From assembly GCA_947644305.1 (NCBI GenBank), contig CANRYS010000008.1, forward strand, positions 1 through 64,000: a stretch of DNA of 64,000 bases. Direction: 5' to 3'. Every line of letters starts with the position of its first letter. Position 1 is the stretch's first letter. Under the pieces are notes generated by a model, which ran no database searches, was not told the origin of the DNA, and saw only the letters and a program-made list of their open reading frames with translations. Origin of the DNA: an uncultured Roseburia sp. (GTDB taxonomy: Bacteria > Bacillota > Clostridia > Lachnospirales > Lachnospiraceae). Both the position numbers and the translations under genes were made by a program. Positions 1 to 64,000 of the stretch are shown here, piece after piece.

Positions 1-13
1 GCATTGTCATGAA

Positions 14-43
14 AAAGATATGAGTCGATCATATCTTTTTTTT
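14..43 (+). terminator. Rho-independent terminator of an upstream gene
   Basis: An inverted repeat (AAAGATATGA, short loop, TCATATCTTT) is followed by a run of T. It most likely ends a gene lying left of the window. Confidence 0.75.
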
Positions 44-61
44 GTTTTAATCGGAAATGCC

Positions 62-89
62 TTTACAACTTCAAAAAATATGGTAAAAT
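62..89 (+). promoter_or_regulatory. Sigma-A-like promoter of the foldase gene
   Basis: TTTACA at 62-67 and TAAAAT at 84-89 are separated by 16 bp. The next gene starts at 132 behind GGAGG. Confidence 0.55.
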
Positions 90-131
90 ATATGATGTAT
101 GTTTACAAATATATAGTTTTGGAGGAAAGTG

Positions 132-1295
132 ATGAATAACTCAAAGAAATTGGCAAAAAACGGTGGGATTGGATTAGAGAAGGAAAGCAAAGGTTCAGGA
201 AGTGTAATCATTGCTTCAAAAAACAAAATTTTACTGACACTTGGAATTGCGGCGATTATTATTCTTTGTGCCGGTGTATTTTATATGCAGTTGAGACCGC
301 GAGCGGTCTTGAAGGTGACTCAAACCAATGAAGATGGTGGAGAAAAGACCAATACAGTTTATATGAAAGAAGCGGTTTACGATATTTATACCCTTGAGAC
401 ACAGTTTAATTCCTATGCTTCCCTGTATCAGCAGATGTATGGTACAACCTATTGGGAGATGGAAAACGCAGACGAGGACGGAAGAAATGGCGCTTCTGCT
501 GCCAAAAAGCAGGTGATGGATGGTCTGAAACAGAAAGAGATCCTTTATATGGAGGCACAGAAATTAGGACACACTCTGACAGACGAGGAAAAGAAAGCGG
601 CAGATGAAAGCGCAACAAAGGCGATGGAGTCCATGACAGACGGCCAGAAAAAGCTGCCGGGGCTGGATGAAGAGACTCTGAAAGAAGTATTTGAGAAAAA
701 TGCGCTGGTTCAAAAATACAGACAGGTGATTATTTCAGAGAGCGGCATTGACAGAGAAGCTCTGAAAGCTACCGTGAAAAAGGAAGATTTTCGCCAGTAT
801 ACGATGCAGTACTATAAAGTGAGCAATAAAACTGGTTCTGGGGAAGAAGAAGTAGATGTGACTGCAGAGCAGAAGCAGACCAATCTGAATAATATGAAAG
901 CCCTTCAGGAAAAGGCGAAGACTGCCGAGGACTTTACGAAGCTTCTGGAAGAAAAGGATACGACGGGGATTCAGGCAGTTCAGACCCAGGAACTTTTGGA
1001 AAAAGATATGGATAGCTCTTCTTTCCTGACAAAGAAACTGAGAAAACGTCTGATTAAGATGGAGAATGATCAGATCTCAGATGTTATTGAGGGAGAAGAT
1101 GGATATTATCTTGTAAAAATGGTGAATAACGACGACAGCGCTGCCTATGACAAGGAATGTGATTCTGTTGTGAGCGCCGAGGAGACCAAGCAGTTTAATG
1201 CCAAATATGCTGAGATTAAAACGAGATATAATACAGAAGTTCAGAGCTATTGGAAGGGACGTGTGAAACTCGGTTCCTACACAGCAGTACAGTAA
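132..1295 (+). CDS. Membrane-anchored PrsA/SurA-like foldase
   Basis: The product is 387 aa. A basic N-terminus (1-32) precedes one hydrophobic segment at about 34-52, which should anchor it with the bulk outside the membrane. The rest has the charged, Lys/Glu-rich helical character of SurA/PrsA chaperones. The stretch around residues 240-345 (YYKVSN, then DGYYLVKMVN) looks like a worn parvulin-type rotamase domain. I therefore infer extracytoplasmic folding help; isomerase activity is uncertain because parvulin active-site residues are not obvious. ATG at 132 is preferred over the adjacent GTG at 129 because GGAGG at 121-125 is then well spaced. The gene appears to be a single transcription unit ahead of purL, 46 bp away. 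Confidence 0.7.
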   Translation: MNNSKKLAKNGGIGLEKESKGSGSVIIASKNKILLTLGIAAIIILCAGVFYMQLRPRAVLKVTQTNEDGGEKTNTVYMKEAVYDIYTLETQFNSYASLYQQMYGTTYWEMENADEDGRNGASAAKKQVMDGLKQKEILYMEAQKLGHTLTDEEKKAADESATKAMESMTDGQKKLPGLDEETLKEVFEKNALVQKYRQVIISESGIDREALKATVKKEDFRQYTMQYYKVSNKTGSGEEEVDVTAEQKQTNLNNMKALQEKAKTAEDFTKLLEEKDTTGIQAVQTQELLEKDMDSSSFLTKKLRKRLIKMENDQISDVIEGEDGYYLVKMVNNDDSAAYDKECDSVVSAEETKQFNAKYAEIKTRYNTEVQSYWKGRVKLGSYTAVQ

Positions 1296-1341
1296 TAACA
1301 TCATATTATAGTTTCAACAGACGAGATAGGAGAGAAAAGCC

Positions 1342-4300
1342 ATGGCAGAGGTTAAGCGGATTTACGTGGAAAAGAAGGAAGATTATGCGGTTGCAGCAAA
1401 GGATCTGAAAAAAGAGATCCGGGAATATCTTGACATCAAAGATCTGGAGCAGGTACGGGTTTTGAATCGCTATGATGTGGAAGGAATCGGCGAGAGTACT
1501 TACAAGAAGGCACTTGCCACTGTATTTTCAGAGCCGCCAGTAGATTATGTCTATGAGGAAGGTTTTGAGAAAAAAGAGGGAGACCGGGTATTTTCTGTGG
1601 AATATCTTCCGGGTCAGTTTGACCAGAGAGCAGATTCCGCCGAGCAGTGTGTGAAACTCCTGAACGAAAGTGAGGAGCCAGTGATCCGATCCGCCACTAC
1701 CTATATTCTGAGCGGTGGGATCAGCGATGAGGAATTTGCCCGCATTAAAGAGTACTGCATTAATCCAGTGGATTCCAGAGAGACGGATGAGGCGGTGCCG
1801 GATACGCTGGTAGCTGTTTTTGACGAACCTTCTGATGTGGCAGTATTGGATGGCTTTCAGACTATGCCAGAGCCGGAATTGAAAGCGCTTTACGATTCAC
1901 TGGGACTTGCCATGACTTTTAAGGATTTCCTTCATATACAGAATTATTTTAAAAATGAGGAGAAAAGGAATCCGAGCATGACGGAGATTCGGGTGCTGGA
2001 TACCTATTGGTCAGATCACTGCCGCCATACGACATTTTTGACGGAATTGAAGCAGGTTGCTTTCGAAGACGGTGATTACAGGGAGCCGATACAGGCTGCC
2101 TATGAAATGTATAAAAAGGATCATGACAAAATCTACGAGGGAAGAAAAGATAAATTTGTGTCCCTGATGGATATTGCCCTTATGGCGATGAAGAAGCTGC
2201 GAGCGGATGGAAAACTGGAAGATATGGAAGTTTCCGATGAGATCAATGCCTGTTCCATCGTAGTTCCTGTCGAGATCGATCACGAGGACGGAAGAGGACC
2301 GGTGGAAGAGGAATGGCTCGTATTTTTCAAAAATGAGACCCACAATCATCCGACGGAGATCGAGCCTTTCGGTGGCGCGGCTACTTGTCTTGGCGGAGCG
2401 ATCCGCGATCCGCTGTCAGGACGCGGATATGTATATCAGGCAATGCGTGTGACAGGAGCAGCAGATCCTACCAAATCTCTGAAAGAGACGATGGAAGGAA
2501 AGCTGGCACAGCGTAAGATCGTGACAGGGGCAGCTAGTGGCTATAGCTCTTACGGCAATCAGATCGGCCTGGCGACAGGTCTTGTGGATGAGATCTATCA
2601 TCCCAATTATGTGGCGAAACGTCTTGAGATCGGTGCGGTTATGGGCGCCGCTCCAAGAAAAAATGTGATCCGGGAAAATTCTGATCCAGAGGATATCATT
2701 ATACTGTTGGGTGGACGTACTGGCCGAGACGGCTGTGGTGGAGCCACAGGTTCTTCTAAGGCACACAACACCGAGTCCATTGACACATGCGGTGCTGAGG
2801 TACAGAAAGGAAATGCGCCGACGGAACGCAAAATCCAGAGGCTGTTCCGCCGTGAAGAAGTTAGCCGCCTGATCAAAAAATGTAACGATTTTGGCGCCGG
2901 TGGTGTATCGGTGGCCATCGGAGAGCTGGCAGATGGTTTGATAGTGGATCTGGACAAGGTGCCGAAAAAATATGCGGGTCTTGACGGCACGGAGCTTGCC
3001 ATCTCTGAATCCCAGGAGCGTATGGCGATCGTGGTAGATCCGAAAGATGTAGATAAAATGCTTGCCTTTGCGGAAGAAGAGAATTTAGAGGCAGTACCGG
3101 TGGCGGTGGTGACGAAAGAACCAAGACTGGTGCTGAAATGGAGAGGCAAAGAGATCGTAAACATTTCCAGAGCTTTTCTGGATACCAACGGAGCGCATCA
3201 GGAGACGGATGTAACGGTGGAGACTCCGAAAAAAGCAGACAGTTATCTTGATAAAGTGAATGTTTCCAGCAGCTTTGCAGAGACCTTTACGGAAAATCTG
3301 AAAGATCTGAATGTATGTTCCAAAAAGGGATTGGTGGAGATGTTTGACAGCTCCATCGGAGCCTGCACGGTAGACATGCCTTACGGCGGTAAATATCAGT
3401 TGACGCCTACCCAGACGATGATCGCCAAACTGCCTGTGCTAGATGGCACATGTGATACGGTGACCATGATGAGCTATGGAATGGATCCTTATCTGATGAG
3501 CTGGAGTCCTTATCATGGAGCAGAGTATGCGGTGCTTACTTCTGTGGCAAAGATCGTAGCGGCTGGTGGTGATTTCACAAAGATCCGTTTCACATTTCAG
3601 GAGTACTTCAAGCGCATGACAGAGGACAGCAAGCGCTGGGGTGAGCCGATGGCGGCTCTTCTCGGAGCGTATGATGCCCAGATGAAGCTGGGACTTCCGT
3701 CCATCGGAGGAAAGGACAGCATGTCGGGAACCTTTAACGATATCGATGTTCCGCCGACACTTTGTTCCTTTGCGGTAGATGTAGCGAAGATTTCCGATGT
3801 AGTGACGCCGGAATTAAAGGCGGCGGGAAATATTCTTGTGAAATTCCCGATCCGCAGGGATCGTTTCGACCTTCCTGATTATGAATATATTATGGACCTC
3901 TACGGAAAAGTGACCGGACTCATCCGTCAGGGTGTGGTGAAATCTGCCTATGCCCTAACAGGAAAAGGTACCGCTGAGGCGGCTGCTAAAATGTCATTTG
4001 GTAATAAGCTGGGTGTTCAGTTTGATTCTTCCATCACAATAGAGGAGTATTTCAAGCCTGCATACGGTGATATCCTTGTTGAGATCCCTGCAGGGGAACT
4101 GGGAAAAATACAGGCCCTTGGTGCAGACTATGTACAGATCGGTCAAGTAGTGTCCGAACCTGCATTTAGCTATGGTTCTGAGACTGTGTCTATGGAAGCA
4201 GCCATCGACGCCTGGACTGGTACTCTGGAAAAGGTATTCCCAACCCGTTCCGGCGTAGAGGATACGAAGATCGATACTGGATTATTTGATACGAAAGATA

Positions 4301-5124
4301 TTTATGTCTGCCGCCACAAAGTGGCAAAGCCAAAGGTATTTGTACCGGTATTTCCAGGAACGAACTGCGAGTACGATACGATTCGTGCTTTTGAACGGGC
4401 GGGAGCAGATACCGAGAGTATCGTATTTAAAAATATGACAGAGCAGAATATCAAGGACAGCGTGGAAGCCTTTGAGCGGGCAATCAACCAGTCTCAGATC
4501 CTTATGTTCTCTGGCGGTTTCAGCGCCGGCGATGAACCGGATGGTTCTGCCAAGTTCATCACTTCCGTATTCCGCAACGAGAGGATTAAGGAAGCGGTAC
4601 ACCGTCTGCTGCAGGAGAGAGATGGACTTGTCTTGGGGATCTGTAACGGATTCCAGGCACTGATCAAGTTAGGACTTGTGCCTTTCGGTGAGATCCACAC
4701 CCAGAAAGAGGACTCCCCGACACTGACGACCAACAGCATTGGCAGACATATAAGCAAATCCGTTTATCTGAAAGTAGTGACCAATAAATCTCCATGGCTT
4801 CAGAAGGCGGAGCTGGGCGGCGTGTACTCGGTACCGGCATCCCACGGAGAAGGCCGCTTTGTGGCAAATAAGGAGTGGATCGACAAGCTCTTTGCCAATG
4901 GCCAGGTGGCGACCCAGTACGTGGACGTAGACGGCAATCCGACCATGGACGAGGACTTCAACCCGAACGGTTCTTATTATGCCATCGAGGGAATCACCAG
5001 TCCAGATGGACGAGTACTTGGGAAAATGGCGCACTCCGAACGCCGGGGCGACGGAGTGGCTGTGAATATATTCGGAGAGCAGAACCAGATGATCTTCGAG
5101 AGCGGCATCGAATACTTCCGTTAA
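1342..5124 (+). CDS. purL: Phosphoribosylformylglycinamidine synthase, large fused type
   Basis: The product is 1260 aa. It converts FGAR, glutamine and ATP to FGAM in purine synthesis in the cytoplasm. An N-terminal PurS-like part and linker are followed by two AIRS-like halves: HCRHTTF near 225 and ETHNHPTEIEPFGG near 331 mark the ATP/FGAR region. The C-terminal class-I glutamine amidotransferase has FPGTNCEYD near 1002, the nucleophile Cys1101 in GICNGFQ, and the SHGEGRF histidine near 1168. The length matches the single-chain FGAM synthases of Clostridia and Gammaproteobacteria rather than the split PurS/Q/L form. The start is ATG behind GGAGAG. No other pur genes are nearby. Three downstream repeats carry an inverted copy of its stop-codon region. 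Confidence 0.95.
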   Translation: MAEVKRIYVEKKEDYAVAAKDLKKEIREYLDIKDLEQVRVLNRYDVEGIGESTYKKALATVFSEPPVDYVYEEGFEKKEGDRVFSVEYLPGQFDQRADSAEQCVKLLNESEEPVIRSATTYILSGGISDEEFARIKEYCINPVDSRETDEAVPDTLVAVFDEPSDVAVLDGFQTMPEPELKALYDSLGLAMTFKDFLHIQNYFKNEEKRNPSMTEIRVLDTYWSDHCRHTTFLTELKQVAFEDGDYREPIQAAYEMYKKDHDKIYEGRKDKFVSLMDIALMAMKKLRADGKLEDMEVSDEINACSIVVPVEIDHEDGRGPVEEEWLVFFKNETHNHPTEIEPFGGAATCLGGAIRDPLSGRGYVYQAMRVTGAADPTKSLKETMEGKLAQRKIVTGAASGYSSYGNQIGLATGLVDEIYHPNYVAKRLEIGAVMGAAPRKNVIRENSDPEDIIILLGGRTGRDGCGGATGSSKAHNTESIDTCGAEVQKGNAPTERKIQRLFRREEVSRLIKKCNDFGAGGVSVAIGELADGLIVDLDKVPKKYAGLDGTELAISESQERMAIVVDPKDVDKMLAFAEEENLEAVPVAVVTKEPRLVLKWRGKEIVNISRAFLDTNGAHQETDVTVETPKKADSYLDKVNVSSSFAETFTENLKDLNVCSKKGLVEMFDSSIGACTVDMPYGGKYQLTPTQTMIAKLPVLDGTCDTVTMMSYGMDPYLMSWSPYHGAEYAVLTSVAKIVAAGGDFTKIRFTFQEYFKRMTEDSKRWGEPMAALLGAYDAQMKLGLPSIGGKDSMSGTFNDIDVPPTLCSFAVDVAKISDVVTPELKAAGNILVKFPIRRDRFDLPDYEYIMDLYGKVTGLIRQGVVKSAYALTGKGTAEAAAKMSFGNKLGVQFDSSITIEEYFKPAYGDILVEIPAGELGKIQALGADYVQIGQVVSEPAFSYGSETVSMEAAIDAWTGTLEKVFPTRSGVEDTKIDTGLFDTKDIYVCRHKVAKPKVFVPVFPGTNCEYDTIRAFERAGADTESIVFKNMTEQNIKDSVEAFERAINQSQILMFSGGFSAGDEPDGSAKFITSVFRNERIKEAVHRLLQERDGLVLGICNGFQALIKLGLVPFGEIHTQKEDSPTLTTNSIGRHISKSVYLKVVTNKSPWLQKAELGGVYSVPASHGEGRFVANKEWIDKLFANGQVATQYVDVDGNPTMDEDFNPNGSYYAIEGITSPDGRVLGKMAHSERRGDGVAVNIFGEQNQMIFESGIEYFR

Positions 5125-5139
5125 GCAACGAGCCGTGCA

Positions 5140-5195
5140 GAAAAGGACCGCCGGCATAGCTGTGCTTGCACAGTGCTGTGCCGGCGGTTCTTTTC
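5140..5195 (+). terminator. Strong purL terminator
   Basis: A 17-bp stem with a single G.T mismatch (GAAAAGGACCGCCGGCA at 5140-5156, with its complement at 5179-5195) ends in TTCTTTTC. A-runs on one side and T-runs on the other make it potentially bidirectional. Confidence 0.85.
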
Positions 5196-5200
5196 TATAC

Positions 5201-5417
5201 GGCGACTGCCGCGATGACGAAGGCCGCGGAGCGGACGAGGAATCGGGGTCGTTGCTTAACGGAAGAATATGCGGACCGGCGACTGCCGCGATGACGAGGC
5301 CGCGGAGCGGACGAGGAATCGGGGTCGTTGCTTAACGGAAGAATATGCGGACCGGCGACTGCCGCGATGACGAGGCCGCGGAGCGAACGAGGAATCGGGG
5401 TCGTTGCTTAACGGAAG
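5201..5417. repeat. 76-77 bp tandem repeat, three copies, GC-rich
   Basis: Copies begin with GGCGACTGCCGCGATGACGA at 5201, 5278 and 5354. Copy 1 has one extra A; copy 3 has one substitution and stops after TAACGGAAG. Each copy holds TCGTTGCTTAACGGAAG (5249-5265, 5325-5341, 5401-5417), the exact reverse complement of 5115-5131, which contains the purL stop codon. Composition is much richer in GC than the surroundings. No convincing gene is present. Confidence 0.9.
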
Positions 5418-5430
5418 AGAAGGAGGAGAC

Positions 5431-5600
5431 TAGTGAGAAAAATCACGCTGATGCCAAAGAACTAAAGTTCTTGGATTTTTCACATAGCGAACATAGTTCG
5501 CTTTAGCTATTTGTTTCTGAGCGAAAGCAAATAGCTTTGTTCCGACACGAGAAACTCTTCGAGCTCTCTCGTGCGGTTCTTCGCGATATATCGCTCAGAA
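5431..5600. repeat. Nested hairpin-rich intergenic segment
   Basis: Several inverted repeats follow one another: GTGAGAAAAATC with GGATTTTTCAC, AAGAACTAAAGTTCTT, AGCGAACATAGTTCGCT, AGCTATTTG with CAAATAGCT, and CACGAGA with TCTCGTG. They fill the gap before yjbQ. This may be a non-autonomous intergenic hairpin element or a structured leader. No coding gene is visible. Confidence 0.55.
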
Positions 5601-5612
5601 ATGAGGAATATT

Positions 5613-6017
5613 ATGACATTATTTAAACATGAACTTCACATCAAGGAACGCCAGACGATGGTGGACATCACCCCGCAGATTCGTCAGGATATCGAGGAAA
5701 GTGGCATAAAGGATGGTATTGTAGTAGTATATTGTCCCCATACGACAGCAGGTATCACGATTAATGAAAACGCAGATCCAGATGTGGTCCGGGATCTGAT
5801 TTATGGATTTGAAAAGGTGTATCCAACCAGGGACGCAACATACCGTCATTTTGAGGGAAACTCCCATGCTCATATGAAATCCAGTACCATGGGAGCATCC
5901 CAGACATTGATTCTGTCAGAGGGAAAGCCCATTCTCGGGGTTTGGCAGGATGTTTATTTTTGTGAATTTGACGGACCGAGAAACCGTAGCTTTTATGTAA
6001 AAGTGATGGAGGGATAA
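5613..6017 (+). CDS. YjbQ / UPF0047 family protein
   Basis: The product is 134 aa, the usual size of this conserved family. It shows the family core YCPHTTAGITINENADPDV followed by HFEGNSHAHMKSSTMG and a C-terminal LGVWQDVYFCEFDGPRNR. Some members have weak thiamine-phosphate-synthase-like activity, but the physiological role is unsettled. I chose ATG 5613 because GAGGA lies just upstream; ATG 5601 or 5571 would add residues not typical of the family. Only 7 bp separate it from maf, so the two are probably co-transcribed. Confidence 0.85.
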   Translation: MTLFKHELHIKERQTMVDITPQIRQDIEESGIKDGIVVVYCPHTTAGITINENADPDVVRDLIYGFEKVYPTRDATYRHFEGNSHAHMKSSTMGASQTLILSEGKPILGVWQDVYFCEFDGPRNRSFYVKVMEG

Positions 6018-6024
6018 ATCATTT

Positions 6025-6612
6025 ATGAAAAAATCTATCATTCTTGCCTCTGGATCACCCAGGCGCAGGGAACTTTTAACAATGCTTTTTGAAGAGTTTG
6101 AGGTAATTGTCTCGGATTGCGATGAGATCATGACTAGTCACGATCCAGAAAAAGTGACAGAGGAACTTGCCCAGCAGAAGGCAGAAGCGGTGGCGGTGGG
6201 CTTACCTCCGCGCACAGATCCGGTGATCGTGATAGGAGCGGATACAGTGGTTAGCATCGATGGGAAAATTCTTGGCAAACCTGCTGACCAGAAACAGGCA
6301 GTGGACATGCTTCGCGTATTGAGTGGGAAAAGCCATAATGTGAGTACAGGCGTGGCATTGGTCGGGCTGGAAGACGGCAGACAAACACGGCTAAAAGTTT
6401 TTTCAGAGACGACAAAGGTGAGGGTTGCCGAGTTGGCGGAAGAGGAGATCATATCCTATGTGAATACAAGTGAGCCCTATGATAAGGCGGGGGCGTATGG
6501 TATACAGGGGATGTTTGGAAAGCATATTCAGGGGATTGAGGGAGATTATAACAATGTGGTTGGACTGCCGGTGCACCGGCTTTATCAGGAATTGAAAGAT
6601 TTCCTGTATTAG
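6025..6612 (+). CDS. maf: Maf-like nucleoside triphosphate pyrophosphatase
   Basis: The product is 195 aa. Maf proteins hydrolyse dTTP/UTP or modified NTPs to monophosphates and are linked to septum formation. Diagnostic elements are the N-terminal ILASGSPRRRELL, the central VIGADTVVSIDGKILGKP and YDKAGAYGIQG near the C-terminus. Length and motif order are normal for the family. It follows yjbQ by 7 bp and precedes the tRNA-Gly promoter. Confidence 0.93.
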   Translation: MKKSIILASGSPRRRELLTMLFEEFEVIVSDCDEIMTSHDPEKVTEELAQQKAEAVAVGLPPRTDPVIVIGADTVVSIDGKILGKPADQKQAVDMLRVLSGKSHNVSTGVALVGLEDGRQTRLKVFSETTKVRVAELAEEEIISYVNTSEPYDKAGAYGIQGMFGKHIQGIEGDYNNVVGLPVHRLYQELKDFLY

Positions 6613-6669
6613 TGAACTTCGTCAGGATATAAATCTCTCAAAAAATCCCAAACAAATTTGAAAAAAATG

Positions 6670-6698
6670 TTGACAAAAGAAGAGTGTTTGTGTATAAT
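6670..6698 (+). promoter_or_regulatory. Consensus sigma-A promoter of tRNA-Gly
   Basis: TTGACA at 6670-6675, a 17-bp spacer and TATAAT at 6693-6698, with the mature tRNA starting 35 nt later. Confidence 0.85.
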
Positions 6699-6732
6699 AA
6701 TTATTGTCGCTGGGAAATGAAAGTGACAATAA

Positions 6733-6805
6733 GCGCGAGTGGCTCAGTTGGTAGAGCACAACCTTGCCAAGGTTGGGGCCGCGGGTTCGAGTCCCGTCTC
6801 GCGCT
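6733..6805 (+). tRNA. tRNA-Gly (anticodon GCC)
   Basis: The 73-nt cloverleaf has acceptor GCGCGAG/CTCGCGC, D arm GCTC/GAGC, anticodon stem CAACC/GGTTG with loop TTGCCAA, and a T arm with TTCGAGT. CCA is not encoded. A T-run follows at once. It lies at the left edge of the phage-tail island, a common integration site, but no second copy of its 3' end was found at the right edge. Confidence 0.97.
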
Positions 6806-6843
6806 TTTTTTATATGATAGGAAATTTCTCGATTTGCGGAGCA

Positions 6844-6967
6844 AAAGAATGGCCGAAGGCAATTCTTTAGAGGTGCGCGGTTTTCAGTCGCACCTTTTTA
6901 TTTGCGCGGAAGGCACAAGCCATGGCGCCGCCCGCGAACGTGAGAAACTCGCAAAGCGTGTTTCTCA
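6844..6967 (+). terminator. Terminator and hairpin cluster after tRNA-Gly
   Basis: Three stems occur in a row: AAAGAAT/ATTCTTT (6844-6868), AGGTGCG/CGCACCT followed by TTTTT (6871-6899, a good intrinsic terminator), and TGAGAAAC/GTTTCTCA (6941-6967). Otherwise 6806-7017 holds nothing coding that I can support. Confidence 0.6.
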
Positions 6968-7017
6968 TCGTTTGCTGGAAAACTTCTCCGATCGCGGAGT
7001 AAGTTAAAGGAAAGTTC

Positions 7018-7452
7018 TCAATAATCTATATGTAGCTTTTTCAATAAAGTCTTGTTTATCTTTCCGTTTATGGTTATCCCTTTTCTTTTTTGAAACTTAC
7101 GAATTGCAGATTTCGTTTTAGAACCATAAGATCCATCTGCCCTTCCGCATTTGTAACCGAGACGATTCAATTTGTTTTGCACTTTTTTAACCGTGGCAGT
7201 TTTGTAGTACTTGGATTTTTTTTGAGTTGCAGGTTTTGTAGAAGCCGGTGAATAGGGACAGAAGCCATTGTTATGCAGATGCGCCGGATGGCCGCCACAA
7301 TGATAATGATAGCTGCCTAAACCACTTGCATTCTTATTGTCATGGTGTCCGCCGGAAGCATCGGTTCTTCCTGAGTGCGCAGATAGATTGGTATAGGGGA
7401 AGAGCAGACTGATACATAACATTCCCAATACTATTTTTTTCATTGTCTTCAT
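7018..7452 (-). CDS. Secreted YHYH-motif protein with peptidoglycan-binding domain
   Basis: The product is 144 aa. A signal peptide at about 1-26 (KKIVLGMLCISLLFPYTNLSA) is followed by a His-rich segment with SYHYHCGGHPAHLH. The C-terminus (about 80-144) looks like a PG_binding_1 fold: VKKVQNKLNRLGYKCG, then SAIRKFQKRKG. It is probably exported and held at the wall, with a possible metal site in the His/Cys cluster. ATG 7452 is behind AAGGAGG; upstream in-frame starts have no such site. It has its own sigma-A promoter, so it is not simply the last gene of the tail operon. A paralogue lies at 35211-35720 on the other edge of the island. Confidence 0.75.
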   Translation of the reverse strand: MKTMKKIVLGMLCISLLFPYTNLSAHSGRTDASGGHHDNKNASGLGSYHYHCGGHPAHLHNNGFCPYSPASTKPATQKKSKYYKTATVKKVQNKLNRLGYKCGRADGSYGSKTKSAIRKFQKRKGITINGKINKTLLKKLHIDY

Positions 7453-7556
7453 TGTTAGTTCCTCCTTATGTGTGATAAATAGTTGGCATTTGTAATACGG
7501 TATATGCCCGTTCATTTAGATTCCAGCACTTTTGTAAGCTGGAATTTACTGTAAAT

Positions 7557-7585
7557 ATTATATCATAAGGAAGTGAGTATGACAA
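7557..7585 (-). promoter_or_regulatory. Sigma-A promoter of the left YHYH gene
   Basis: On the minus strand TTGTCA and TATAAT are 17 bp apart. The leader contains a TTCCAGC/GCTGGAA hairpin at 7521-7544 before the gene. Confidence 0.7.
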
Positions 7586-7615
7586 TTAGGTATTTTAGTA
7601 TTGATTTTTATAAAT

Positions 7616-10141
7616 TTAATGATTTTTTTCAAGCATGGTTAATCTTTTATCTAAACTCGCATTTTCTTCATATAATCTTTGAATCATCATGGTATTCAAG
7701 GCAATGAATTCTTCGTATCGAAGAGAGTAAAGATAAACAGGATTTCCCTCGTCATCAAACACGGGATTTTCTTCTATAGTACCGTCTTCGCCTTCTATTC
7801 GTTCTTTTTTCTGATCTTTACAGAAACCGGCAAATTCTAAAGATGAAAGTCCACATATACTCATAGCATCCTCTACATCTTGAGATATAAATCCTACATG
7901 TGTTCTACCTGATTCTCCGTCTTTAAACAGATATGACTTTGGCTGGAGCAACAGGAAGAACTTACAATATCTATCGTCGGTTGACAGGTTATTTATATTT
8001 TTCTTAAGGTTTCTGTCGGAGGTCGTATTGAGGGATGTAGAACACCATATTTCTTTCCAGCGGTAATAAGATGTTCCAAGTGTAAACGCATTTGCAGTTG
8101 TTGGACATATATCTGACCTTATATAAGATTGTAAACATATACCATTATATCCTCGGAGTTCTAACATTCTATTGTTTACTTCAATTCTTTCAGAATAATT
8201 ATCAAATTGTAATATGGAATTAGAAGTTATTGCTACATTCGAATCAATTTTAACTCCACTTTTAGCATATATCTTTAAGTGATCATCGCTATCTTCATAA
8301 AAATAAACGTAGTCTCCATCGCCAAAGTTTAATTTGCTCCCATAATTTGCACCACTCGGTTTTAATCTTAAATTTTTTGCACTGATGTTATGATCACTGA
8401 ATTTAAAATCTGTACCATTAAATTGAAGCGATCCAGTAATCGATTCATCTCCTTTTTTCATGAAGACAAGACTTGTATCGCCATTGATGCCTTTTAATAC
8501 CAATGCGCCTGCATGATTTCTATCACCGATAACGATATCATCACCTATGTTTATCCACGAATTATTTGGAAATGCAACAGAACCAGAAAATGATGCATTC
8601 ATAAGATTCATTATGTTATTCGATATATTGAGGAAGGTTGCGATGGCACCATTATGATTTTGATATAATCTTAATCCATCTCTATATGTATCAATCTCAT
8701 ATTTAATCGAACTATCAGTTGTTTTTAGCTCAATGTTTCCTCCTTCTATATCGACATACAAGTCAACGCCAGCGTTTGGATATGTGCTATTCCTGACTTG
8801 TAGATGATGATCACCATAATTGGCATATGATTTTGTAATGACACCTCCAGAAAGAGGCAGATATGAGTGAGTGTGGTTTGCTGATGATTTTCCGTCAATT
8901 AGATCTTTCAATATTTTTCCTTGTTTTGCTGACAGTGGTTTATTAACAGCAGTGGAAACCAGATTGTCTATAATATCCGCTACGTTGACCTTATTTCTGG
9001 TGATTCCATCAATCAGGCCTTTATTATTTTTTATATATGCCACGATTTCGCTTAACTGGTCGAGAGTTGTATCATCACTGTCTGCCAGTGTATTCAACCT
9101 TGTAGTCAATGTAGAGATTAGATTTCTAATATCATTATGGCAGTTATTGGAAGAATTGTGGGACTTTAGGTCTCCATCTACAGATACAGCCTTATCGTAA
9201 GCAGTTTTTACGGAATTAGCAGTAGCAGCAGTAGAAACGGAGTTACTAGTTACGCTGTTGGTAAGCTGGGTGATGCCTTTTGATGTTGTTGTAGCCTGAT
9301 ACAATTTATCACTAGGAATTTTTATGTTTGTATCAAGTCCAGGTACACCGCCCGCCACATCTTTGTCTTCTGTTAGAACAAAATGATGAGAATCCAACTT
9401 GTTTTGTAGATCCGTGGCTTTGGCATTGGCGTTAGTCGCTGCATTGTTTGCACTTTCTGCCGCACTATTAGCATTATCAGTGGCACGATTAGCGCTTTGT
9501 ATGGCAGCATTTGTGTTTCTTATTGCAGTTTCTGTATCCTCCTGCCTTTGATTCTCCTGTCTCTGTCTGTTCTCTTCGTTTGATATCCTGACTGATTCAT
9601 TGTCTGTCCTTTGTTTTTCATTATTTGAAACAGTTTCTTCCAGTGCATTCATTTCATCGATTTCATCTCTGGCAGAGTTTATAAGTTGTGCAAGGGTGCT
9701 CCCTTCATCGGTTTCCACAACATCTATTTCATCAAATACTTCTTTTGGAATATACAATATAAATGGATCTGTAGATGCAATTTCTTCTTCTTCGTTTGGA
9801 GCTTTATTGTTTTTTTGAATCTCATTTTCATCCTGGATTCTGTTGTAAATGCCAACGTCCAGTCTGCATCTTCCGGGGCAGCTTAGTACATAATTATGCA
9901 ATTCTGCATGCAGAAGCCCTTTTTTCCTATCCGTTATCTCTACATTATAAAAGATAGGTTTTCCATCTGTTCTCCTTCCACGGAGATATACAAATGCCGT
10001 TTCAGGCAATTCATATTCCTGTCCATTGTTTGTAACTGTTATATTGATATCCCTTGTTAGTCTGTCATTTTGTCTGGCATTTATGACATTATGTGATATT
10101 TCCACCAGATCAAGAGATAATTGCTGTATTATTTTATTCAT
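7616..10141 (-). CDS. Tail fibre / receptor-binding protein: BppU-like N-terminus and S74 chaperone C-terminus
   Basis: The product is 841 aa. Residues 1-115 resemble the BppU baseplate N-terminal domain that docks fibres on siphophage baseplates. A helical Asn/Ala/Glu-rich stalk follows at about 165-245, then a beta-rich shaft. The C-terminus has the peptidase S74 intramolecular chaperone: TTSDRNLKKNI, then SGRTHVGFISQDVEDAM. In known cases this domain drives trimerisation and cuts itself off. A final coiled tail (RLYEENASLDKRLTMLEK) is present, unlike in its neighbour. Ends are nearly identical to those of the protein at 10347-12815 while the middles differ. The start is ATG behind GAGGAGG. 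Confidence 0.8.
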   Translation of the reverse strand: MNKIIQQLSLDLVEISHNVINARQNDRLTRDINITVTNNGQEYELPETAFVYLRGRRTDGKPIFYNVEITDRKKGLLHAELHNYVLSCPGRCRLDVGIYNRIQDENEIQKNNKAPNEEEEIASTDPFILYIPKEVFDEIDVVETDEGSTLAQLINSARDEIDEMNALEETVSNNEKQRTDNESVRISNEENRQRQENQRQEDTETAIRNTNAAIQSANRATDNANSAAESANNAATNANAKATDLQNKLDSHHFVLTEDKDVAGGVPGLDTNIKIPSDKLYQATTTSKGITQLTNSVTSNSVSTAATANSVKTAYDKAVSVDGDLKSHNSSNNCHNDIRNLISTLTTRLNTLADSDDTTLDQLSEIVAYIKNNKGLIDGITRNKVNVADIIDNLVSTAVNKPLSAKQGKILKDLIDGKSSANHTHSYLPLSGGVITKSYANYGDHHLQVRNSTYPNAGVDLYVDIEGGNIELKTTDSSIKYEIDTYRDGLRLYQNHNGAIATFLNISNNIMNLMNASFSGSVAFPNNSWINIGDDIVIGDRNHAGALVLKGINGDTSLVFMKKGDESITGSLQFNGTDFKFSDHNISAKNLRLKPSGANYGSKLNFGDGDYVYFYEDSDDHLKIYAKSGVKIDSNVAITSNSILQFDNYSERIEVNNRMLELRGYNGICLQSYIRSDICPTTANAFTLGTSYYRWKEIWCSTSLNTTSDRNLKKNINNLSTDDRYCKFFLLLQPKSYLFKDGESGRTHVGFISQDVEDAMSICGLSSLEFAGFCKDQKKERIEGEDGTIEENPVFDDEGNPVYLYSLRYEEFIALNTMMIQRLYEENASLDKRLTMLEKNH

Positions 10142-10346
10142 ATATCCTCCTCGTATTATTTAGTTATATTTATGCGTATGTGAAACGCCACAAGCCGCAT
10201 AAATACGGAATTTTTAGTTGCAAAAATACAAATAACTCCTCACTGGATATGGTATAATAGAGTTGTTTAGAAACCATTAACCAACATCCAGGAAAGGAGT
10301 TATTCTAATACTTATGATACCATATACCATCCGTCTTCTTCGGGAA
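10142..10346. other. Intergenic segment between fibre genes, possible insertion-sequence scar
   Basis: The leftward part carries only the ribosome binding site of the 10141 gene. The rest contains rightward TATAAT (10252-10257) and AAAGGAG followed by a short ATG frame at 10314, which runs antisense into the 3' end of the other fibre gene. This is how a truncated transposase start would look, but no transposase can be identified and no terminal repeats were found. Confidence 0.3.
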
Positions 10347-12815
10347 CTAAATTCCAATTTTTTCGCATATTTTCTGAATCATCATGGTATTCAACGCAAT
10401 AAATTCTTCATATCGAAGGGAGTAAACATAAACGGGATTTCCCTTATCATCAAACACAGGATTTTCTTCTATATTACCTTCTTCGTCTTCTATTCGTTCT
10501 ATTTTCTGATCTTTACAGAAGCCGGCAAATTCTAAAGATGAAAGTCCGCATATATTCATAGCATCTTCTACATCCTGGGAAATGAAGCCTACATGCGTTC
10601 TGCCTGATTCTCCATCTTTAAATAGGTAAGATTTAGGCTGGAGCAACAGGAAGAACTTACAATATCTATCATCGGCTGACAGTTTATTTATGTTCTTCTT
10701 AAGGTTTTTGTCGGAGGTTGTATTGAGTGATGTCGAACACCATATTTCTTTCCAACGCGAACTGGAAGCTCCAATCGTAAGTGTATTACTTTGAGGGCGC
10801 AAATTACTATTTATACCGTTATTTACTTTTAAATATGCAGTTTCTACACTGTAGAAATTGCTTTCTAAAAAGTTTGCATAAGTCGAACTTATACTTGTTC
10901 TAGTTATTTTTGTTTGTATAGGCTGATTAACAGATAATCCAAATACGATTTCACCTGTCTTAGTAATAGTCAAAGTTTGAACGTTATATGTTTGATCAGT
11001 TGTGACTTCAAAAGTTCCACCAAATGTTACATCATTATTATCTATCGAAATGCCATTTTTAGCATATATCTTTAAATGATCATCGCTATCCTCATGAAAG
11101 TAAACATAATCTCCATCGCCAAAGTTTAATTTAGATCCATAGTTTGAGCTCTTTGATTTTAATCTTAGATTAGTACCATATATGTCATAAAATGGTGCCG
11201 CCAGAGTTCCAATGCTTATGTTGTGACCACGCAGAGGTTTTATAATACCACCCCCAAAGGACAATCCTTTACGATCACTAAAAGTTTGACAGTTGGAATA
11301 GATAAATACACTGTTATCCGATGCAAGATATAAATTTTCACCGTTCTTTACATAGGATTCATTACTCTCTAGATTATTTGGAAGTGATGCGATTAAATCA
11401 ACTTCTCCAGAACAGACATAAGTGTTTCCGCCACATCCTAACCGGAGTTCAGCGCCATAACCGGAACCATCACCAAAGGTCTGCAAAACGGTCCATGTTC
11501 GGTTTTCAGGATCTACCATTTTAAATGTATTTGCACTAATTAGATTAGCATGGACAGAAGCAGGTGTTACACCGTCTTGTTTTCTAAACCGGAACATACC
11601 ATCATTTCCCAATAGTAATGTTGCTGCATATGCATTTGCCCAGTGAAATCCTATAGATGGAGCGTATCCTATATCCATATTCTTATTAGAATTCTGATTG
11701 TTTTCCCTTATTTCTAATGCAGATAATCTAAATCTATTTGCCGGATTATCTGTATATTGTCCATAGAATATTCCTGTACCTGCAACATTTTGAGTTCCAT
11801 CAAAAGTTTTTCCGAAAATAGTACGCGGGGTAGCTAATTTGGTAGTCTCTCCTGCGTCTCTCCATGCAGGATTACCACTGGCATCGGTTTTCCAAACTTT
11901 GTCTGCCTGACCGCTGCCGGATGCCACATATCCTCCGCTGGTAGAAGAGTTGGCATATAATTTGTTATTTGGAATTTTGGAATTAGAATCGAGTCCAGGG
12001 ACGCCGCCTGCCTTATCTTTGTCTTCTGTTAGAACAAAATGATGGGAATCTAGTTTGTTCTGTAAATCATTGGCCTTTTCTTCTGCTTGACTGGCGGCAG
12101 TATTCGCATTTCTTACTGCTTCGGCTGTGTCACTTTGCCGTTTGGTTTCATTTGATATGCGAAGGTTTTCTGCACTGATTCGATCTCTCTCCGCATTATT
12201 TCTGGTCATTTCAGCAGTAGAACGTGTTTTTTCAATGGTAGCTCTTGATATTTCATTGGCTATGCGGATGCGTTCTTCGGCTGATCGATTAGCCTCGTTA
12301 AACTGTCTCTCAGATTCATTGGCGGCCACCTGGGCTTCCAGATGATTCATTTCATCGATTTCATCCCTGGCAGTATTTATAAGCTGTGACAAAGTACTTC
12401 CTTCGTCGGATTCAACGACATCTACCTCATTAATTACTTCTTCTGGAATATATAATATAAAGGGTTCTGTTGAGGCAATTTCATCCTCCTTATTTTCTGT
12501 TTCACCCTGAACCCTGTTATAGATGCCGACATCCAGTCTGCATCTGCCGGGACAGGATAAAATATAGTCGTGTATATCTATATGAATCTGCCCCTTTTTA
12601 CTGTTTATGATCTCTACAGGATAGAAGATCGGTTTCTCATCTGTCCGTTTTCCGCGGAGATATATAAATGACGTTTCAGGAAGTTCGTATTCCTGCCCAT
12701 TGTTTGTAATTGTTATATTGATATCCCTTGTCAGTCTGTCGTTTTGTCTGGCATTTATGACATTATGGCAAATCTCTACCAGATCAAGGGATAACTGCTG
12801 TGTTATTTTATTCAT
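10347..12815 (-). CDS. Tail fibre paralogue with BppU-like and S74 domains, shortened C-terminus
   Basis: The product is 822 aa. The N-terminus (1-110) is close to that of the 7616-10141 protein and BppU-like. A long helical stalk rich in repeats such as NEANRSAEERIRIANEISRA spans about 165-245. The shaft differs from the paralogue. The C-terminal S74 domain has TTSDKNLKKNI and GRTHVGFISQDVEDAM. After NTMMIQK the sequence changes to ICEKIGI and stops, missing about 15 residues of the terminal coil seen in the sister. ATG 12815 is chosen because GGAGG is 5 nt upstream and the sister gene starts at the same residue. It follows the Tal gene by 31 bp. Confidence 0.8.
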   Translation of the reverse strand: MNKITQQLSLDLVEICHNVINARQNDRLTRDINITITNNGQEYELPETSFIYLRGKRTDEKPIFYPVEIINSKKGQIHIDIHDYILSCPGRCRLDVGIYNRVQGETENKEDEIASTEPFILYIPEEVINEVDVVESDEGSTLSQLINTARDEIDEMNHLEAQVAANESERQFNEANRSAEERIRIANEISRATIEKTRSTAEMTRNNAERDRISAENLRISNETKRQSDTAEAVRNANTAASQAEEKANDLQNKLDSHHFVLTEDKDKAGGVPGLDSNSKIPNNKLYANSSTSGGYVASGSGQADKVWKTDASGNPAWRDAGETTKLATPRTIFGKTFDGTQNVAGTGIFYGQYTDNPANRFRLSALEIRENNQNSNKNMDIGYAPSIGFHWANAYAATLLLGNDGMFRFRKQDGVTPASVHANLISANTFKMVDPENRTWTVLQTFGDGSGYGAELRLGCGGNTYVCSGEVDLIASLPNNLESNESYVKNGENLYLASDNSVFIYSNCQTFSDRKGLSFGGGIIKPLRGHNISIGTLAAPFYDIYGTNLRLKSKSSNYGSKLNFGDGDYVYFHEDSDDHLKIYAKNGISIDNNDVTFGGTFEVTTDQTYNVQTLTITKTGEIVFGLSVNQPIQTKITRTSISSTYANFLESNFYSVETAYLKVNNGINSNLRPQSNTLTIGASSSRWKEIWCSTSLNTTSDKNLKKNINKLSADDRYCKFFLLLQPKSYLFKDGESGRTHVGFISQDVEDAMNICGLSSLEFAGFCKDQKIERIEDEEGNIEENPVFDDKGNPVYVYSLRYEEFIALNTMMIQKICEKIGI

Positions 12816-12846
12816 ATAGCCTCCTGTACTAATATACAATTTTATG

Positions 12847-15800
12847 TTATGGTCTGACATTGCCGACTGCCCACCATTTTGTTGAATAATTTCTTTCAGC
12901 ATTTTCTGTGCGAACGGCGTAGACAAAACCAGTGTATCCGCCCTTTGAATTCTTAATATATTCGCTGAATACGATATTTTCATGATCTGGCATTGTACCA
13001 TAGAACATTACATTTACAAGGGGGGGAGAATCATATACAACTCCAAAATCAGCTCTTTGCAGCTCCCAGGGATTATTCCCTCCAGTTAATGAGTTTTCTC
13101 CTGTTTTTACGACGCCATAAAGTTCGCCCAAATACATATCGTGTTCTTTGAAGCCGGATGTATTAAGGGAACAACATGTCTCATCACCAGATTTAATAAC
13201 CAGGCTGCTTCTGGTAAGTAGTAGGTAATTTTCACTTAGGGGATAGTCATTACCATCCCAAACAGTTTTATAAGATAGTTTTAATGCTCCTGACTCAATA
13301 TTTATAGTTTCGTGGTGAAGTTTGGTGTATATGGTTCCAGATTCATGATAATATTCTTCTTTACTGGTATTTCTAGATGTAATGGAACAATTCTCTGAAT
13401 TTATTTCAAAGCGATATTCATTTTTATCCTTTGTTCCATCTAAATAAATATATTTATCCGAAATCTTCCAACCACCGATATCTCCTTGTGTGGATTTTAT
13501 CTTTCCCTCAAACTTTGCTTCTCCATCTGCGCTGATACCTACCATTGTTTTTCCCTGATTTTTAACCTGGAAGATATAACCGGTCCCGGATGTATTAGAA
13601 GGATCAATAACTACCTGCTTATCTCCATTGACAATGTTAAGATATCCTCCGCCTATATAGGGTGAGATCATATAATTTTCACCTATAGACGTAGATCCGC
13701 CATTTGTAAGATATCGTGCAACTTTTTGATCCAGTTCTCGTATCTTTTCTGGGATGGAGTTCTTTACAGTATCTGTTGTTGCTTTAATCAAAGATAACTC
13801 ATTTGAAAGCCCGTCTATTTGACTGATTTTAGGAGGGTTTACATCGGTCCATGAGATAGATCCATTTTTTATGGTAATACCGTTTTTGTCGATGGTGACA
13901 GAAGAGACTCCGTGTTCATCTTCATTTTTGATGACTAGTTTTTCCCCGACGATCAGATCCCCCACCAGAACATCCGCCCAGACGCCGTATACCGGCTCTC
14001 CGTTATAACGCCCAAGACCAATTGCCATACTTGCGTCTTTCCAATTATTTTTGGTCATGACGATGTTCCGGTTGATCAGTTTCATCTGGTATTGGTCATA
14101 GTCATCCAGCTCATAATCGTATTTCCGCAACAGAATACCATGTTCGTCAATCTGGACATCGATATCCCTGGCATTTAAAACATTAGAGAGTGCTGACTGA
14201 AGTCCTTCATTTTTGATCTTTTGGAAGGTATGATTTGCTTCCACGCCCTGTTCTGCCTGTTTTTTGACAGAATCAAAAGAGGTAGCCAGATTGCCCATGG
14301 TCTGCACCAGGGACGCAAGATCGCTGATACCGCCATTGGAATACTCTATAACATCCGTGAATTCAACGTTGAGTTCTGCGCCGGAATCTGTCCATGAAAA
14401 TTCTTCGGAAGAAAGACGTAATTTATAAGTTTTTCCATCGTCGGCGAAATATCTCATGAAATTGCCTAACTTAAATCCATCGTAGACGCCGCTTATCGGA
14501 AAATCCTTTTTAGATAAACAACTGTATGCCGCAAAGGAATAAATATTGCCAGATAAGGTATGCTGGGATATACAGGCTTTTGCAAGTTCCTGCTCCGCTT
14601 TCAGGATCAATTCCCTGGCTTTCAGGATCAGTTCTGAATTACTGAGACCATCTGAGATAAAGTTGCTGTTGGTATATACATCTTCCCGGATAAAGGAACA
14701 TAATTCTTTATAGAAATCTTCTTTGGTTTCTGGATCTTTTAAAAATTCTTTTAAATCGTTATTTTCCCGTATTTGTTTTCTCTGTGTTTCCAGGGGTGTA
14801 TGGTTCAGTATATAATTTTCATATACTATCTGCGCAAGTTCACTGTAAGTGGCAATATTTGCTGTTTTACACTGGTTGCATCCAGTTAAGGTGACGTTTT
14901 TAGAACCGCAGTTTTTGCAATAGATTGGATGATCGGTTATTTCATTTTCGCTTTCTCCGGCCCATGTTCCGTACCGGATATAATGAACCATATTCATAAA
15001 AGCGGAGTCCGCTCTCGTAAATGTAGTTGGTTCAGACTTGACGGAAGAAGGGATGATATCAAAATTTCCAAAATAAGAACACAAATGGAATATAATATCT
15101 TCCAGTCTTGTCATGTAATCAGAAATTTCGATCTTTCTATTGTAGTATTTCTCCTTGATTGATTCTGCTTCGTCTATAATAGCTGACGTGTCTGACTTGC
15201 ATATGATCTCTTCGAGGGTTTCGATACAGGCTTGATAGCCAGATTCATAAGAATATAATCTATGTAGGCTGTATTTTTGCCATTCTTTTGATTGGTTCAA
15301 CCCCTGTTCTTCAATGAATTCATAATTCTTAGTAGTGATCGCTACCATCTGCTTCAAATACGTGGTATAATCTTCAGAAAATTTGATACAGAACGAACTT
15401 GTATCTTGCTCCTTTGTGTCGGAATATTCAATTGTACTTGAATTGTCGGATACATGTATGATCGCCTGAGAACTGTTTTCTCTGATCTTATAGACCACGA
15501 TATCACCAGTCCAACGGAGTTTTTCATTGTCATAATTTCCATTTTCCTGCCGGATCATATATCCATCATGGACAAACAAGGACAGTACCTGCCGCACGAT
15601 GCCGTTTCGAGAAATGGTGTCAGAATTTTCGGTATGTCCGAGACCCTGTGGGAAATGGGAGTTGTATTTATCAATTATGTGATCTACCTCTCTCCTAAGT
15701 CTACTGTCTGTGTCACTCGTAGTATCCTCTGGAGTATCCGGTGTTTCTGGGGTCGGCATACGTCCCGACTGCAGATACAGGATCAGATCATGGATACCAT

Positions 15801-16836
15801 ATTCTATCTCAAGTAATTTTTCATAGGGTTCCCTGTTGTTATTAAATTGCGTTATGTATTCATCATATTTTTTCTGGAGTTTTGAGGAGAAGAGTTGTTT
15901 TGTTTCTGGAGAAAACATATACAGCTTTTTATTTCCTGAGGGCAGAATCCCCTCTACGGTATCTGTGATAATATCATCCCCGCCCTCAATAATAAAGCAG
16001 TTCTTCATATTTCCATCGGGTGTGAGAGTGATCTCATCAGAAAGATTATCTGTTCCGACAGCTATGTTGGTGTCTTCACCGATTCCGCCAATATCCGTAC
16101 TTTCACAGTCCTGACAGACGCCGTTGATAACGTTGCGGCTTCTGCAGTCTTTACAGTATTGCGCATCGTATATATTAACAATCCGTTCCACCATTCCGTC
16201 TTCATTTTTTCTAACGACAATGTCAAAAATACAGCCAATCTCCTGCGCGATTTCTGAAAAACAGGAGATAATGTCCTTCCTGGAAAAGCTAAAGGTTCTC
16301 TGGATATTTTTGATGGTATCCTCCACTGTACCCACGGTATAATTGGGAGCATAGGTTAATATTCTGTGTATCAGGCTGTGCTCTTCCTTGTCTGAATACA
16401 AAACAGTAGAAATATATGGTTCTGTTGGGTGTAATTTTCCGAAGTCTTGCATATCGCTGTTTGTGTTGCATTCCAGTGTACAGAATAATTGGGATAATTC
16501 AGATTCTCCCAGTGAATTTCCATTTAAGGTTTTGATGGAAGTGTAGGTATCGTTTACTGTTGGCGATACTTCAAAATATCCAAAACCCCGGACGAATACG
16601 ACGGAATAGTCTTTTATTTTGTGATATAAAGAGTTTTCATGGTCGGATACATTTTTTGGCGTACTAAAGGAGATCTCATCCGCTCCGTTCAGCACACATT
16701 TGATCCGCAGATCTCCTACGGGATAAATCTCGCCTATTTTGTTTAGCTGTCTGTCGCAAAGGAAGACCTGGGGCTGGACAATCTCACCTGTAATTTCGTC
16801 AACTTTAAAAGTTAGTTTGTTTGGATTGAAACTCAT
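12847..16836 (-). CDS. Tal-like tail-associated baseplate protein with two zinc-ribbon motifs
   Basis: The product is 1329 aa and begins MSFNPNKL. Position right after the Dit gene, large size and a beta-rich N-terminal part (1-400) fit the Tal/prophage-tail-lysin hub that closes the tip of non-contractile tails. Two CxxC...CxxC ribbons stand out near 228-250 (YCKDC, then CQDC) and 637-660 (YCKNC, then CNQC). The region after about 900 (ARDIDVQIDEHGILLRKYD, then YGVWADVLVGDLIVGEKL) resembles siphophage tail-fibre stems. No peptidase motif was recognised. It overlaps the Dit stop codon by 1 nt. Confidence 0.7.
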   Translation of the reverse strand: MSFNPNKLTFKVDEITGEIVQPQVFLCDRQLNKIGEIYPVGDLRIKCVLNGADEISFSTPKNVSDHENSLYHKIKDYSVVFVRGFGYFEVSPTVNDTYTSIKTLNGNSLGESELSQLFCTLECNTNSDMQDFGKLHPTEPYISTVLYSDKEEHSLIHRILTYAPNYTVGTVEDTIKNIQRTFSFSRKDIISCFSEIAQEIGCIFDIVVRKNEDGMVERIVNIYDAQYCKDCRSRNVINGVCQDCESTDIGGIGEDTNIAVGTDNLSDEITLTPDGNMKNCFIIEGGDDIITDTVEGILPSGNKKLYMFSPETKQLFSSKLQKKYDEYITQFNNNREPYEKLLEIEYGIHDLILYLQSGRMPTPETPDTPEDTTSDTDSRLRREVDHIIDKYNSHFPQGLGHTENSDTISRNGIVRQVLSLFVHDGYMIRQENGNYDNEKLRWTGDIVVYKIRENSSQAIIHVSDNSSTIEYSDTKEQDTSSFCIKFSEDYTTYLKQMVAITTKNYEFIEEQGLNQSKEWQKYSLHRLYSYESGYQACIETLEEIICKSDTSAIIDEAESIKEKYYNRKIEISDYMTRLEDIIFHLCSYFGNFDIIPSSVKSEPTTFTRADSAFMNMVHYIRYGTWAGESENEITDHPIYCKNCGSKNVTLTGCNQCKTANIATYSELAQIVYENYILNHTPLETQRKQIRENNDLKEFLKDPETKEDFYKELCSFIREDVYTNSNFISDGLSNSELILKARELILKAEQELAKACISQHTLSGNIYSFAAYSCLSKKDFPISGVYDGFKLGNFMRYFADDGKTYKLRLSSEEFSWTDSGAELNVEFTDVIEYSNGGISDLASLVQTMGNLATSFDSVKKQAEQGVEANHTFQKIKNEGLQSALSNVLNARDIDVQIDEHGILLRKYDYELDDYDQYQMKLINRNIVMTKNNWKDASMAIGLGRYNGEPVYGVWADVLVGDLIVGEKLVIKNEDEHGVSSVTIDKNGITIKNGSISWTDVNPPKISQIDGLSNELSLIKATTDTVKNSIPEKIRELDQKVARYLTNGGSTSIGENYMISPYIGGGYLNIVNGDKQVVIDPSNTSGTGYIFQVKNQGKTMVGISADGEAKFEGKIKSTQGDIGGWKISDKYIYLDGTKDKNEYRFEINSENCSITSRNTSKEEYYHESGTIYTKLHHETINIESGALKLSYKTVWDGNDYPLSENYLLLTRSSLVIKSGDETCCSLNTSGFKEHDMYLGELYGVVKTGENSLTGGNNPWELQRADFGVVYDSPPLVNVMFYGTMPDHENIVFSEYIKNSKGGYTGFVYAVRTENAERNYSTKWWAVGNVRP

Positions 16837-17663
16837 TATACAGGAACCCCCTTTCTGATCTCTCTAATGTATATGGTTACATTGCATCGTTCATTAGAGG
16901 CAATTACATTTTCGTATTGATTAAAATCTGAATAGAGTTCGAGAAAAACATGATTAAAGTCATTTATCAATCCGTCATGAACCATAGAAGAGCAGATATT
17001 TTTATGCCGATCTAGTTCTATGATCTCGCCCTGTTTACAGTTATTAATTTCGACGTTTATTGTTTTGGTTTTGTTTTCATCCTGATCCATAGAAAATGTA
17101 TTTGTAATGCACAATAGATCGTAGTTTCCTAACACTTCAATTCTGACTAAGTCTGGCAGTATGCCGCCGTCTTCGTCGGAATAATTATATATGCTGCAGG
17201 CATTTACTCCATTTAGATTCAAAGTATGTTCTTTACGTTCTGAATAACCCCAAGGCGCATCGCATGTGGCCTCGATCTCCAGTCCCCGTATGACGCCGCC
17301 AATCTCATATTTCTGTACTTTTAGCGTGCAGTTATAGAACACATTGTCCCAGCCAGTCTGGTCAAATCGGAGATAGCGATAATCTTTACGGACCAGCCAC
17401 CTCATGATCTTAGCAAGCTCTCTGGGAGTTATTTCCATATCCTCACCCCAACAGTTGTATTTGACCACCTGAAAAGAAAAGGTGAGGGGTGTTTCATAGG
17501 TAACACCGGTTCGAATAAAACGATTTCTTTTTGGTGCTTTTACCGTATTGATCGTTATTTCATTGCCGACCGGTTTCGCTCCGGTGCTGTTTCCACTAAA
17601 GCTACAAAGATAGAGTCCGAAGACAGAGCTTTTTATTCCGTCAAATTCAAACTGTGTAATCAT
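16836..17663 (-). CDS. Distal tail protein (Dit-like)
   Basis: The product is 275 aa, near the usual Dit length. The N-terminal half fits the siphophage Dit fold that makes the ring between tail tube and baseplate hub: FEFDGIKSSVFGLYL, then GVTYETPLTFSFQVV, then RWLVRKDYRYLRFDQ, ending with IEATCDAPWGYSE. It lies between the tape-measure and Tal genes, the standard Dit position. The start is ATG 17663 with only a weak GGTGAT upstream. Confidence 0.75.
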   Translation of the reverse strand: MITQFEFDGIKSSVFGLYLCSFSGNSTGAKPVGNEITINTVKAPKRNRFIRTGVTYETPLTFSFQVVKYNCWGEDMEITPRELAKIMRWLVRKDYRYLRFDQTGWDNVFYNCTLKVQKYEIGGVIRGLEIEATCDAPWGYSERKEHTLNLNGVNACSIYNYSDEDGGILPDLVRIEVLGNYDLLCITNTFSMDQDENKTKTINVEINNCKQGEIIELDRHKNICSSMVHDGLINDFNHVFLELYSDFNQYENVIASNERCNVTIYIREIRKGVPV

Positions 17664-17687
17664 CTGGTCATCACCAACTTTCTTTTG

Positions 17688-17975
17688 CTATATTTTCTCA
17701 CACGTTTTCTTCTGAAGCTCGGAGAGTTCTTTTTTCAATCCAATTATAATTTTATCTACGGCTTTCTCGGAAGATTTTTGTTTCTGAATTAGTTTTTTTG
17801 AATCCTGGATCAATCTTTCATATTCTTTTTTATAGGTATTGAGTAGCTCCGCGGAACGTTTCATATCTTTCACAGCGTAATCTCTCTCTTTTTCCAGTTG
17901 GGAGATTCTTTTTGCCAGCCGGTCATTTTCTTCTTTGAGTAGTTTTTTGTATTTTTTTGAGTCTGTTAATATCAT
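17688..17975 (-). CDS. Small coiled-coil protein of the tail module
   Basis: The product is 95 aa, almost entirely charged helix with heptad-like spacing (LLKEENDRLAKRISQLEKE, then LKKELSELQKK). No family was recognised. It sits between the tape measure and Dit, so it may be a tail assembly helper or minor tail protein. ATG is behind AAAGGA. Confidence 0.55.
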   Translation of the reverse strand: MILTDSKKYKKLLKEENDRLAKRISQLEKERDYAVKDMKRSAELLNTYKKEYERLIQDSKKLIQKQKSSEKAVDKIIIGLKKELSELQKKTCEKI

Positions 17976-18005
17976 GAATTTATTTCCTTTCTGTTCGTGG
18001 GAATA

Positions 18006-18034
18006 AGAAAGGACAGCAAAAGCTGTCCTTTCTT
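18006..18034 (-). terminator. Hairpin after the tape-measure gene
   Basis: A perfect 13-bp stem (AAGAAAGGACAGC / GCTGTCCTTTCTT) with a 3-4 nt loop lies 33 nt past the tape-measure stop. The T-run is short, so it may only partly terminate or may protect RNA ends. Confidence 0.5.
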
Positions 18035-18067
18035 ACATTTACTAGTGCAACAGATTATAAGTTTCTA

Positions 18068-21000
18068 TTACATTTTGGTACTATATTTTGATAAGCTTCC
18101 TTTGTCCCAGATCATGGATTTAAACATACTTTCAATCTTAGGATCAGACTGTAGTTTCTGCCGGAATTCTTCATAATTTGTTACGCCAGGGAAACTCATA
18201 TCAATATTAATATCCCCTGTAGACTGGCTTATCATGCAGTCTGGTGCTGCATCAACATTTCTCATATTCATGTTTTTATACAGATCAACTGCTGGATTCA
18301 ATACATCAAGATTTTGCAGGAGTTTCTGAAAATCTTCCGTCTGCTCTGGTGTCAGAACGGCTTCGCCCCGTTTCAATGTTGCCCATCCGTCGTCGCCATT
18401 CATTCCAGGTATCTTTTGCAGTGTATCAACGATGCCTCCTTGAGAGAAACCGAGGCTGGTAAGACGGTCAAGCAAATATCCTCCAGGTATGCCGAGTGTA
18501 TTCATAAATGAACCAAGTTGATTTAATCCTGTGTTGTTCAGGTATCTGGCACCGGAACCCGGATCAAATATTTTATCGTGAATATATTTTTGTGCTGGAG
18601 TAGAGTTCTCATATTTTTGTTTGATCCACCATGCTTTATTTGCTTTTTGCCCGGCAATCCAGTTTTTGATGGCATCACGTTTGTTCTGCTTATCTTGTTC
18701 TGCCGCAGCTTCCTGTGCCCTGCGTTCTGCTTCGGCCGCCTCAATTTTTATTACGTTATCCCAATGATCATATTGATGCTGCTTATATTCCAACAAGTTT
18801 TTATAGTCGTCGCCTAGAAGTTGTTTTCCGGATGTGGATAAACTATTATAAAGATCATAAGCTTCTTGGATAAAACGCCTATTATCTTCATTAAAACCTT
18901 CTCTGTTATCAATGTTTCCGATAGAATTTATAGCATTTCTAACCTGGGAAACAGAATCATATATCATCTGTACATCTTTTCCTGTTGTATCAAGTGTGGA
19001 AACTGCCGATGAGGCAACATAGCCCTGAATATTTTCTCCATTTTCTCCGGCGGTAGCAAGGCTGTCATATGCTTTTCTTGCTTCCTCATATCTTGTTATG
19101 GCATTTGCATCTTCGAATACATTACCGATTTCAGACACTGCTGCTGTCACCTTATCCGCTTCCGCCTGATATGTCTGCTGGGTTTTAAGATACTTCGTTA
19201 TACTGTCAACAGCTCCCTGAATCGATTTAACAATACTTCCATTCTCACCAAGAGCAGTATTGATCGCATTAAAATCATCCGTTGGATTATATCCATTGTT
19301 ATCGTAATATTCCTGTAATGATTCCGATACAGATTCTGCTATGTCAATATCACTCAGGTATGCGATAGCTTCATCTAATAATGCATCCGTATCATTTAAC
19401 TTCGTATCGATAAATTGGGAATACTCATTATAAAGATTGTCGAGCATAGTCTGCTGGTCCGTGATCCATTGCTGGTATTCCGTATCCTGTAGATCTTTGT
19501 TTGCTTCGTCCAGACTGACCTGCAGTTGCTGTATCCTTGTCTTTGCTTCTTCTGAGTCATCCCCGCCAAGAGCAGTGAGCTGCTTTGTTATCACAGCAAT
19601 GTTCTTCGTTTTTTCTTCAATATTTTTCTGGTAGTCATATGCATCTTTTTCTGTCTGCAGCAAATCTTTCCTTTTATTGATAATATCCTGAAGGCAGTCA
19701 AGTTCTTTTTGATACTTTTCTTTCATCATGTCAATCAGATTCTTTTGTATATCGAATTCTGCTTCTGAAAGCTGGATATACTCCTTGTACTTTGCATTAT
19801 ATTCTTCAAGTACTTTGGGATCGGTATATCCAGGATCTCCGTTGTCAATGTGTTTTTTGGTCGTTTCCAGGATATTCCACGCTTCTTCTTTTTTATTTTT
19901 CGCCAAAAGCATTTTGGAATAATTTGCTCCAAGGGTGGCAGTCCCTTCTTTGGTAAAGTTACCTGATTTGTCATCGAACATCTTTTTATTCGACATGAAT
20001 TTGATCCCAAGATCGTATTCGGATGAAAGAAGGTCCGTACGTGCGGAGAATTTCTCAAAAATCTGCCAATCAATGTTTCGAATTGCATTACCAAGTTCAA
20101 TGGAATTACGAATACAGCCAGCTATACCATCCTCACATGCCTGGATTGAGTCAAGAGAATCATACCATGCCTGGGTTCCCTTATCAATTTTATCGTGCTG
20201 TTGTTTGAGCGCGGAAAGTTCCTCTTGAAGATTTCGCTTCTTCTCATTATTTTGTGCCATCTGGGAAGAATAAAGGTTGCTCGTAACGATCAGTCCTCTG
20301 GCCTCTAGTTCATCAACCGAATTGCTCAAATTTTTAGAATGATTTTCATTGACTTTGCGCAGATTATTGTAATATTGTACAATATTATCAAATTTTTCTT
20401 TTTCAAGTGAGACAAGTCGTTGGGAGAGTTCTGCTTGTAGACGCAATTCTTCAGATTGATTTCCTTCCAGTTTTGCAATCTGAATTTTTTCATTATACAG
20501 TTGGGCTGTAATATTTTTTTCTTGATCAATTACAGAATTCTTTTCATTAGCTGTTTTCAGATTCTGTTTTTCGGCAGAATATCTGTCTAGTTCTGCCTGA
20601 TGCTGGTCAGCAAGATTCTGATGTTTTTCCATATCAAGATCTCGAAGAGCTTTCTCTTTTTCTGCCTGAAGCTGTTTCTGCTCACTTATTTTTCCTTCCA
20701 GTTCTGCAATCTTAATTTTTTCATTATACAGTTTGGAGGTACTGGCTTTTTCCAGATCAATAAGGGCGTTCTTTTCGCCAGCTGTTTTCAGGTTCTGTTT
20801 TTCAGCGGAATACCTGTCTAGTTCTGACTGATGCTCGTCGGCGAGATTCTGATGCTTTTCAATATTAAGATTTCGAAGTTCTTTCTTTTTTTCTTCTTTT
20901 AACTGTTTCACTTTCAGGGAATCTTTTTCACGTCGAGCAATTTTAATTTGGTTATTATAAGAAGTTCTAATGTATTTCTTTTCATTATCGACGTACTTAT

Positions 21001-24000
21001 TTTTCGCCTCTGCTGTCGTGGCATTTTCTTTTCGTGCCTCTGCAAGAGACTTTTTTTTATCCGCATTATTTACTTTACCCTGATATTTTTGAATGCGGTT
21101 TTCCTGTTTTAGTTTTGTTGCATTTTCTTTATTTTTTTCCGCTTCCTTTGCCTTATCATACCAGTCCTGATACTCTTGTATTTTTTTGGCTTTCTCTTCA
21201 CCATATTCAGCGATCAGATCATTCGTATCTCCCTTAATACGACCATCTTTGACTGCTTTCTTCAGGGCCTTGTCTTCTTTTTTATTCTTAGATATGCGGA
21301 CCTTATTTGCTTTCTTGGTATATTTTTTTTGTGCTTTTTCCTGGTATTTCTCCGTCTTATTCAGGATTTTATACTGATCATCTAGATTTTTGTTTTGGAG
21401 TTTCAGTAATGAATTAGAATTTTTAGCTTTTTTGTTGTTGAAAAGATTGTCATACTTAGCTTTTACAAGATCCAGTTGTGATGATAAGCGGCTTAAAGCG
21501 CGGCTGATCCAATCAAACTGCTGTGTTGATTTGGTGTTGTCCTTTGTGCCGCCGCCAGAATCTGAGGGACTATCAAAATTAATTTCTGGCTGAACTTCGG
21601 CGCCTTCTTTCGTAATTTTTTTAAGCCGTTTTGTTTTGCCCTTTATCTCCGTTTTTATTTTTGAGATATTCTCGCCAGCATATCTATCATTTTTTTTCTT
21701 ACCTGTGGTATACTGTTTAAGATCCTTTTTATCTTCGGCAAGCGATGTCATGAGGTCAATTGCTTCACCAGTTATCCCACATTGTTTTGCCAAAGCTTTT
21801 AAATTCTTTATACTGCCAGACGTTTTAAGAGAGTTTTTATTCGCTAGTTGTTGCTGCAATGTATAATAAGCAAGTGCTTTACGTGAACCTTTAAGGGATA
21901 CGACATAATTTCCTAATGAATTTATCTCCTGCTTTGTAGCAGTTTTTAAATTAAAGGTGGAAATTCTAGCATTGATTTTTTGCTTGCTTAGCGTATTAGT
22001 GACAATCTGTGCCGCATTTTCTATACCCATCTGACTTAAAACGGATGTATAATAATCTTGATTTTCTTCTGTCAGTTTGGCGAGAAAATTACTGTTGTTT
22101 AAGTAGGCAGTGGCGAGATTATCAGCAGCGTTCCTGCACTTATCCATTTTGGATGTGCCAGTTGCTAATACTTCTACAAAATGTTCATATTCTTTTTTCT
22201 GAGCTTTGACATCTTCCGGCATAGCAGAAAGCTGACTGATGTCAATCCCTTTGAGGTGTGTATCTTTACCTGACCAATTTTTTTGTTTTTGGCTTAGGAT
22301 TGCGGAAATAGATGAAATACCTGTTTCCATAGACGTAAGCTGATCAACAGAGGATTTCATATTATTGATTTTTTGAGTTGCTTCTTCTATTGAAATACCA
22401 GCATCGGTAAATATTTTTGCAAGAGAAGATTCACTCAATTCTTTTTCTGTCAGTTTTCCAGCTTCGGCTAGTTCAAGGAGTCGTTCTTTTGTTTCGAGAG
22501 CCCTGGCGTCTGCTTCTTCGTTGCCGGATGTACCGATTGAGTTCCATGCTTCATCGAAAGTGAGAGGAGTGGTATCGGTTTCTTTCGGGGCATTCTTATA
22601 TGCTTTAACTGCTTCATCAAGAGAATTGGAGATCTCAAGAAATTCTTTAAACTTATCAATTTCTTCATCTGTGTTGATGCTGTTTTTATCCATAGCCTCA
22701 ATAACATCTTGCTGATTGAATCCTTTTGAATTTTCCACGTCTTTGGCAGATTTATAAGTTCCACCAGAGGCGTAGGCGACAGTCTGATCATATTTGGAAG
22801 CTGTTTGGAAGAATTCATCAAATCCCAAGAGCTTTTGAACCTCTGGGAGCGACTTATTAAGGAGTTTTGCAATGGCAGTGCAGTAATATTGAATATTGGA
22901 TCTTGCATCATCCACATTCATATCTTCAAGATTTAAATTAAAAAGGTCTTGAAAATTTGTTGTCAGTAATTTTTTATCAGCATCGTCAAGTTTGCTCATT
23001 GGTAATATAAGTTTATCTCTGACCCAGGCATATGGATCAGGATCGTATTGGTCCATTGCGTTAGCATAACTTGAATCCAGACTTTCAACAATTTGAATAG
23101 CCATATTCTGTAAATCTGGATTTTCCAGATTCTTGAATGTCTGTTCTGATTTCATACCGCTAACAATTTGTGGAACAAAATCTGTCCAGGCACTTTTGCC
23201 TTTCTCAATTTGTTGCTCCAACCCCATTTTCTGGTTGCCAAACTGGTCAATTAATGGCCCGTTCAGCTCCTTAACATTTTCGTTTACTTTTTTTTGTAAA
23301 TTCTCTATTTCATCTGGTGTTAATGAGTATAAATTAGCATATAGTTCAAAACTTCCTGTGCTGTCATTTCTTTCCATAGAAAACAGTTCAGAAGCATTTA
23401 TTCCCTTGTTTTCTAATTCAATACGTCTGTTTTCATCTAACCCATTCATAAAGTCCTGGGCAGTAGACTGCATGGCATAGGCGTAATCTGTTCTCTCATT
23501 ATCTGTTATATCTCCGCCAAATAAACGATAATTATTCTTTTCTAATTGCACACCGTGTTCTACGAAATTTGGCAAGACACCTGATTGTTTTTTCGCATTC
23601 TCTAATTCATCTGCTGCATTATTTCCGTCTTCTATATATGTATACACACCATCAAAAGACTCTTCGAGATCATTTGCAATTTTGAAATTATTCAATTCCT
23701 CTTCGGTTTGTAGTAATTCTTTCAATTGCTTTTTAGCCGTGGTTCCCTTTGCGCCAAGTTTTAGAATTGAATTTCCATTATCATCTATACCTTTTACCAA
23801 TTCGGGAAATGACTTTGCAAGCTGAGTGTTAATATTTAGAAATTCTGCATACTCTTCGGAAGAGAGAGCATTGTTTTTGTTCGTTGATAGGTCAACGCCC
23901 TTGGACAGTTCATCGTATCTGTCAGCAAATTGCCATACCGTTTTTTTGCGGTCTGCATTGGTATTGTTTCTCTGGTCGTATTCTTCCATAATTTTTGAAG

Positions 24001-24270
24001 AACGTTCTCTTGCGATTTCTACTCTGTTAATCCAGTTCTCAATAGCAGTAACAGCAATCTCTAAAACTTGTTCCAGACCTATGGCAATACCCATTGAAGC
24101 TATGGTAGCACCCAAACTGCCTGCAGCACCAGCAGCAGCACCACCAGCAGCACCACCAGCAGCAGATCCTAGATTGGGAAGAGCAGATAGTTCATCGGCA
24201 ATATCTGGTATTCTATCTCTTATTGTATCAAACAATGATTTTGGGATTTTTTCCACACTTTCTTGTACTG
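18068..24270 (-). CDS. Tail tape-measure protein, exon 2
   Basis: The frame from 24270 to 18068 encodes residues 60-2125 of the spliced product; the codon for residue 59 spans the splice junction. A Gly/Ala-rich hydrophobic stretch (AAGGAAGGAAAGAAGSLGAT, then ATIASMGIAIGL) near the start is followed by about 1,700 residues of charged helix, typical of tape-measure proteins that set tail length and form the DNA or lumen path. Two near-identical 77-residue repeats (EKHQNLADEHQSELDRYSAE and its copy) lie about 231 bp apart around 20400-20880. The C-terminus is compact and Gly/Pro-containing. Without splicing the only start is GTG 24256, since a TAA lies in frame at 24278-24280. It is followed by a coiled-coil gene and then Dit. 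Confidence 0.85.
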
Positions 24271-24825
24271 CCTGTATTTAGAAAAAGACTCCCATTTGCT
24301 TCTGACAAATTATTAATTGAAGAAAAGAGTTTTAAGTTAGTAAATTGGCTCACTTTCGCGAGGTTCAGACTGTATATCACAGCTACATACAATTACGCCT
24401 GTATGCGGCCAAACCTTGTCAGTCGTTGAGGGCGTGACATATTATTTGAAAATAACTTAGCCATTATCCCTGCTTTCAGCATAAAATGTATTTTCATGCC
24501 TACCTATGGATCGCCCATTCTTTTAATATTTCATAGGAGTTATCTTATATAGATAAAGCCAGAAGTCTATGTAAATATAAAATCTTAAATCACACGTAGG
24601 CTCTCGCCATATGCATACTATATATTTTTTTTTCTGTCTTTCGACACCATTGCCGTTTATCGTTTCCGATTCCGTTTTGGGGTATATATAGTCTTTAGGG
24701 TTTCCAGCATATTCGGTTTTTATAATTTTCATTAAAGGTATCCGCTTATTTTAAGTGGCTACGCTCCCGTCCGTTGGCTGCATGGCGTTATTATGCAGCT
24801 TTAGAGGGGTGGGCGCAGTACATTC
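24271..24825 (-). ncRNA. Group I intron (self-splicing type) in the tape-measure gene
   Basis: On the minus strand the 555-nt segment shows group I core marks: a P3/P4-like AATATGCTGGAAACCCTAAA (from 24713), an R element GCCCTCAACGACTG (ending near 24420) and an S element GATATACAGTCTGAACC (24378-24362). GACTG and CAGTC form P7. GCATAC/GTATGT gives a P8-like hairpin between R and S. Near the 5' end GTACTG is the exact complement of the first six bases of exon 2 (CAGTAC), i.e. P10, and the next bases can pair with the end of exon 1 with a U.G at the splice site. Removing 24271-24825 joins both exons in frame. No homing endonuclease is present. Confidence 0.88.
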
Positions 24826-25000
24826 ACCACTGGAATATTGTACATTCACCAATACCATTTTGACTTAATAATTTTGAAATTTCAGAAGTATCTACGCCTA
24901 TCTTGATATTGAGGTTCTTGATACTATCTAGCTGCTTTTGTATATTTGAAATAGATTTGGGAGTCAGTTGTGCGTCAATTCCCAATTTGAGGTCACTCAT
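24826..25000 (-). CDS. Tail tape-measure protein, exon 1
   Basis: This exon encodes residues 1-58 plus the first base of codon 59. MSDLKLGIDAQLTPKSISNI and the following amphipathic helix look like the N-terminus of clostridial tape-measure proteins. Read without splicing it stops at a TGA (24824-24826) whose T is the last exon base. Joined to exon 2 it gives one 2125-aa protein. ATG 25000 has AAAGGAG about 11 nt upstream. The last part contains GGTGAATGTAC, repeated 24 bp later across the splice site. Confidence 0.8.
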
Positions 25001-25030
25001 ATTTTAAAACATCTCCTTTCTTTTGATTAG

Positions 25031-25065
25031 AAAAACACCGGAAGTCGGCAATTATGCCGGCTTCC
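25031..25065 (-). terminator. Terminator/attenuator before the tape-measure gene
   Basis: An 11-bp stem (GGAAGCCGGCA / TGCCGACTTCC with one G.T) with a TAAT loop is followed on the minus strand by GGTGTTTTT. It lies between a 50-aa gene and the tape-measure start. Confidence 0.65.
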
Positions 25066-25074
25066 TCTAGTGTA

Positions 25075-25227
25075 TCATCCCTTTTTTTCTGCTTCCATCA
25101 GTTGTTCCAGGATGGCTGTAATATTCTTGATCGAAGAGATCACTTCTGCTGCATTGACCATAAGTACTTTCTTCGAGTCTTTGTATAGCTTTTTTAGTTT
25201 GAAATATTCCATCATAGATTTGAACAT
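25075..25227 (-). CDS. Small tail-module protein, 50 aa
   Basis: The frame begins MFKSMMEYFKLKKLYKDSKK behind GGGAGA and is mostly amphipathic helix. No family was recognised. Compact packing between the 126-aa gene and the tape-measure gene supports a real gene. The short size and place just before the tape measure would suit a tail assembly helper; this is inference. Confidence 0.55.
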   Translation of the reverse strand: MFKSMMEYFKLKKLYKDSKKVLMVNAAEVISSIKNITAILEQLMEAEKKG

Positions 25228-25284
25228 AAAAATCTCCCTTCTTATGCTTTATTTCGTACACAAACAATTCGTTGAGGTGGGCAG

Positions 25285-25665
25285 TTATTCTTCCATAATC
25301 GGATACAATCCGATTAGGTGCTCTGCTCTGACTCCCTTATTGAATACATCTGTTACCTTTAAACGTTCTACATTTACGGTTACCTGGCTGTTGATGATCT
25401 GAATCAAACTGTCGTTAAACTGTTTGATGGCATCTTTATCCTCTTTTGGGATCTGGATGCTGCCATCCTCAGCTTCTTTGCCATATTCCATGATTTTTTC
25501 ATTTCGTATTGTCTCAAAGTTTGCCACGTGAGTTTCAGCAGATTTCATGATCCCCAGCAATTTAAATTTGAACAGAGGATCTACCTTTGCCTTATTATCA
25601 TCAATGATAGATTTCAGGGTCTGATTGAGATTTAATACCTCACCAAGTGTCAATGTAATATCCAT
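25285..25665 (-). CDS. Phage-type small protein between amidase and tape measure
   Basis: The product is 126 aa from ATG 25665, which follows AAGGAG; a start at 25701 lacks one. It is helical and charged (LTLGEVLNLNQTLKSIID, then FNDSLIQIINSQVTVNVERL). It recalls small clostridial phage proteins of the DUF1617 sort found near tail genes, but I am not sure of the family. It lies 13 bp after the amidase and 57 bp before the 50-aa gene. Confidence 0.6.
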   Translation of the reverse strand: MDITLTLGEVLNLNQTLKSIIDDNKAKVDPLFKFKLLGIMKSAETHVANFETIRNEKIMEYGKEAEDGSIQIPKEDKDAIKQFNDSLIQIINSQVTVNVERLKVTDVFNKGVRAEHLIGLYPIMEE

Positions 25666-25678
25666 AAGATCATTCTCC

Positions 25679-26227
25679 TTATTTTGTTTTTTGGATTCCA
25701 CTGGCGATTAATTTTGCCAGTTTTCTACGGTTTGCGAGCCCTTTTCCCTTCTTGTAATCCGATTTGCTTGTACAGAAGAAGGTTTCGATCAGAATGGCAG
25801 GAGGCTTTGTCTGATTTAATATATAGAGATTGTCTCTCTGGAGGATTCCTCTATTCTTAAATACAGAGGACAGTTGCTTTTGGACAGCAGCGGCATACTT
25901 TTTGCCTGTAGTTGACTTATATAGAACCTCCGTGCCCTCAGCGGCAGGACTGGCTGCGTTTAAGTGAAGCTCGATCACAAGGTCGTAAATGTCTTTGTTG
26001 ATCTGGTTCAATTTGTAATTTTTTTCTTCTGAACTGGAGATAAACTTTTTTTCTGGGCACAGGATTCTGTCTACCTTGTGGCCCTTTTTTGTCAGTTCCG
26101 TTTTTACCTGTTTGGAAAATGCCCTGCACCACCTATATTCGTTGCAGCCGCCATATTTTTTTCCATCTGCACTTGTATAATAGCCATTTTTCAATCTTGA
26201 GTGGCCGACGGTTAATGCTATTTTCAT
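25679..26227 (-). CDS. N-acetylmuramoyl-L-alanine amidase (Amidase_3), endolysin
   Basis: The product is 182 aa, a bare catalytic domain with no signal peptide or wall-binding domain. Zinc ligands of the family are visible: His in LTVGHSRLKNG, Glu in CNEYRW, His in IELHLNAAS, plus the catalytic Glu in AILIETFFC. It cleaves the amide between MurNAc and the peptide. Its frame overlaps the preceding gene by 4 nt, in a lysis set with the holin. In a tail particle this would release particles from the producer cell. Confidence 0.9.
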   Translation of the reverse strand: MKIALTVGHSRLKNGYYTSADGKKYGGCNEYRWCRAFSKQVKTELTKKGHKVDRILCPEKKFISSSEEKNYKLNQINKDIYDLVIELHLNAASPAAEGTEVLYKSTTGKKYAAAVQKQLSSVFKNRGILQRDNLYILNQTKPPAILIETFFCTSKSDYKKGKGLANRRKLAKLIASGIQKTK

Positions 26228-26697
26228 TGTATTTCACCTCGATTAAATCCGTTTTTTAATTTTTCTTTGTAAATGTCGTTGATGACTTCCATACTCATCT
26301 GTACCTGTCCGTTGGTCATGTTGTTTTCTTCTAATATTTTTTCGTATTTTTCATAAGTTTTCAGAATGTGATCAAAGGGTTCCTTGCTAAATTCACCTCC
26401 GCCTGAAAGGGCGGAGGCAAAATGGAGTATTTCGTATCGCATATCATCGATCTGTTTGTCGATAAACATTTCTGTCAGTTTTTTTACATCTCTTTTTAAT
26501 TCATTCAATTCCTGTGTATTTTCAGTGAGCAGGAGATGATCCTTTTCATTGTTTTGGACCCATTTGACAGGGCGTCCGATAAGCTTAGAAAATTTTTCTA
26601 TAATTTCGCAGGCGAATATGATACTGGAAATAATGATAAAAGCAGAAAGTAGGAATAGAGAGAAGTCTATGTGAGATAAGTTATTGAATATATCCAT
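26224..26697 (-). CDS. Lysis-associated membrane protein, one N-terminal TM segment
   Basis: The product is 157 aa. A hydrophobic segment at about 12-31 (FSLFLLSAFIIISSIIFACE) is followed by a cytoplasmic-type helical domain containing MTNGQVQMSMEVINDIY, a stretch I associate with phage proteins encoded beside holins. It probably helps the holin or anchors at the membrane; function is not known. Start ATG 26697. It overlaps the amidase start (ATGA). Confidence 0.6.
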   Translation of the reverse strand: MDIFNNLSHIDFSLFLLSAFIIISSIIFACEIIEKFSKLIGRPVKWVQNNEKDHLLLTENTQELNELKRDVKKLTEMFIDKQIDDMRYEILHFASALSGGGEFSKEPFDHILKTYEKYEKILEENNMTNGQVQMSMEVINDIYKEKLKNGFNRGEIQ

Positions 26698-26718
26698 ATA
26701 TATCGCCTCATTTGACTT

Positions 26719-27021
26719 TTATTTTGTTTCGATGCCCAGGATTTTTCCCAGAGATCCCAGGGCTTTGCCTACATATAATAGAATGGCTGAGGTCATCGCG
26801 AAGGATGGGGTGATGCCGATGGAAGACAGATCCGCCGCTTCGAAACAGAAGGCAGAACCGATAAATGTCACCGCCACGGTCAATGCTTTTGCGATTCCGG
26901 TGATCAGGATAGTTAGGTTAAAATGGATCTTCTGCGTACCGATGCTGTAATACATGCCGGTGGCAATATTGATCCCCACGGCAACGGCAAGGACCGGTAG
27001 CATTTGTAAGATTTCACTCAT
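26719..27021 (-). CDS. Phage holin-like protein
   Basis: The product is 100 aa with three likely membrane segments (about 5-25, 35-60 and 70-92) and a charged C-terminus (KALGSLGKILGIETK). Size, topology and position two genes before the amidase fit a holin that lets the endolysin reach the wall. The start ATG follows the previous stop by 4 nt. Confidence 0.75.
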   Translation of the reverse strand: MSEILQMLPVLAVAVGINIATGMYYSIGTQKIHFNLTILITGIAKALTVAVTFIGSAFCFEAADLSSIGITPSFAMTSAILLYVGKALGSLGKILGIETK

Positions 27022-27025
27022 AGTA

Positions 27026-27334
27026 TCACGGCTCCTTTTGTGGAGGCATTGGAATGTCGTCGTCTTCCTCTGATAAGATCTCCTGAATCACAGCCCTTAT
27101 CGGCGGATGGAAGTCTTCCAGACCGGACAGATCACATTTTTCCAATTCCCTTTTTGCCGTTTCCTTATCCTGGGTTAGAGTATATCCATGGACTGCCATA
27201 TAGATTTTATAATGTCCCACCGTATCTGTGACGGCCCGCCAGGACTTGAAGTATTTTTGTTGCTGGCACGTATTGCATATATGATAACCAGCGCCGCAAA
27301 TGGCGCAGTGGGCATTTATTTTTTTATCACTCAT
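27026..27334 (-). CDS. Small zinc-ribbon phage protein
   Basis: The product is 102 aa. A CxxC...CxxC site (HCAICGAGYHICNTC) opens the protein, followed by a helical domain (WRAVTDTVGHYKIYMAVHGY) and an acidic tail. Similar short ribbon proteins occur among structural genes of Firmicutes phages; their role is unclear. ATG 27334 is 9 nt from GAGGTG; the GTG at 27346 would overlap that site. Confidence 0.6.
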   Translation of the reverse strand: MSDKKINAHCAICGAGYHICNTCQQQKYFKSWRAVTDTVGHYKIYMAVHGYTLTQDKETAKRELEKCDLSGLEDFHPPIRAVIQEILSEEDDDIPMPPQKEP

Positions 27335-27350
27335 ATGTTTTGTCACCTCG

Positions 27351-27382
27351 AAAAAAATGGCGGTTGTATTTCAAACCGCCAT
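27351..27382 (-). terminator. Intrinsic terminator after the tail-tube gene
   Basis: A perfect 9-bp stem ATGGCGGTT/AACCGCCAT with an 8-nt loop is followed on the minus strand by seven T. It sits immediately after the 265-aa structural gene, as expected when that product is needed in excess. Confidence 0.85.
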
Positions 27383-27389
27383 AATGGGA

Positions 27390-28187
27390 TTATTCTTCTG
27401 CTACAAAGATGTCAAACAGACGTGCCTTGCTGTCGCAGTAAGATTTCTGGAGTTTGTACTCAGCGGCATGCTTGCCCTCGGAAGAGAGGCTGATCTCCAC
27501 CGATTCCGGATTGATCTGAGCCCGTGGAACAGAGATAACACCGGCGTATACCAGGTTGGTGTCGCAAGGATCGTGGAAGATCGCGTGGATCAGAAGAGAT
27601 TTGACTTCCGGTACACCGTCAGTTTTCTTTGTGATCTTCACCGCGTTTTCACTTTCTCGCTCATACTGGACGAAGGCGCGTCCAGTCACACCGGCCGGAA
27701 GAGTAATGGTTTTATTTGCTGCATCCAATGTGAATTTTCCTGCTGATGCGGTAGCGGATACTTCGTATTTTTCTCCAAAGGTATTGTTATCATTGATAAC
27801 TCGGACATGCTTGATCTCTGCACCCTCTGGTCCTACTGGAACATAGGACAGTTTAACGGTACCATCGGCTTCAATATCCAATGTCTCCGACACAGGAACC
27901 TTAAGCTTCTCATTAGCAGTTCCGGCTGTCTTTTCTGCGCCCAACTGGGAAGCAGCGAGGTCAAGAGAGAAGAGACTGTTGGTAAAGCTGAATGTACCGG
28001 TCTGAGAATTGTAGAAGGTTACGATCTCAGAACCCATAGCATCGGTCACCTGTGTGCCCTCTGCGGATGTTTTCAGGCTTGGCTCCTCGATCTGCGTGTA
28101 ACGACCTGTCAGCTCTTTTGTAGAGGGATCATACTCCTCAACGGCTCTGATTTTTTCAAGAATAAGTTCATTTGGATTAAAAGACAT
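27390..28187 (-). CDS. Probable major tail tube / structural protein
   Basis: The product is 265 aa, beta-rich and soluble. Landmarks are GTQVTDAMGSEIVTFYNSQT near 45-65, FTNSLFSLDLAASQLG, and a C-terminal VEISLSSEGKHAAEYKLQ. The pattern fits phage tail tube proteins with an Ig-like insert (ITLPAGVTGRAFVQYERE). It begins MSFNPNEL, like the Tal protein. It is flanked by a good ribosome binding site (AAGGAGG before ATG 28187) and a strong terminator, consistent with high expression. A capsid role is less likely because no other head gene is present. Confidence 0.6.
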   Translation of the reverse strand: MSFNPNELILEKIRAVEEYDPSTKELTGRYTQIEEPSLKTSAEGTQVTDAMGSEIVTFYNSQTGTFSFTNSLFSLDLAASQLGAEKTAGTANEKLKVPVSETLDIEADGTVKLSYVPVGPEGAEIKHVRVINDNNTFGEKYEVSATASAGKFTLDAANKTITLPAGVTGRAFVQYERESENAVKITKKTDGVPEVKSLLIHAIFHDPCDTNLVYAGVISVPRAQINPESVEISLSSEGKHAAEYKLQKSYCDSKARLFDIFVAEE

Positions 28188-28236
28188 AGATAGTTCCTCC
28201 TTAAAATTATATATTTTTAGGCGGGCGGGGAAAACT

Positions 28237-28989
28237 TTATTCCAGTTCTCCAAGCCAGTCTAATTGCTTGTTGGATATTTCTTTGAGGTTGATTCCGAAT
28301 CCGGAATATCCACTCTGCAATAGTAAATTTGCATTTTTTATTTTTGAGACTCGTCTTACAGAATCCATGAATGCATTGATTTTCATATTCCAAACCTCGG
28401 AGTGGTTATATTTGAAACCTTCACAATTCACCATGGCAGAAATCATATTTTTTAATTGTGAATGGTATTCTTTGTTTTTGTTTCTTTCATATTCATCTCT
28501 TGCATCTTCAATCAGGATCATTTTGGTGGACTCGTTGGCAGGCAGTTTGTTATCTCTCTGTATCATATGGACCTGACAGATATAATTCATCATCCGATCG
28601 TAGGTGGATTCATCTATGATAACAGGCTGGTTTTCTATATCCTGATATAAGAACACAGATCCATTTTCTTTATGCTGCATGATCTGAAACCGATTGAGAT
28701 CCAGATTGCCAAACAGGATGGAAGTTTTTTTCTGTGGATATAATTTGCATAGGGTGCTGTAAAACAGTTCAAATGGAGTGATGGATGTGTAGTCAACTCC
28801 CATTTTCCACAACTGGTATTTCATGGATTGCGGCGTCGCAGTCAGTTGATAGACCATCGAATAGTAATCCTGTTCTCCGTATTGGCAAATCTCTTCCAGT
28901 GTCGCCTGATGGATCACAATGTGATCTGATACGATATAATCCTGTCCCCGGTATATTTTTAATTCATCGTTTTCTTGCGTCGCAATCAC
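28237..28989 (-). CDS. Phage-type protein upstream of the tail tube, 250 aa
   Basis: I do not recognise it with certainty. The GTG start at 28989 follows AGGAAAGG; an in-frame TAG lies just upstream. The text (LKIYRGQDYIVSDHIVIHQA, then TPFELFYSTLCKLYP, then FGNLDLNRFQIM) is soluble and mixed alpha/beta. Comparable proteins occur near tail genes of clostridial phages, possibly as a minor tail or assembly protein. It is separated from the polymerase gene by 145 bp that may hold a promoter. Confidence 0.5.
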   Translation of the reverse strand: MIATQENDELKIYRGQDYIVSDHIVIHQATLEEICQYGEQDYYSMVYQLTATPQSMKYQLWKMGVDYTSITPFELFYSTLCKLYPQKKTSILFGNLDLNRFQIMQHKENGSVFLYQDIENQPVIIDESTYDRMMNYICQVHMIQRDNKLPANESTKMILIEDARDEYERNKNKEYHSQLKNMISAMVNCEGFKYNHSEVWNMKINAFMDSVRRVSKIKNANLLLQSGYSGFGINLKEISNKQLDWLGELE

Positions 28990-29047
28990 CAGCCTTTCCT
29001 ATTTGGTTGTACAAGTGGGGGAACGAGAGCTCTTCTTTTCCCTTCAT
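28964..29047 (-). CDS. Possible 27-aa leader ORF overlapping the 250-aa gene
   Basis: ATG 29047 follows AGGTGAT and the frame (MKGKEELSFPHLYNQIGKAG) ends 26 nt inside the 250-aa gene in another frame. It could couple translation or feed a +1 shift at CGA-TGA. Support is only the ribosome binding site and the overlap. Confidence 0.25.
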   Translation of the reverse strand: MKGKEELSFPHLYNQIGKAGDCDARKR

Positions 29048-29134
29048 AGATCACCTAACAATTTGTAAAATAGAACATATTTTCGGGTGTTTTTGGTATG
29101 ATCCTGGCGTTGAATGTACAAAAAAACATCAAAA

Positions 29135-31756
29135 TTAGCAATGATTAGAGAAAATCTTTAATAAGTTTCCGCTGTTTACCTGAAATAAAACTTTTAATAG
29201 GAGAGATCTGTTCATATCTAACTGCTTTTTTAATTGTCTATTCCGGTTTACATTGCATGTTATGAGAAAGGCCCGGTCAATGAGCCAGGACATAAGCCCA
29301 ATGTAGGAATCCGATAAATATACTTTGCGGATACTGGAGACCATATCTTCAAAATCCTTTCTTAATAATAAGTAATCATCGCAGCGATCGGAGATATTTT
29401 CGCCACTTGTATTGTATTGATATAGGTGAAGGGAATATTTGGCGATCAGATCCTCTACTTTTTTTGATTTCCTACGGTCTTTTTCCAGTTCGAATTTTTT
29501 GTAAAAATAGGACATGGGAAGAGTGGCAGCAGTGTTGCGAAAACGGTTTAATCTGAGATCGTACAGGCAGTTCATGGGGCAGTGCAGTCTGGGATTGATT
29601 TTCTCAGGGTTTATATTGGGGTGAATCAGTTTCCAGAAGTTTGGATATTTATGTCTTTGTATTTCCATATCTTCTTTGATCCGCTGGATCTCATCTGTGA
29701 GCTGTATGTCAAAGCAACGTTTGGCGTTGTCGATGGCGACTTGCGCCAGCACCGACAGGATACAAACATAGTTCGTGTATTTTGAATCGGTAAAATTGCA
29801 GGCATAGGTCTGGGCGATCTGAGCGAGATTACTCGACTCCCCAATATCTCTCTGGCAGTTTGCCAGGCGGTTGTCGAGCATTGCAAAATCATCCATAGTG
29901 TTCCGATATACATTTTTTTCCTTTGGAATGTTATTGACGATGGTTGGATGGTCGGCATAACATTTCCTTGCATGTTCTACGATATCTACCTGATCGGTGC
30001 AGTAACCGCTGTCAGAATCCTGGTCTGAGCCGTTGTTTCTGTCCTGAAAATCGGTACCGATCATATTGACAGCGAGGATGAGTTTCCCAAATCGGAAATA
30101 TTTTTTCAGTTTTTCGTGACAGGTATTATGTAAATAGGTCAAATTGTTTTTTGAATTGAAGGGACTTCGAAAGAACGCCAGGTGGCGATCCACCTCAAAC
30201 CGTTCCGTATAACACTGGATTGTGCCCGTTTCTGTCTGAAAGGTATCGTCATCGTCGACGCTGTCCTTATTTCCTGTGGCGCCATATAACAACATGGCAT
30301 ATGGAGAGCCAACGATAACAAGATTTTCTGCATTCTGAATGAGCTTTCCTGTTTTCATGTTTCTGACATAGGTTTTTATGATCGCTTTCCTGCGTTCTCT
30401 GAAATATTCGCTTCTTGTAAATTCCCTGTTTTGTTTGCTCAGGGCGACCAATACTTCGTGGTCATTGGAAAAATTACTATTTTTTTGAAGGTATTCCAGG
30501 AAAAATTCATCGTCCCGTTTTAATCGTTCCACATAGGTGACGCTTTCCCTAGTTACATTGTCCATGATGCTCTCATCCAGGGAATTAACCATCTGATAAC
30601 TCATTTTTTGTACGTCTCCCAGTTTACTTTTATGTGCTGTTTTTACAATGCCAAACAGATTATGGTTTTCATTTACTTTTTTACACCAATCATCATAGGA
30701 TTTGTTGAACTTTAACCATTTCATGGAGTGATTGGTGGTGATGACTTCGATGTCTTTTACAAAATGTTCCCTGCCAAACATATCTTTTACTGTGGCGTCA
30801 GGGTAGTACTCACCAAAATAATCCTGAAAAAATGTTTGGATGTTGCTGCAAAAGGCAGCCATCTTGCAAAAATGGTGTCTTAGTAGAATGTAACCATCTG
30901 CCCATTCAGGGAAAATACTGCTGTCGATCAGTGCCTGACCATCAAATAAGGTGTTTTTCAATTCATAGTGATCGATGCGTCTAGCATGGCAGTGCTTGTC
31001 CTGATCCGTTTCGATGCTGATTACATTTGTAATAAAAGACTTATCAATGTCCTCTAGGATCAGAATGTTTCTGGGATTTATCTTGATTCGATCCACGATG
31101 GTGCTGGATACTAGGGGAGCATAGGCGCTGAGCTCAAGAATTTGTGCGTTGTTTTCAGGGCATTTAATTCCCATATACAGAAAATTCTGTGCTTTTTTAT
31201 GTAATTTGTCTCTTATAAACATACAAGATCCCTTTTTGGCTTTTCCCGTGCTGCGGTAGAGCATTTTATAGTGGATCACTTCACGCTTTTTTATGGTTCC
31301 ATCTCGTTTTCGTGAGATATATTCCACATCCACGCCATCGTTATAAAGTAGCCTTCTGATTTCTTCTTTGGAGAGTCTCTCATATTTTTCTTTGTTTTCA
31401 CGGGCAAAGGCGATACATTCCATGATCCACTTACGCTTTTTCATCTTTTTATCCATTTCATTTTGATTGTTCCGAGATTTTGCCTCCTTATATTCCAGTC
31501 GTGCCTTTTTTGCTGTTTTTTTCAGATGTTCCATCTCCTGTTCATAGGATCTTGTGCCAAAGTTAAATTCAAGGCAGATGATATCCCGTGTGGATTCATC
31601 TTTCAAAAGCTTTAGTCCATTTTCTTTTAAATAATCGCAAAACAGACTATTGGTAAACATCGCATTGGTTACCTCATAGTGGCTGCGCAAGCCTCTGTTG
31701 TATTCCAGCAGGGTACTGGCTTCTATATTCTTGATTCGTATGCCGTATTCACTCAT
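29135..31756 (-). CDS. Putative single-chain two-barrel RNA polymerase (YonO/RdRP-like)
   Basis: The product is 873 aa. The catalytic signature of two-double-psi-barrel polymerases appears as GSDQDSDSGY at 576-585, with D578, D580 and D582 in a DxDxD array (DbDGD in eukaryotic RdRPs, DFDGD in RNAP beta-prime). An upstream FFRSPFNSKNN with R530 and a downstream AIDNAKRCFDI with D676 sit where RdRP-family enzymes keep their RxP and AVDxxK elements. The Gly of the classical motif is Ser here. SPbeta YonO, of this superfamily, is a DNA-dependent RNA polymerase for phage genes. Its place at the head of the tail series suggests it transcribes that module. The start overlaps the preceding gene by 8 nt, behind GAAGGAGG. 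Confidence 0.65.
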   Translation of the reverse strand: MSEYGIRIKNIEASTLLEYNRGLRSHYEVTNAMFTNSLFCDYLKENGLKLLKDESTRDIICLEFNFGTRSYEQEMEHLKKTAKKARLEYKEAKSRNNQNEMDKKMKKRKWIMECIAFARENKEKYERLSKEEIRRLLYNDGVDVEYISRKRDGTIKKREVIHYKMLYRSTGKAKKGSCMFIRDKLHKKAQNFLYMGIKCPENNAQILELSAYAPLVSSTIVDRIKINPRNILILEDIDKSFITNVISIETDQDKHCHARRIDHYELKNTLFDGQALIDSSIFPEWADGYILLRHHFCKMAAFCSNIQTFFQDYFGEYYPDATVKDMFGREHFVKDIEVITTNHSMKWLKFNKSYDDWCKKVNENHNLFGIVKTAHKSKLGDVQKMSYQMVNSLDESIMDNVTRESVTYVERLKRDDEFFLEYLQKNSNFSNDHEVLVALSKQNREFTRSEYFRERRKAIIKTYVRNMKTGKLIQNAENLVIVGSPYAMLLYGATGNKDSVDDDDTFQTETGTIQCYTERFEVDRHLAFFRSPFNSKNNLTYLHNTCHEKLKKYFRFGKLILAVNMIGTDFQDRNNGSDQDSDSGYCTDQVDIVEHARKCYADHPTIVNNIPKEKNVYRNTMDDFAMLDNRLANCQRDIGESSNLAQIAQTYACNFTDSKYTNYVCILSVLAQVAIDNAKRCFDIQLTDEIQRIKEDMEIQRHKYPNFWKLIHPNINPEKINPRLHCPMNCLYDLRLNRFRNTAATLPMSYFYKKFELEKDRRKSKKVEDLIAKYSLHLYQYNTSGENISDRCDDYLLLRKDFEDMVSSIRKVYLSDSYIGLMSWLIDRAFLITCNVNRNRQLKKQLDMNRSLLLKVLFQVNSGNLLKIFSNHC

Positions 31757-32342
31757 TGGTAAATCCTCCTTCCTTGTGAAGATTGGAAGAGTCTAACCAG
31801 ACTTCCCAGTATCCGTCGCAATATTTAGTTTTTAAATCATGAAAATGTAATTTTGCCAGATCCATGATCTGATAGATGTAGTAGCAATAATCCACCTGTC
31901 CAGCACGGATGTTTCGCAGAATATCGTTGATAAAGGTACAGTAGGACTGCCAGTTTGTACAGCCATCGTAGGTACGACAGTTCTCGGTCCATCCTCTAGC
32001 TGATTCTTTTGAAAATCTGCCTCCGAGTTTTTGTACCTTTTTGTTATAAGGTGTGATAAATAATTTACGGATTTCAAATTCTTTCTGCCATGTTTCATCG
32101 GTGAGATGTTCCGCTGGGCGGCCATCTGTATTAGATATCAATTGCATTTTTTTTAATTCTTCCAGATTCATACGTTTGTATTTTTGCTCCTTTTCTGTCC
32201 TGTTTTTTCTTTTTTCCAGTGTTTGTTGGAGATGGATTGCCTCCATCTGATTCTGTATTCTCCTTTTGTTTGGATAGGAAGTATTAAAGTCTTCCATTTC
32301 TATGTATCCTCCAAAGACAGAATGATTTGTGATCATATTCAT
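31749..32342 (-). CDS. Unknown protein preceding the polymerase, 197 aa
   Basis: The first part (20-65) is charged helix (KRKNRTEKEQKYKRMNLEEL); the second is mixed with many aromatic and Cys residues (WTENCRTYDGCTNWQSYCTF). No family was recognised. ATG 32342 is behind AAAGGAG and the 3' end overlaps the polymerase gene, so the two are translationally coupled. It could be a polymerase partner, for example a promoter-recognition or DNA-binding subunit; this rests only on position. Confidence 0.6.
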   Translation of the reverse strand: MNMITNHSVFGGYIEMEDFNTSYPNKRRIQNQMEAIHLQQTLEKRKNRTEKEQKYKRMNLEELKKMQLISNTDGRPAEHLTDETWQKEFEIRKLFITPYNKKVQKLGGRFSKESARGWTENCRTYDGCTNWQSYCTFINDILRNIRAGQVDYCYYIYQIMDLAKLHFHDLKTKYCDGYWEVWLDSSNLHKEGGFTNE

Positions 32343-32408
32343 CGTCTCCTTTCGTTTTGTGCTGACAGTACACTAGCTATTTCTCTAACTGTTTTTCCAG
32401 TAGACCCA

Positions 32409-32426
32409 TTCTGCGTGCTCGCAGAA
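32409..32426. promoter_or_regulatory. Inverted repeat in the divergent control region
   Basis: TTCTGCG-TGCT-CGCAGAA is a perfect 7-bp palindrome with a 4-bp centre between the two divergent operons. No T-run follows, so an operator or a small RNA stem is more likely than a terminator. Confidence 0.45.
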
Positions 32427-32429
32427 TCA

Positions 32430-32479
32430 AAACAAATGTTCGAAAATGTATTGACATCGTAGAACGTTTGTTCTATAAT
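32430..32479 (+). promoter_or_regulatory. Sigma-A promoter of the sigma-factor operon with LexA (SOS) boxes
   Basis: TTGACA (32451-32456), 17 bp and TATAAT (32474-32479) form a consensus promoter. Its spacer holds AGAACGTTTGTTCT (32461-32474), a perfect GAAC-N4-GTTC core of the Firmicutes LexA/DinR box. A second, one-mismatch site, AAACAAATGTTC, is at 32430-32441, centred 32 bp away (about three helical turns). LexA bound here would block polymerase. Confidence 0.75.
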
Positions 32480-32516
32480 GGTTTTTGCAAAGAACAAATC
32501 ACATAGGAGGTGTGAA

Positions 32517-33077
32517 ATGGAAGAAATATTAACGTTGTATTATAAAAACAATGCGCGGAAACTTCATGATATCGTGGATAAAATACTTCTACGATTTGGA
32601 GGTTTGTCAGATAAGGACGTAGATGATTTTTATTCTCTTGCCAATGAAGTATTTGCGGATGCCATAAGAAGATATGATGAAGCTCAGTCCTTTGATGGTT
32701 TTTTATATTCTTGTCTTACCAATAAAATAAAGACAGAGATTACAAGAAGAAACAGATATAAGAGAAGGGCAGATCGCTTGTCTGTACCCATCGATCTACC
32801 CGTTGGTGATGATGAACATTGTACTTTGGCGGATGTGATACCTTCTGATATCAATATTGAAAAGGAAGTTTTGGAGAAAGGAATGGATCATATGGATCAA
32901 AAGATCCAGAATTATCTGGGAAGCCTTTCTAAGATTCAGAGAAGGATCATCGAAATGAAAATGCAGGATATCGGGACAAAATGTATCAAAAAGCAGCTAA
33001 ATCTTACAGATAAGCAGTATCAGTCGTATATGAGGCAGGCAGTACAGTATGAACATATTAGGTTTTTGCATAATTAG
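32517..33077 (+). CDS. Sigma-70-family (ECF-like) RNA polymerase sigma factor
   Basis: The product is 186 aa. Region 2 is at about 20-85 (LANEVFADAIRRYDEAQSFD, then LYSCLTNKIKTEITRRNRYK) and region 4 at about 130-180 (LSKIQRRIIEMKMQD, then LNLTDKQYQSYMRQ). It should redirect host RNA polymerase. ATG 32517 is chosen because AGGAGG lies 6 nt upstream; a frame starting at 32478 would begin inside the -10 box. Its divergent position, facing the 197-aa/polymerase operon, suggests it activates the island. No anti-sigma gene is seen. Its last 12 codons lie inside the first copy of an 80-bp repeat. Confidence 0.8.
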   Translation: MEEILTLYYKNNARKLHDIVDKILLRFGGLSDKDVDDFYSLANEVFADAIRRYDEAQSFDGFLYSCLTNKIKTEITRRNRYKRRADRLSVPIDLPVGDDEHCTLADVIPSDINIEKEVLEKGMDHMDQKIQNYLGSLSKIQRRIIEMKMQDIGTKCIKKQLNLTDKQYQSYMRQAVQYEHIRFLHN

Positions 33078-33280
33078 AGTCATGGTGTTATCGGGAGGAG
33101 GTATGAAAGATGAGATGGGCAGTACAGTATGAACATATTAGGTTTTTGCATAATTAGAGTCATAGTGTTATCGGGAGGAGGTATGAAAGATGAGATGGGC
33201 AGTACAGTATGAATATATTAGGTTTTTGCATAATTAGAGTTATGGTGTTATCGGGAGGAGGTATGAAAGATGAGATGGGC
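33041..33280 (+). repeat. 80-bp tandem repeat, three near-perfect copies
   Basis: Copies at 33041-33120, 33121-33200 and 33201-33280 differ at only a few bases. Each holds the sigma-factor C-terminal codons and stop, a GGGAGGAGG ribosome binding site and the ATGAGATGG start of the next gene. Copies 1-2 therefore create two 15-codon mini-ORFs (33110-33157, 33190-33237) before the real start at 33270. Confidence 0.95.
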
Positions 33281-34712
33281 AGGATTGGAAAAGAACAAGA
33301 GAGAGTTTCACTCTACAAAATATTATGTGAATGCAGTGAAGAAAGAGACGGTGAGGATCGATCATCCCCAGCAACGGGAATCGGGACAGTGGCCTCCAGA
33401 ATACCGTGACGGTCTGATTGGGACGGTTCTGAAAAATGAAGATATTCCTTACATTGTCATTTGTGAGCAGGTGACAGAAAGGGGAGTGGATAATTATCTC
33501 ATCGATGGCATTCAGCGGGTAACGACAATTTTTAATTATAGGGTAGGGGCCTTTAAGCTGGGAAATAAATTGGAACACCCTCTTATTGAGTATCAGGTGA
33601 ACCGATTGGACGAGAAGGGAAAACCAATGCGAGATGAGAGCGGAAACTTAATTCATGATACCATCGTATGTGATATCCGAGGGAAGGGATATAAGGATCT
33701 GCCAGAGGAACTACAGGAGCTTTTTGATGAATTTCAACTGATGGAAGTAAAGCATCTGAATTGCTCCGATGATCAAATCGGTTATCATCTAAGACGATAT
33801 AATCACGCAAAGAAAATGGGGGCAAGTCAGAATGGCATTACTTACTTGGATAAAAATATCGCGATGCATGTAAAGAATATTACCTCCACTCATACCTTTT
33901 TTAAAGATTTAGGAAATTTTAAGCCTGCAGAAAGAAATAACGATACCCTGAACAGAGTGGTTCTAGAAAGTTTTATGGCTACATATTTTATGGATCGTTG
34001 GAAAAGTCCGCTAAAGGATATCTGCTTTTTCTTAAATGACAATCTTCAAGAAGAAATGATTGCAACGTTGAAACAAGAACTGGATTCCATCTCAGAGGTT
34101 ATGAGAGAGCCTGTGGCAGAAATGTTTACCTCGAAAAATTCATTTCTTTGGTTTGTGACATATCATAAGTTTTGTGAAACGGGGATATCATCAGAACGAT
34201 TTATGGACTTTATGGAGGCATTTAAAACGAACTTTCACAGCAAAGAATGGCATGGGAAAACTTTTGATGACATGAATAAGGTAAGTACAAAGAAAAAGAG
34301 TTGTATCATAGAAAAGTTACAACTGCTGGAGGACTTTATGCAGGAGTTTTTGGATGCAGCAGATGATGGGGAAAAAGTGGGTCTGTTAGACTTTATAAAG
34401 GAGAATGTAAAGAAAGAGGCGGAACAGGAAGATCTTGCGCTCTATCAGGATATGCTGGATGATCTGATATTGGAGGTGAATAACGATACAAAGCTGCTGG
34501 ACATAGAAAACAGAGCTTCTTTAACTGCTCTGGTAGGTTACGCATGTGAGCAGGATATCGATTTAGACGAGTGGTTTGTCGAGTATTTTAAGACACATAC
34601 TGTTTACAGGAAGGATCAAAAAAGTAATTTCAGGTGTATGGTAAATGATTTACAAAAGTTTATCAAAAAGGGGGAAAGGAATGGCAGAAAATCTATGGTT
34701 GAATACATATAG
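33270..34712 (+). CDS. DUF262-type (ParB/GmrS N-domain-like) protein
   Basis: The product is 480 aa. The N-terminal domain carries the DUF262 signature: RESGQWPPEYRDGLIGTVLK, then YLIDGIQRVTTIFNYRVGAF (family DGQQRxTT). This fold is related to ParB and to the GmrSD and phosphorothioate-linked nucleases, which use NTP at this site. No HNH/DUF1524 domain is seen at the C-terminus, so nuclease activity is not supported. The start is ATG 33270, 8 nt after GGAGG. It lies in the sigma operon with 32-nt overlap to the next gene, so a regulatory or DNA-binding role for the island, or a defence role, is possible. Confidence 0.65.
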   Translation: MRWAGLEKNKREFHSTKYYVNAVKKETVRIDHPQQRESGQWPPEYRDGLIGTVLKNEDIPYIVICEQVTERGVDNYLIDGIQRVTTIFNYRVGAFKLGNKLEHPLIEYQVNRLDEKGKPMRDESGNLIHDTIVCDIRGKGYKDLPEELQELFDEFQLMEVKHLNCSDDQIGYHLRRYNHAKKMGASQNGITYLDKNIAMHVKNITSTHTFFKDLGNFKPAERNNDTLNRVVLESFMATYFMDRWKSPLKDICFFLNDNLQEEMIATLKQELDSISEVMREPVAEMFTSKNSFLWFVTYHKFCETGISSERFMDFMEAFKTNFHSKEWHGKTFDDMNKVSTKKKSCIIEKLQLLEDFMQEFLDAADDGEKVGLLDFIKENVKKEAEQEDLALYQDMLDDLILEVNNDTKLLDIENRASLTALVGYACEQDIDLDEWFVEYFKTHTVYRKDQKSNFRCMVNDLQKFIKKGERNGRKSMVEYI

Positions 34713-35019
34713 AATGATGGATACGAGCAAAGGGCATTTGCGGAAATGTGGTTTTCGCTGGCATAGCGCTGTAACAGATCAGTATACTTCTAACTATATT
34801 TATTCATTTCCGCTAGTGAAATATAAAAAATATCCTTGTGTTATTTGTGAGATTGTTGTCACGAGAAATACAGGGGAAACGATATGTAACGTGTATGATG
34901 GCAATCACAATCTCTATTTTCCGTTTTATTCAGATTTCTTTTTGTATAGGAGATGGAAGGAAAGAATGAACCGAGGGATCAAAAAGGAATTTAAAAGGCT
35001 TGGGATCATACGAGTATAA
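34681..35019 (+). CDS. Unknown 112-aa protein at the end of the sigma operon
   Basis: ATG 34681 is behind GGGGGAAAGGA and overlaps the DUF262 gene by 32 nt. The protein is basic with several Cys and aromatics (KYKKYPCVICEIVV, then ETICNVYDGNHNLYFPFYSD) and a Lys/Arg-rich C-terminus (RRWKERMNRGIKKEFKRL), possibly for nucleic-acid binding. No family was recognised. A duplicated piece of its 3' end follows directly. Confidence 0.6.
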   Translation: MAENLWLNTYRMMDTSKGHLRKCGFRWHSAVTDQYTSNYIYSFPLVKYKKYPCVICEIVVTRNTGETICNVYDGNHNLYFPFYSDFFLYRRWKERMNRGIKKEFKRLGIIRV

Positions 35020-35133
35020 GGGAGAGTATTTTTTCCATTTTATTCAGACTTCATTCTATACAGGAAACGGAAAGAAAGGATAAACCGAAGAATCAAGAAG
35101 GAGTTTAAAAGACTGGGGATCATACAGATATGA
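35020..35133 (+). pseudogene. Tandem duplicate of the 3' end of the 112-aa gene
   Basis: Directly after the TAA, and in the same frame, lies FFPFYSDFILYRKRKERINR and a LGIIQI ending with TGA. It closely repeats the last 35 residues of the gene before it but has no start. It is a remnant of a tandem copy or the result of a partial duplication. Confidence 0.75.
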
Positions 35134-35150
35134 AGGGATTATAGACCTTT

Positions 35151-35196
35151 GAAAAAATAAAACAGGCAACAATCGGAAAGATTTCCGATTGTTGCC
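35151..35196 (-). terminator. Terminator of the right YHYH gene
   Basis: A perfect 15-bp stem (GGCAACAATCGGAAA / TTTCCGATTGTTGCC) is followed on the minus strand by TGTTTTATTTTTTC. Confidence 0.85.
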
Positions 35197-35210
35197 CCAG
35201 AGCACGATCC

Positions 35211-35720
35211 CTATTTATGTGCGATATTCATTTTCTTTAATAAGGTCTCGTTTATTTTTCCATTCACAGCGATACATTTTTTCTTCTGGTATTTACAGAT
35301 CGCCGATTTGGTTTTGGTGTCGTATTTTCCAGTCTTACTGCACCTGTATCCTAATTTGTTGAGTTTCTTTTGAACCTTTTTAATGGTAGAGGTTCGATAG
35401 CATGTAGGACATTTTTTTGAAGCATAGGGGCATGCACCATCATCATGCAAATGGGCAGGATAACGGTGTCCCCCGCAGTTATAGTGGTATTTACTTGAAT
35501 TTGTGTTGTTGTGGTGTCTACCTTTTGATGAAGCATAGGGGCATGCACCATCATCATGCAGATGTGCAGGATAACGGTGTCCCCCGCAGTTATAGTGGTA
35601 TTTACTTGAATTTGTGTTGTTGTGGTGTCCTCCCTGGTGTCCATGTGCGGATGAAACGCTAAAAGGAGTCAAAAGGCCAATGCACAGGACCGCAACCAAA
35701 ATTTTTTTTCGATATTTCAT
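35211..35720 (-). CDS. Secreted YHYH protein with duplicated His-rich unit and peptidoglycan-binding domain
   Basis: The product is 169 aa. A signal peptide (about 1-25, ILVAVLCIGLLTPFSVSSA) is followed by two copies of HHNNTNSSKYHYNCGGHRYP with AHLHDDGACPYAS, 37 residues each. The C-terminal PG_binding_1-like domain includes TIKKVQKKLNKLGYRCS and SAICKYQKKK. It is a paralogue of the 7018-7452 gene, which has one His-rich unit. It is probably exported and wall-bound, perhaps metal-binding. ATG 35720 is behind AAGGAGG. It has its own terminator and faces the sigma operon convergently. Confidence 0.75.
   Translation of the reverse strand: MKYRKKILVAVLCIGLLTPFSVSSAHGHQGGHHNNTNSSKYHYNCGGHRYPAHLHDDGACPYASSKGRHHNNTNSSKYHYNCGGHRYPAHLHDDGACPYASKKCPTCYRTSTIKKVQKKLNKLGYRCSKTGKYDTKTKSAICKYQKKKCIAVNGKINETLLKKMNIAHK
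35421..35631. repeat. 111-bp in-frame duplication inside the YHYH gene
   Basis: The copy beginning AGCATAGGGGCATGCACCAT at 35421 recurs at 35532 with almost no change over about 97 bp. It encodes the 37-residue His-rich unit, so the duplication keeps the frame and looks recent. Confidence 0.9.
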
Positions 35721-35820
35721 AAAAGATACCTCCTTAAAATAGAATCGTATGACCTTTTTACTAAATTATACCACGCAAAAAGGGGATTGGCAACAAGGTG
35801 ACAGGATTTCAATCGTATCC

Positions 35821-35849
35821 TTGACAATCGTTTTTTTCTTCTTTATAAT
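35821..35849 (+). promoter_or_regulatory. Consensus sigma-A promoter of the Big_2 protein
   Basis: TTGACA and TATAAT are exactly 17 bp apart. A 190-nt untranslated leader follows, in which I recognise no riboswitch. Confidence 0.8.
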
Positions 35850-36041
35850 TAGTTTATCTATCTGTATGTATTCAGTCAGAAAGAAGGGTGAACAGGAAAA
35901 CTCTGGTGTTTTTTTGACACAAAATTCTGGTAATCTAACTTTAATAACAAGTCGATATATATAGTTAGAAGAAGTAAAGATTTTTTAGCCGGAAGCCATG
36001 TCTGAAGGCATTCAAGTTTATTAGAAAAAGGGGCATTTCAC

Positions 36042-39000
36042 ATGAAAAAAGCAAGATTTTCAAAGAAAAGAATTAAATTTGGGTATTTGGCGCTGCTTGT
36101 TGTGCTCATGGTGGTGGGTATATGCGGTTCCCTGGGGTACCGTTCCCAAGCGGTGGAGGGGCTGTATCTGACCTGTGACGGCTACGAGATGAGTGCCCAG
36201 AACGCGTATCAGATGAAGAGCCGGGAGATCACGCTGGTACTCGGTGATGAAAGAAATCCAATTTATGCGGACTCTAACCTGTATGAGATAACATGGAGTA
36301 TTGAGACGGGAAATGACATTGCAGAGATTCAGAAAAGCCCAACCAGTCCGATCTATGGAATTGTAAGAGCGAAATCGCCAGGTGAGGTGACGGTACTTGC
36401 TACAGTTGTCAATAAAGCCGGTGGCGGACAAGGCGCTGTGATCGGTAGTGTGTCCTGTAAAATCCAGGTTGTATTTGCCGTGGATACTTCTAAAAACGAC
36501 AATGTGTTTAAGAAACCATATCCAGATTCTGAGGACAAGGCGATTTTCTTACGGACGACGGATAAGCCAGTCGCATTGACTCTGAACTATGGTGAGGCGA
36601 AATCTGACAACGTTCAGTGGACCTCAGCGAACGAAGAAGTAGCGAAAGTATCGAATTCTGGAGATGACAAGGGTACTGTAACGCCGATGGGAGCCGGCAG
36701 AACGAAGATCACGGCTACTTATACACCGAAAGATAGTCCTAACATTACATATTCTGCAACGATTGACGTATACGTCTATCCGGGGATCAGTCAGACCGAT
36801 TCTGGATATGACAAGATAAAAGAGATGAAGATGAACAGCGGTGGTATCATCTACACCGATGCGAAGTTTACCAGCAATATTGAAGCCATCCAGCAGAAGA
36901 TGGACTGGGTTATCAAGCAGGACGATGGCAGTGGTGGAGAGCGGACGATCGCCAACTCTCTTGGAATTACCTCAGATCTGATCAAGATCAGTGCCGTTTC
37001 CAGCCGTTCTAACCAGTTGAAGGCGGAAGGAAGAGCCGGTAAATATTATGTGTATTTCTATCCAAAGGGAGCTTACGAGAGTGAGAGCCGATATATTGAT
37101 AAGGATATTTATGCGCCTACGGTATTGACGCTGTATCTTTATGCGTCCCCGAATGATTATTCAGATACGATTCCGATCGGAGGCACGTTTGATATCGCAG
37201 ATGCATTTAATTTTTCTGCGGAAGAATTTATTCAGTATTTTGATGTGACACCGTTGGATTTTGATCCCTATGCCACCTATGACAGAACAACGGGTATCAT
37301 AACTGCGGTGTCCAAGAGAGAAAATACTACAACCACCGTGAATGCGGAGGTTAAGGTGAAAGCAGCTTACGAGAATTATATCCGTTCGCTGCTCCCAGGA
37401 GGAAGTACTGTTCTGGATAAGGGGAAATTTAACATTAAAATTACCATCGCGGATGTATTTCGGTTAAGCCAGAACTATGTGACTATGTATAATAACAGTA
37501 CATTGAACCTTGGAGCATTCTTTAATGATAAGAAAGTTCTGGATGTGGAGTGGAGTTCCAGTGACGACAGTTATGTGGAAGTAGATCACAATGGAAATAT
37601 CACCTCCAAGCGGATTACTCAGGATGATGTCATTATTACCGCCAAATATACGAGTGGCTCCAGTAGTTTTACAGCGAACTGTCGTGTCAGTGTTGTGGAG
37701 ACGCCAGGAAACTTCGATATTGATCCGGCGGAAGCAAAGCTGAACGTGGGAGAGAGTATCGTCGTGAAGGTGAAAGGAAATCCTGCGGTTTCTGAGGTGC
37801 CAAAAACCTGGTGGGACTGGGATGAGAGATATCTGAATGTGGAGATCGAGTCCGATGGACAGACGGCTACGGTGACGGCGAAGGAAGTGCCAGGAGATGG
37901 TTCCACTACCGAGCTGATCTTTAAAAATCCGAATATTGAGAGCCAGGGTGTGAGATGTAAATTTACCGTGGTAGCCCCATATGAGGAGATTAAACTTTCC
38001 GACAGTACTCTAAAATTAAAAAAGGATGCTACCTATCAACTGAAATATACGTATTCCCCGAAAAATGTGACGGACAAGGAACTTGAGTGGACCTCTCTGG
38101 ATACGAATGTTTTGACGGTGGATGAGTACGGTTATATTACGGCGAAGAATCCAGGTACGACGATGGTTATGGTATCACCGAAGTACAATCCGAACAAGAT
38201 CTATGCACAGTGTATGGTGACAGTAGTGGCAAAGTGCGAAGAAATCACTTTGACACCAGAGGAGATCGTCCTGAATGTAGGAGATACGAAATATGTCAAT
38301 ATTGCATTAGAACCACTGGGCTGCGATCCAGAATTGAAGTTTGAAGTAAGTAACGAAGAGATTTTAGATTTTGAATATAAGCCAGATAACCGTATTATCG
38401 ATATTACTGGTAAAAAGGCTGGAAAAACTACGATCAATGTCAAGGCGGATGATGCCACCAGAAAAGAAATTACTGTGACGGTATTGCAGCCATGTAGTAA
38501 TTTGGAGTTTTCGCCAAATAATTATGAAATGATCGCAGGAGAGACCTATACCCCGACGCTGAAAAAGACGCCGGAGGATACCACAGATATCATCACCTGG
38601 AGCACTTACAATGCGGAAGTGGCAGATGTGGATGAAAATGGAGTTATCACAGCCAAAAAAACAGGAGTTACTTTTATTCAGGCAACTTCTACTTCTGGAC
38701 GAGTGGCAGTGATTCAGATTTCTGTAAAAGAAGGCCTCACAGCAGTGACATTAAAACCAGAGAATGCCGAGATCGAGGTTGGAGAGAGCATTACGTTGAA
38801 TCCAGATTTCCAGCCGGTTGTAGCATACGATAAGACCATGGATTGGAGCATATCCGATCCGTCCATTGCCAAAATTGAAAAGGTTGGAGAATCTGCTGTC
38901 AAGGTAACTGGTTTGAAGGGTGGAATGGCCCTTGTAAAAGGTGTTGCCAAGGATGGCGGTTATGTGGTGAGTTGTCTCATCACCGTGACAGAAAAAGCAA

Positions 39001-39965
39001 CTTCTGTCACAGTTTCACCAACTTCAAAGTTTTTACAAAAAGGTAAGTCATTTACGATCAAAGCGACTGTCACTTCTGAGACAGCTACAGATAAGTCGGT
39101 GAAATGGACCACTTCCAAGAAAAAGGTAGCTACTGTCAACTCGAAGGGACAGGTAAAAGGAAAGAAATTTGGAACAGCATATATTACTGCGACAGCGAAA
39201 GATGGTTCCGGGGCTTCTGCTACCTGTAAGGTGCAGGTAATACGTAAGGTGTCCAAGATCACATTGAATAAGTACACGGCGAAACTGTTGGTAGGAAATA
39301 CGCTGAAATTGAAAGCTAAGATAACGCCGAAGAATGCTTCGATCAAGGGAGTGGCGTGGAGTTCCAGTGACAATAGCGTTGCAACGGTAGATTCTTCTGG
39401 ACGGATACACGGAATCGCTCCTGGGCTTGTAAAAATCCGGGCGAAGGCGAAGGATGGTTCTGGTAAGTCAGCCGTATGTCTTGTGACAGTGTCTGAGCCA
39501 ATACCTGCCACGGGAGTAGATGTGGAGAACAATGATATCATTGTGGCTAAGGGACGACAGATCCAGTCTGGCATTCGGAAAGCGCCTCTGAACTCTACGG
39601 ATAAGATTAAATATTATTCTGATAACCGCAAGGTGGCCAGAATAAATAAGCGTGGCAAGATCTATGCCAATCGTGTTGGCCAGGCGACTGTATATGGGGA
39701 GACCTCCAATGGTCAGGTTGGGTATGCCGATGTACTTGTTGTTACTATGAACCGTAAAAAGCTTGCTTTTCGTCAATATGATACAGAGACACTCCGGGTA
39801 GATGAGATCAATAAGGGAGTAACTTGGTATTCTAAGAATCCTCTCATCGCTTCGGTAGATGATTCTGGTAAAGTGACCGGAAGACGCAGAGGTGTCACGA
39901 GAATCTATGCAAAGGTACGTGGACTCAGATTGTCATGTAAAGTTACGGTGCTGGGAATTAACTAG
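36042..39965 (+). CDS. Large secreted Big_2 (Ig-like) repeat protein
   Basis: The product is 1307 aa. A basic start and hydrophobic segment at about 13-32 (LALLVVLMVVGICG) should export or anchor it. Ig-like BIG_2 domains follow; at least seven are clear between about 640 and 1307, each with the pattern of a W in the middle strand (VKWTTSKKKVATVNSKGQV) and a closing AKDGSG...C stretch. The N-terminal half holds more diverged copies. No sortase or cell-wall-binding motif was found. It is probably an envelope or adhesion protein of unknown ligand. It has its own promoter and ends 11 bp before recN. Confidence 0.8.
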   Translation: MKKARFSKKRIKFGYLALLVVLMVVGICGSLGYRSQAVEGLYLTCDGYEMSAQNAYQMKSREITLVLGDERNPIYADSNLYEITWSIETGNDIAEIQKSPTSPIYGIVRAKSPGEVTVLATVVNKAGGGQGAVIGSVSCKIQVVFAVDTSKNDNVFKKPYPDSEDKAIFLRTTDKPVALTLNYGEAKSDNVQWTSANEEVAKVSNSGDDKGTVTPMGAGRTKITATYTPKDSPNITYSATIDVYVYPGISQTDSGYDKIKEMKMNSGGIIYTDAKFTSNIEAIQQKMDWVIKQDDGSGGERTIANSLGITSDLIKISAVSSRSNQLKAEGRAGKYYVYFYPKGAYESESRYIDKDIYAPTVLTLYLYASPNDYSDTIPIGGTFDIADAFNFSAEEFIQYFDVTPLDFDPYATYDRTTGIITAVSKRENTTTTVNAEVKVKAAYENYIRSLLPGGSTVLDKGKFNIKITIADVFRLSQNYVTMYNNSTLNLGAFFNDKKVLDVEWSSSDDSYVEVDHNGNITSKRITQDDVIITAKYTSGSSSFTANCRVSVVETPGNFDIDPAEAKLNVGESIVVKVKGNPAVSEVPKTWWDWDERYLNVEIESDGQTATVTAKEVPGDGSTTELIFKNPNIESQGVRCKFTVVAPYEEIKLSDSTLKLKKDATYQLKYTYSPKNVTDKELEWTSLDTNVLTVDEYGYITAKNPGTTMVMVSPKYNPNKIYAQCMVTVVAKCEEITLTPEEIVLNVGDTKYVNIALEPLGCDPELKFEVSNEEILDFEYKPDNRIIDITGKKAGKTTINVKADDATRKEITVTVLQPCSNLEFSPNNYEMIAGETYTPTLKKTPEDTTDIITWSTYNAEVADVDENGVITAKKTGVTFIQATSTSGRVAVIQISVKEGLTAVTLKPENAEIEVGESITLNPDFQPVVAYDKTMDWSISDPSIAKIEKVGESAVKVTGLKGGMALVKGVAKDGGYVVSCLITVTEKATSVTVSPTSKFLQKGKSFTIKATVTSETATDKSVKWTTSKKKVATVNSKGQVKGKKFGTAYITATAKDGSGASATCKVQVIRKVSKITLNKYTAKLLVGNTLKLKAKITPKNASIKGVAWSSSDNSVATVDSSGRIHGIAPGLVKIRAKAKDGSGKSAVCLVTVSEPIPATGVDVENNDIIVAKGRQIQSGIRKAPLNSTDKIKYYSDNRKVARINKRGKIYANRVGQATVYGETSNGQVGYADVLVVTMNRKKLAFRQYDTETLRVDEINKGVTWYSKNPLIASVDDSGKVTGRRRGVTRIYAKVRGLRLSCKVTVLGIN

Positions 39966-39976
39966 GGGGAGAAGTA

Positions 39977-41665
39977 TTGTTAGCAAATTTGCATGTGAAA
40001 AACTTTGCGATTATTGATGAAATTGATGTTGATTTTGGGAGACATCTGAACATTCTAACTGGTGAGACCGGGGCAGGGAAATCCATCGTGGTAGGATCTA
40101 TCGGGATTGCCCTGGGAGCCAGAGTTTCCTCTGAGATGATAGGGAATCACGGAGACTATGCAGTGGTGGAGCTTATCTTTCAGATTGATGATGAGGATAC
40201 TCTCCGGGCGCTGCGGGCTCTGGATATCGAGACCGAAGAAGGGCAGTTGGTAGTGTCTAGAAAGATTACTGGCAGCAGGAGCATTAATCGGATCAATGGA
40301 GAGAGTGTATCTGTCAGTATGATACGAAAAGTGGCTGGGCTCTGCATGGACATTCATGGCCAGCATGAGCACCAGTCTCTTCTCCATAAAGAATATCATT
40401 TGTCGGTGGTGGACCGTTTTGCCGGTAGTGAGGTAGAGGATCTGAAATCAAAGATGGCAGGATATTATAGAGAGTACCGGGAATTGCTTCATGAATTAGA
40501 GAACGAGAATATTTCTGCCGAGGAGCGGACCCGGGAATTGTCATTCCTGGAGTTTGAAAAAAAGGAAATTGAAGAGACAAAGCTGGTTCCCGGGGAAGAG
40601 GACAAGCTGGAGGAACAGGTCAGAAAACTTTCCAATGCCTCTTCTATCGTGGAGGCATTGGGAAAAGTCTATGCCTGTACCGGGGATGGTCTTGGTGGTA
40701 GTGCAGACGGTATCAGTCAGGCGTTGAGACAGTTGGGCGGTGTTTCCTCCATGGATGAGAAGCTGACTTCCATGGAATCGGAACTGATGGATATCGAAAA
40801 TCTCCTTTCTGATTTTAATCGGGAAATCTCAGAATATATGGACGGATTTGTTTTCGATGAGGCAGAACTGCACCAAATGGAAGCTAGATTGGATCAGATC
40901 CGCAATTGTCAGGCAAAATACGGTAAAAGCTATGAGGACATTATGTCCTATCTCCATGAGATCACGGAGAAGATTGGACGTCTCTGTGACTACGAAGATT
41001 ATCAGAAGGAATGTCTGCAGAAAAAAGAAGCATTGGAAGGTAAAATGTCTACACTGGGCAGTAAGCTAACAAAGCTTCGTAAGGCTGCTGGGAAGAAACT
41101 GGAAAAGAAGATTATCAGTGCACTGGAAGAACTAAATTTTGAGAAACCAAAGTTTTCTGTAAATATCACTCCCCTGGAGGGTTATACCGCCGAGGGGAGT
41201 GATGATGTGGAGTTTTTGATATCCACCAATCCAGGGGCAGAATTATATCCCTTGGGAAAAGTGGCATCCGGTGGTGAGTTGTCCCGTGTGATGCTGGCAG
41301 TTAAGTCTGTTTTTGCGGATGTGGACCGTATTGAGACGTTGATTTTTGATGAGATTGATGTGGGGATCAGTGGGAGAACGGCCCAGAAGGTTTCTGAGAA
41401 AATGTCGATCCTTGGAAAAGAACATCAAATCATATGCATTACACATCTTGCTCAGATTGCCGCCATGGCGGATACTCATTTTGTCATTGAGAAGTTTGTA
41501 TCGGGGGATATGACACGGACGAACATCCGCCCTCTTACGGAAACCGAATCGGAAGAAGAATTGGCGCGTATACTCGGCGGAGTTGAGATTACAGATGCTG
41601 TGCGCACCAATGCCAAAGAGATGAAGCAGCTCGCCAAACGTCAGAAGGACTACGCTGCTATTTGA
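39977..41665 (+). CDS. recN: DNA repair protein RecN
   Basis: The product is 562 aa, normal for this SMC-like ATPase that gathers broken DNA ends for recombination. Walker A GETGAGKS is near 30-37, GQHEHQSLL follows, a long coiled coil spans about 150-360, and the signature SGGELSRVMLAVKSV is followed by Walker B LIFDEIDVGISG. The start is TTG 39977 behind GGGGGAGAAG, 11 bp after the Big_2 gene. It precedes spoIVB as in most Clostridia. I see no LexA box at its start. Confidence 0.95.
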   Translation: MLANLHVKNFAIIDEIDVDFGRHLNILTGETGAGKSIVVGSIGIALGARVSSEMIGNHGDYAVVELIFQIDDEDTLRALRALDIETEEGQLVVSRKITGSRSINRINGESVSVSMIRKVAGLCMDIHGQHEHQSLLHKEYHLSVVDRFAGSEVEDLKSKMAGYYREYRELLHELENENISAEERTRELSFLEFEKKEIEETKLVPGEEDKLEEQVRKLSNASSIVEALGKVYACTGDGLGGSADGISQALRQLGGVSSMDEKLTSMESELMDIENLLSDFNREISEYMDGFVFDEAELHQMEARLDQIRNCQAKYGKSYEDIMSYLHEITEKIGRLCDYEDYQKECLQKKEALEGKMSTLGSKLTKLRKAAGKKLEKKIISALEELNFEKPKFSVNITPLEGYTAEGSDDVEFLISTNPGAELYPLGKVASGGELSRVMLAVKSVFADVDRIETLIFDEIDVGISGRTAQKVSEKMSILGKEHQIICITHLAQIAAMADTHFVIEKFVSGDMTRTNIRPLTETESEEELARILGGVEITDAVRTNAKEMKQLAKRQKDYAAI

Positions 41666-41765
41666 TTGTGCAAAAGGTGTGCACAAAAAATTGATAAAAT
41701 AATCATTTATGGTAATACTTTCATTGTATGACAGAAGAATGTTTGGATGATATGGAGGGATTACC

Positions 41766-42998
41766 ATGAAAAGAAAATACCGGAGGCTACTTTTCAGCGT
41801 TCTTGCTCTGGATGTTCTGCTTATCGGCTGGCTGTCAATTCAATCTGTGTCCAGTCAGATTCCAGATACAATGTGGACTTATATAGGGAAAGAAGAAGAA
41901 CTTTTTTCCGGGCTCCCGGCAAAGGCGGAGAAAAAAGATTCTGTGGAAGCACTTAATATAACGGGAGACAGTGGGGGAACTACGCTGAAATCTCAGGCCA
42001 AGGGGAATTACAGCGTAGATATTCAATTGTTCGGCCTCTTTCATTTGAAGACAGTTGAAGTCAAGGTGATGGACCCAATGTATCTGGCGCCATCTGGAGA
42101 ACCCATTGGTATTTATGTGGAGACAAATGGGTTGTTGGTGCTTGCCACCACAAGTGTAGAAGGAAAAGATGGCCTTGTATATGAGCCTGCAGCTAATATC
42201 ATCCAAAAAGGTGATTATATTCTTAAAATGAATGGCAAATCAGTGAAGACCATCAAGGAATTTAATGCTGCCGTTCAGAGAAATAAGGATGAGAAAATTC
42301 GGATTCGGATTCGTAGAAATGGCAGAGAGACGGATGTGGCGTTGAAGCCGGTACAAGTTAGAGATGGCAGTTGCAAATTGGGAATTTGGGTAAGAGAGGA
42401 TACCCAGGGGATCGGTACAATGACGTATGTTACGAAGAATGGTGGTTTTGGGGCGCTGGGTCATGGGATTACCGATGCTGATACGGGAACACTGATGAAC
42501 CTGGGAGGTGGCGAGCTTTTTAATACGGAAATATTGGATATCACCCAGGGCAAACGGGGAACGCCAGGAGAGCTGGAAGGCTATATCAATATGGTGGCGG
42601 ATAACTGCATTGGTTTGATAAAGAAAAATACAAACCTTGGTATTTTCGGGCAATTGTCTGAGGATTATAAGGATTGGGAAAAGCTTGATTTTATGCCGGT
42701 AGGACTTAAACAGGATGTAAAAAAGTCAAAAGCATGGATTATCAGTGATGTCGAGGGAAGTCGAAAAAGATATGAGATTGAGATAGAAGAGATCAATATA
42801 AACAGCAAAGATAATAAAGGAATGGTAATACGAGTAACGGATTCAAATTTGTTAAAAATAACTGGCGGGATCGTACAGGGGATGTCTGGATCACCTGTGA
42901 TCCAGGATGGGAAGATCATCGGAGCAGTCACGCATGTGTTGGTGGATGATCCCACCCGTGGCTACGCCGCATTTATTGAAAACATGTTATCCCAATGA
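41766..42998 (+). CDS. spoIVB: SpoIVB peptidase (stage IV sporulation protein B)
   Basis: The product is 410 aa. It is a forespore-made S55 serine peptidase secreted to the intermembrane space, where it triggers pro-sigma-K processing. There is a TM anchor at about 7-27 (LFSVLALDVLLIGWLSI), a PDZ domain at about 110-190 and a catalytic domain with His near 236 in LGHGITDADTG and Ser near 374 in GMSGSPVIQDG. Start ATG 41766 is behind GGAGGG. It is 100 bp after recN. spo0A, its normal neighbour, is about 19 kb further on. Confidence 0.95.
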   Translation: MKRKYRRLLFSVLALDVLLIGWLSIQSVSSQIPDTMWTYIGKEEELFSGLPAKAEKKDSVEALNITGDSGGTTLKSQAKGNYSVDIQLFGLFHLKTVEVKVMDPMYLAPSGEPIGIYVETNGLLVLATTSVEGKDGLVYEPAANIIQKGDYILKMNGKSVKTIKEFNAAVQRNKDEKIRIRIRRNGRETDVALKPVQVRDGSCKLGIWVREDTQGIGTMTYVTKNGGFGALGHGITDADTGTLMNLGGGELFNTEILDITQGKRGTPGELEGYINMVADNCIGLIKKNTNLGIFGQLSEDYKDWEKLDFMPVGLKQDVKKSKAWIISDVEGSRKRYEIEIEEININSKDNKGMVIRVTDSNLLKITGGIVQGMSGSPVIQDGKIIGAVTHVLVDDPTRGYAAFIENMLSQ

Positions 42999-43015
42999 GC
43001 CATGCGAAATCAGGA

Positions 43016-43058
43016 AAATCCACACAATCATGCTTGCATGAATAGGTGTGGATTTTTT
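43016..43058 (+). terminator. spoIVB terminator
   Basis: AAATCCACAC pairs with GTGTGGATTT, followed by a T-run. An inner CATGCTTGCATG palindrome lies in the loop. Confidence 0.8.
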
Positions 43059-43282
43059 TGATTTTATACGGCGAGAGCCCTGCACAGAGACTCGGATAAG
43101 ATGACAATTCTCCCGTAATTTGATATAATAATTTCCAAAACAGCGATGTTGCCTGGTGAAAGAAGGTTTTGGCAGGCATCTGTGTCTTAAGAATAATGTA
43201 AGAATTCTATTTAGTTTTTATAAAGAAATACAAGGTATAGTTAAAGATATCAAGGGCAGTTAGAACCAGTTTGGAGGAGGAA

Positions 43283-43984
43283 ATGGAAAATCAGCAAATA
43301 TTAGTGGTGGATGATGACCATGAGATCGTGACCGCCATTGCTAAAAATCTGGAAGCGGAAGGGTATAAGATATGGAAAGCATATGATGGAATACAAGCGC
43401 TGGAAGTTTTGCGGCAGGAAAAGATTCATTTGGTGATCTTAGATATCATGATGCCGAATATGGATGGAATGTCCGCCACAATAAAGATCCGTGAGGAAAG
43501 AAATATTCCTATTATACTCTTATCTGCCAAATCAGAGGATAGCGATAAGGTACTTGGATTGACCATGGGAGCCGATGACTACATTGCGAAACCCTTTTCG
43601 TCTTCGGAGCTGATAGCACGGGTAAAATCCCAGTTGCGCCGCTATATGAAATTAGGAGACTATCATGCAGAATCGGGAAATACGATCGCGCTGGGCGGGT
43701 TGACTCTTCTGGAACAGGAAAAGCAGCTTTATGTGGACGGAGAACCAGTCAAACTTACTGCCACGGAATACAAAATACTGCAGCTGTTAATGAAAAACCC
43801 GGGGAGGGTATTTTCCGCAGAAGAGATTTATGAACGGGTATGGGGAGAAGAGGCATTTTCTGTAGAAAATACGGTTATGGTCCACATCCGGAGAATCCGC
43901 GAGAAAATAGAGATCAATCCACGGGAACCAAGATATTTAAAGGTGGTATGGGGAATTGGTTATAAAATTGAAAAAATTAAGTGA
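43283..43984 (+). CDS. OmpR-family response regulator
   Basis: The product is 233 aa. The receiver domain is at 1-115 (acidic pocket VVDDDHE, phosphoacceptor D54 in VILDIMMPNMDG, Lys in YIAKPFSSSEL); the winged-helix DNA-binding domain is at about 135-230 (LTATEYKILQLLMKNPGRVF, then GIGYKIEK). ATG 43283 follows GGAGGAGG; the upstream TTG 43271 is less likely. It is paired with the kinase gene that overlaps its end by 29 nt. The signal is unknown. Confidence 0.92.
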   Translation: MENQQILVVDDDHEIVTAIAKNLEAEGYKIWKAYDGIQALEVLRQEKIHLVILDIMMPNMDGMSATIKIREERNIPIILLSAKSEDSDKVLGLTMGADDYIAKPFSSSELIARVKSQLRRYMKLGDYHAESGNTIALGGLTLLEQEKQLYVDGEPVKLTATEYKILQLLMKNPGRVFSAEEIYERVWGEEAFSVENTVMVHIRRIREKIEINPREPRYLKVVWGIGYKIEKIK

Positions 43985-45962
43985 AAAAATATGCAAAAGG
44001 AGAATTGGAAGAGCCGTACTTATAGCTGCTGTTTTTGCAGGGCTGGTGTCACTGGCTCTGGGAATGGGGATTGTGTGCAGGGTCAACCAGATGGGGGGAA
44101 CTCTGAGAGATCTTTTTGTGAACCAGTACACAGATTCAAAACTGCACAGGAGGGATGTAGAGAAAATTATTGATGAGATCTGGACCCAGGTCGGAAATAG
44201 AGACGGGATAGATCTGGAATATGATGGAACGCTGGATACATTTCCGGGGATGGAAGATATTATCTTTGATTTTGTTATAAATGTACAAGAAGAGGGTAGC
44301 ATTTTAAGACGCAGATCCAATATTCCTGACCGGAAAGAGAGACCTTGGAATGTGGATGTTTCGTATATGACAGAACACTTTACTTGTTATTACCTTTGGG
44401 ATGGCGAGGCGTTTATCTTTGGAGATGATGTTGGAGGTTATGTCAGAAAAAAAATAGAGATGCCCCTGGGGAGTGAAACGGTGCGGATGGGGATCGGGTT
44501 TAATGAGAACTTTCTGGAATCCGGACAGAAACGTCTCGCACAAATTAATAAAGAGCTTTCCACAGGGATAAACTTTGTTGTGGGAGGGTTTCTGGCAGCT
44601 TTATGGGGAGCCGCTTTTCTGATCCTGGGAAAGAAACAGCGCCAGACAATGCTTTTGTATACAGATATAGCTTTTCTGTTGTCCGCTGCTGGGGGAGTGA
44701 CAGGAATCATTTTCTTAGTAGGCATATTAGAAAATTTTGTTAATTTGTCCAAAGAGACCTATGGAACGGTTTCGGGTCTTTGCAATGCGGCGGGCTTTAG
44801 TATAAGTATGCTGCTGGCTCTTTCTGGCGTGTATGAAATAGTGAAAAACGTCTGGGGACATATGGGATTTCGGCAGTTTTTTCTTTTAAAACATCTGCAA
44901 AGGATAAAACAAAAGATCATCGGTGAGGCATATTATGATCAGGGGATCCAGATATGTATGAACAACCGGGAAAGAACGATGATCTGGCTGACTATTGTTA
45001 TTTTGGTGGCAGGTACAGTTGGAGTGTTCTATCTGTCAATGAAGATATGGTATTTGATCTGTGTCGGACTGCTGGCAGTTGTTCTAATATATTATCGAAA
45101 AGGCAGCAGAAAGATTGCAGCAGAATATGAGAAACTGCTGGGGCAGTTGGATCAGCTTCTCAATGAAAATTATCAGGATAATGATATGCTGGAAGAGACC
45201 TCTGTGTTTGCCAGAGAGTCCTGTCAGTTATCGATGCTCGGCTATCAGATCCAGGAGAGTGTGGAGACACAGATTCAGGCGGAAAAGATGAAGATTGATC
45301 TGGTCACGAACGTTTCCCATGATCTGAAGACACCACTGACCTCCATCATAAGTTATATCGATCTGCTGAAGAAAGAAGACCTGGAGCCAGTGGCGAGAGA
45401 TTATGTAATGGTTCTTGAAAAAAAATCAGTGCGTTTGAAAAAGATGATTTCAGATGTATTTGATCTGACCAAAGCGACCAGTGGAAACCTGGAGATAAAA
45501 AGATCAGAGCTGGATTTTGGCAGGCTTCTGGTCCAGATACTGGCGGACATGGATTGGATCATCAAGCAGGCGCCAGTCAAGGTGGTTTCTGATATTCCGC
45601 AACATATGCCGGGGGTCTACAGTGATGGGGAGAAGCTTTACCGGGTGATCCAGAACCTATTGGATAACGCATTGAAATACGCTATGCCTGGCACAAGGGT
45701 TTATGTCACACTAAAGGAAGACGAAAGGGAGGCAGTACTGCTTGTGAAGAATGTGTCTGCCTATGAGATGAATTTTACCAGGGAAGAAGTACTGGGCAGG
45801 TTTTTTCGGGGAGACCGTGCCAGAAGCACGGAAGGGAGCGGGCTTGGTCTCGCCATAGCGAAAGAGTTTACGGAGAGCTGTGGCGGCAGGCTGGATCTTA
45901 GGATCAGCGGAGATGTGTTCCAGGCAGAGCTGCGGTTCCCTGTTATGGACACAGGGGATTGA
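43956..45962 (+). CDS. Membrane sensor histidine kinase
   Basis: The product is 668 aa. An N-terminal TM (about 18-42) and an extracytoplasmic loop of roughly 150 residues are followed by a cluster of TM segments (about 205-375). The HisKA domain has H455 in NVSHDLKTPLTSI, and the HATPase_c domain has NLLDNALKYA and GSGLGLAIAKEF. A TTG start at 43956 overlapping the regulator is the only extended option. It most likely phosphorylates the regulator at 43283. The many-TM sensor suggests a membrane or envelope cue; the ligand cannot be read. Confidence 0.88.
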   Translation: MVIKLKKLSEKICKRRIGRAVLIAAVFAGLVSLALGMGIVCRVNQMGGTLRDLFVNQYTDSKLHRRDVEKIIDEIWTQVGNRDGIDLEYDGTLDTFPGMEDIIFDFVINVQEEGSILRRRSNIPDRKERPWNVDVSYMTEHFTCYYLWDGEAFIFGDDVGGYVRKKIEMPLGSETVRMGIGFNENFLESGQKRLAQINKELSTGINFVVGGFLAALWGAAFLILGKKQRQTMLLYTDIAFLLSAAGGVTGIIFLVGILENFVNLSKETYGTVSGLCNAAGFSISMLLALSGVYEIVKNVWGHMGFRQFFLLKHLQRIKQKIIGEAYYDQGIQICMNNRERTMIWLTIVILVAGTVGVFYLSMKIWYLICVGLLAVVLIYYRKGSRKIAAEYEKLLGQLDQLLNENYQDNDMLEETSVFARESCQLSMLGYQIQESVETQIQAEKMKIDLVTNVSHDLKTPLTSIISYIDLLKKEDLEPVARDYVMVLEKKSVRLKKMISDVFDLTKATSGNLEIKRSELDFGRLLVQILADMDWIIKQAPVKVVSDIPQHMPGVYSDGEKLYRVIQNLLDNALKYAMPGTRVYVTLKEDEREAVLLVKNVSAYEMNFTREEVLGRFFRGDRARSTEGSGLGLAIAKEFTESCGGRLDLRISGDVFQAELRFPVMDTGD

Positions 45963-45987
45963 CATTGGATTAAAATATGGCTATACT
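45959..45987 (+). promoter_or_regulatory. Sigma-A promoter of the tetrapyrrole operon
   Basis: TTGACA at 45959-45964, 17 bp, TATACT at 45982-45987. The leader is only about 35-40 nt, too short for a cobalamin riboswitch. Confidence 0.7.
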
Positions 45988-46030
45988 GAAAAAATAATGG
46001 AGCATTCCGCTGTGGAAAAGGAGAGGTTCG

Positions 46031-46651
46031 ATGTCGTATTTTCCCTTGTTTATGGAGTTGAAAGACCGGGATTGTCTCGTGGTGGGAGGAGGCAAGGTTG
46101 CCTGGCGCAAAGTAAAGGTGTTGATGGATTTTGGCGCGCAGGTTTCCGTGGTGGCGCCGGAGATCAATTCGGAGATTAGAGAACTTGGCCTTGCTCAGCA
46201 GATGGAACGGGAATTTGAAGATGGCGATGTGCAGGGACGGACTCTAGTGGTGGCGGCCACAGATAACGAGGCATTGAATCGGCGCATCAGTCAGCTCTGT
46301 CAGGCGCTCGGCATTCCTGTAAATGCAGTGGATCAGACCCAGGATTGCAGCTTTATCTTTCCAGCCTATGTAAAGCAGGGAGAGGTGGTGGCAGCCTTTT
46401 CCAGTGGAGGGCGGAGTCCGGTTATGACACAATATCTGAAAGCACAGATAAAGCCAGTTATGACAGAGGAGTTAGGAGAACTGGCGGCATGTCTGGGCAG
46501 CATCCGCGATATGGTACATTCCTCTGTTAAGACAGAGATAGCACGAAAACACTTGTATGAGGAACTTCTTCAACTGGGACTTCAGAAGGGAAAGAATCCG
46601 GAGACCGAAGAGATTTGGAATGTGATGAAAAAATATATGGAACAGGAGTAA
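46031..46651 (+). CDS. sirC: Precorrin-2 dehydrogenase / siroheme synthase N-domain
   Basis: The product is 206 aa. It oxidises precorrin-2 to sirohydrochlorin with NAD. It has the Rossmann start LVVGGGKVAWRKVKVLMDFG, then TLVVAATDNEALNRRIS and the family stretch VNAVDQTQDCSFIFPA, with SSGGRSPVMTQYLK after it. No chelatase domain is fused, so iron insertion must come from elsewhere. It is the first gene of the operon, behind AAAAGGAG, and its stop codon abuts the hemB start. Confidence 0.9.
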   Translation: MSYFPLFMELKDRDCLVVGGGKVAWRKVKVLMDFGAQVSVVAPEINSEIRELGLAQQMEREFEDGDVQGRTLVVAATDNEALNRRISQLCQALGIPVNAVDQTQDCSFIFPAYVKQGEVVAAFSSGGRSPVMTQYLKAQIKPVMTEELGELAACLGSIRDMVHSSVKTEIARKHLYEELLQLGLQKGKNPETEEIWNVMKKYMEQE

Positions 46652-47626
46652 ATGAAAATGGACCGAATGAGAAGACTGAGAGCCAGCGAAACGCTGCGAA
46701 GTATGGTGAGGGAGAACCATGTTCGGGTGGAAGAATTGATCTATCCTGTGTTTGTGACGGCTGGTACTGATATCTGTCATCCTGTAGCTTCGATGCCTGG
46801 TATTTGTCAATATTCTATTGACCGATTGGGAGAGGAACTAGATCGTGTGGTGGCGTCAGGAGTTCCCTCTGTGTTGCTATTTGGCATCCCAGAATGCAAA
46901 GATGAGGCGGGAAGCGGCGCTTATGACGAGAATGGAATCATCCAGCAGGCGGTCCGCTGGATCAAAAAAGAGGAAAAGTATAGCAGACTTTTGGTGATAG
47001 CGGATGTCTGTCTCTGTGAGTATACTTCTCACGGTCACTGTGGTCTAATCCGGGATGGAGAGATCTTAAATGATGAGACGCTGCCGTTGCTGGCCAAGAC
47101 CGCTGTCAGTTATGCCAGGGCGGGAGCAGATATCATTGCACCCAGTGATATGATGGACAAGCGTGTAGAGGCAATACGGCAGGCACTGGATGAAAACGGG
47201 TTTTTAAACATACCCATCATGGCCTACAGTGCTAAATTTGCCTCATCTTTTTACGGGCCTTTTCGGGAAGCGGCGCATTCGGCGCCGGGATTTGGAGACC
47301 GCAAAACCTATCAAATGGACCCAGCCAATGGAAGAGAGGCGCTGCGGGAGGTAGAAGAAGATATTTTGGAGGGCGCCGACTTGATCATCGCCAAGCCTGC
47401 CATGGCATATATGGATATCATCTGTGAGATCACAAGGAATTTTAATATTCCGGTGGTGGCGTATAATGTCAGCGGGGAATATTCCATGGTAAAGGCAGCA
47501 GCGGCACAGGGATGGATCGATGAGAAGAAGATCGTGCTGGAGTTATTGACAGGATTTAAGCGTGCTGGCGCCAAGATGATCATCACCTATCATGCGCTGG
47601 AGGCAGCCGGATGGCTGCGAGAGTAG
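46652..47626 (+). CDS. hemB: Porphobilinogen synthase (ALA dehydratase)
   Basis: The product is 324 aa, the normal length. It condenses two 5-aminolevulinates to porphobilinogen. Zinc-type cysteines lie in ADVCLCEYTSHGHCG; the two active-site lysines are in AYSAKFASSFYGPFR and IIAKPAMAYMDII. It starts next to the sirC stop and is followed by hemL 22 bp later. Confidence 0.95.
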   Translation: MKMDRMRRLRASETLRSMVRENHVRVEELIYPVFVTAGTDICHPVASMPGICQYSIDRLGEELDRVVASGVPSVLLFGIPECKDEAGSGAYDENGIIQQAVRWIKKEEKYSRLLVIADVCLCEYTSHGHCGLIRDGEILNDETLPLLAKTAVSYARAGADIIAPSDMMDKRVEAIRQALDENGFLNIPIMAYSAKFASSFYGPFREAAHSAPGFGDRKTYQMDPANGREALREVEEDILEGADLIIAKPAMAYMDIICEITRNFNIPVVAYNVSGEYSMVKAAAAQGWIDEKKIVLELLTGFKRAGAKMIITYHALEAAGWLRE

Positions 47627-47648
47627 AATAGAGCAGAATGGAGGAAAT

Positions 47649-48941
47649 ATGGAGACCAGATCTGAACAATTATTTGAAGCGGCAAAAAAATATATTCCCG
47701 GAGGCGTGAACAGCCCTGTGAGAGCTTTTGGGTCGGTAGGGAGAACGCCTAGATTTATCGCTTCGGCGCGGGGAGACCGGATCATAGATGTGGACGGAAA
47801 CGAGATGATCGACTATATCTGTTCCTGGGGGCCGGGGATACTGGGGCATACCCATCCGCGGGTGATCCAGAAGGTTCAGGAGGCGTGTGAAGATGGTTTG
47901 ACCTATGGGGCCCCTACGGAAAAAGAGGTACAGTTGGCAAGATTGATTGCCGAGCTGGTGCCGGGCATAGAGGTGAGCCGGCTGGTCAGTTCCGGGACAG
48001 AGGCGGTGATGAGTGCGGTCCGTGTTGCCAGAGGATATACAAAACGGGACAAGATCATTAAATTCAGGGGGTGTTATCATGGACATTCTGACGGACTTCT
48101 GGTCAAAGCGGGATCGGCGGCCCTGACCACATCCGTGCCCGACAGCGCCGGGGTGCCGACAGATTATACAAAAAATACACTGGTGGCACAGTATAATGAT
48201 AGGACATCAGTAGAAGAATTGTTTGCGACAAATGAGGGAGAGATTGCCGCAGTGATCGTAGAACCGGTGGCGGCCAATATGGGAGTCGTGCTGCCGGACA
48301 AGGGATTTCTGGAATTTTTAAGGGAGATAACAGAACGCTATGGGGCACTCTTGATTTTCGATGAAGTGATCACAGGATTTCGCCTCTCCCTGGGGGGCGC
48401 CCAAGAGTACTATGGGATCACACCAGATCTGACCACGCTGGGAAAGATCGTGGGGGGCGGTATGCCGATCGGTGCTTACGGAGGAAGAAAAGAGATCATG
48501 GAGATGGTTTCACCAGTGGGACCGGTGTATCAGGCGGGCACCTTGTCTGGAAATCCCATTGCCACCACAGCCGGCATAGAGACATTGACGATATTAAAAG
48601 AAGATCCAGGGATTTACAAGAGACTGGAACAGAAGGCGAAGCGTATCGCTGAGGAGGTAAAAGAGGCCGCTGGGGATACGGTTTGTGTCAATCAGATCGG
48701 ATCTCTTCTGAGTATCTTTTTTACCGACAGAGGGGTGACGGACTACGAAAGTGCCATAGCTTCTCATACTGAGAAGTACGCAGAGTATTTTAGTTATCTT
48801 CTGGACGCGGACATTTATGTGGCGCCGTCCCAGTTTGAGGCGATGTTTTTGTCGGAAGCTCACACGGAAGAGGACATATCATATACCTGTCAGAAGATGA
48901 AGGAGTATTTTTCCAGATTTAGACCAACGAAAGGGAAATAA
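47649..48941 (+). CDS. hemL: Glutamate-1-semialdehyde 2,1-aminomutase
   Basis: The product is 430 aa, matching the family. It is a PLP enzyme making 5-aminolevulinate from glutamate-1-semialdehyde. Motifs: IPGGVNSPVRAFGSVG, SSGTEAVMSAVRVARG, LIFDEVITGFR and the PLP lysine in TLGKIVGGGMPIGAYGG. ATG 47649 sits behind GGAGG and fits the family N-terminus; earlier in-frame starts overlap hemB. Confidence 0.95.
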   Translation: METRSEQLFEAAKKYIPGGVNSPVRAFGSVGRTPRFIASARGDRIIDVDGNEMIDYICSWGPGILGHTHPRVIQKVQEACEDGLTYGAPTEKEVQLARLIAELVPGIEVSRLVSSGTEAVMSAVRVARGYTKRDKIIKFRGCYHGHSDGLLVKAGSAALTTSVPDSAGVPTDYTKNTLVAQYNDRTSVEELFATNEGEIAAVIVEPVAANMGVVLPDKGFLEFLREITERYGALLIFDEVITGFRLSLGGAQEYYGITPDLTTLGKIVGGGMPIGAYGGRKEIMEMVSPVGPVYQAGTLSGNPIATTAGIETLTILKEDPGIYKRLEQKAKRIAEEVKEAAGDTVCVNQIGSLLSIFFTDRGVTDYESAIASHTEKYAEYFSYLLDADIYVAPSQFEAMFLSEAHTEEDISYTCQKMKEYFSRFRPTKGK

Positions 48942-48947
48942 TGTGAC

Positions 48948-50174
48948 ATGCAGTTTGGCGTTTGCGGAATCAATTATAAAAAGGCAGATTTGGATATAAG
49001 GAACAAAACTTCCTTTACTGATTTGAGAAAAGCAGAGTTTTTCCAGTTGGTAGGGAAAGAAGGGATTGAACAGTGTATGATCCTGTCCACTTGTAATCGC
49101 AGTGAAGTCTATTTTCTATATGAAACAGAGGCTCAGTTCGATAGCGTCTACAGGGTTTATGAGCGTATGTTTTCTGCGGCAGTACTCGGTGAGTACATGA
49201 TTGCAATGGATTCCGAAGCGGCGATGGGATATCTGTTCCGGGTGGCAGCAGGACTGGAATCTCTCGTGCTGGGAGAGGATCAGATTCTTGGACAGGTAAA
49301 GGATGCGCTGGATTTTTCCAGAACTATGGGTTATGATGGAAAGGAACTGAATAAAATTGTCCGTGATGCCATCACCTGTGCCAAGAGGATAAAAACGGAA
49401 TTTAAGATCAGTGAAAAACCATTATCCGTCAGTTACATTGGGATTCGGATGGTGGAAGAGCATACGGGCATTGCGGGCAAGAGAGTGCTTTTGATCGGCA
49501 GTGGAAAAGCCAGTCTTCTGGCATTAAAATATCTCAAAGAATACGGTGCCGGAAAGATCACAGTGTGTAGTCGGACATTTTCTCATGCAGGGCGCTTGCG
49601 GGAAGAAGAGAAAGAACTGCAGGTTATTCCCTATGAGGAGAGGTATCACTGTATGGCGCAGTGTGATATCGTGGTTTCTGCCACCTCGTCTCCCCATACC
49701 GTCATCCGTAGAGAGGATTTTGAGCCGGAGGGACCGATCACGTTTCTCGACCTTGCGGCTCCGAGGGATATTGATACGGCATTTATGGAACATCCTTTGG
49801 TTTATTTGATCAATTTGGATACGTTGCAGAAGATCGCGGAGGAGAACCAGCGGCAGAGGGAACAATTAGTGGATGAGAGTCAGGATATGCTAAAGGAAGC
49901 GCTGGAAGAGACCAGGCAGTGGATACTGCAGAGTCGGGTGGATGATACGATCCAGTCTCTTCAGCAGAGATGCAATCATATCGTAGAGGATAGTTTCACT
50001 TATCTTGATCGGAAAATGGAATTGAGCCGCCGAGAGCAGAAGATTTTGAAAAAGGTGTTGAATGCGTCGTTGCAGCGACTGCTGCGGGATCCGATTCAGG
50101 AACTGAAACAGTTGGATTCGAAGGAAAAGCAGGATGAATACAAAAAGATGGTGAATGAATTATTTCATATATGA
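48948..50174 (+). CDS. hemA: Glutamyl-tRNA reductase
   Basis: The product is 408 aa. It reduces glutamyl-tRNA(Glu) to glutamate-1-semialdehyde, the entry to the C5 pathway. The catalytic Cys is in ILSTCNRSEVYF near 50; GLESLVLGEDQILGQVK and the NADP-binding LLIGSGKASLLALKYL follow, with a helical dimerisation domain at the end. It starts 6 bp after hemL and its 3' end touches the hemC region. Confidence 0.95.
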   Translation: MQFGVCGINYKKADLDIRNKTSFTDLRKAEFFQLVGKEGIEQCMILSTCNRSEVYFLYETEAQFDSVYRVYERMFSAAVLGEYMIAMDSEAAMGYLFRVAAGLESLVLGEDQILGQVKDALDFSRTMGYDGKELNKIVRDAITCAKRIKTEFKISEKPLSVSYIGIRMVEEHTGIAGKRVLLIGSGKASLLALKYLKEYGAGKITVCSRTFSHAGRLREEEKELQVIPYEERYHCMAQCDIVVSATSSPHTVIRREDFEPEGPITFLDLAAPRDIDTAFMEHPLVYLINLDTLQKIAEENQRQREQLVDESQDMLKEALEETRQWILQSRVDDTIQSLQQRCNHIVEDSFTYLDRKMELSRREQKILKKVLNASLQRLLRDPIQELKQLDSKEKQDEYKKMVNELFHI

Positions 50175-50214
50175 ACAGCCCAATAGCGATTCGATTGACA
50201 AGGGAGGAAAGAGC

Positions 50215-52599
50215 TTGAAATATAGGATTGGAACGAGAGGTTCTAAACTTGCCCTGGCACAGACGGAATTCGTGAAGCGCAGATTGGAACAAAATTACCC
50301 GGAGCATGAATTTGAGATCCAGATCATTCAGACAAAAGGGGACCGGATACAGAATATGCCTCTGGACCAGATCGGGGATAAGGGAGTTTTCGTAAAAGAG
50401 ATTGAGGAAAAACTTCTTTCGGGGGAGATTCATATTGGGGTACACAGCATGAAAGATATGCCCTCTGAACCGGCAGACGGGCTTCTTTTTACGAAGGCAT
50501 GGAAACGGGAAGACCCGAGAGATGTTCTTGTTCTTCGGAAAGCAAAGTCTCTGGAGCAGCTTCCCCCGGGCGCGGTGATCGCTACAGGAAGCCGGCGCCG
50601 GGAGTTTCAGATGAAGCGCCTGCGCCCGGATATTCAGATAACCGGGATTCGGGGAAATATTGACACGAGACTTCGCAAAATGGAGGATCAGAAGCTGGAT
50701 GGTATCGTTTTAGCGGCAGCAGGACTTCACCGGCTGGGACTCAGGGAGAGGATCAGCCAGTATCTGGAGCCGGAAGAAATGATCCCGGCACCGGCACAGG
50801 GGACGCTGGCACTGGAGATTCGAAAAGAAGATATGGTGTTGCGGCAGTTGCTAGATTTTTTGAGTGACGCGGAGACTGAGCAGGAGGTAGGCGCAGAACG
50901 AAGTTTTCTCAAGAAGGTGGGAGGGGACTGCCATCTTCCTGTAGGTGCCTGTTGTGAAAAGGCAGAGATGGGCGGCTTTCGGATGCGGGTTTTATATGGA
51001 AATGAAACCGGTGAGCGACTGGCAGCGGTATGCGTCGAAGGAGAGGACCCAGTAAAGCTGGCACAGGATGCGGTGGCAGCGATGGCCAAGAAGTTGGCGG
51101 GTCGGGTGTATCTTGTGGGCGCAGGTCCGGGAGATCCAGGGCTGATCACGGTCCGGGGACTGGAGGCTATCAGACAGGCAGACTGTATCCTATATGACAG
51201 GCTGATTTCTCCTGTGTTGCTGGAGGAGGCAAAGCCGGAGTGTGAGAAAATCTATGTGGGGAAGGAAAATCATCATCACACGCTGGAGCAGGTGGAGATC
51301 AACCGTCTTCTGGTAAAAAAAGCGTATGAATACCCCAGAGTGGTCCGTCTCAAAGGCGGCGATATATACGTCTTTGGAAGGGGCGGCGAAGAGGGGATGA
51401 TGTTGGCAGACAGAGGGATTTCTTTTCAGGTTATTCCGGGGCTTAGTTCTTGCACGGCAGGACCAGCATATGCGGGCATTCCTGTCACCCATCGGGGAAT
51501 CGCGGGAGGGTTTCATGTGGTGACAGCCCATGACCGGAAGGACCAACTGGCGGACATTGACTTCGAGGCTATGGCGAGGGGACGAGACACCTGCATTTTT
51601 CTCATGGGGCGCAGCAAGATTCGGGAGATCATCCAGGGACTTATGAGAGGGGGGATGCTCCCGGATACAAAAGCAGCGGTCATTTCCCATGCCACCACGG
51701 CAAAGCAGCGAGTTTGTGTGGCCAAGCTAGCAGATCTGGCGGACAAGGCGGAACGTGAACAGATGCCAGCACCAGCATTGATTGTGGTAGGAGATGTAGT
51801 TGGCCTGAGGGAGCAGCTTAATGTTCTGGATGACGGAAGGCAGTCAGATAGAAAAGTGTTGGTCCCGAAGCTGGATAGCGGTATTTCAAAACTATCCCGA
51901 CTGCTGCTGGATCAGGGAATTACTGCGAAGGAAATAAAACTGGGAGAAATTGTTTATTTAGAATATGTTATCAGACCAGATATGTTATCAGAGGTAGATT
52001 GGTTACTTTTTACGAGTCGTCACGGCGTGGAGTCATTATGGAAGGATCTGGAACGATGCGGACTGGATATCCGATCTGTGGCGGGCGCCCGGTTTGCAGC
52101 TCTGGGAGAAAACACGGCAAAATGCCTTAGAAAGTATGGCATACAGGCGGATCTCGTACCCTGCTGTGCCAGTGGAGAGGCGCTGGCACAGCAGTTGTCG
52201 AGAAAGGTGGATAAAAGCCAGAAGGTATGTTATGTCAAGGCAAGATGTACCGATCCGGCCTTGCGCCGGATTCTGGAGCCCTGCTGCCAGTATGAAGAGC
52301 TGGAAATTTATGAAAACCAGCCGGTGGAAGCTCCGGCCTTTGATCCTTTATGTTGGCAGGATTTTGAAGGGATATGTTTCACCTGTGCCTCTTTGGCAGA
52401 ACGCTTTGCTGCCCTTTGTGGAGAGCAATGGGCGAAGTGGGCCGAAGAACAGATTTTTTATAGCATCGGTCCGAAGACGACAGAAAAGTTAAAGGCTCTC
52501 GGAGCGGTGAAAATTATTCAGGCAGAGGAAACATCTATGGAAGCACTGGTACAACGAATATTGTGGAGAACAGAGGATAGCTATGAACAAAAAATATAA
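50215..52599 (+). CDS. Trifunctional HemC-CobA-HemD fusion
   Basis: The product is 794 aa. Residues 1-290 are hydroxymethylbilane synthase (RIGTRGSKLALAQTEFVK, HSMKDMP, GIRGNIDTRLRKM, cofactor Cys in GGDCHLPVGACC). Residues about 300-535 are uroporphyrinogen-III C-methyltransferase (VYLVGAGPGDPGLITVRG, VVRLKGGDIYVFGRGGEE, GIPVTHRGIAGG). The last 240 (VLVPKLDSGISKLSR, then LLFTSRHGVESL) are uroporphyrinogen-III synthase. One chain thus takes porphobilinogen to precorrin-2. TTG 50215 behind AGGGAGGAAAG matches the usual HemC start; the ATG at 50155 overlaps hemA. No intact CobA or HemD gene exists elsewhere in the window. Confidence 0.9.
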   Translation: MKYRIGTRGSKLALAQTEFVKRRLEQNYPEHEFEIQIIQTKGDRIQNMPLDQIGDKGVFVKEIEEKLLSGEIHIGVHSMKDMPSEPADGLLFTKAWKREDPRDVLVLRKAKSLEQLPPGAVIATGSRRREFQMKRLRPDIQITGIRGNIDTRLRKMEDQKLDGIVLAAAGLHRLGLRERISQYLEPEEMIPAPAQGTLALEIRKEDMVLRQLLDFLSDAETEQEVGAERSFLKKVGGDCHLPVGACCEKAEMGGFRMRVLYGNETGERLAAVCVEGEDPVKLAQDAVAAMAKKLAGRVYLVGAGPGDPGLITVRGLEAIRQADCILYDRLISPVLLEEAKPECEKIYVGKENHHHTLEQVEINRLLVKKAYEYPRVVRLKGGDIYVFGRGGEEGMMLADRGISFQVIPGLSSCTAGPAYAGIPVTHRGIAGGFHVVTAHDRKDQLADIDFEAMARGRDTCIFLMGRSKIREIIQGLMRGGMLPDTKAAVISHATTAKQRVCVAKLADLADKAEREQMPAPALIVVGDVVGLREQLNVLDDGRQSDRKVLVPKLDSGISKLSRLLLDQGITAKEIKLGEIVYLEYVIRPDMLSEVDWLLFTSRHGVESLWKDLERCGLDIRSVAGARFAALGENTAKCLRKYGIQADLVPCCASGEALAQQLSRKVDKSQKVCYVKARCTDPALRRILEPCCQYEELEIYENQPVEAPAFDPLCWQDFEGICFTCASLAERFAALCGEQWAKWAEEQIFYSIGPKTTEKLKALGAVKIIQAEETSMEALVQRILWRTEDSYEQKI

Positions 52600-53782
52600 G
52601 ATGACGTTATATGCCTGTTATCTGGCATATGTGGTTCAAGGAATCATCAATAATATAAATCCGATTCTTTTTGCCAATTATCAGAGAAGCCTGGGGATCA
52701 CCGTGGACAAGATCGGGATTCTTATCGCTGTGAATTTTGTGACGCAGATCATTATAGACTTTGCCTCGGTAGGTTATGTGGACCGCATCGGCTACCGGAA
52801 ATGTATGGTGCTGGCAAACGCATGCTCTGTTTTGGGTCTGCTGGGAGTGGGAAGTTTTCCTTTCTGGTTTGGAGATCCCATGCTGGGACTTACAGTGGCA
52901 ACGATCTTAAATGGGATCGGAGGCGGGCTGCTGGAGGTACTGGTCAGTCCCATTGTGGAGGCAGTACCCACAGATAATAAGGAAAAGTCCATGAGTATGC
53001 TTCACTCCTTTTACTGCTGGGGCTGCGTGGGATTTATCGCGGTGTCCACATTGATCTTGTTTGTTATGGGAGAGCAGAGATGGCATGTTCTTCCCTTTGT
53101 GTGGGTTCTGGTTCCTCTCGTGTGCGGTATCCTGTTCTGCCGTGTGCCGGTCTGCAGGCTGGTGGAGGAAGAGGAACGAATCCCCGTAAAATCTCTGGCA
53201 GGACAGAAGATATTCTGGTGTCTGCTGGTGCTGATGATCTGTGCTGGCGCCTCAGAGATGGGAATGTCCCAGTGGACCTCTTATTTTGCGGAGATGGGGC
53301 TGCATGTGAATAAAGCGGTGGGGGATCTGCTTGGAGCCTGTTCCTTCTGTGTGCTCATGGGGTTGGCAAGGTTGTATTACGGAAAGAGTTCTGGGGATAT
53401 GCCGATTCGGAAGTTTATGGCGGGGAGCTATGTGCTCTGTATATTCAGCTATGGACTTACTGTATTTGCCCCACATCCGCTGCTAGGGCTTTTGGGCTGT
53501 GCTCTGTGCGGCCTGTCCGTGGGAGTGCTGTGGCCAGGAACTTTTAGCATGGCGGCTCGGGAGTGCAGAGCAGGGGGAACGGCATTGTTTGCCCTGCTGG
53601 CATTGGCGGGGGATATCGGCTGTGTCACAGGTCCGGCAGCAGTCAGTCAAGCGGCCGGTATCTTTCCGCAGTACGGGATAAAGGCCGGGCTTTTGATAGC
53701 AGTGATATTTCCAGCGGCGGGACTAGTATTGACGGTGTGCTGCCACGAATCTAGTGAATCCAAAGAATCATTATGCGAGTGA
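52583..53782 (+). CDS. Major facilitator superfamily transporter
   Basis: The product is 399 aa with about 12 membrane segments. The loop 2-3 motif (GYVDRIGYRKCMVLANA) is of MFS type, and SMLHSFYCWGCVGFIAV and a second-half SVGVLWPGTFSMAAREC recall sugar/FucP-like carriers. The substrate cannot be read. It overlaps the hemC-cobA-hemD end by 17 nt, so it belongs to this operon and might move a tetrapyrrole-related compound or simply be co-expressed. Confidence 0.85.
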   Translation: MNKKYKMTLYACYLAYVVQGIINNINPILFANYQRSLGITVDKIGILIAVNFVTQIIIDFASVGYVDRIGYRKCMVLANACSVLGLLGVGSFPFWFGDPMLGLTVATILNGIGGGLLEVLVSPIVEAVPTDNKEKSMSMLHSFYCWGCVGFIAVSTLILFVMGEQRWHVLPFVWVLVPLVCGILFCRVPVCRLVEEEERIPVKSLAGQKIFWCLLVLMICAGASEMGMSQWTSYFAEMGLHVNKAVGDLLGACSFCVLMGLARLYYGKSSGDMPIRKFMAGSYVLCIFSYGLTVFAPHPLLGLLGCALCGLSVGVLWPGTFSMAARECRAGGTALFALLALAGDIGCVTGPAAVSQAAGIFPQYGIKAGLLIAVIFPAAGLVLTVCCHESSESKESLCE

Positions 53783-53799
53783 TGAAAATAGGTGATAAA

Positions 53800-54294
53800 A
53801 TGGAATATATTCAGATTGAACATACCTTTGAACCGGTGTGGAATAAGAATTCCCGAATCCTTATTCTTGGGACATTTCCCTCCGTCAAATCCAGGGAAAA
53901 TCAGTTTTATTATGGGCATCCCCAGAACCGGTTCTGGAAAGTGTTGGCTGCTTTGACCGGAAGTACGGTGCCCCAGACCATTGAGGAGAAAAAGAAAATG
54001 CTTCTAGAGAATGGCATTGCTATCTGGGATGTGATTCAGAGGTGTAGCATTCAGGGCTCCAGTGACAGCTCGATCCGGGATGTTGTGGCCAACGATATAG
54101 CCTCTTTGTTAGAAAAGTCAAAAATTTCTAAGATTTATGGAAATGGAGCAAAGGCGTGTGAGCTGTATGATAAGTTTGTCAGGGAACAGACTGGGATAGA
54201 CATACAAAAACTTCCCTCCACCAGCCCAGCAAATGCTACGTATCAGTTGGAGCGTCTGCAGAAGGAGTGGGGGAGGATATTGGATAAAGATTAG
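53800..54294 (+). CDS. DNA-deoxyinosine glycosylase (UDG superfamily)
   Basis: The product is 164 aa. RILILGTFPSVKSRENQFYY and GHPQNRFWKVLAALTG are the active-site region of the hypoxanthine-DNA glycosylase branch of the uracil glycosylase superfamily; LPSTSPANA near the C-terminus is the second conserved loop. It should remove deaminated bases from DNA. ATG 53800 follows AGGTGA; ATG 53782 is the alternative. It ends 11 bp before feoB. Confidence 0.85.
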   Translation: MEYIQIEHTFEPVWNKNSRILILGTFPSVKSRENQFYYGHPQNRFWKVLAALTGSTVPQTIEEKKKMLLENGIAIWDVIQRCSIQGSSDSSIRDVVANDIASLLEKSKISKIYGNGAKACELYDKFVREQTGIDIQKLPSTSPANATYQLERLQKEWGRILDKD

Positions 54295-54305
54295 GGGAGA
54301 CATTT

Positions 54306-56663
54306 ATGACTTTAAAAGAACTGGAAATTGGAAAAACTGCTGTGATCTTGGAAGTGGGCGGGGAGGGAGCCCTGCGCCAGCATTTTCTGGATATGGGAGT
54401 GATACCTGGGGCAGAGATCACACTGATCAAATATGCACCCATGGGAGATCCCATGGAATTACGGATACACGGTTATGAGCTGACGCTGAGGTTGGCAGAT
54501 GCTGAGCAGATCACGGTTCAGGTAAAAGAAGATGCTGAATTGAGGCAGCAGGACGACCAAAAGGGAAAAAAACGAAATGACAGAAAGGAACATCCGGGGC
54601 TGGGCGAGGGAGGAAAATATCATGTAAAGGCGGAGGAGCATCCACTGCCGGAGCATACGATCCTCAGCTTTGCGCTGGCGGGAAATCAAAACTGCGGAAA
54701 GACCACTCTGTTTAATCAGTTGACGGGAGCCAGCCAGCACGTGGGAAATTTTCCGGGGGTTACTGTGGACCAGAAGAGCGGAGCCATAAAGGGGCATGCA
54801 GATACACTGGTGACGGATCTACCGGGGATCTATTCTCTATCTCCCTATACCAGTGAGGAGATCGTTTCGAGAGAATTTATTCTTCATGAGAAGCCGAAGG
54901 GAATTATAAATATTGTGGATGCCACCAATATCGAGCGCAATCTGTATCTCACCATGCAGTTAATGGAACTGGATGTGCCGATGGTACTGGCGCTGAATAT
55001 GATGGATGAGGTACGGGGCAATGGCGGTTCTGTACACATCAACGAGATGGAAGGCATGTTGGGCATTCCGGTGGTTCCCATCTCAGCGGCGAAAAATGAA
55101 GGAATTCACGAGCTGGTGAGCCACGCTCTTCATGTGGCGAAATATCAGGAGAGACCGGGACGTATGGATTTTTGTGATGAAAAGGAAAATGGCGGTGCGG
55201 TGCACCGGTGTCTCCACGGGATTATGCATTTGATCCAGGATCACGCGGCGGATGCCGGAATTCCGATCCGTTTTGCTGCCACCAAACTGGTGGAGGGGGA
55301 CGAGCGGATCTTAAAGGCGCTGATGCTGAGTCAGAATGAGACAGAAACACTGGAACATATTATTTGTCAGATGGAAGAAGAGAGAGGAATGGATGCCTCG
55401 GCGGCGATCGCCGATATGAGATTTTCCTTTATCCAGAAGCTGGTGGGGCAATGCGTCACCAAACCGAAAGAGAGCAAGGAGCGGGAGAGAAGCCGGCGGA
55501 TGGACCGGATTTTGACTGGCAAATTTACAGCGATCCCTGCGTTTATCGGAATTATGGCTCTGGTATTCTGGCTGACTTTTAACGTTATTGGTGCCTGGCT
55601 GCAGGGGGCTTTTGAGTTTGGCATCGAAAAACTGACCCAGGTCGTGGACGGGGCATTTAGCAGTTGGCACGTAAACGAGGTGCTTCACTCCCTGGTTATC
55701 GATGGTATTTTCAATGGAGTGGGAAGCGTGTTGAGTTTTTTACCGATCATTGTCACATTGTTTTTTTTCCTGTCACTGCTGGAGGATACCGGTTATATGG
55801 CAAGAGTTGCCTTTGTCATGGATAAACTTCTTCGCAAGATCGGTCTTTCTGGAAGAAGCATCGTGCCGATGCTGATCGGCTTTGGGTGTACGGTGCCCGG
55901 CGTCATGGCGAGCCGGACACTGCCTTCGGAACGGGACCGTAAGATGACGATCTTGCTGACGCCCTTTATGAGTTGTACGGCGAAGCTTCCGATCTACGGA
56001 TTTTTTGCCTCTGCCTTTTTCCCAAAACACGGGGCACTCGTTATGATCGGCCTGTACCTTTCCGGGATCGCAGTAGGGATCATGATGGCATTTATTTTGA
56101 AAAATAGTTTGTTTAAAGGAGAGGCTGTACCCTTTGTGATGGAGCTCCCCAATTACCGTGTGCCTGGCATGAAAAATGTGGCGCAGTTGTTATGGGAAAA
56201 GGCAAAAGACTTTTTGCAAAAGGCATTTACGGTGATTTTCGTCGCTACTGTGGTGATCTGGTTTTTACAGACCTTTGGCATTCATTTTAATATGGTAGAA
56301 GATTCCCAGGACAGCATTCTGGCGATGATCGCCGGGGCGATCGCGCCGATATTTGCGCCATTGGGGTTTGGCGACTGGAGGATTTCCACGGCACTGATCA
56401 GTGGTTTTATGGCAAAAGAAAGCGTAGTATCCACACTGTCTATATTATTTGGAGACACTGCCTCTTTATTGTCTGTGATTTCTCCACTGTCCGCACTATC
56501 TTTGCTGATTTTCTGCCTTTTGTATACGCCCTGTGTGGCAGCGGTAGCTTCCATCAAGCGGGAGTTAGGGGGCAGATGGGCGGCAGCAGTGGCAATATTA
56601 CAGTGTGTGATCGCCTGGATCTGCGCATTCCTTGTCTATCTGATCGGGAAGATTCTAGTATAA
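54306..56663 (+). CDS. feoB: Ferrous iron transporter, FeoA-FeoB fusion
   Basis: The product is 785 aa. Residues 1-75 form a FeoA SH3-like domain (TLKELEIGKTAVILEV, then LDMGVIPGAEI). A charged linker leads to the FeoB G domain (GNQNCGKTTLFNQLTGA near 128, VTDLPGIYSL, LNMMDE), a helical domain and about 8-10 membrane segments with the Gate motifs IVPMLIGFGCTVPGVM and FMSCTAKLPIYG. It imports Fe2+. It follows the glycosylase by 11 bp behind GGGGAGAC. Placing it after tetrapyrrole genes fits iron demand for siroheme. Confidence 0.93.
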   Translation: MTLKELEIGKTAVILEVGGEGALRQHFLDMGVIPGAEITLIKYAPMGDPMELRIHGYELTLRLADAEQITVQVKEDAELRQQDDQKGKKRNDRKEHPGLGEGGKYHVKAEEHPLPEHTILSFALAGNQNCGKTTLFNQLTGASQHVGNFPGVTVDQKSGAIKGHADTLVTDLPGIYSLSPYTSEEIVSREFILHEKPKGIINIVDATNIERNLYLTMQLMELDVPMVLALNMMDEVRGNGGSVHINEMEGMLGIPVVPISAAKNEGIHELVSHALHVAKYQERPGRMDFCDEKENGGAVHRCLHGIMHLIQDHAADAGIPIRFAATKLVEGDERILKALMLSQNETETLEHIICQMEEERGMDASAAIADMRFSFIQKLVGQCVTKPKESKERERSRRMDRILTGKFTAIPAFIGIMALVFWLTFNVIGAWLQGAFEFGIEKLTQVVDGAFSSWHVNEVLHSLVIDGIFNGVGSVLSFLPIIVTLFFFLSLLEDTGYMARVAFVMDKLLRKIGLSGRSIVPMLIGFGCTVPGVMASRTLPSERDRKMTILLTPFMSCTAKLPIYGFFASAFFPKHGALVMIGLYLSGIAVGIMMAFILKNSLFKGEAVPFVMELPNYRVPGMKNVAQLLWEKAKDFLQKAFTVIFVATVVIWFLQTFGIHFNMVEDSQDSILAMIAGAIAPIFAPLGFGDWRISTALISGFMAKESVVSTLSILFGDTASLLSVISPLSALSLLIFCLLYTPCVAAVASIKRELGGRWAAAVAILQCVIAWICAFLVYLIGKILV

Positions 56664-56763
56664 TAGTCTGATTCTTAATGATTTGTTAGCCTGATGATGC
56701 ATAAAGTAATAGTAAAAGAAAATACTATAGATGTGAAAGTTCACAAAACTTTCACAAATTTTG

Positions 56764-56805
56764 TTAGCACTCACACTTGACGAGTGCTAACAAAAGTGGT
56801 ATAAC
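56764..56805 (+). promoter_or_regulatory. CIRCE operator and overlapping promoter of hsp20
   Basis: TTAGCACTC-N9-GAGTGCTAA (56764-56790) is a perfect CIRCE site for HrcA. TTGACG at 56778-56783 and TATAAC at 56800-56805 lie 16 bp apart, so HrcA would cover the promoter. Confidence 0.93.
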
Positions 56806-56853
56806 TAAGTTACAGAACAAAAACATCTAATTTTCAGAATGGAGGAATGACTT

Positions 56854-57291
56854 ATGTTAGTACCAAGAATTTTTAATGATAGTTTTACAGACCGTTTTTT
56901 TGATGACATGTTCCGTTTCCCATTCGACACCGTTCGTAAATCACAAGTGCCGGGAATGAACGTGGATGTTCAGGAGTTCGAGGACAGATATTTGATGGAT
57001 ATCGAACTTCCGGGTTATGCAAAAGAAGATATACAGGCGGACCTGAAAGACGGATACCTGACGATATCGGCCAATCATACGGAGAACCAGGATGAAAAGG
57101 ACGAAGAAGGGAAATATATTCGTAGGGAACGCTATTATGGCCAGTGCCAGAGAAGCTTTTTCGTCGGAAAAGAGCTTACCGAGGAAGATATCAAGGCAAG
57201 TTTTAAAGATGGTATTCTGAAACTTACCGTTCCGAAGAAAGAGAAAAATCCTGCGGTAGAGGAGAAAAAACAGATCGCTATCGAGGGATGA
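56854..57291 (+). CDS. Hsp20 / alpha-crystallin small heat-shock protein
   Basis: The product is 145 aa. The N-terminus is short and Phe-rich; the alpha-crystallin domain spans about 38-130 (MNVDVQEFEDRYLMDIELPG, then FKDGILKLTVPKKE). It is an ATP-independent holdase. The start is ATG 56854 behind GGAGG. HrcA control is indicated by the CIRCE site. The gene is monocistronic with its own terminator. Confidence 0.95.
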   Translation: MLVPRIFNDSFTDRFFDDMFRFPFDTVRKSQVPGMNVDVQEFEDRYLMDIELPGYAKEDIQADLKDGYLTISANHTENQDEKDEEGKYIRRERYYGQCQRSFFVGKELTEEDIKASFKDGILKLTVPKKEKNPAVEEKKQIAIEG

Positions 57292-57323
57292 GACAACATC
57301 ATTAATTAAAAGAAAAACATTTG

Positions 57324-57372
57324 CGGAGGGATTCTAAAGGGCGAAAGGCATTCTGTGAATCTCTCCGTTTTT
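57324..57372 (+). terminator. hsp20 terminator
   Basis: CGGAGGGATTC pairs with GAATCTCTCCG and is followed by five T. Confidence 0.75.
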
Positions 57373-57382
57373 ATATATTTCA

Positions 57383-57961
57383 TTACAGCCCCAATAAAAT
57401 CTTTATTCCCAGAAGAATAAGAACGATCCCTCCTGCTATCTCCGCTTTCTTTTGAAAACGGCTTCCAAATACGCGGCCAATGCCCACCCCAGCGACAGAG
57501 AAAAGGCAGGTGGTCAGTGCGGTGATTACGCAGGCAAGGAGGGTGTTGAGGAAAGGCGTCAGAGAAGAAGAGAGGGAGACGGGGATGCAGGCAAAAGTGA
57601 CACCAGCGGCCAGGGCATCGATGCTTGTAGCGATGGCCAGTAAAAACATTTCCTGAATTCCTAGTCCTCCATCCTGTCGGGTGTCGTTTTCCGTCAGAGC
57701 TTCCCGAAGCATATTTCCACCGATAAAGAAAAGGAGGACAAAGGCGATCCAGGGGGAAAAGGAAGTGATATAGCTGGTGAACTGAATGCCTAAAAGGTAG
57801 CCGACAAGGGGCATAAGTCCCTGAAAGGTCCCAAACCAGATCCCTACGATCAGTGCATTTTTGAAAGTTGCCTTTGGCAGAGCCAGTCCTTTGCAGATGG
57901 ACACGGCGAAGGCGTCCATAGAAAGACCAGCAGCAAGAAAAAGTACAGTAAATAGGTTCAT
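57383..57961 (-). CDS. mntP: Manganese efflux pump MntP
   Basis: The product is 192 aa with six membrane segments, the DUF204/MntP length. Family marks are AAGLSMDAFAVSICKGLALP near the N-terminus and LAIATSIDALAAGVTFACIP in the repeat half, both with the conserved Asp in the membrane. It exports Mn2+. The start ATG follows AGGAGG. It is preceded by a riboswitch and terminator. Confidence 0.93.
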   Translation of the reverse strand: MNLFTVLFLAAGLSMDAFAVSICKGLALPKATFKNALIVGIWFGTFQGLMPLVGYLLGIQFTSYITSFSPWIAFVLLFFIGGNMLREALTENDTRQDGGLGIQEMFLLAIATSIDALAAGVTFACIPVSLSSSLTPFLNTLLACVITALTTCLFSVAGVGIGRVFGSRFQKKAEIAGGIVLILLGIKILLGL

Positions 57962-58031
57962 TTTTATCTCCTCCTAACGAAACCCTCATGCAAGCATGTA
58001 GTATTCTCATACATCAGGTTTACTTTTACAA

Positions 58032-58075
58032 TAAAAGACTCATATATGGCACGACCAGGCGCCATATATGAGTCT
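58032..58075 (-). terminator. Riboswitch-controlled terminator in the mntP leader
   Basis: A perfect 15-bp stem AGACTCATATATGGC / GCCATATATGAGTCT is followed on the minus strand by TTTTAT. Its left arm shares CTCAT with the closing helix of the riboswitch, so the two structures exclude each other. Confidence 0.85.
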
Positions 58076-58167
58076 CGTTCATTAAGATATGCCAGACCGG
58101 CGATAAAGGACGTCGGACAGTATGTTGACATATCACACAACAGAAATTATGCAAACTACTCCCTCAT
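58068..58167 (-). ncRNA. yybP-ykoY manganese riboswitch
   Basis: On the minus strand ATGAG/CTCAT (58163-58167 with 58068-58072) closes the element. The two conserved inner loops of the family are present: GGGAGTAG right after the 5' arm and ACGAGA right before the 3' arm. Two arms lie between them. The family binds Mn2+ and controls mntP-type genes. Metal binding should keep the terminator from forming and turn mntP on. Confidence 0.85.
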
Positions 58168-58179
58168 AAGGTTGTACTA

Positions 58180-58208
58180 ATGATACTAAAATTAGTAGTG
58201 AAAGTCAA
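58180..58208 (-). promoter_or_regulatory. Sigma-A promoter of mntP
   Basis: On the minus strand TTGACT and TATCAT are 17 bp apart, starting the riboswitch leader. Confidence 0.65.
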
Positions 58209-58231
58209 TCATTTTTGTAAAAGATTTTTTC

Positions 58232-58260
58232 GTGACAATGTCCCGGTAGTGTATTATAAT
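58232..58260 (+). promoter_or_regulatory. Sigma-A promoter of the wall hydrolase
   Basis: GTGACA and TATAAT are 17 bp apart, about 70 nt before ATG 58329, back to back with the mntP promoter. Confidence 0.65.
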
Positions 58261-58328
58261 AATGATGGGTAAAGGTATATTTACCTTTTGACCCTGGTAT
58301 CAGGAAACGAAAGAGGAAGGGATATACA

Positions 58329-59624
58329 ATGAGGCACAAGTTTAAAATGCTGGCAATAGCGGTGGGAATTATATTTTTGGTATTGGCGGCACACAGTAAG
58401 ACAGAGGCGGCAGTCAAAGACTTTCAAGTATCTACACAGACATGGAATACTGTGGATGTTATGGTTGGGGATACCGGTTATCTCAGACCCCAGACAGAAA
58501 ATCTCAAAGATCCTTTGGGACAGCCGGTTCAGATCGCTAGTTGGGTATATTCCAGTCATGATCCCTCGGTGGTGGCTGTGGATGGAGATGGATGCTATCA
58601 AGCGCTTCAGATGGGATCTAGTGAGGTGAGTATTCAGGGATATTCTTCATCAGGAATGTTGCTGTTTTACGCGACGTGTACCATTCAGGTATCGGTGGAT
58701 ATGTCAGGGGTGACTTTGGAAAAAAATAATCTGACTGGGTATCTGTGCGGTGAAAGCCAATTTTCAGAGAATATTCAGATCTTGTCTTCTATCGTTTTGA
58801 ATGAGGAGAATTCAGAATTTACATACAGTTCGACGAATCCCGATATGTCGGTGGGATGCAGCCTGAAGGACAATGTGCTGATCATAGAGAGTGGTTCAGA
58901 GGGAAAGGCGGTTTTGCGTGTGACGATCAATGGAAAAGTCTTTGAGGTTCCCATCACCATTACAAGGTTGGAGATCACTAAACGCAGTTATGTGGGTTCA
59001 AAGGGGAAGACTTTTCACCTGAGAATAAAAGGGACCAGAGAAAAAGTGGTGTGGAGTAGCAGTAACCCAAAAGTAGTAAAAGTAGCCAGGAGCGGCAACG
59101 TTCGAATGCGCCGAAATGGAAATGCGGTTATTACGGCAGAAGTTGCGGGGCATAAACTGGGCTGTGCCGTATCTGTCATTTCATCCAAGCTTCTTAAGGT
59201 GGTGAAGCGGGCGAAATATATCGGGGCGAACTGGAAATACAGCCAGCCTAAGAGAATGCAGAATGGATATTATGATTGCAGTGCCCTTGTCTGGAAATCT
59301 TACAGCCGGATGGGGAAAAAATTTGGCATGGCAAACTATGCCCCAGTGGCAGCGGATCTTGCTAAATGGTGCAAAAAACACGGTAAGGTTCTGACAAAGT
59401 CCTATACCACACAGCATATACAGAAAATGAAGTTCCAGCCGGGGGATCTGATGTTTGAGACCGGTCAGGACAACGGAAGATATAAGGGGATCTATCATGT
59501 GGAAATGTTTGTCGGATATGCGGTGGCCTATTATGATCAAAAGGGAAAACCGGTGCTCAATGAGCTTTGGGCGGCGAGGCCGGAGGGCTGTTATGGCGGA
59601 GGGCATCTTATGGAGCGTCCCTAG
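58329..59624 (+). CDS. Secreted Big_2 / NlpC-P60-like cell wall hydrolase
   Basis: The product is 431 aa. A signal peptide (about 1-28) is followed by Ig-like Big_2 domains (KVVWSSSNPKVVKVARSGNV near 240). The C-terminal cysteine peptidase domain of NlpC/P60 type has Cys in GYYDCSALVWKSY near 318 and His in IYHVEMFVGYAV near 383. It should cut peptide stems of peptidoglycan. It shares the Big_2 module with the 1307-aa protein at 36042. It ends convergently with the OPT gene. Confidence 0.8.
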   Translation: MRHKFKMLAIAVGIIFLVLAAHSKTEAAVKDFQVSTQTWNTVDVMVGDTGYLRPQTENLKDPLGQPVQIASWVYSSHDPSVVAVDGDGCYQALQMGSSEVSIQGYSSSGMLLFYATCTIQVSVDMSGVTLEKNNLTGYLCGESQFSENIQILSSIVLNEENSEFTYSSTNPDMSVGCSLKDNVLIIESGSEGKAVLRVTINGKVFEVPITITRLEITKRSYVGSKGKTFHLRIKGTREKVVWSSSNPKVVKVARSGNVRMRRNGNAVITAEVAGHKLGCAVSVISSKLLKVVKRAKYIGANWKYSQPKRMQNGYYDCSALVWKSYSRMGKKFGMANYAPVAADLAKWCKKHGKVLTKSYTTQHIQKMKFQPGDLMFETGQDNGRYKGIYHVEMFVGYAVAYYDQKGKPVLNELWAARPEGCYGGGHLMERP

Positions 59625-59649
59625 TACAACGAATATTAAGCAACGGTAA

Positions 59650-61527
59650 TTATTTTGTACTGGAGCGGTGGAGACAGAACAGGATCACCAGTATAAGCAG
59701 GGAACCGCCGAAAATTCCGGTATTTGCTATTTGTGATAGATCAATCTTGTGTTCCACAGAGAGGACAGCGAGGATGGCCAGGAATATTCCCACCAGTCCC
59801 TCTCCGGCGATCATACCAGAGCTGAACAAAATTCCATTGTTCAGCTTTCTTTTTTTGTCCTCTTCGGAAAGCTTTCTCTTTTCAAGAAATAGTCGGATGA
59901 GTCCTCCCAACATGATACAAGTGCTGAGTTCTAACGGCAGATAGAGGCCGATGGCCACGGGGAGTACCGGGATTCGCAATATTTCGACTGCGATGGCGAT
60001 AAAGATGCCGATAAAGATCAATCCCCAGGGAAGATTTCCATTCATAACGCCTTCCACCAGCATCTTCATCAGTGTGGCCTGCGGAGCAGATAATTCGGTG
60101 GAACCAAATCCCCAGGCAGAATTCAGTAAGTATAATACTCCCCCGATGGCGATGGCAGCAGCGATGGTTCCGATTAGTTCACCGATCTGCTGTTTTTTGG
60201 GGGTGGCACCCAGCAGAAATCCGGTCTTCAGATCTTGGGAAGTATCCCCTGCCATACAGGAGACGATGCAGATGATGGAACCGATGGCGATGGCGGCCTG
60301 CATCCCGTGGGAACCGGCTTCTCCAGCAGCTTTCAGGATCAGGGTAGAAAAAAGGAGCGTGGCGATGGCCATACCGGAAACTGGGTTGTTGCTGCTTCCC
60401 ACAAGTCCTACCATACGTGAGGATACGGTGGCGAAGAAGAATCCGAATAGAATGACCAGGGCGGCGCCGAGTAGAGTAACAGGAACAACAGGTAATAACC
60501 ATATAAACAGAATCATTGCTAAAATCGCTGAAAAGATAAACTTCATGTTAAGCTCCAGAGAGGTTCGTTCAGTGCTTACATTTTTGGAGGAGGAAAGCCC
60601 TTTGATGGAATCCCGGAAGGTGGAAAGAATCAGCGGAAGGGATTTGATCAGACTGATGATACCACCTGCCGCTACGGCGCCAGCGCCAATGTAACGGATG
60701 TAGAGACTCCAGATATTGCTGGCACCTCCTTTGGTATAAAGATGAAAGATCGTTTCATTGCCAGGATAAAGAACCGTATCCGAGCCGAAGAGAACGATGG
60801 CGGGAATCAGCACAAACCATCCCAGGATACCACCTGCCAGCATGAAGGATGCAATTCTCGGACCACATATAAAACCAACTCCGATGAGAGCGGGGTATAC
60901 CTGGGTGGATAATTCTGTCTTTAGCAACGAAATATTGACAGAGATCTTACCGGGAATAACCTTTAATCCATCCACGAGAAATTTGCACAGAGCGGCAAAT
61001 CCCATGCCGCCAAATACAGTTTTAGCACCTTCGCCGCCTTTTTCACCGGCGAGCAGAACTTCAGCGCAGGCGGTACCTTCTGGATAGGGAAGGGTCTTAT
61101 GTTCCTGAACAATAAGGGCGCGGCGAAGGGGCACCATAAACATGACGCCTAAAATACCTCCACAGATGGAGATAATGAAGATTTCAAATATGCCAGGAGC
61201 TTCCATGATTCCCTCTGCCGCCCACAGAAAGAGTGCCGGAAGGGTGAAAATGGCCCCGGCGGCCAGAGATTCTCCTGCGGAACCGATCGTCTGCACCATG
61301 TTGCTTTCCAGGATCGAATCACGGCGAAGGACAATGCGGATGATACCCATAGAGATTACGGCAGCAGGAATGGAGGCTGAGACGGTCATTCCAACCCGAA
61401 GGCCAAGGTAGGCATTGGCGGCTCCAAATACAATGGCGAGAAGAACTCCCATAATAATAGAAGAGACTGTGAGTTCAGAAGGGGATTTTTCAGGTGATAT
61501 ATATGGTTTGAATTCCGTATCCTTCAT
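59650..61527 (-). CDS. OPT-family oligopeptide transporter
   Basis: The product is 625 aa with about 14-16 membrane segments. The N-terminal SELTVSSIIMGVLLAIVFGA, then YLGLRVGMTVSASIPAAVIS, TLPYPEGTACAEVLLAGE, and DTSQDLKTGFLLGATPKKQQ are hallmarks of bacterial OPT proteins. It probably imports peptides or metal-chelate compounds; the substrate is unknown. ATG 61527 is behind AAAGGAT. It is transcribed alone. Confidence 0.92.
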   Translation of the reverse strand: MKDTEFKPYISPEKSPSELTVSSIIMGVLLAIVFGAANAYLGLRVGMTVSASIPAAVISMGIIRIVLRRDSILESNMVQTIGSAGESLAAGAIFTLPALFLWAAEGIMEAPGIFEIFIISICGGILGVMFMVPLRRALIVQEHKTLPYPEGTACAEVLLAGEKGGEGAKTVFGGMGFAALCKFLVDGLKVIPGKISVNISLLKTELSTQVYPALIGVGFICGPRIASFMLAGGILGWFVLIPAIVLFGSDTVLYPGNETIFHLYTKGGASNIWSLYIRYIGAGAVAAGGIISLIKSLPLILSTFRDSIKGLSSSKNVSTERTSLELNMKFIFSAILAMILFIWLLPVVPVTLLGAALVILFGFFFATVSSRMVGLVGSSNNPVSGMAIATLLFSTLILKAAGEAGSHGMQAAIAIGSIICIVSCMAGDTSQDLKTGFLLGATPKKQQIGELIGTIAAAIAIGGVLYLLNSAWGFGSTELSAPQATLMKMLVEGVMNGNLPWGLIFIGIFIAIAVEILRIPVLPVAIGLYLPLELSTCIMLGGLIRLFLEKRKLSEEDKKRKLNNGILFSSGMIAGEGLVGIFLAILAVLSVEHKIDLSQIANTGIFGGSLLILVILFCLHRSSTK

Positions 61528-61566
61528 AATGACAAGATCCTTTCTGGCTTATTTTTTATGATGAGT

Positions 61567-61595
61567 ATTATAGTACTAGGAACTAAAGTGCACAA
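61567..61595 (-). promoter_or_regulatory. Sigma-A-like promoter of the OPT gene
   Basis: On the minus strand TTGTGC and TATAAT are 17 bp apart, 40 nt before the start codon. Confidence 0.6.
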
Positions 61596-61873
61596 AAAAT
61601 GGAGATATTATTCAGTGATCTGATTCATATTATAGAAGAAAGCAGCGTTTTACATAGGGTTTGGGTGATAAAATGTAAAAACACATAGAAAATTATAAAA
61701 TATGGTAAAAATTTGACGATTTTGAAAGAAATATGTGAACATTAAATGAAGAAAATGTAATTATGACATAAAATTCTCTTGCAAAAACGAGAAAAAGCAT
61801 ATATAATGCAAAACAAAGCATTTGAAAAAACTCTGTATATTCAGTAATTTAGGAGATTGGAGGTATTGTTATT
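61596..61873 (+). promoter_or_regulatory. spo0A upstream region with a vegetative promoter
   Basis: The AT-rich gap between OPT and spo0A contains TTGCAA (61779-61784), 17 bp and TATAAT (61802-61807). GGAGATTGGAGG precedes the start. I do not see a clear 0A box (TGTCGAA) or sigma-H promoter, both of which would be expected for autoregulated spo0A. Confidence 0.6.
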
Positions 61874-62671
61874 ATGAATAAAGTAAAAGTCTTGATCGTA
61901 GATGACAGTATGAGAACGGCTGCCATGATCCGAGAAAGTTTGCAAGACGACAGCGAAGTAGAAGTAGTAGGGCATGCCGAGGATGGAGTAGAGGCGATCG
62001 AGATGATTCGGGAAACTTCACCAGATATTGTGTTTTTAGATCTGATTATGCCAAAGATGGACGGTTTACTTGTGTTAGAGAAGATACACCGGGGGTTGCC
62101 TGGAATTGATAAAAGACCGGATTTTATAGTGGTGACAGCAGTGACGCAGGAAAATGTGATGCAGTCTGCATTTCAGTACGGGGCCTCGTATTATTTGCTG
62201 AAGCCATTTGAAAAAGAGACAATTCTGGCAAAAGTACAGCAGTTGAAACCAGGAAACAGAGCCATGTTGGTTAATTACGGAGAACATTTTCAAAGTGAGA
62301 GCAGACCCGGTTATAACCTGGAATTGGATGTGACTAATATTATACATGAGATTGGAGTACCCGCACATATTAAAGGTTATCAGTATTTGAGAGATGCCAT
62401 CATGATGTCAGTGGATGACAGTGGGATGCTCAATTCCATTACAAAGATCCTTTACCCGTCTATTGCAAAGCAGCATCAGACGACTCCTAGTAGGGTGGAG
62501 AGAGCGATCAGACATGCGATTGAAGTGGCTTGGTCTAGAGGAAAAGTAGATACAATTGATGAATTATTCGGATATACTGTGAACAATGGAAAAGGAAAAC
62601 CTACCAATTCGGAATTTGTAGCGTTAATTGCAGATAAGATACGACTAGAGCAGAAAATGCGTGCGAATTAA
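61874..62671 (+). CDS. spo0A: Sporulation master regulator Spo0A
   Basis: The product is 265 aa. The receiver domain has D10/D11 (VLIVDDSMR), phosphoacceptor D56 in [12 protein letters not shown] and Lys in LLKPFEKE. The C-terminal Spo0A DNA-binding domain includes [18 protein letters not shown] and [20 protein letters not shown], the recognition helix region. It switches on sporulation genes when phosphorylated. In most Clostridia it directly follows spoIVB; here 19 kb intervene. Confidence 0.96.
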
Positions 62672-62761
62672 AAAATTTCCAGACAGGAAGCCTGACAAGA
62701 TGCTCCCTGATACTGGTAAACTGTATATACAAAACTATTTCAAAGGCTGAGGTGAAATGAG

Positions 62762-62804
62762 CACCATCATGAATTTCGGGATACCTATTCATGATGGTGT
62801 TTTT
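62762..62804 (+). terminator. spo0A terminator
   Basis: A perfect 13-bp stem CACCATCATGAAT / ATTCATGATGGTG is followed by TTTTT. Confidence 0.9.
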
Positions 62805-62868
62805 GCATTTTCATGAAGCGGGACACTCGTAATTTTCGATGTGGCGGAGCCAGTTTGCAAGACACTGG

Positions 62869-62897
62869 TTGCATTTTCGGGATTTTTCTTATATAAT
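62869..62897 (+). promoter_or_regulatory. Sigma-A promoter of rel
   Basis: TTGCAT and TATAAT are 17 bp apart, about 40 nt before ATG 62939. Confidence 0.7.
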
Positions 62898-62938
62898 TAT
62901 AAATATGCGACAAAAAACATCTGAAAGGGTTGGTATGT

Positions 62939-64000
62939 ATGGCAGAAGACAGACAAAGTGAATTGATAGAAAAATTTGATACAGGTGAACTGTCCCAGGA
63001 TATTATTCCTCCCAATTTTACTGATCCCGATGTGTTGTTCGAAGTTTTGAAAAAGATCATTCTCACCGATCATCCAGGCGGTGATCTGGTGATTATTAAA
63101 AAGGCGTATGAACTTGCCAAGGAGGCGCATAAGGACCAACGACGCAAATCCGGAGAACCATATCTTATCCATCCGGTATGTGTGGCGATCATACTTGCCC
63201 AGATCGACATGGATGAGGAGACGATCGTGGGAGGGCTGCTCCATGATGTGGTAGAGGATACCAAATACACAGTGGAAGATATCACCGAAATGTTTAGTGA
63301 AGAAATTGCCCTTCTGGTGGATGGCGTCACCAAACTGACCCAGTTGAATTATTCAGCGGATAAGCTGGATGTTCAGGCAGAAAATCTCAGAAAAATGTTT
63401 CTTGCCATGGCTAAGGATATCCGTGTGATCATTATCAAGCTGGCAGACCGTCTTCACAACATGAGGACGCTTCAGTTCATGAAGCCGGAAAAGCAGAAAG
63501 AAAAAGCCAGGGAAACGATGGACATCTATGCGCCCATCGCTCATCGCCTCGGTATTTCCAAGGTGAAGGTAGAACTGGACGATCTTTCTTTGCAGTATTT
63601 GGAACCGGAGGCATACCAGGAACTGACGGATAAATTCAATCACATGCGTGTGCGCAAGGAGACCTTTGTCAAAGATATCATGGCGGAAGTGCGGGAGCAT
63701 TTGGAGGAAGCACAGATCGCGGCAACCATTGATGGCCGTGTAAAACATCTGTTCAGTATTTACCGGAAAATGGTGAACCAGGATAAGACACTGGACCAGA
63801 TCTATGATCTGTTTGCGGTACGTATTATTGTGGATACCGAGCAGCAGTGCTATACGGCATTGGGTATCATTCATGAGATGTACAAACCAATTCCGGGAAG
63901 ATTCAAGGACTACATAGCGATGCCGAAGCCGAATCATTACCAGTCGCTGCACACCACGCTAATCAGTCCCAATGGTCAGCCTTTTGAGATCCAGATCCGG
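62939..64000 (+). CDS. rel: Bifunctional (p)ppGpp synthase/hydrolase, 5' part
   Basis: 354 codons are present and the frame runs off the window. The HD hydrolase domain is clear (HPVCVAIILAQIDMD, GGLLHDVVEDT, LADRLHNMRTL), followed by the start of the synthetase domain (FAVRIIVDTEQQCYTALG, then FKDYIAMPKPNHYQSLHT). Both activities are expected in a Firmicutes Rel. ATG 62939 is the first usable start; the ATG at 62935 meets a stop after eight codons. The TGS and ACT domains must lie beyond position 64000. Confidence 0.95.
   Translation, partial: MAEDRQSELIEKFDTGELSQDIIPPNFTDPDVLFEVLKKIILTDHPGGDLVIIKKAYELAKEAHKDQRRKSGEPYLIHPVCVAIILAQIDMDEETIVGGLLHDVVEDTKYTVEDITEMFSEEIALLVDGVTKLTQLNYSADKLDVQAENLRKMFLAMAKDIRVIIIKLADRLHNMRTLQFMKPEKQKEKARETMDIYAPIAHRLGISKVKVELDDLSLQYLEPEAYQELTDKFNHMRVRKETFVKDIMAEVREHLEEAQIAATIDGRVKHLFSIYRKMVNQDKTLDQIYDLFAVRIIVDTEQQCYTALGIIHEMYKPIPGRFKDYIAMPKPNHYQSLHTTLISPNGQPFEIQIR

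Follow-up and report, generated by a model that had tools for sequence, protein, structure and literature searches.

F-pyocins and rhizoviticin are described as F-type, headless tails (PMC12090994; PMC10811719), and F-pyocins are reported to share ancestry with phage lambda (PMC12090994). For Gram-positive bacteria, documentation of F-type tailocins is scarce. A clostridial review describes Gram-positive tailocin prophages as tending to retain capsid genes (PMC10538166), and thus a headless Gram-positive locus departs from the pattern expected from that source. The clostridial protein UviA, a small sigma factor of the TcdR group, is described as controlling the bacteriocin BCN5 (PMC4031146). 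Phage SPbeta is reported to have a tail of 320 nm (PMC8270828) and to transcribe its late genes with the polymerase YonO (PMC5467207). Among titles and opening lines of abstracts, outside subscription papers and preprints, we found no report on tailocins with a YonO-type polymerase and none on tailocins of Lachnospiraceae.

The window analysed here is a 64,000-nucleotide stretch of DNA from an uncultured Roseburia sp. Its minus strand carries a series of tail, lysis and polymerase genes running from 32342 to 7616, from which a sigma factor gene and a DUF262 gene diverge at about 32517 (Table 1). The open reading frame (ORF) positions of the original prediction were verified, but its limits of 7616..32342 leave out the sigma/DUF262 pair to the right of 32342, which belongs to the system. 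A total of 20 ORFs (7018 to 35019) were scanned with Pfam and PHROGs, and 10 ORFs of the locus with NCBIfam. We consider it probable that this is a chromosomal, headless SPbeta-type tail locus that has been domesticated as an F-type tailocin under a two-step cascade of SOS response, sigma factor and private polymerase.

Table 1. Features of the tail locus and its immediate flanks.
Feature	Position	Strand	Evidence or remark
Small YHYH / peptidoglycan-binding protein, left flank of locus	7018..7515	-	PG_binding_1 4.7e-15
Receptor-binding fibre 2, BppU_N ... S74 chaperone	7616..10141	-	Pfam/PHROGs; dN/dS 0.24 vs G024
Receptor-binding fibre 1, BppU_N ... S74	10347..12815	-	Likely start within 10347-13001 ORF
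Tal-like tail-associated protein, 1329 aa	12847..16836	-	Position after Dit
Distal tail (Dit-like) protein, DUF6558	16836..17663	-	Pfam 1e-35 and 2.2e-18
Small coiled-coil protein	17688..17975	-	ORF; 93% in G024
Tape-measure protein, main ORF, 2062 aa	18068..24256	-	phrog_4211 6e-15; SPbeta tape-measure match; dN/dS 0.26
Intron-like insert in tape-measure gene	~24281..24860 (approximate limits)	-	Closely similar copies in G024, G025
Tape-measure N-terminal fragment	24824..25000	-	69% in G024, 84% in G017; runs on into insert
50-aa conserved protein	25075..25227	-	88-100% in four relatives
Conserved tail-module protein, 138 aa	25285..25701	-	dN/dS 0.04-0.09
N-acetylmuramoyl-L-alanine amidase (endolysin)	25679..26227	-	Amidase_3 3e-25; phrog_435 8e-55
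Membrane-anchored protein, lysis/tail module	26224..26697	-	dN/dS 0.03-0.06
Holin-like membrane protein (weak)	26719..27021	-	Phage_holin_4_1 E 0.028; hydrophobic segments
106-aa protein with CxxC pairs	27026..27346	-	dN/dS 0.10-0.16
Major tail tube protein, SPbeta YomU family	27390..28187 (ORF 27390-28253)	-	
YomV-family protein	28237..28989	-	phrog_4051 4e-13; hhalign to YomV probability 92; helical model
YonO-type single-chain RNA polymerase, 873 aa, DQDSD motif	29135..31756	-	phrog_8308 1e-89
Protein with HxFGG...DFN N-terminal motif, upstream of polymerase	31749..32342	-	
Two LexA-like boxes	32430..32473	+	32430 AAACAAATGTTC; 32462 GAACGTTTGTTC
Sigma-70-like factor, regions 2 + 4, probable start	32517..33077	+	Sigma70_r2 7e-6
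DUF262/GmrSD_N-like partner of sigma factor	33270..34712	+	GmrSD_N 2e-6, below cut-off
Small conserved gene downstream of DUF262	34645..35019	+	86% in G017, 78% in G001

Pfam and PHROGs matches, together with homology and a structure model for the tube and with position and homology for Tal, bear out the predicted leftward series of tube, tape measure, Dit, Tal, two BppU/S74 fibres and amidase, and the holin call is carried by a weak match. Families for terminase, portal, protease, major head protein, sheath and integrase had no Pfam or PHROGs match among the 20 ORFs (7018-35019), in agreement with the predicted lack of terminase, portal, protease, capsid, sheath and integrase genes, and no head gene was recognised among the unassigned proteins. 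The locus therefore combines non-contractile tail genes and its own lysis genes (Amidase_3 strong, holin weak) with no recognised head, packaging or replication gene in these ORFs, as for an F-type tailocin. The terminase, portal, capsid and integrase genes of an SPbeta-like prophage were likewise not recognised.

Several matches carry head-related labels. The ORF 27390-28253 was considered as a capsid gene (label 'virion structural protein'; head-and-packaging phrog_2729, 4e-9) and rejected as a YomU homologue with a tube fold, its structure model resembling tail tubes. The 'head and packaging' family phrog_23208 matches fibre 1 at 1e-5, and phrog_1224, which bears the same label but is described as an endolysin, matches the 7018-7515 protein, which has a paralogue at 35211-35720. 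Matches of this kind on 31749-32342 (0.021) and 17688-17975 (head morphogenesis, 0.049) are at chance level. The YomV-family protein was likewise considered as a disguised capsid, a conceivable reading for a protein whose helical model has no match in the PDB. The Tal-like protein has a homologue in the 176-kb phage MT835469 (34% over 45%) and a weak hhalign match to SPbeta YomG (E 5e-4, probability 31.5). No viral relative of Dit was found in a search with Dit alone, and the 50-aa protein has no Pfam match.

Loci were collected with a seven-polymerase profile from named genomes (best 80 of 101) and viral sequences (best 80 of 216), ranked by match to the polymerase of the window. Together with the loci of the window, the genus and the phages, and counting duplicates, 156 loci have a polymerase ORF that is 650 aa or longer. 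Among these, judged on 10-kb flanks, 48 have a headless order in which the polymerase leads directly into a YomV-like gene and the tube, and 71 have a phage order, in which exonuclease, terminase or portal comes next. The two orders never occur together, and 37 loci were left unclassified; because each list was cut at its best 80 matches, these proportions are not prevalences. One unclassified locus (L067) has two polymerase ORFs, one of them in headless order. The first tube gene of the headless loci listed lies 0.1-4.3 kb downstream of the polymerase. SPbeta-type terL and portal models, which could overlook other kinds outside the window, match in 0 of the 48 listed, consistent with the expectation that relatives would conserve the locus without head genes. 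Dropping nine presumed duplicates leaves 39 headless loci. The polymerase-YomV-tube order is, as judged from gene arrangement, a family trait, and together with the lack of head genes and the tube fold it favours the F-type tailocin that was originally proposed.

Whole viral or phage records, in which the same module might have sat inside a complete prophage, support this reading. A tube gene is present in 22 of the 24 records searched. One is the headless locus L125, with the tube 2.3 kb from the polymerase; of the other 21, 19 have the tube 13.3-30.4 kb downstream of the polymerase, and in two it sits at the far end of the record. In phages, the polymerase is followed by terminase and portal genes. 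The related tubes in viral records, and the occurrence of related polymerases at phage-order loci in the same group of bacteria, could also fit a satellite or a gene-transfer-type element providing the heads of a helper phage with tails. We consider this highly improbable, since no packaging or integrase gene was recognised in the window, the locus has its own lysis genes and shared chromosomal sites, and its Tal is matched in 11 of 24 records at only 22-46% identity to phage Tal over the matched segments.

Conservation within the genus is consistent with a domesticated tailocin. A strong sigma match (E < 1e-30) occurs in 10 of 39 genus genomes, including four (G005, G006, G018 and G038) that the polymerase search overlooked. 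These four have tube, YomV, sigma and DUF262 genes in headless order, and the models for SPbeta-type terminase and portal find nothing in them. The polymerases of the four diverge strongly, with profile matches of 2e-21 to 4e-21 in three and BLAST matches only in G018, which the profile misses at E 1e-3. Three headless genomes without the sigma gene (G014, G015 and G034) bring the genus total to 13 of 39. The locus and its chromosomal neighbours are common to G024, G017 and G001, G024 having a purL-like gene and maf on the left, and both G017 and G001 having recN on the right; the G025 locus sits on the purL/maf side. Sixteen locus genes have dN/dS values of 0.03-0.26, indicating purifying selection, with dS of 0.18-0.88 (tape measure 1.21; recN 0.49 and 0.73). 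Both the shared neighbours and the selection argue for the tailocin reading.

The tape-measure gene was correctly predicted, but the split that separates its N-terminal fragment from the main ORF was overlooked. Because the gene is interrupted, the N-terminus would be lost unless the insert is spliced. Copies of the insert are closely similar in G024 and G025, even though the G025 tape measure is only about 35% identical. By eye the insert carries what we take to be group I-like core motifs, and Rfam, which lends no support, identified no known intron in it or in the loci of 12 relatives. Small zinc-ribbon genes form an antisense array within the tape-measure gene. Among the loci listed, such ORFs occur in 21 of the 48 in headless order and in none of the 71 in phage order, a biased comparison that we left unused because the phage-order loci mostly fall short of the tape-measure gene, their tube being 13-30 kb off.

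The interrupted tape measure and the weak holin match count against a working tailocin. With the clear phage ancestry, the split gene might instead mark the decaying remnant of an SPbeta-like prophage that is disappearing from the genome after loss of the head genes. This is very unlikely in our judgement, given that the 16 compared tail and control genes are under purifying selection, that the headless order recurs with divergent sequences and in a third of the genus genomes, and that regulatory boxes are retained.

One of these LexA-like boxes lies within the 17-bp spacer between TTGACA (32451) and TATAAT (32474) of the sigma promoter, and the second is 32 bp upstream. In the same genome, a recA gene recognised by sequence is preceded by GAACAGATGTTC, slightly less than 50 bp ahead of its start. 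Genome-wide, the bare pattern has 43 occurrences versus 31 for a control, so that the pattern alone is weak and position is decisive. A strict box lies within 300 bp of the sigma gene in 25 of the 34 genes among the loci listed (background 0.055 per kb). After removal of four duplicates and one phage-order locus, 21 of the 29 headless or unclassified genes listed carry a box and 8 have no strict box. All four overlooked genus members have one upstream of sigma. The boxes, including that of the recA-like gene, argue for the tailocin reading and are compatible, as sequence evidence, with the predicted SOS control of the sigma factor. For the sigma factor, the ATG at 32517, which follows GGAGG, is a likelier start than 32478, and its TIGR02937 match (1.3e-8, below cut-off) is the sole NCBIfam match among the 10 ORFs.

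Fetched flanks of the loci listed carry the sigma gene in 22 of 33 headless versus 1 of 56 phage-order cases, further evidence for a tailocin. The 11 headless flanks without it, which include headless-order loci of Paenibacillus (L061, L063), count against this reading, as do the 8 sigma genes without a strict box. In the sigma-less genome G034 the divergent gene codes for an MrpR-type repressor (PF22822, 5e-12), so at least two types of switch occur in the tail family. The cultured Cuneatibacter caecimuris DSM 29486 has a headless-order locus with a sigma gene (L055). Sigma and DUF262 are fused as one ORF in G051/L074, L051, L097, L104, L111, L125 and phage MT835469, making it very likely that the two proteins act together. 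We rejected the pair as a tailocin-specific gene, since sigma matches occur in 7 of 24 viral records, one being the headless L125. A LexA-like box is found at one of these seven loci, the sigma start being poorly placed in two.

The polymerase is homologous to YonO (23% identity to that of SPbeta) and retains the catalytic aspartate triad, D578/D580/D582, invariant in seven aligned sequences. The original prediction of a distinctive polymerase as control gene stands as to its type, but such polymerases are also carried by phages and are not tailocin-specific. The HxFGG protein encoded upstream, which by eye is not YonP, first appeared to mark tailocins, with a regular expression finding it in 14 of 34 headless and 0 of 67 phage-order loci among those listed. 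A profile, however, finds the family in 20 of 34 and 12 of 63, respectively, among the loci listed, and it was rejected as a marker.

Polymerase trees place the two gene orders among one another. At least 12 order switches (17 by parsimony) are required on well supported branches of a FastTree tree of 102 rows from the loci listed (39 headless, 63 phage order), in which long branches were flagged. The window clade (IQ-TREE, 51 rows from the loci listed) forces at least five switches, or six by parsimony, and a tube tree (56 rows from the loci listed) forces six, or eight by parsimony. Among the headless loci listed, where pairs are not independent, identities of YomV and tube are strongly correlated (r 0.92; 42 loci, 860 pairs) and those of sigma and DUF262 moderately (r 0.66; 291 pairs), whereas polymerase identities barely follow those of tube (r 0.23) or sigma (r 0.27). 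For example, identity between the window and locus L098 is 64% in tube and 68% in YomV, against 24% in polymerase; between the window and G025 it is 62% in sigma and 74% in DUF262, against 24% in polymerase once more. The switches in the polymerase tree and the barely correlated identities indicate separate exchange of the control pair, the polymerase and the tail genes. Repeated polymerase exchange with phages is the simplest account of these patterns; alternatively, tailocins may have been born repeatedly from phages, followed by tail recombination.

In the tailocin model, DNA damage would remove LexA from the sigma promoter. The sigma factor and its DUF262 partner would then direct host RNA polymerase to the gene pair ending in the YonO-type polymerase, as suggested by the divergent gene order and the sigma-DUF262 fusions. 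This polymerase would in turn read the tail operon, by analogy with YonO. Tube, tape measure, Dit, Tal and the two fibres would form a flexible tail whose length can be put very roughly at 300 nm (about 290-300 nm scaled from SPbeta, whose tape measure has about 2285 aa versus 2062-2120 aa here). Holin and amidase would lyse the producer, and the released tails would presumably bind and kill close relatives. The lysis genes could also serve tails made for another purpose, such as host tissue contact, cargo delivery or release of cell contents. Sub-threshold Pfam matches of 31749-32342 to FokI_dom_2 (0.016) and Colicin-DNase (0.035) point the same way but were judged chance. We think such a role very unlikely, because no toxin family reaches its cut-off in the 20 ORFs and the tandem BppU/S74 fibres, two here and one in G024, resemble variable receptor binders.

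Related bacteria with the same arrangement suggest a family of tail-shaped antibacterial particles that swap parts with living phages. A tentative and rather doubtful extension is that this is a widespread family consisting of three swappable units: an SOS-responsive sigma/DUF262 switch, a private polymerase and a tail. Tail and switch would stay while the polymerase is repeatedly replaced from passing SPbeta-like phages. Polymerase and promoter would then work like a private key that can be changed, so that phages residing in the cell or infecting it could neither fire nor silence the weapon, and the zinc-ribbon genes could be the matching immunity genes. If the tailocin reading is correct, the family, recurrent in gut Lachnospiraceae, would be a way of killing particular strains in the gut that has gone unrecognised, and an instance of a YonO-type RNA polymerase kept in use by the host outside phage. 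Since the same polymerase lineages occur many times on the headless and phage sides, the origin of the tailocins can be tested in sequence.

Among the systems described above, F-pyocins and rhizoviticin, as described, come from Gram-negative producers, unlike the window locus. By its description, UviA resembles the sigma factor of the window in being small and linked to a bacteriocin. A gene-by-gene likeness links the locus to the late operon of Bacillus phages SPbeta and SPR, in which YonO, YomV, YomU and YomI are counterparts of window genes; in SPbeta, however, polymerase and tube are separated by terminase, portal and other virion genes that are absent here. The faecal phage MT835469 and its IMG/VR relatives have relatives of the polymerase, tube and Tal, and the fused sigma-DUF262 gene of MT835469 is akin to the pair in the locus, although no LexA box was found at that gene. 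Unlike the window locus, this phage has terminase and portal genes and a tube 27 kb from the polymerase. Listeria monocins, which are F-type tailocins, employ a CI-like repressor and the MpaR anti-repressor, whereas the window has the sigma/DUF262 pair and a private polymerase. The originally noted difference in control genes holds relative to monocins. The ancestor of the window locus is SPbeta-type, and the two systems were compared at the tube fold.

The tape-measure gene of the window is interrupted by an intron-like insert. Of the 48 headless loci, duplicates included, 21 have small zinc-ribbon ORFs in antisense orientation in this part of the locus, with a maximum of three per locus. Besides the window, the tape-measure split or zinc-ribbon observation involves polymerase loci L073, L097, L098 and L051 and genome G005, which has five zinc-ribbon profile matches. 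These small ORFs are candidate immunity or mobile genes.

Interruption might also affect the polymerase gene. Among the best 80 of 216 viral loci, 13 (L152-L154, L158-L160, L162-L164, L167, L168, L170 and L171) have a polymerase gene match of ~3.4-3.8 kb rather than 2.6 kb, and at locus L014 the match is broken into three pieces. By their sequence matches, these genes look as if they are interrupted by introns.

The repeat unit at the junction of the sigma and DUF262 genes contains GGAGGAGG, which resembles a ribosome-binding site, and an ATG. The window carries two fibre genes whereas genome G024 carries one, a difference that reflects duplication and variation of fibres. Two secreted YHYH/peptidoglycan-binding proteins, paralogues of each other, lie on either side of the locus.

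Features of the window
Feature	Position	Description
YHYH/peptidoglycan-binding protein	7018-7515	Secreted; flank
Fibre genes	7616-12815	Two genes
Split region of the tape-measure gene	24281-25000	Holds the intron-like insert
Junction repeat	33038-33282	80-bp unit, 3.1 copies
YHYH/peptidoglycan-binding protein	35211-35720	Secreted; other flank

Faecal phage MT835469.1 (L219, L220) carries two tube homologues ~31 kb apart within its single record. The annotation of Enterocloster phage PMBT24 (OQ326496) labels one relative of the window's polymerase as an RNA-dependent RNA polymerase.
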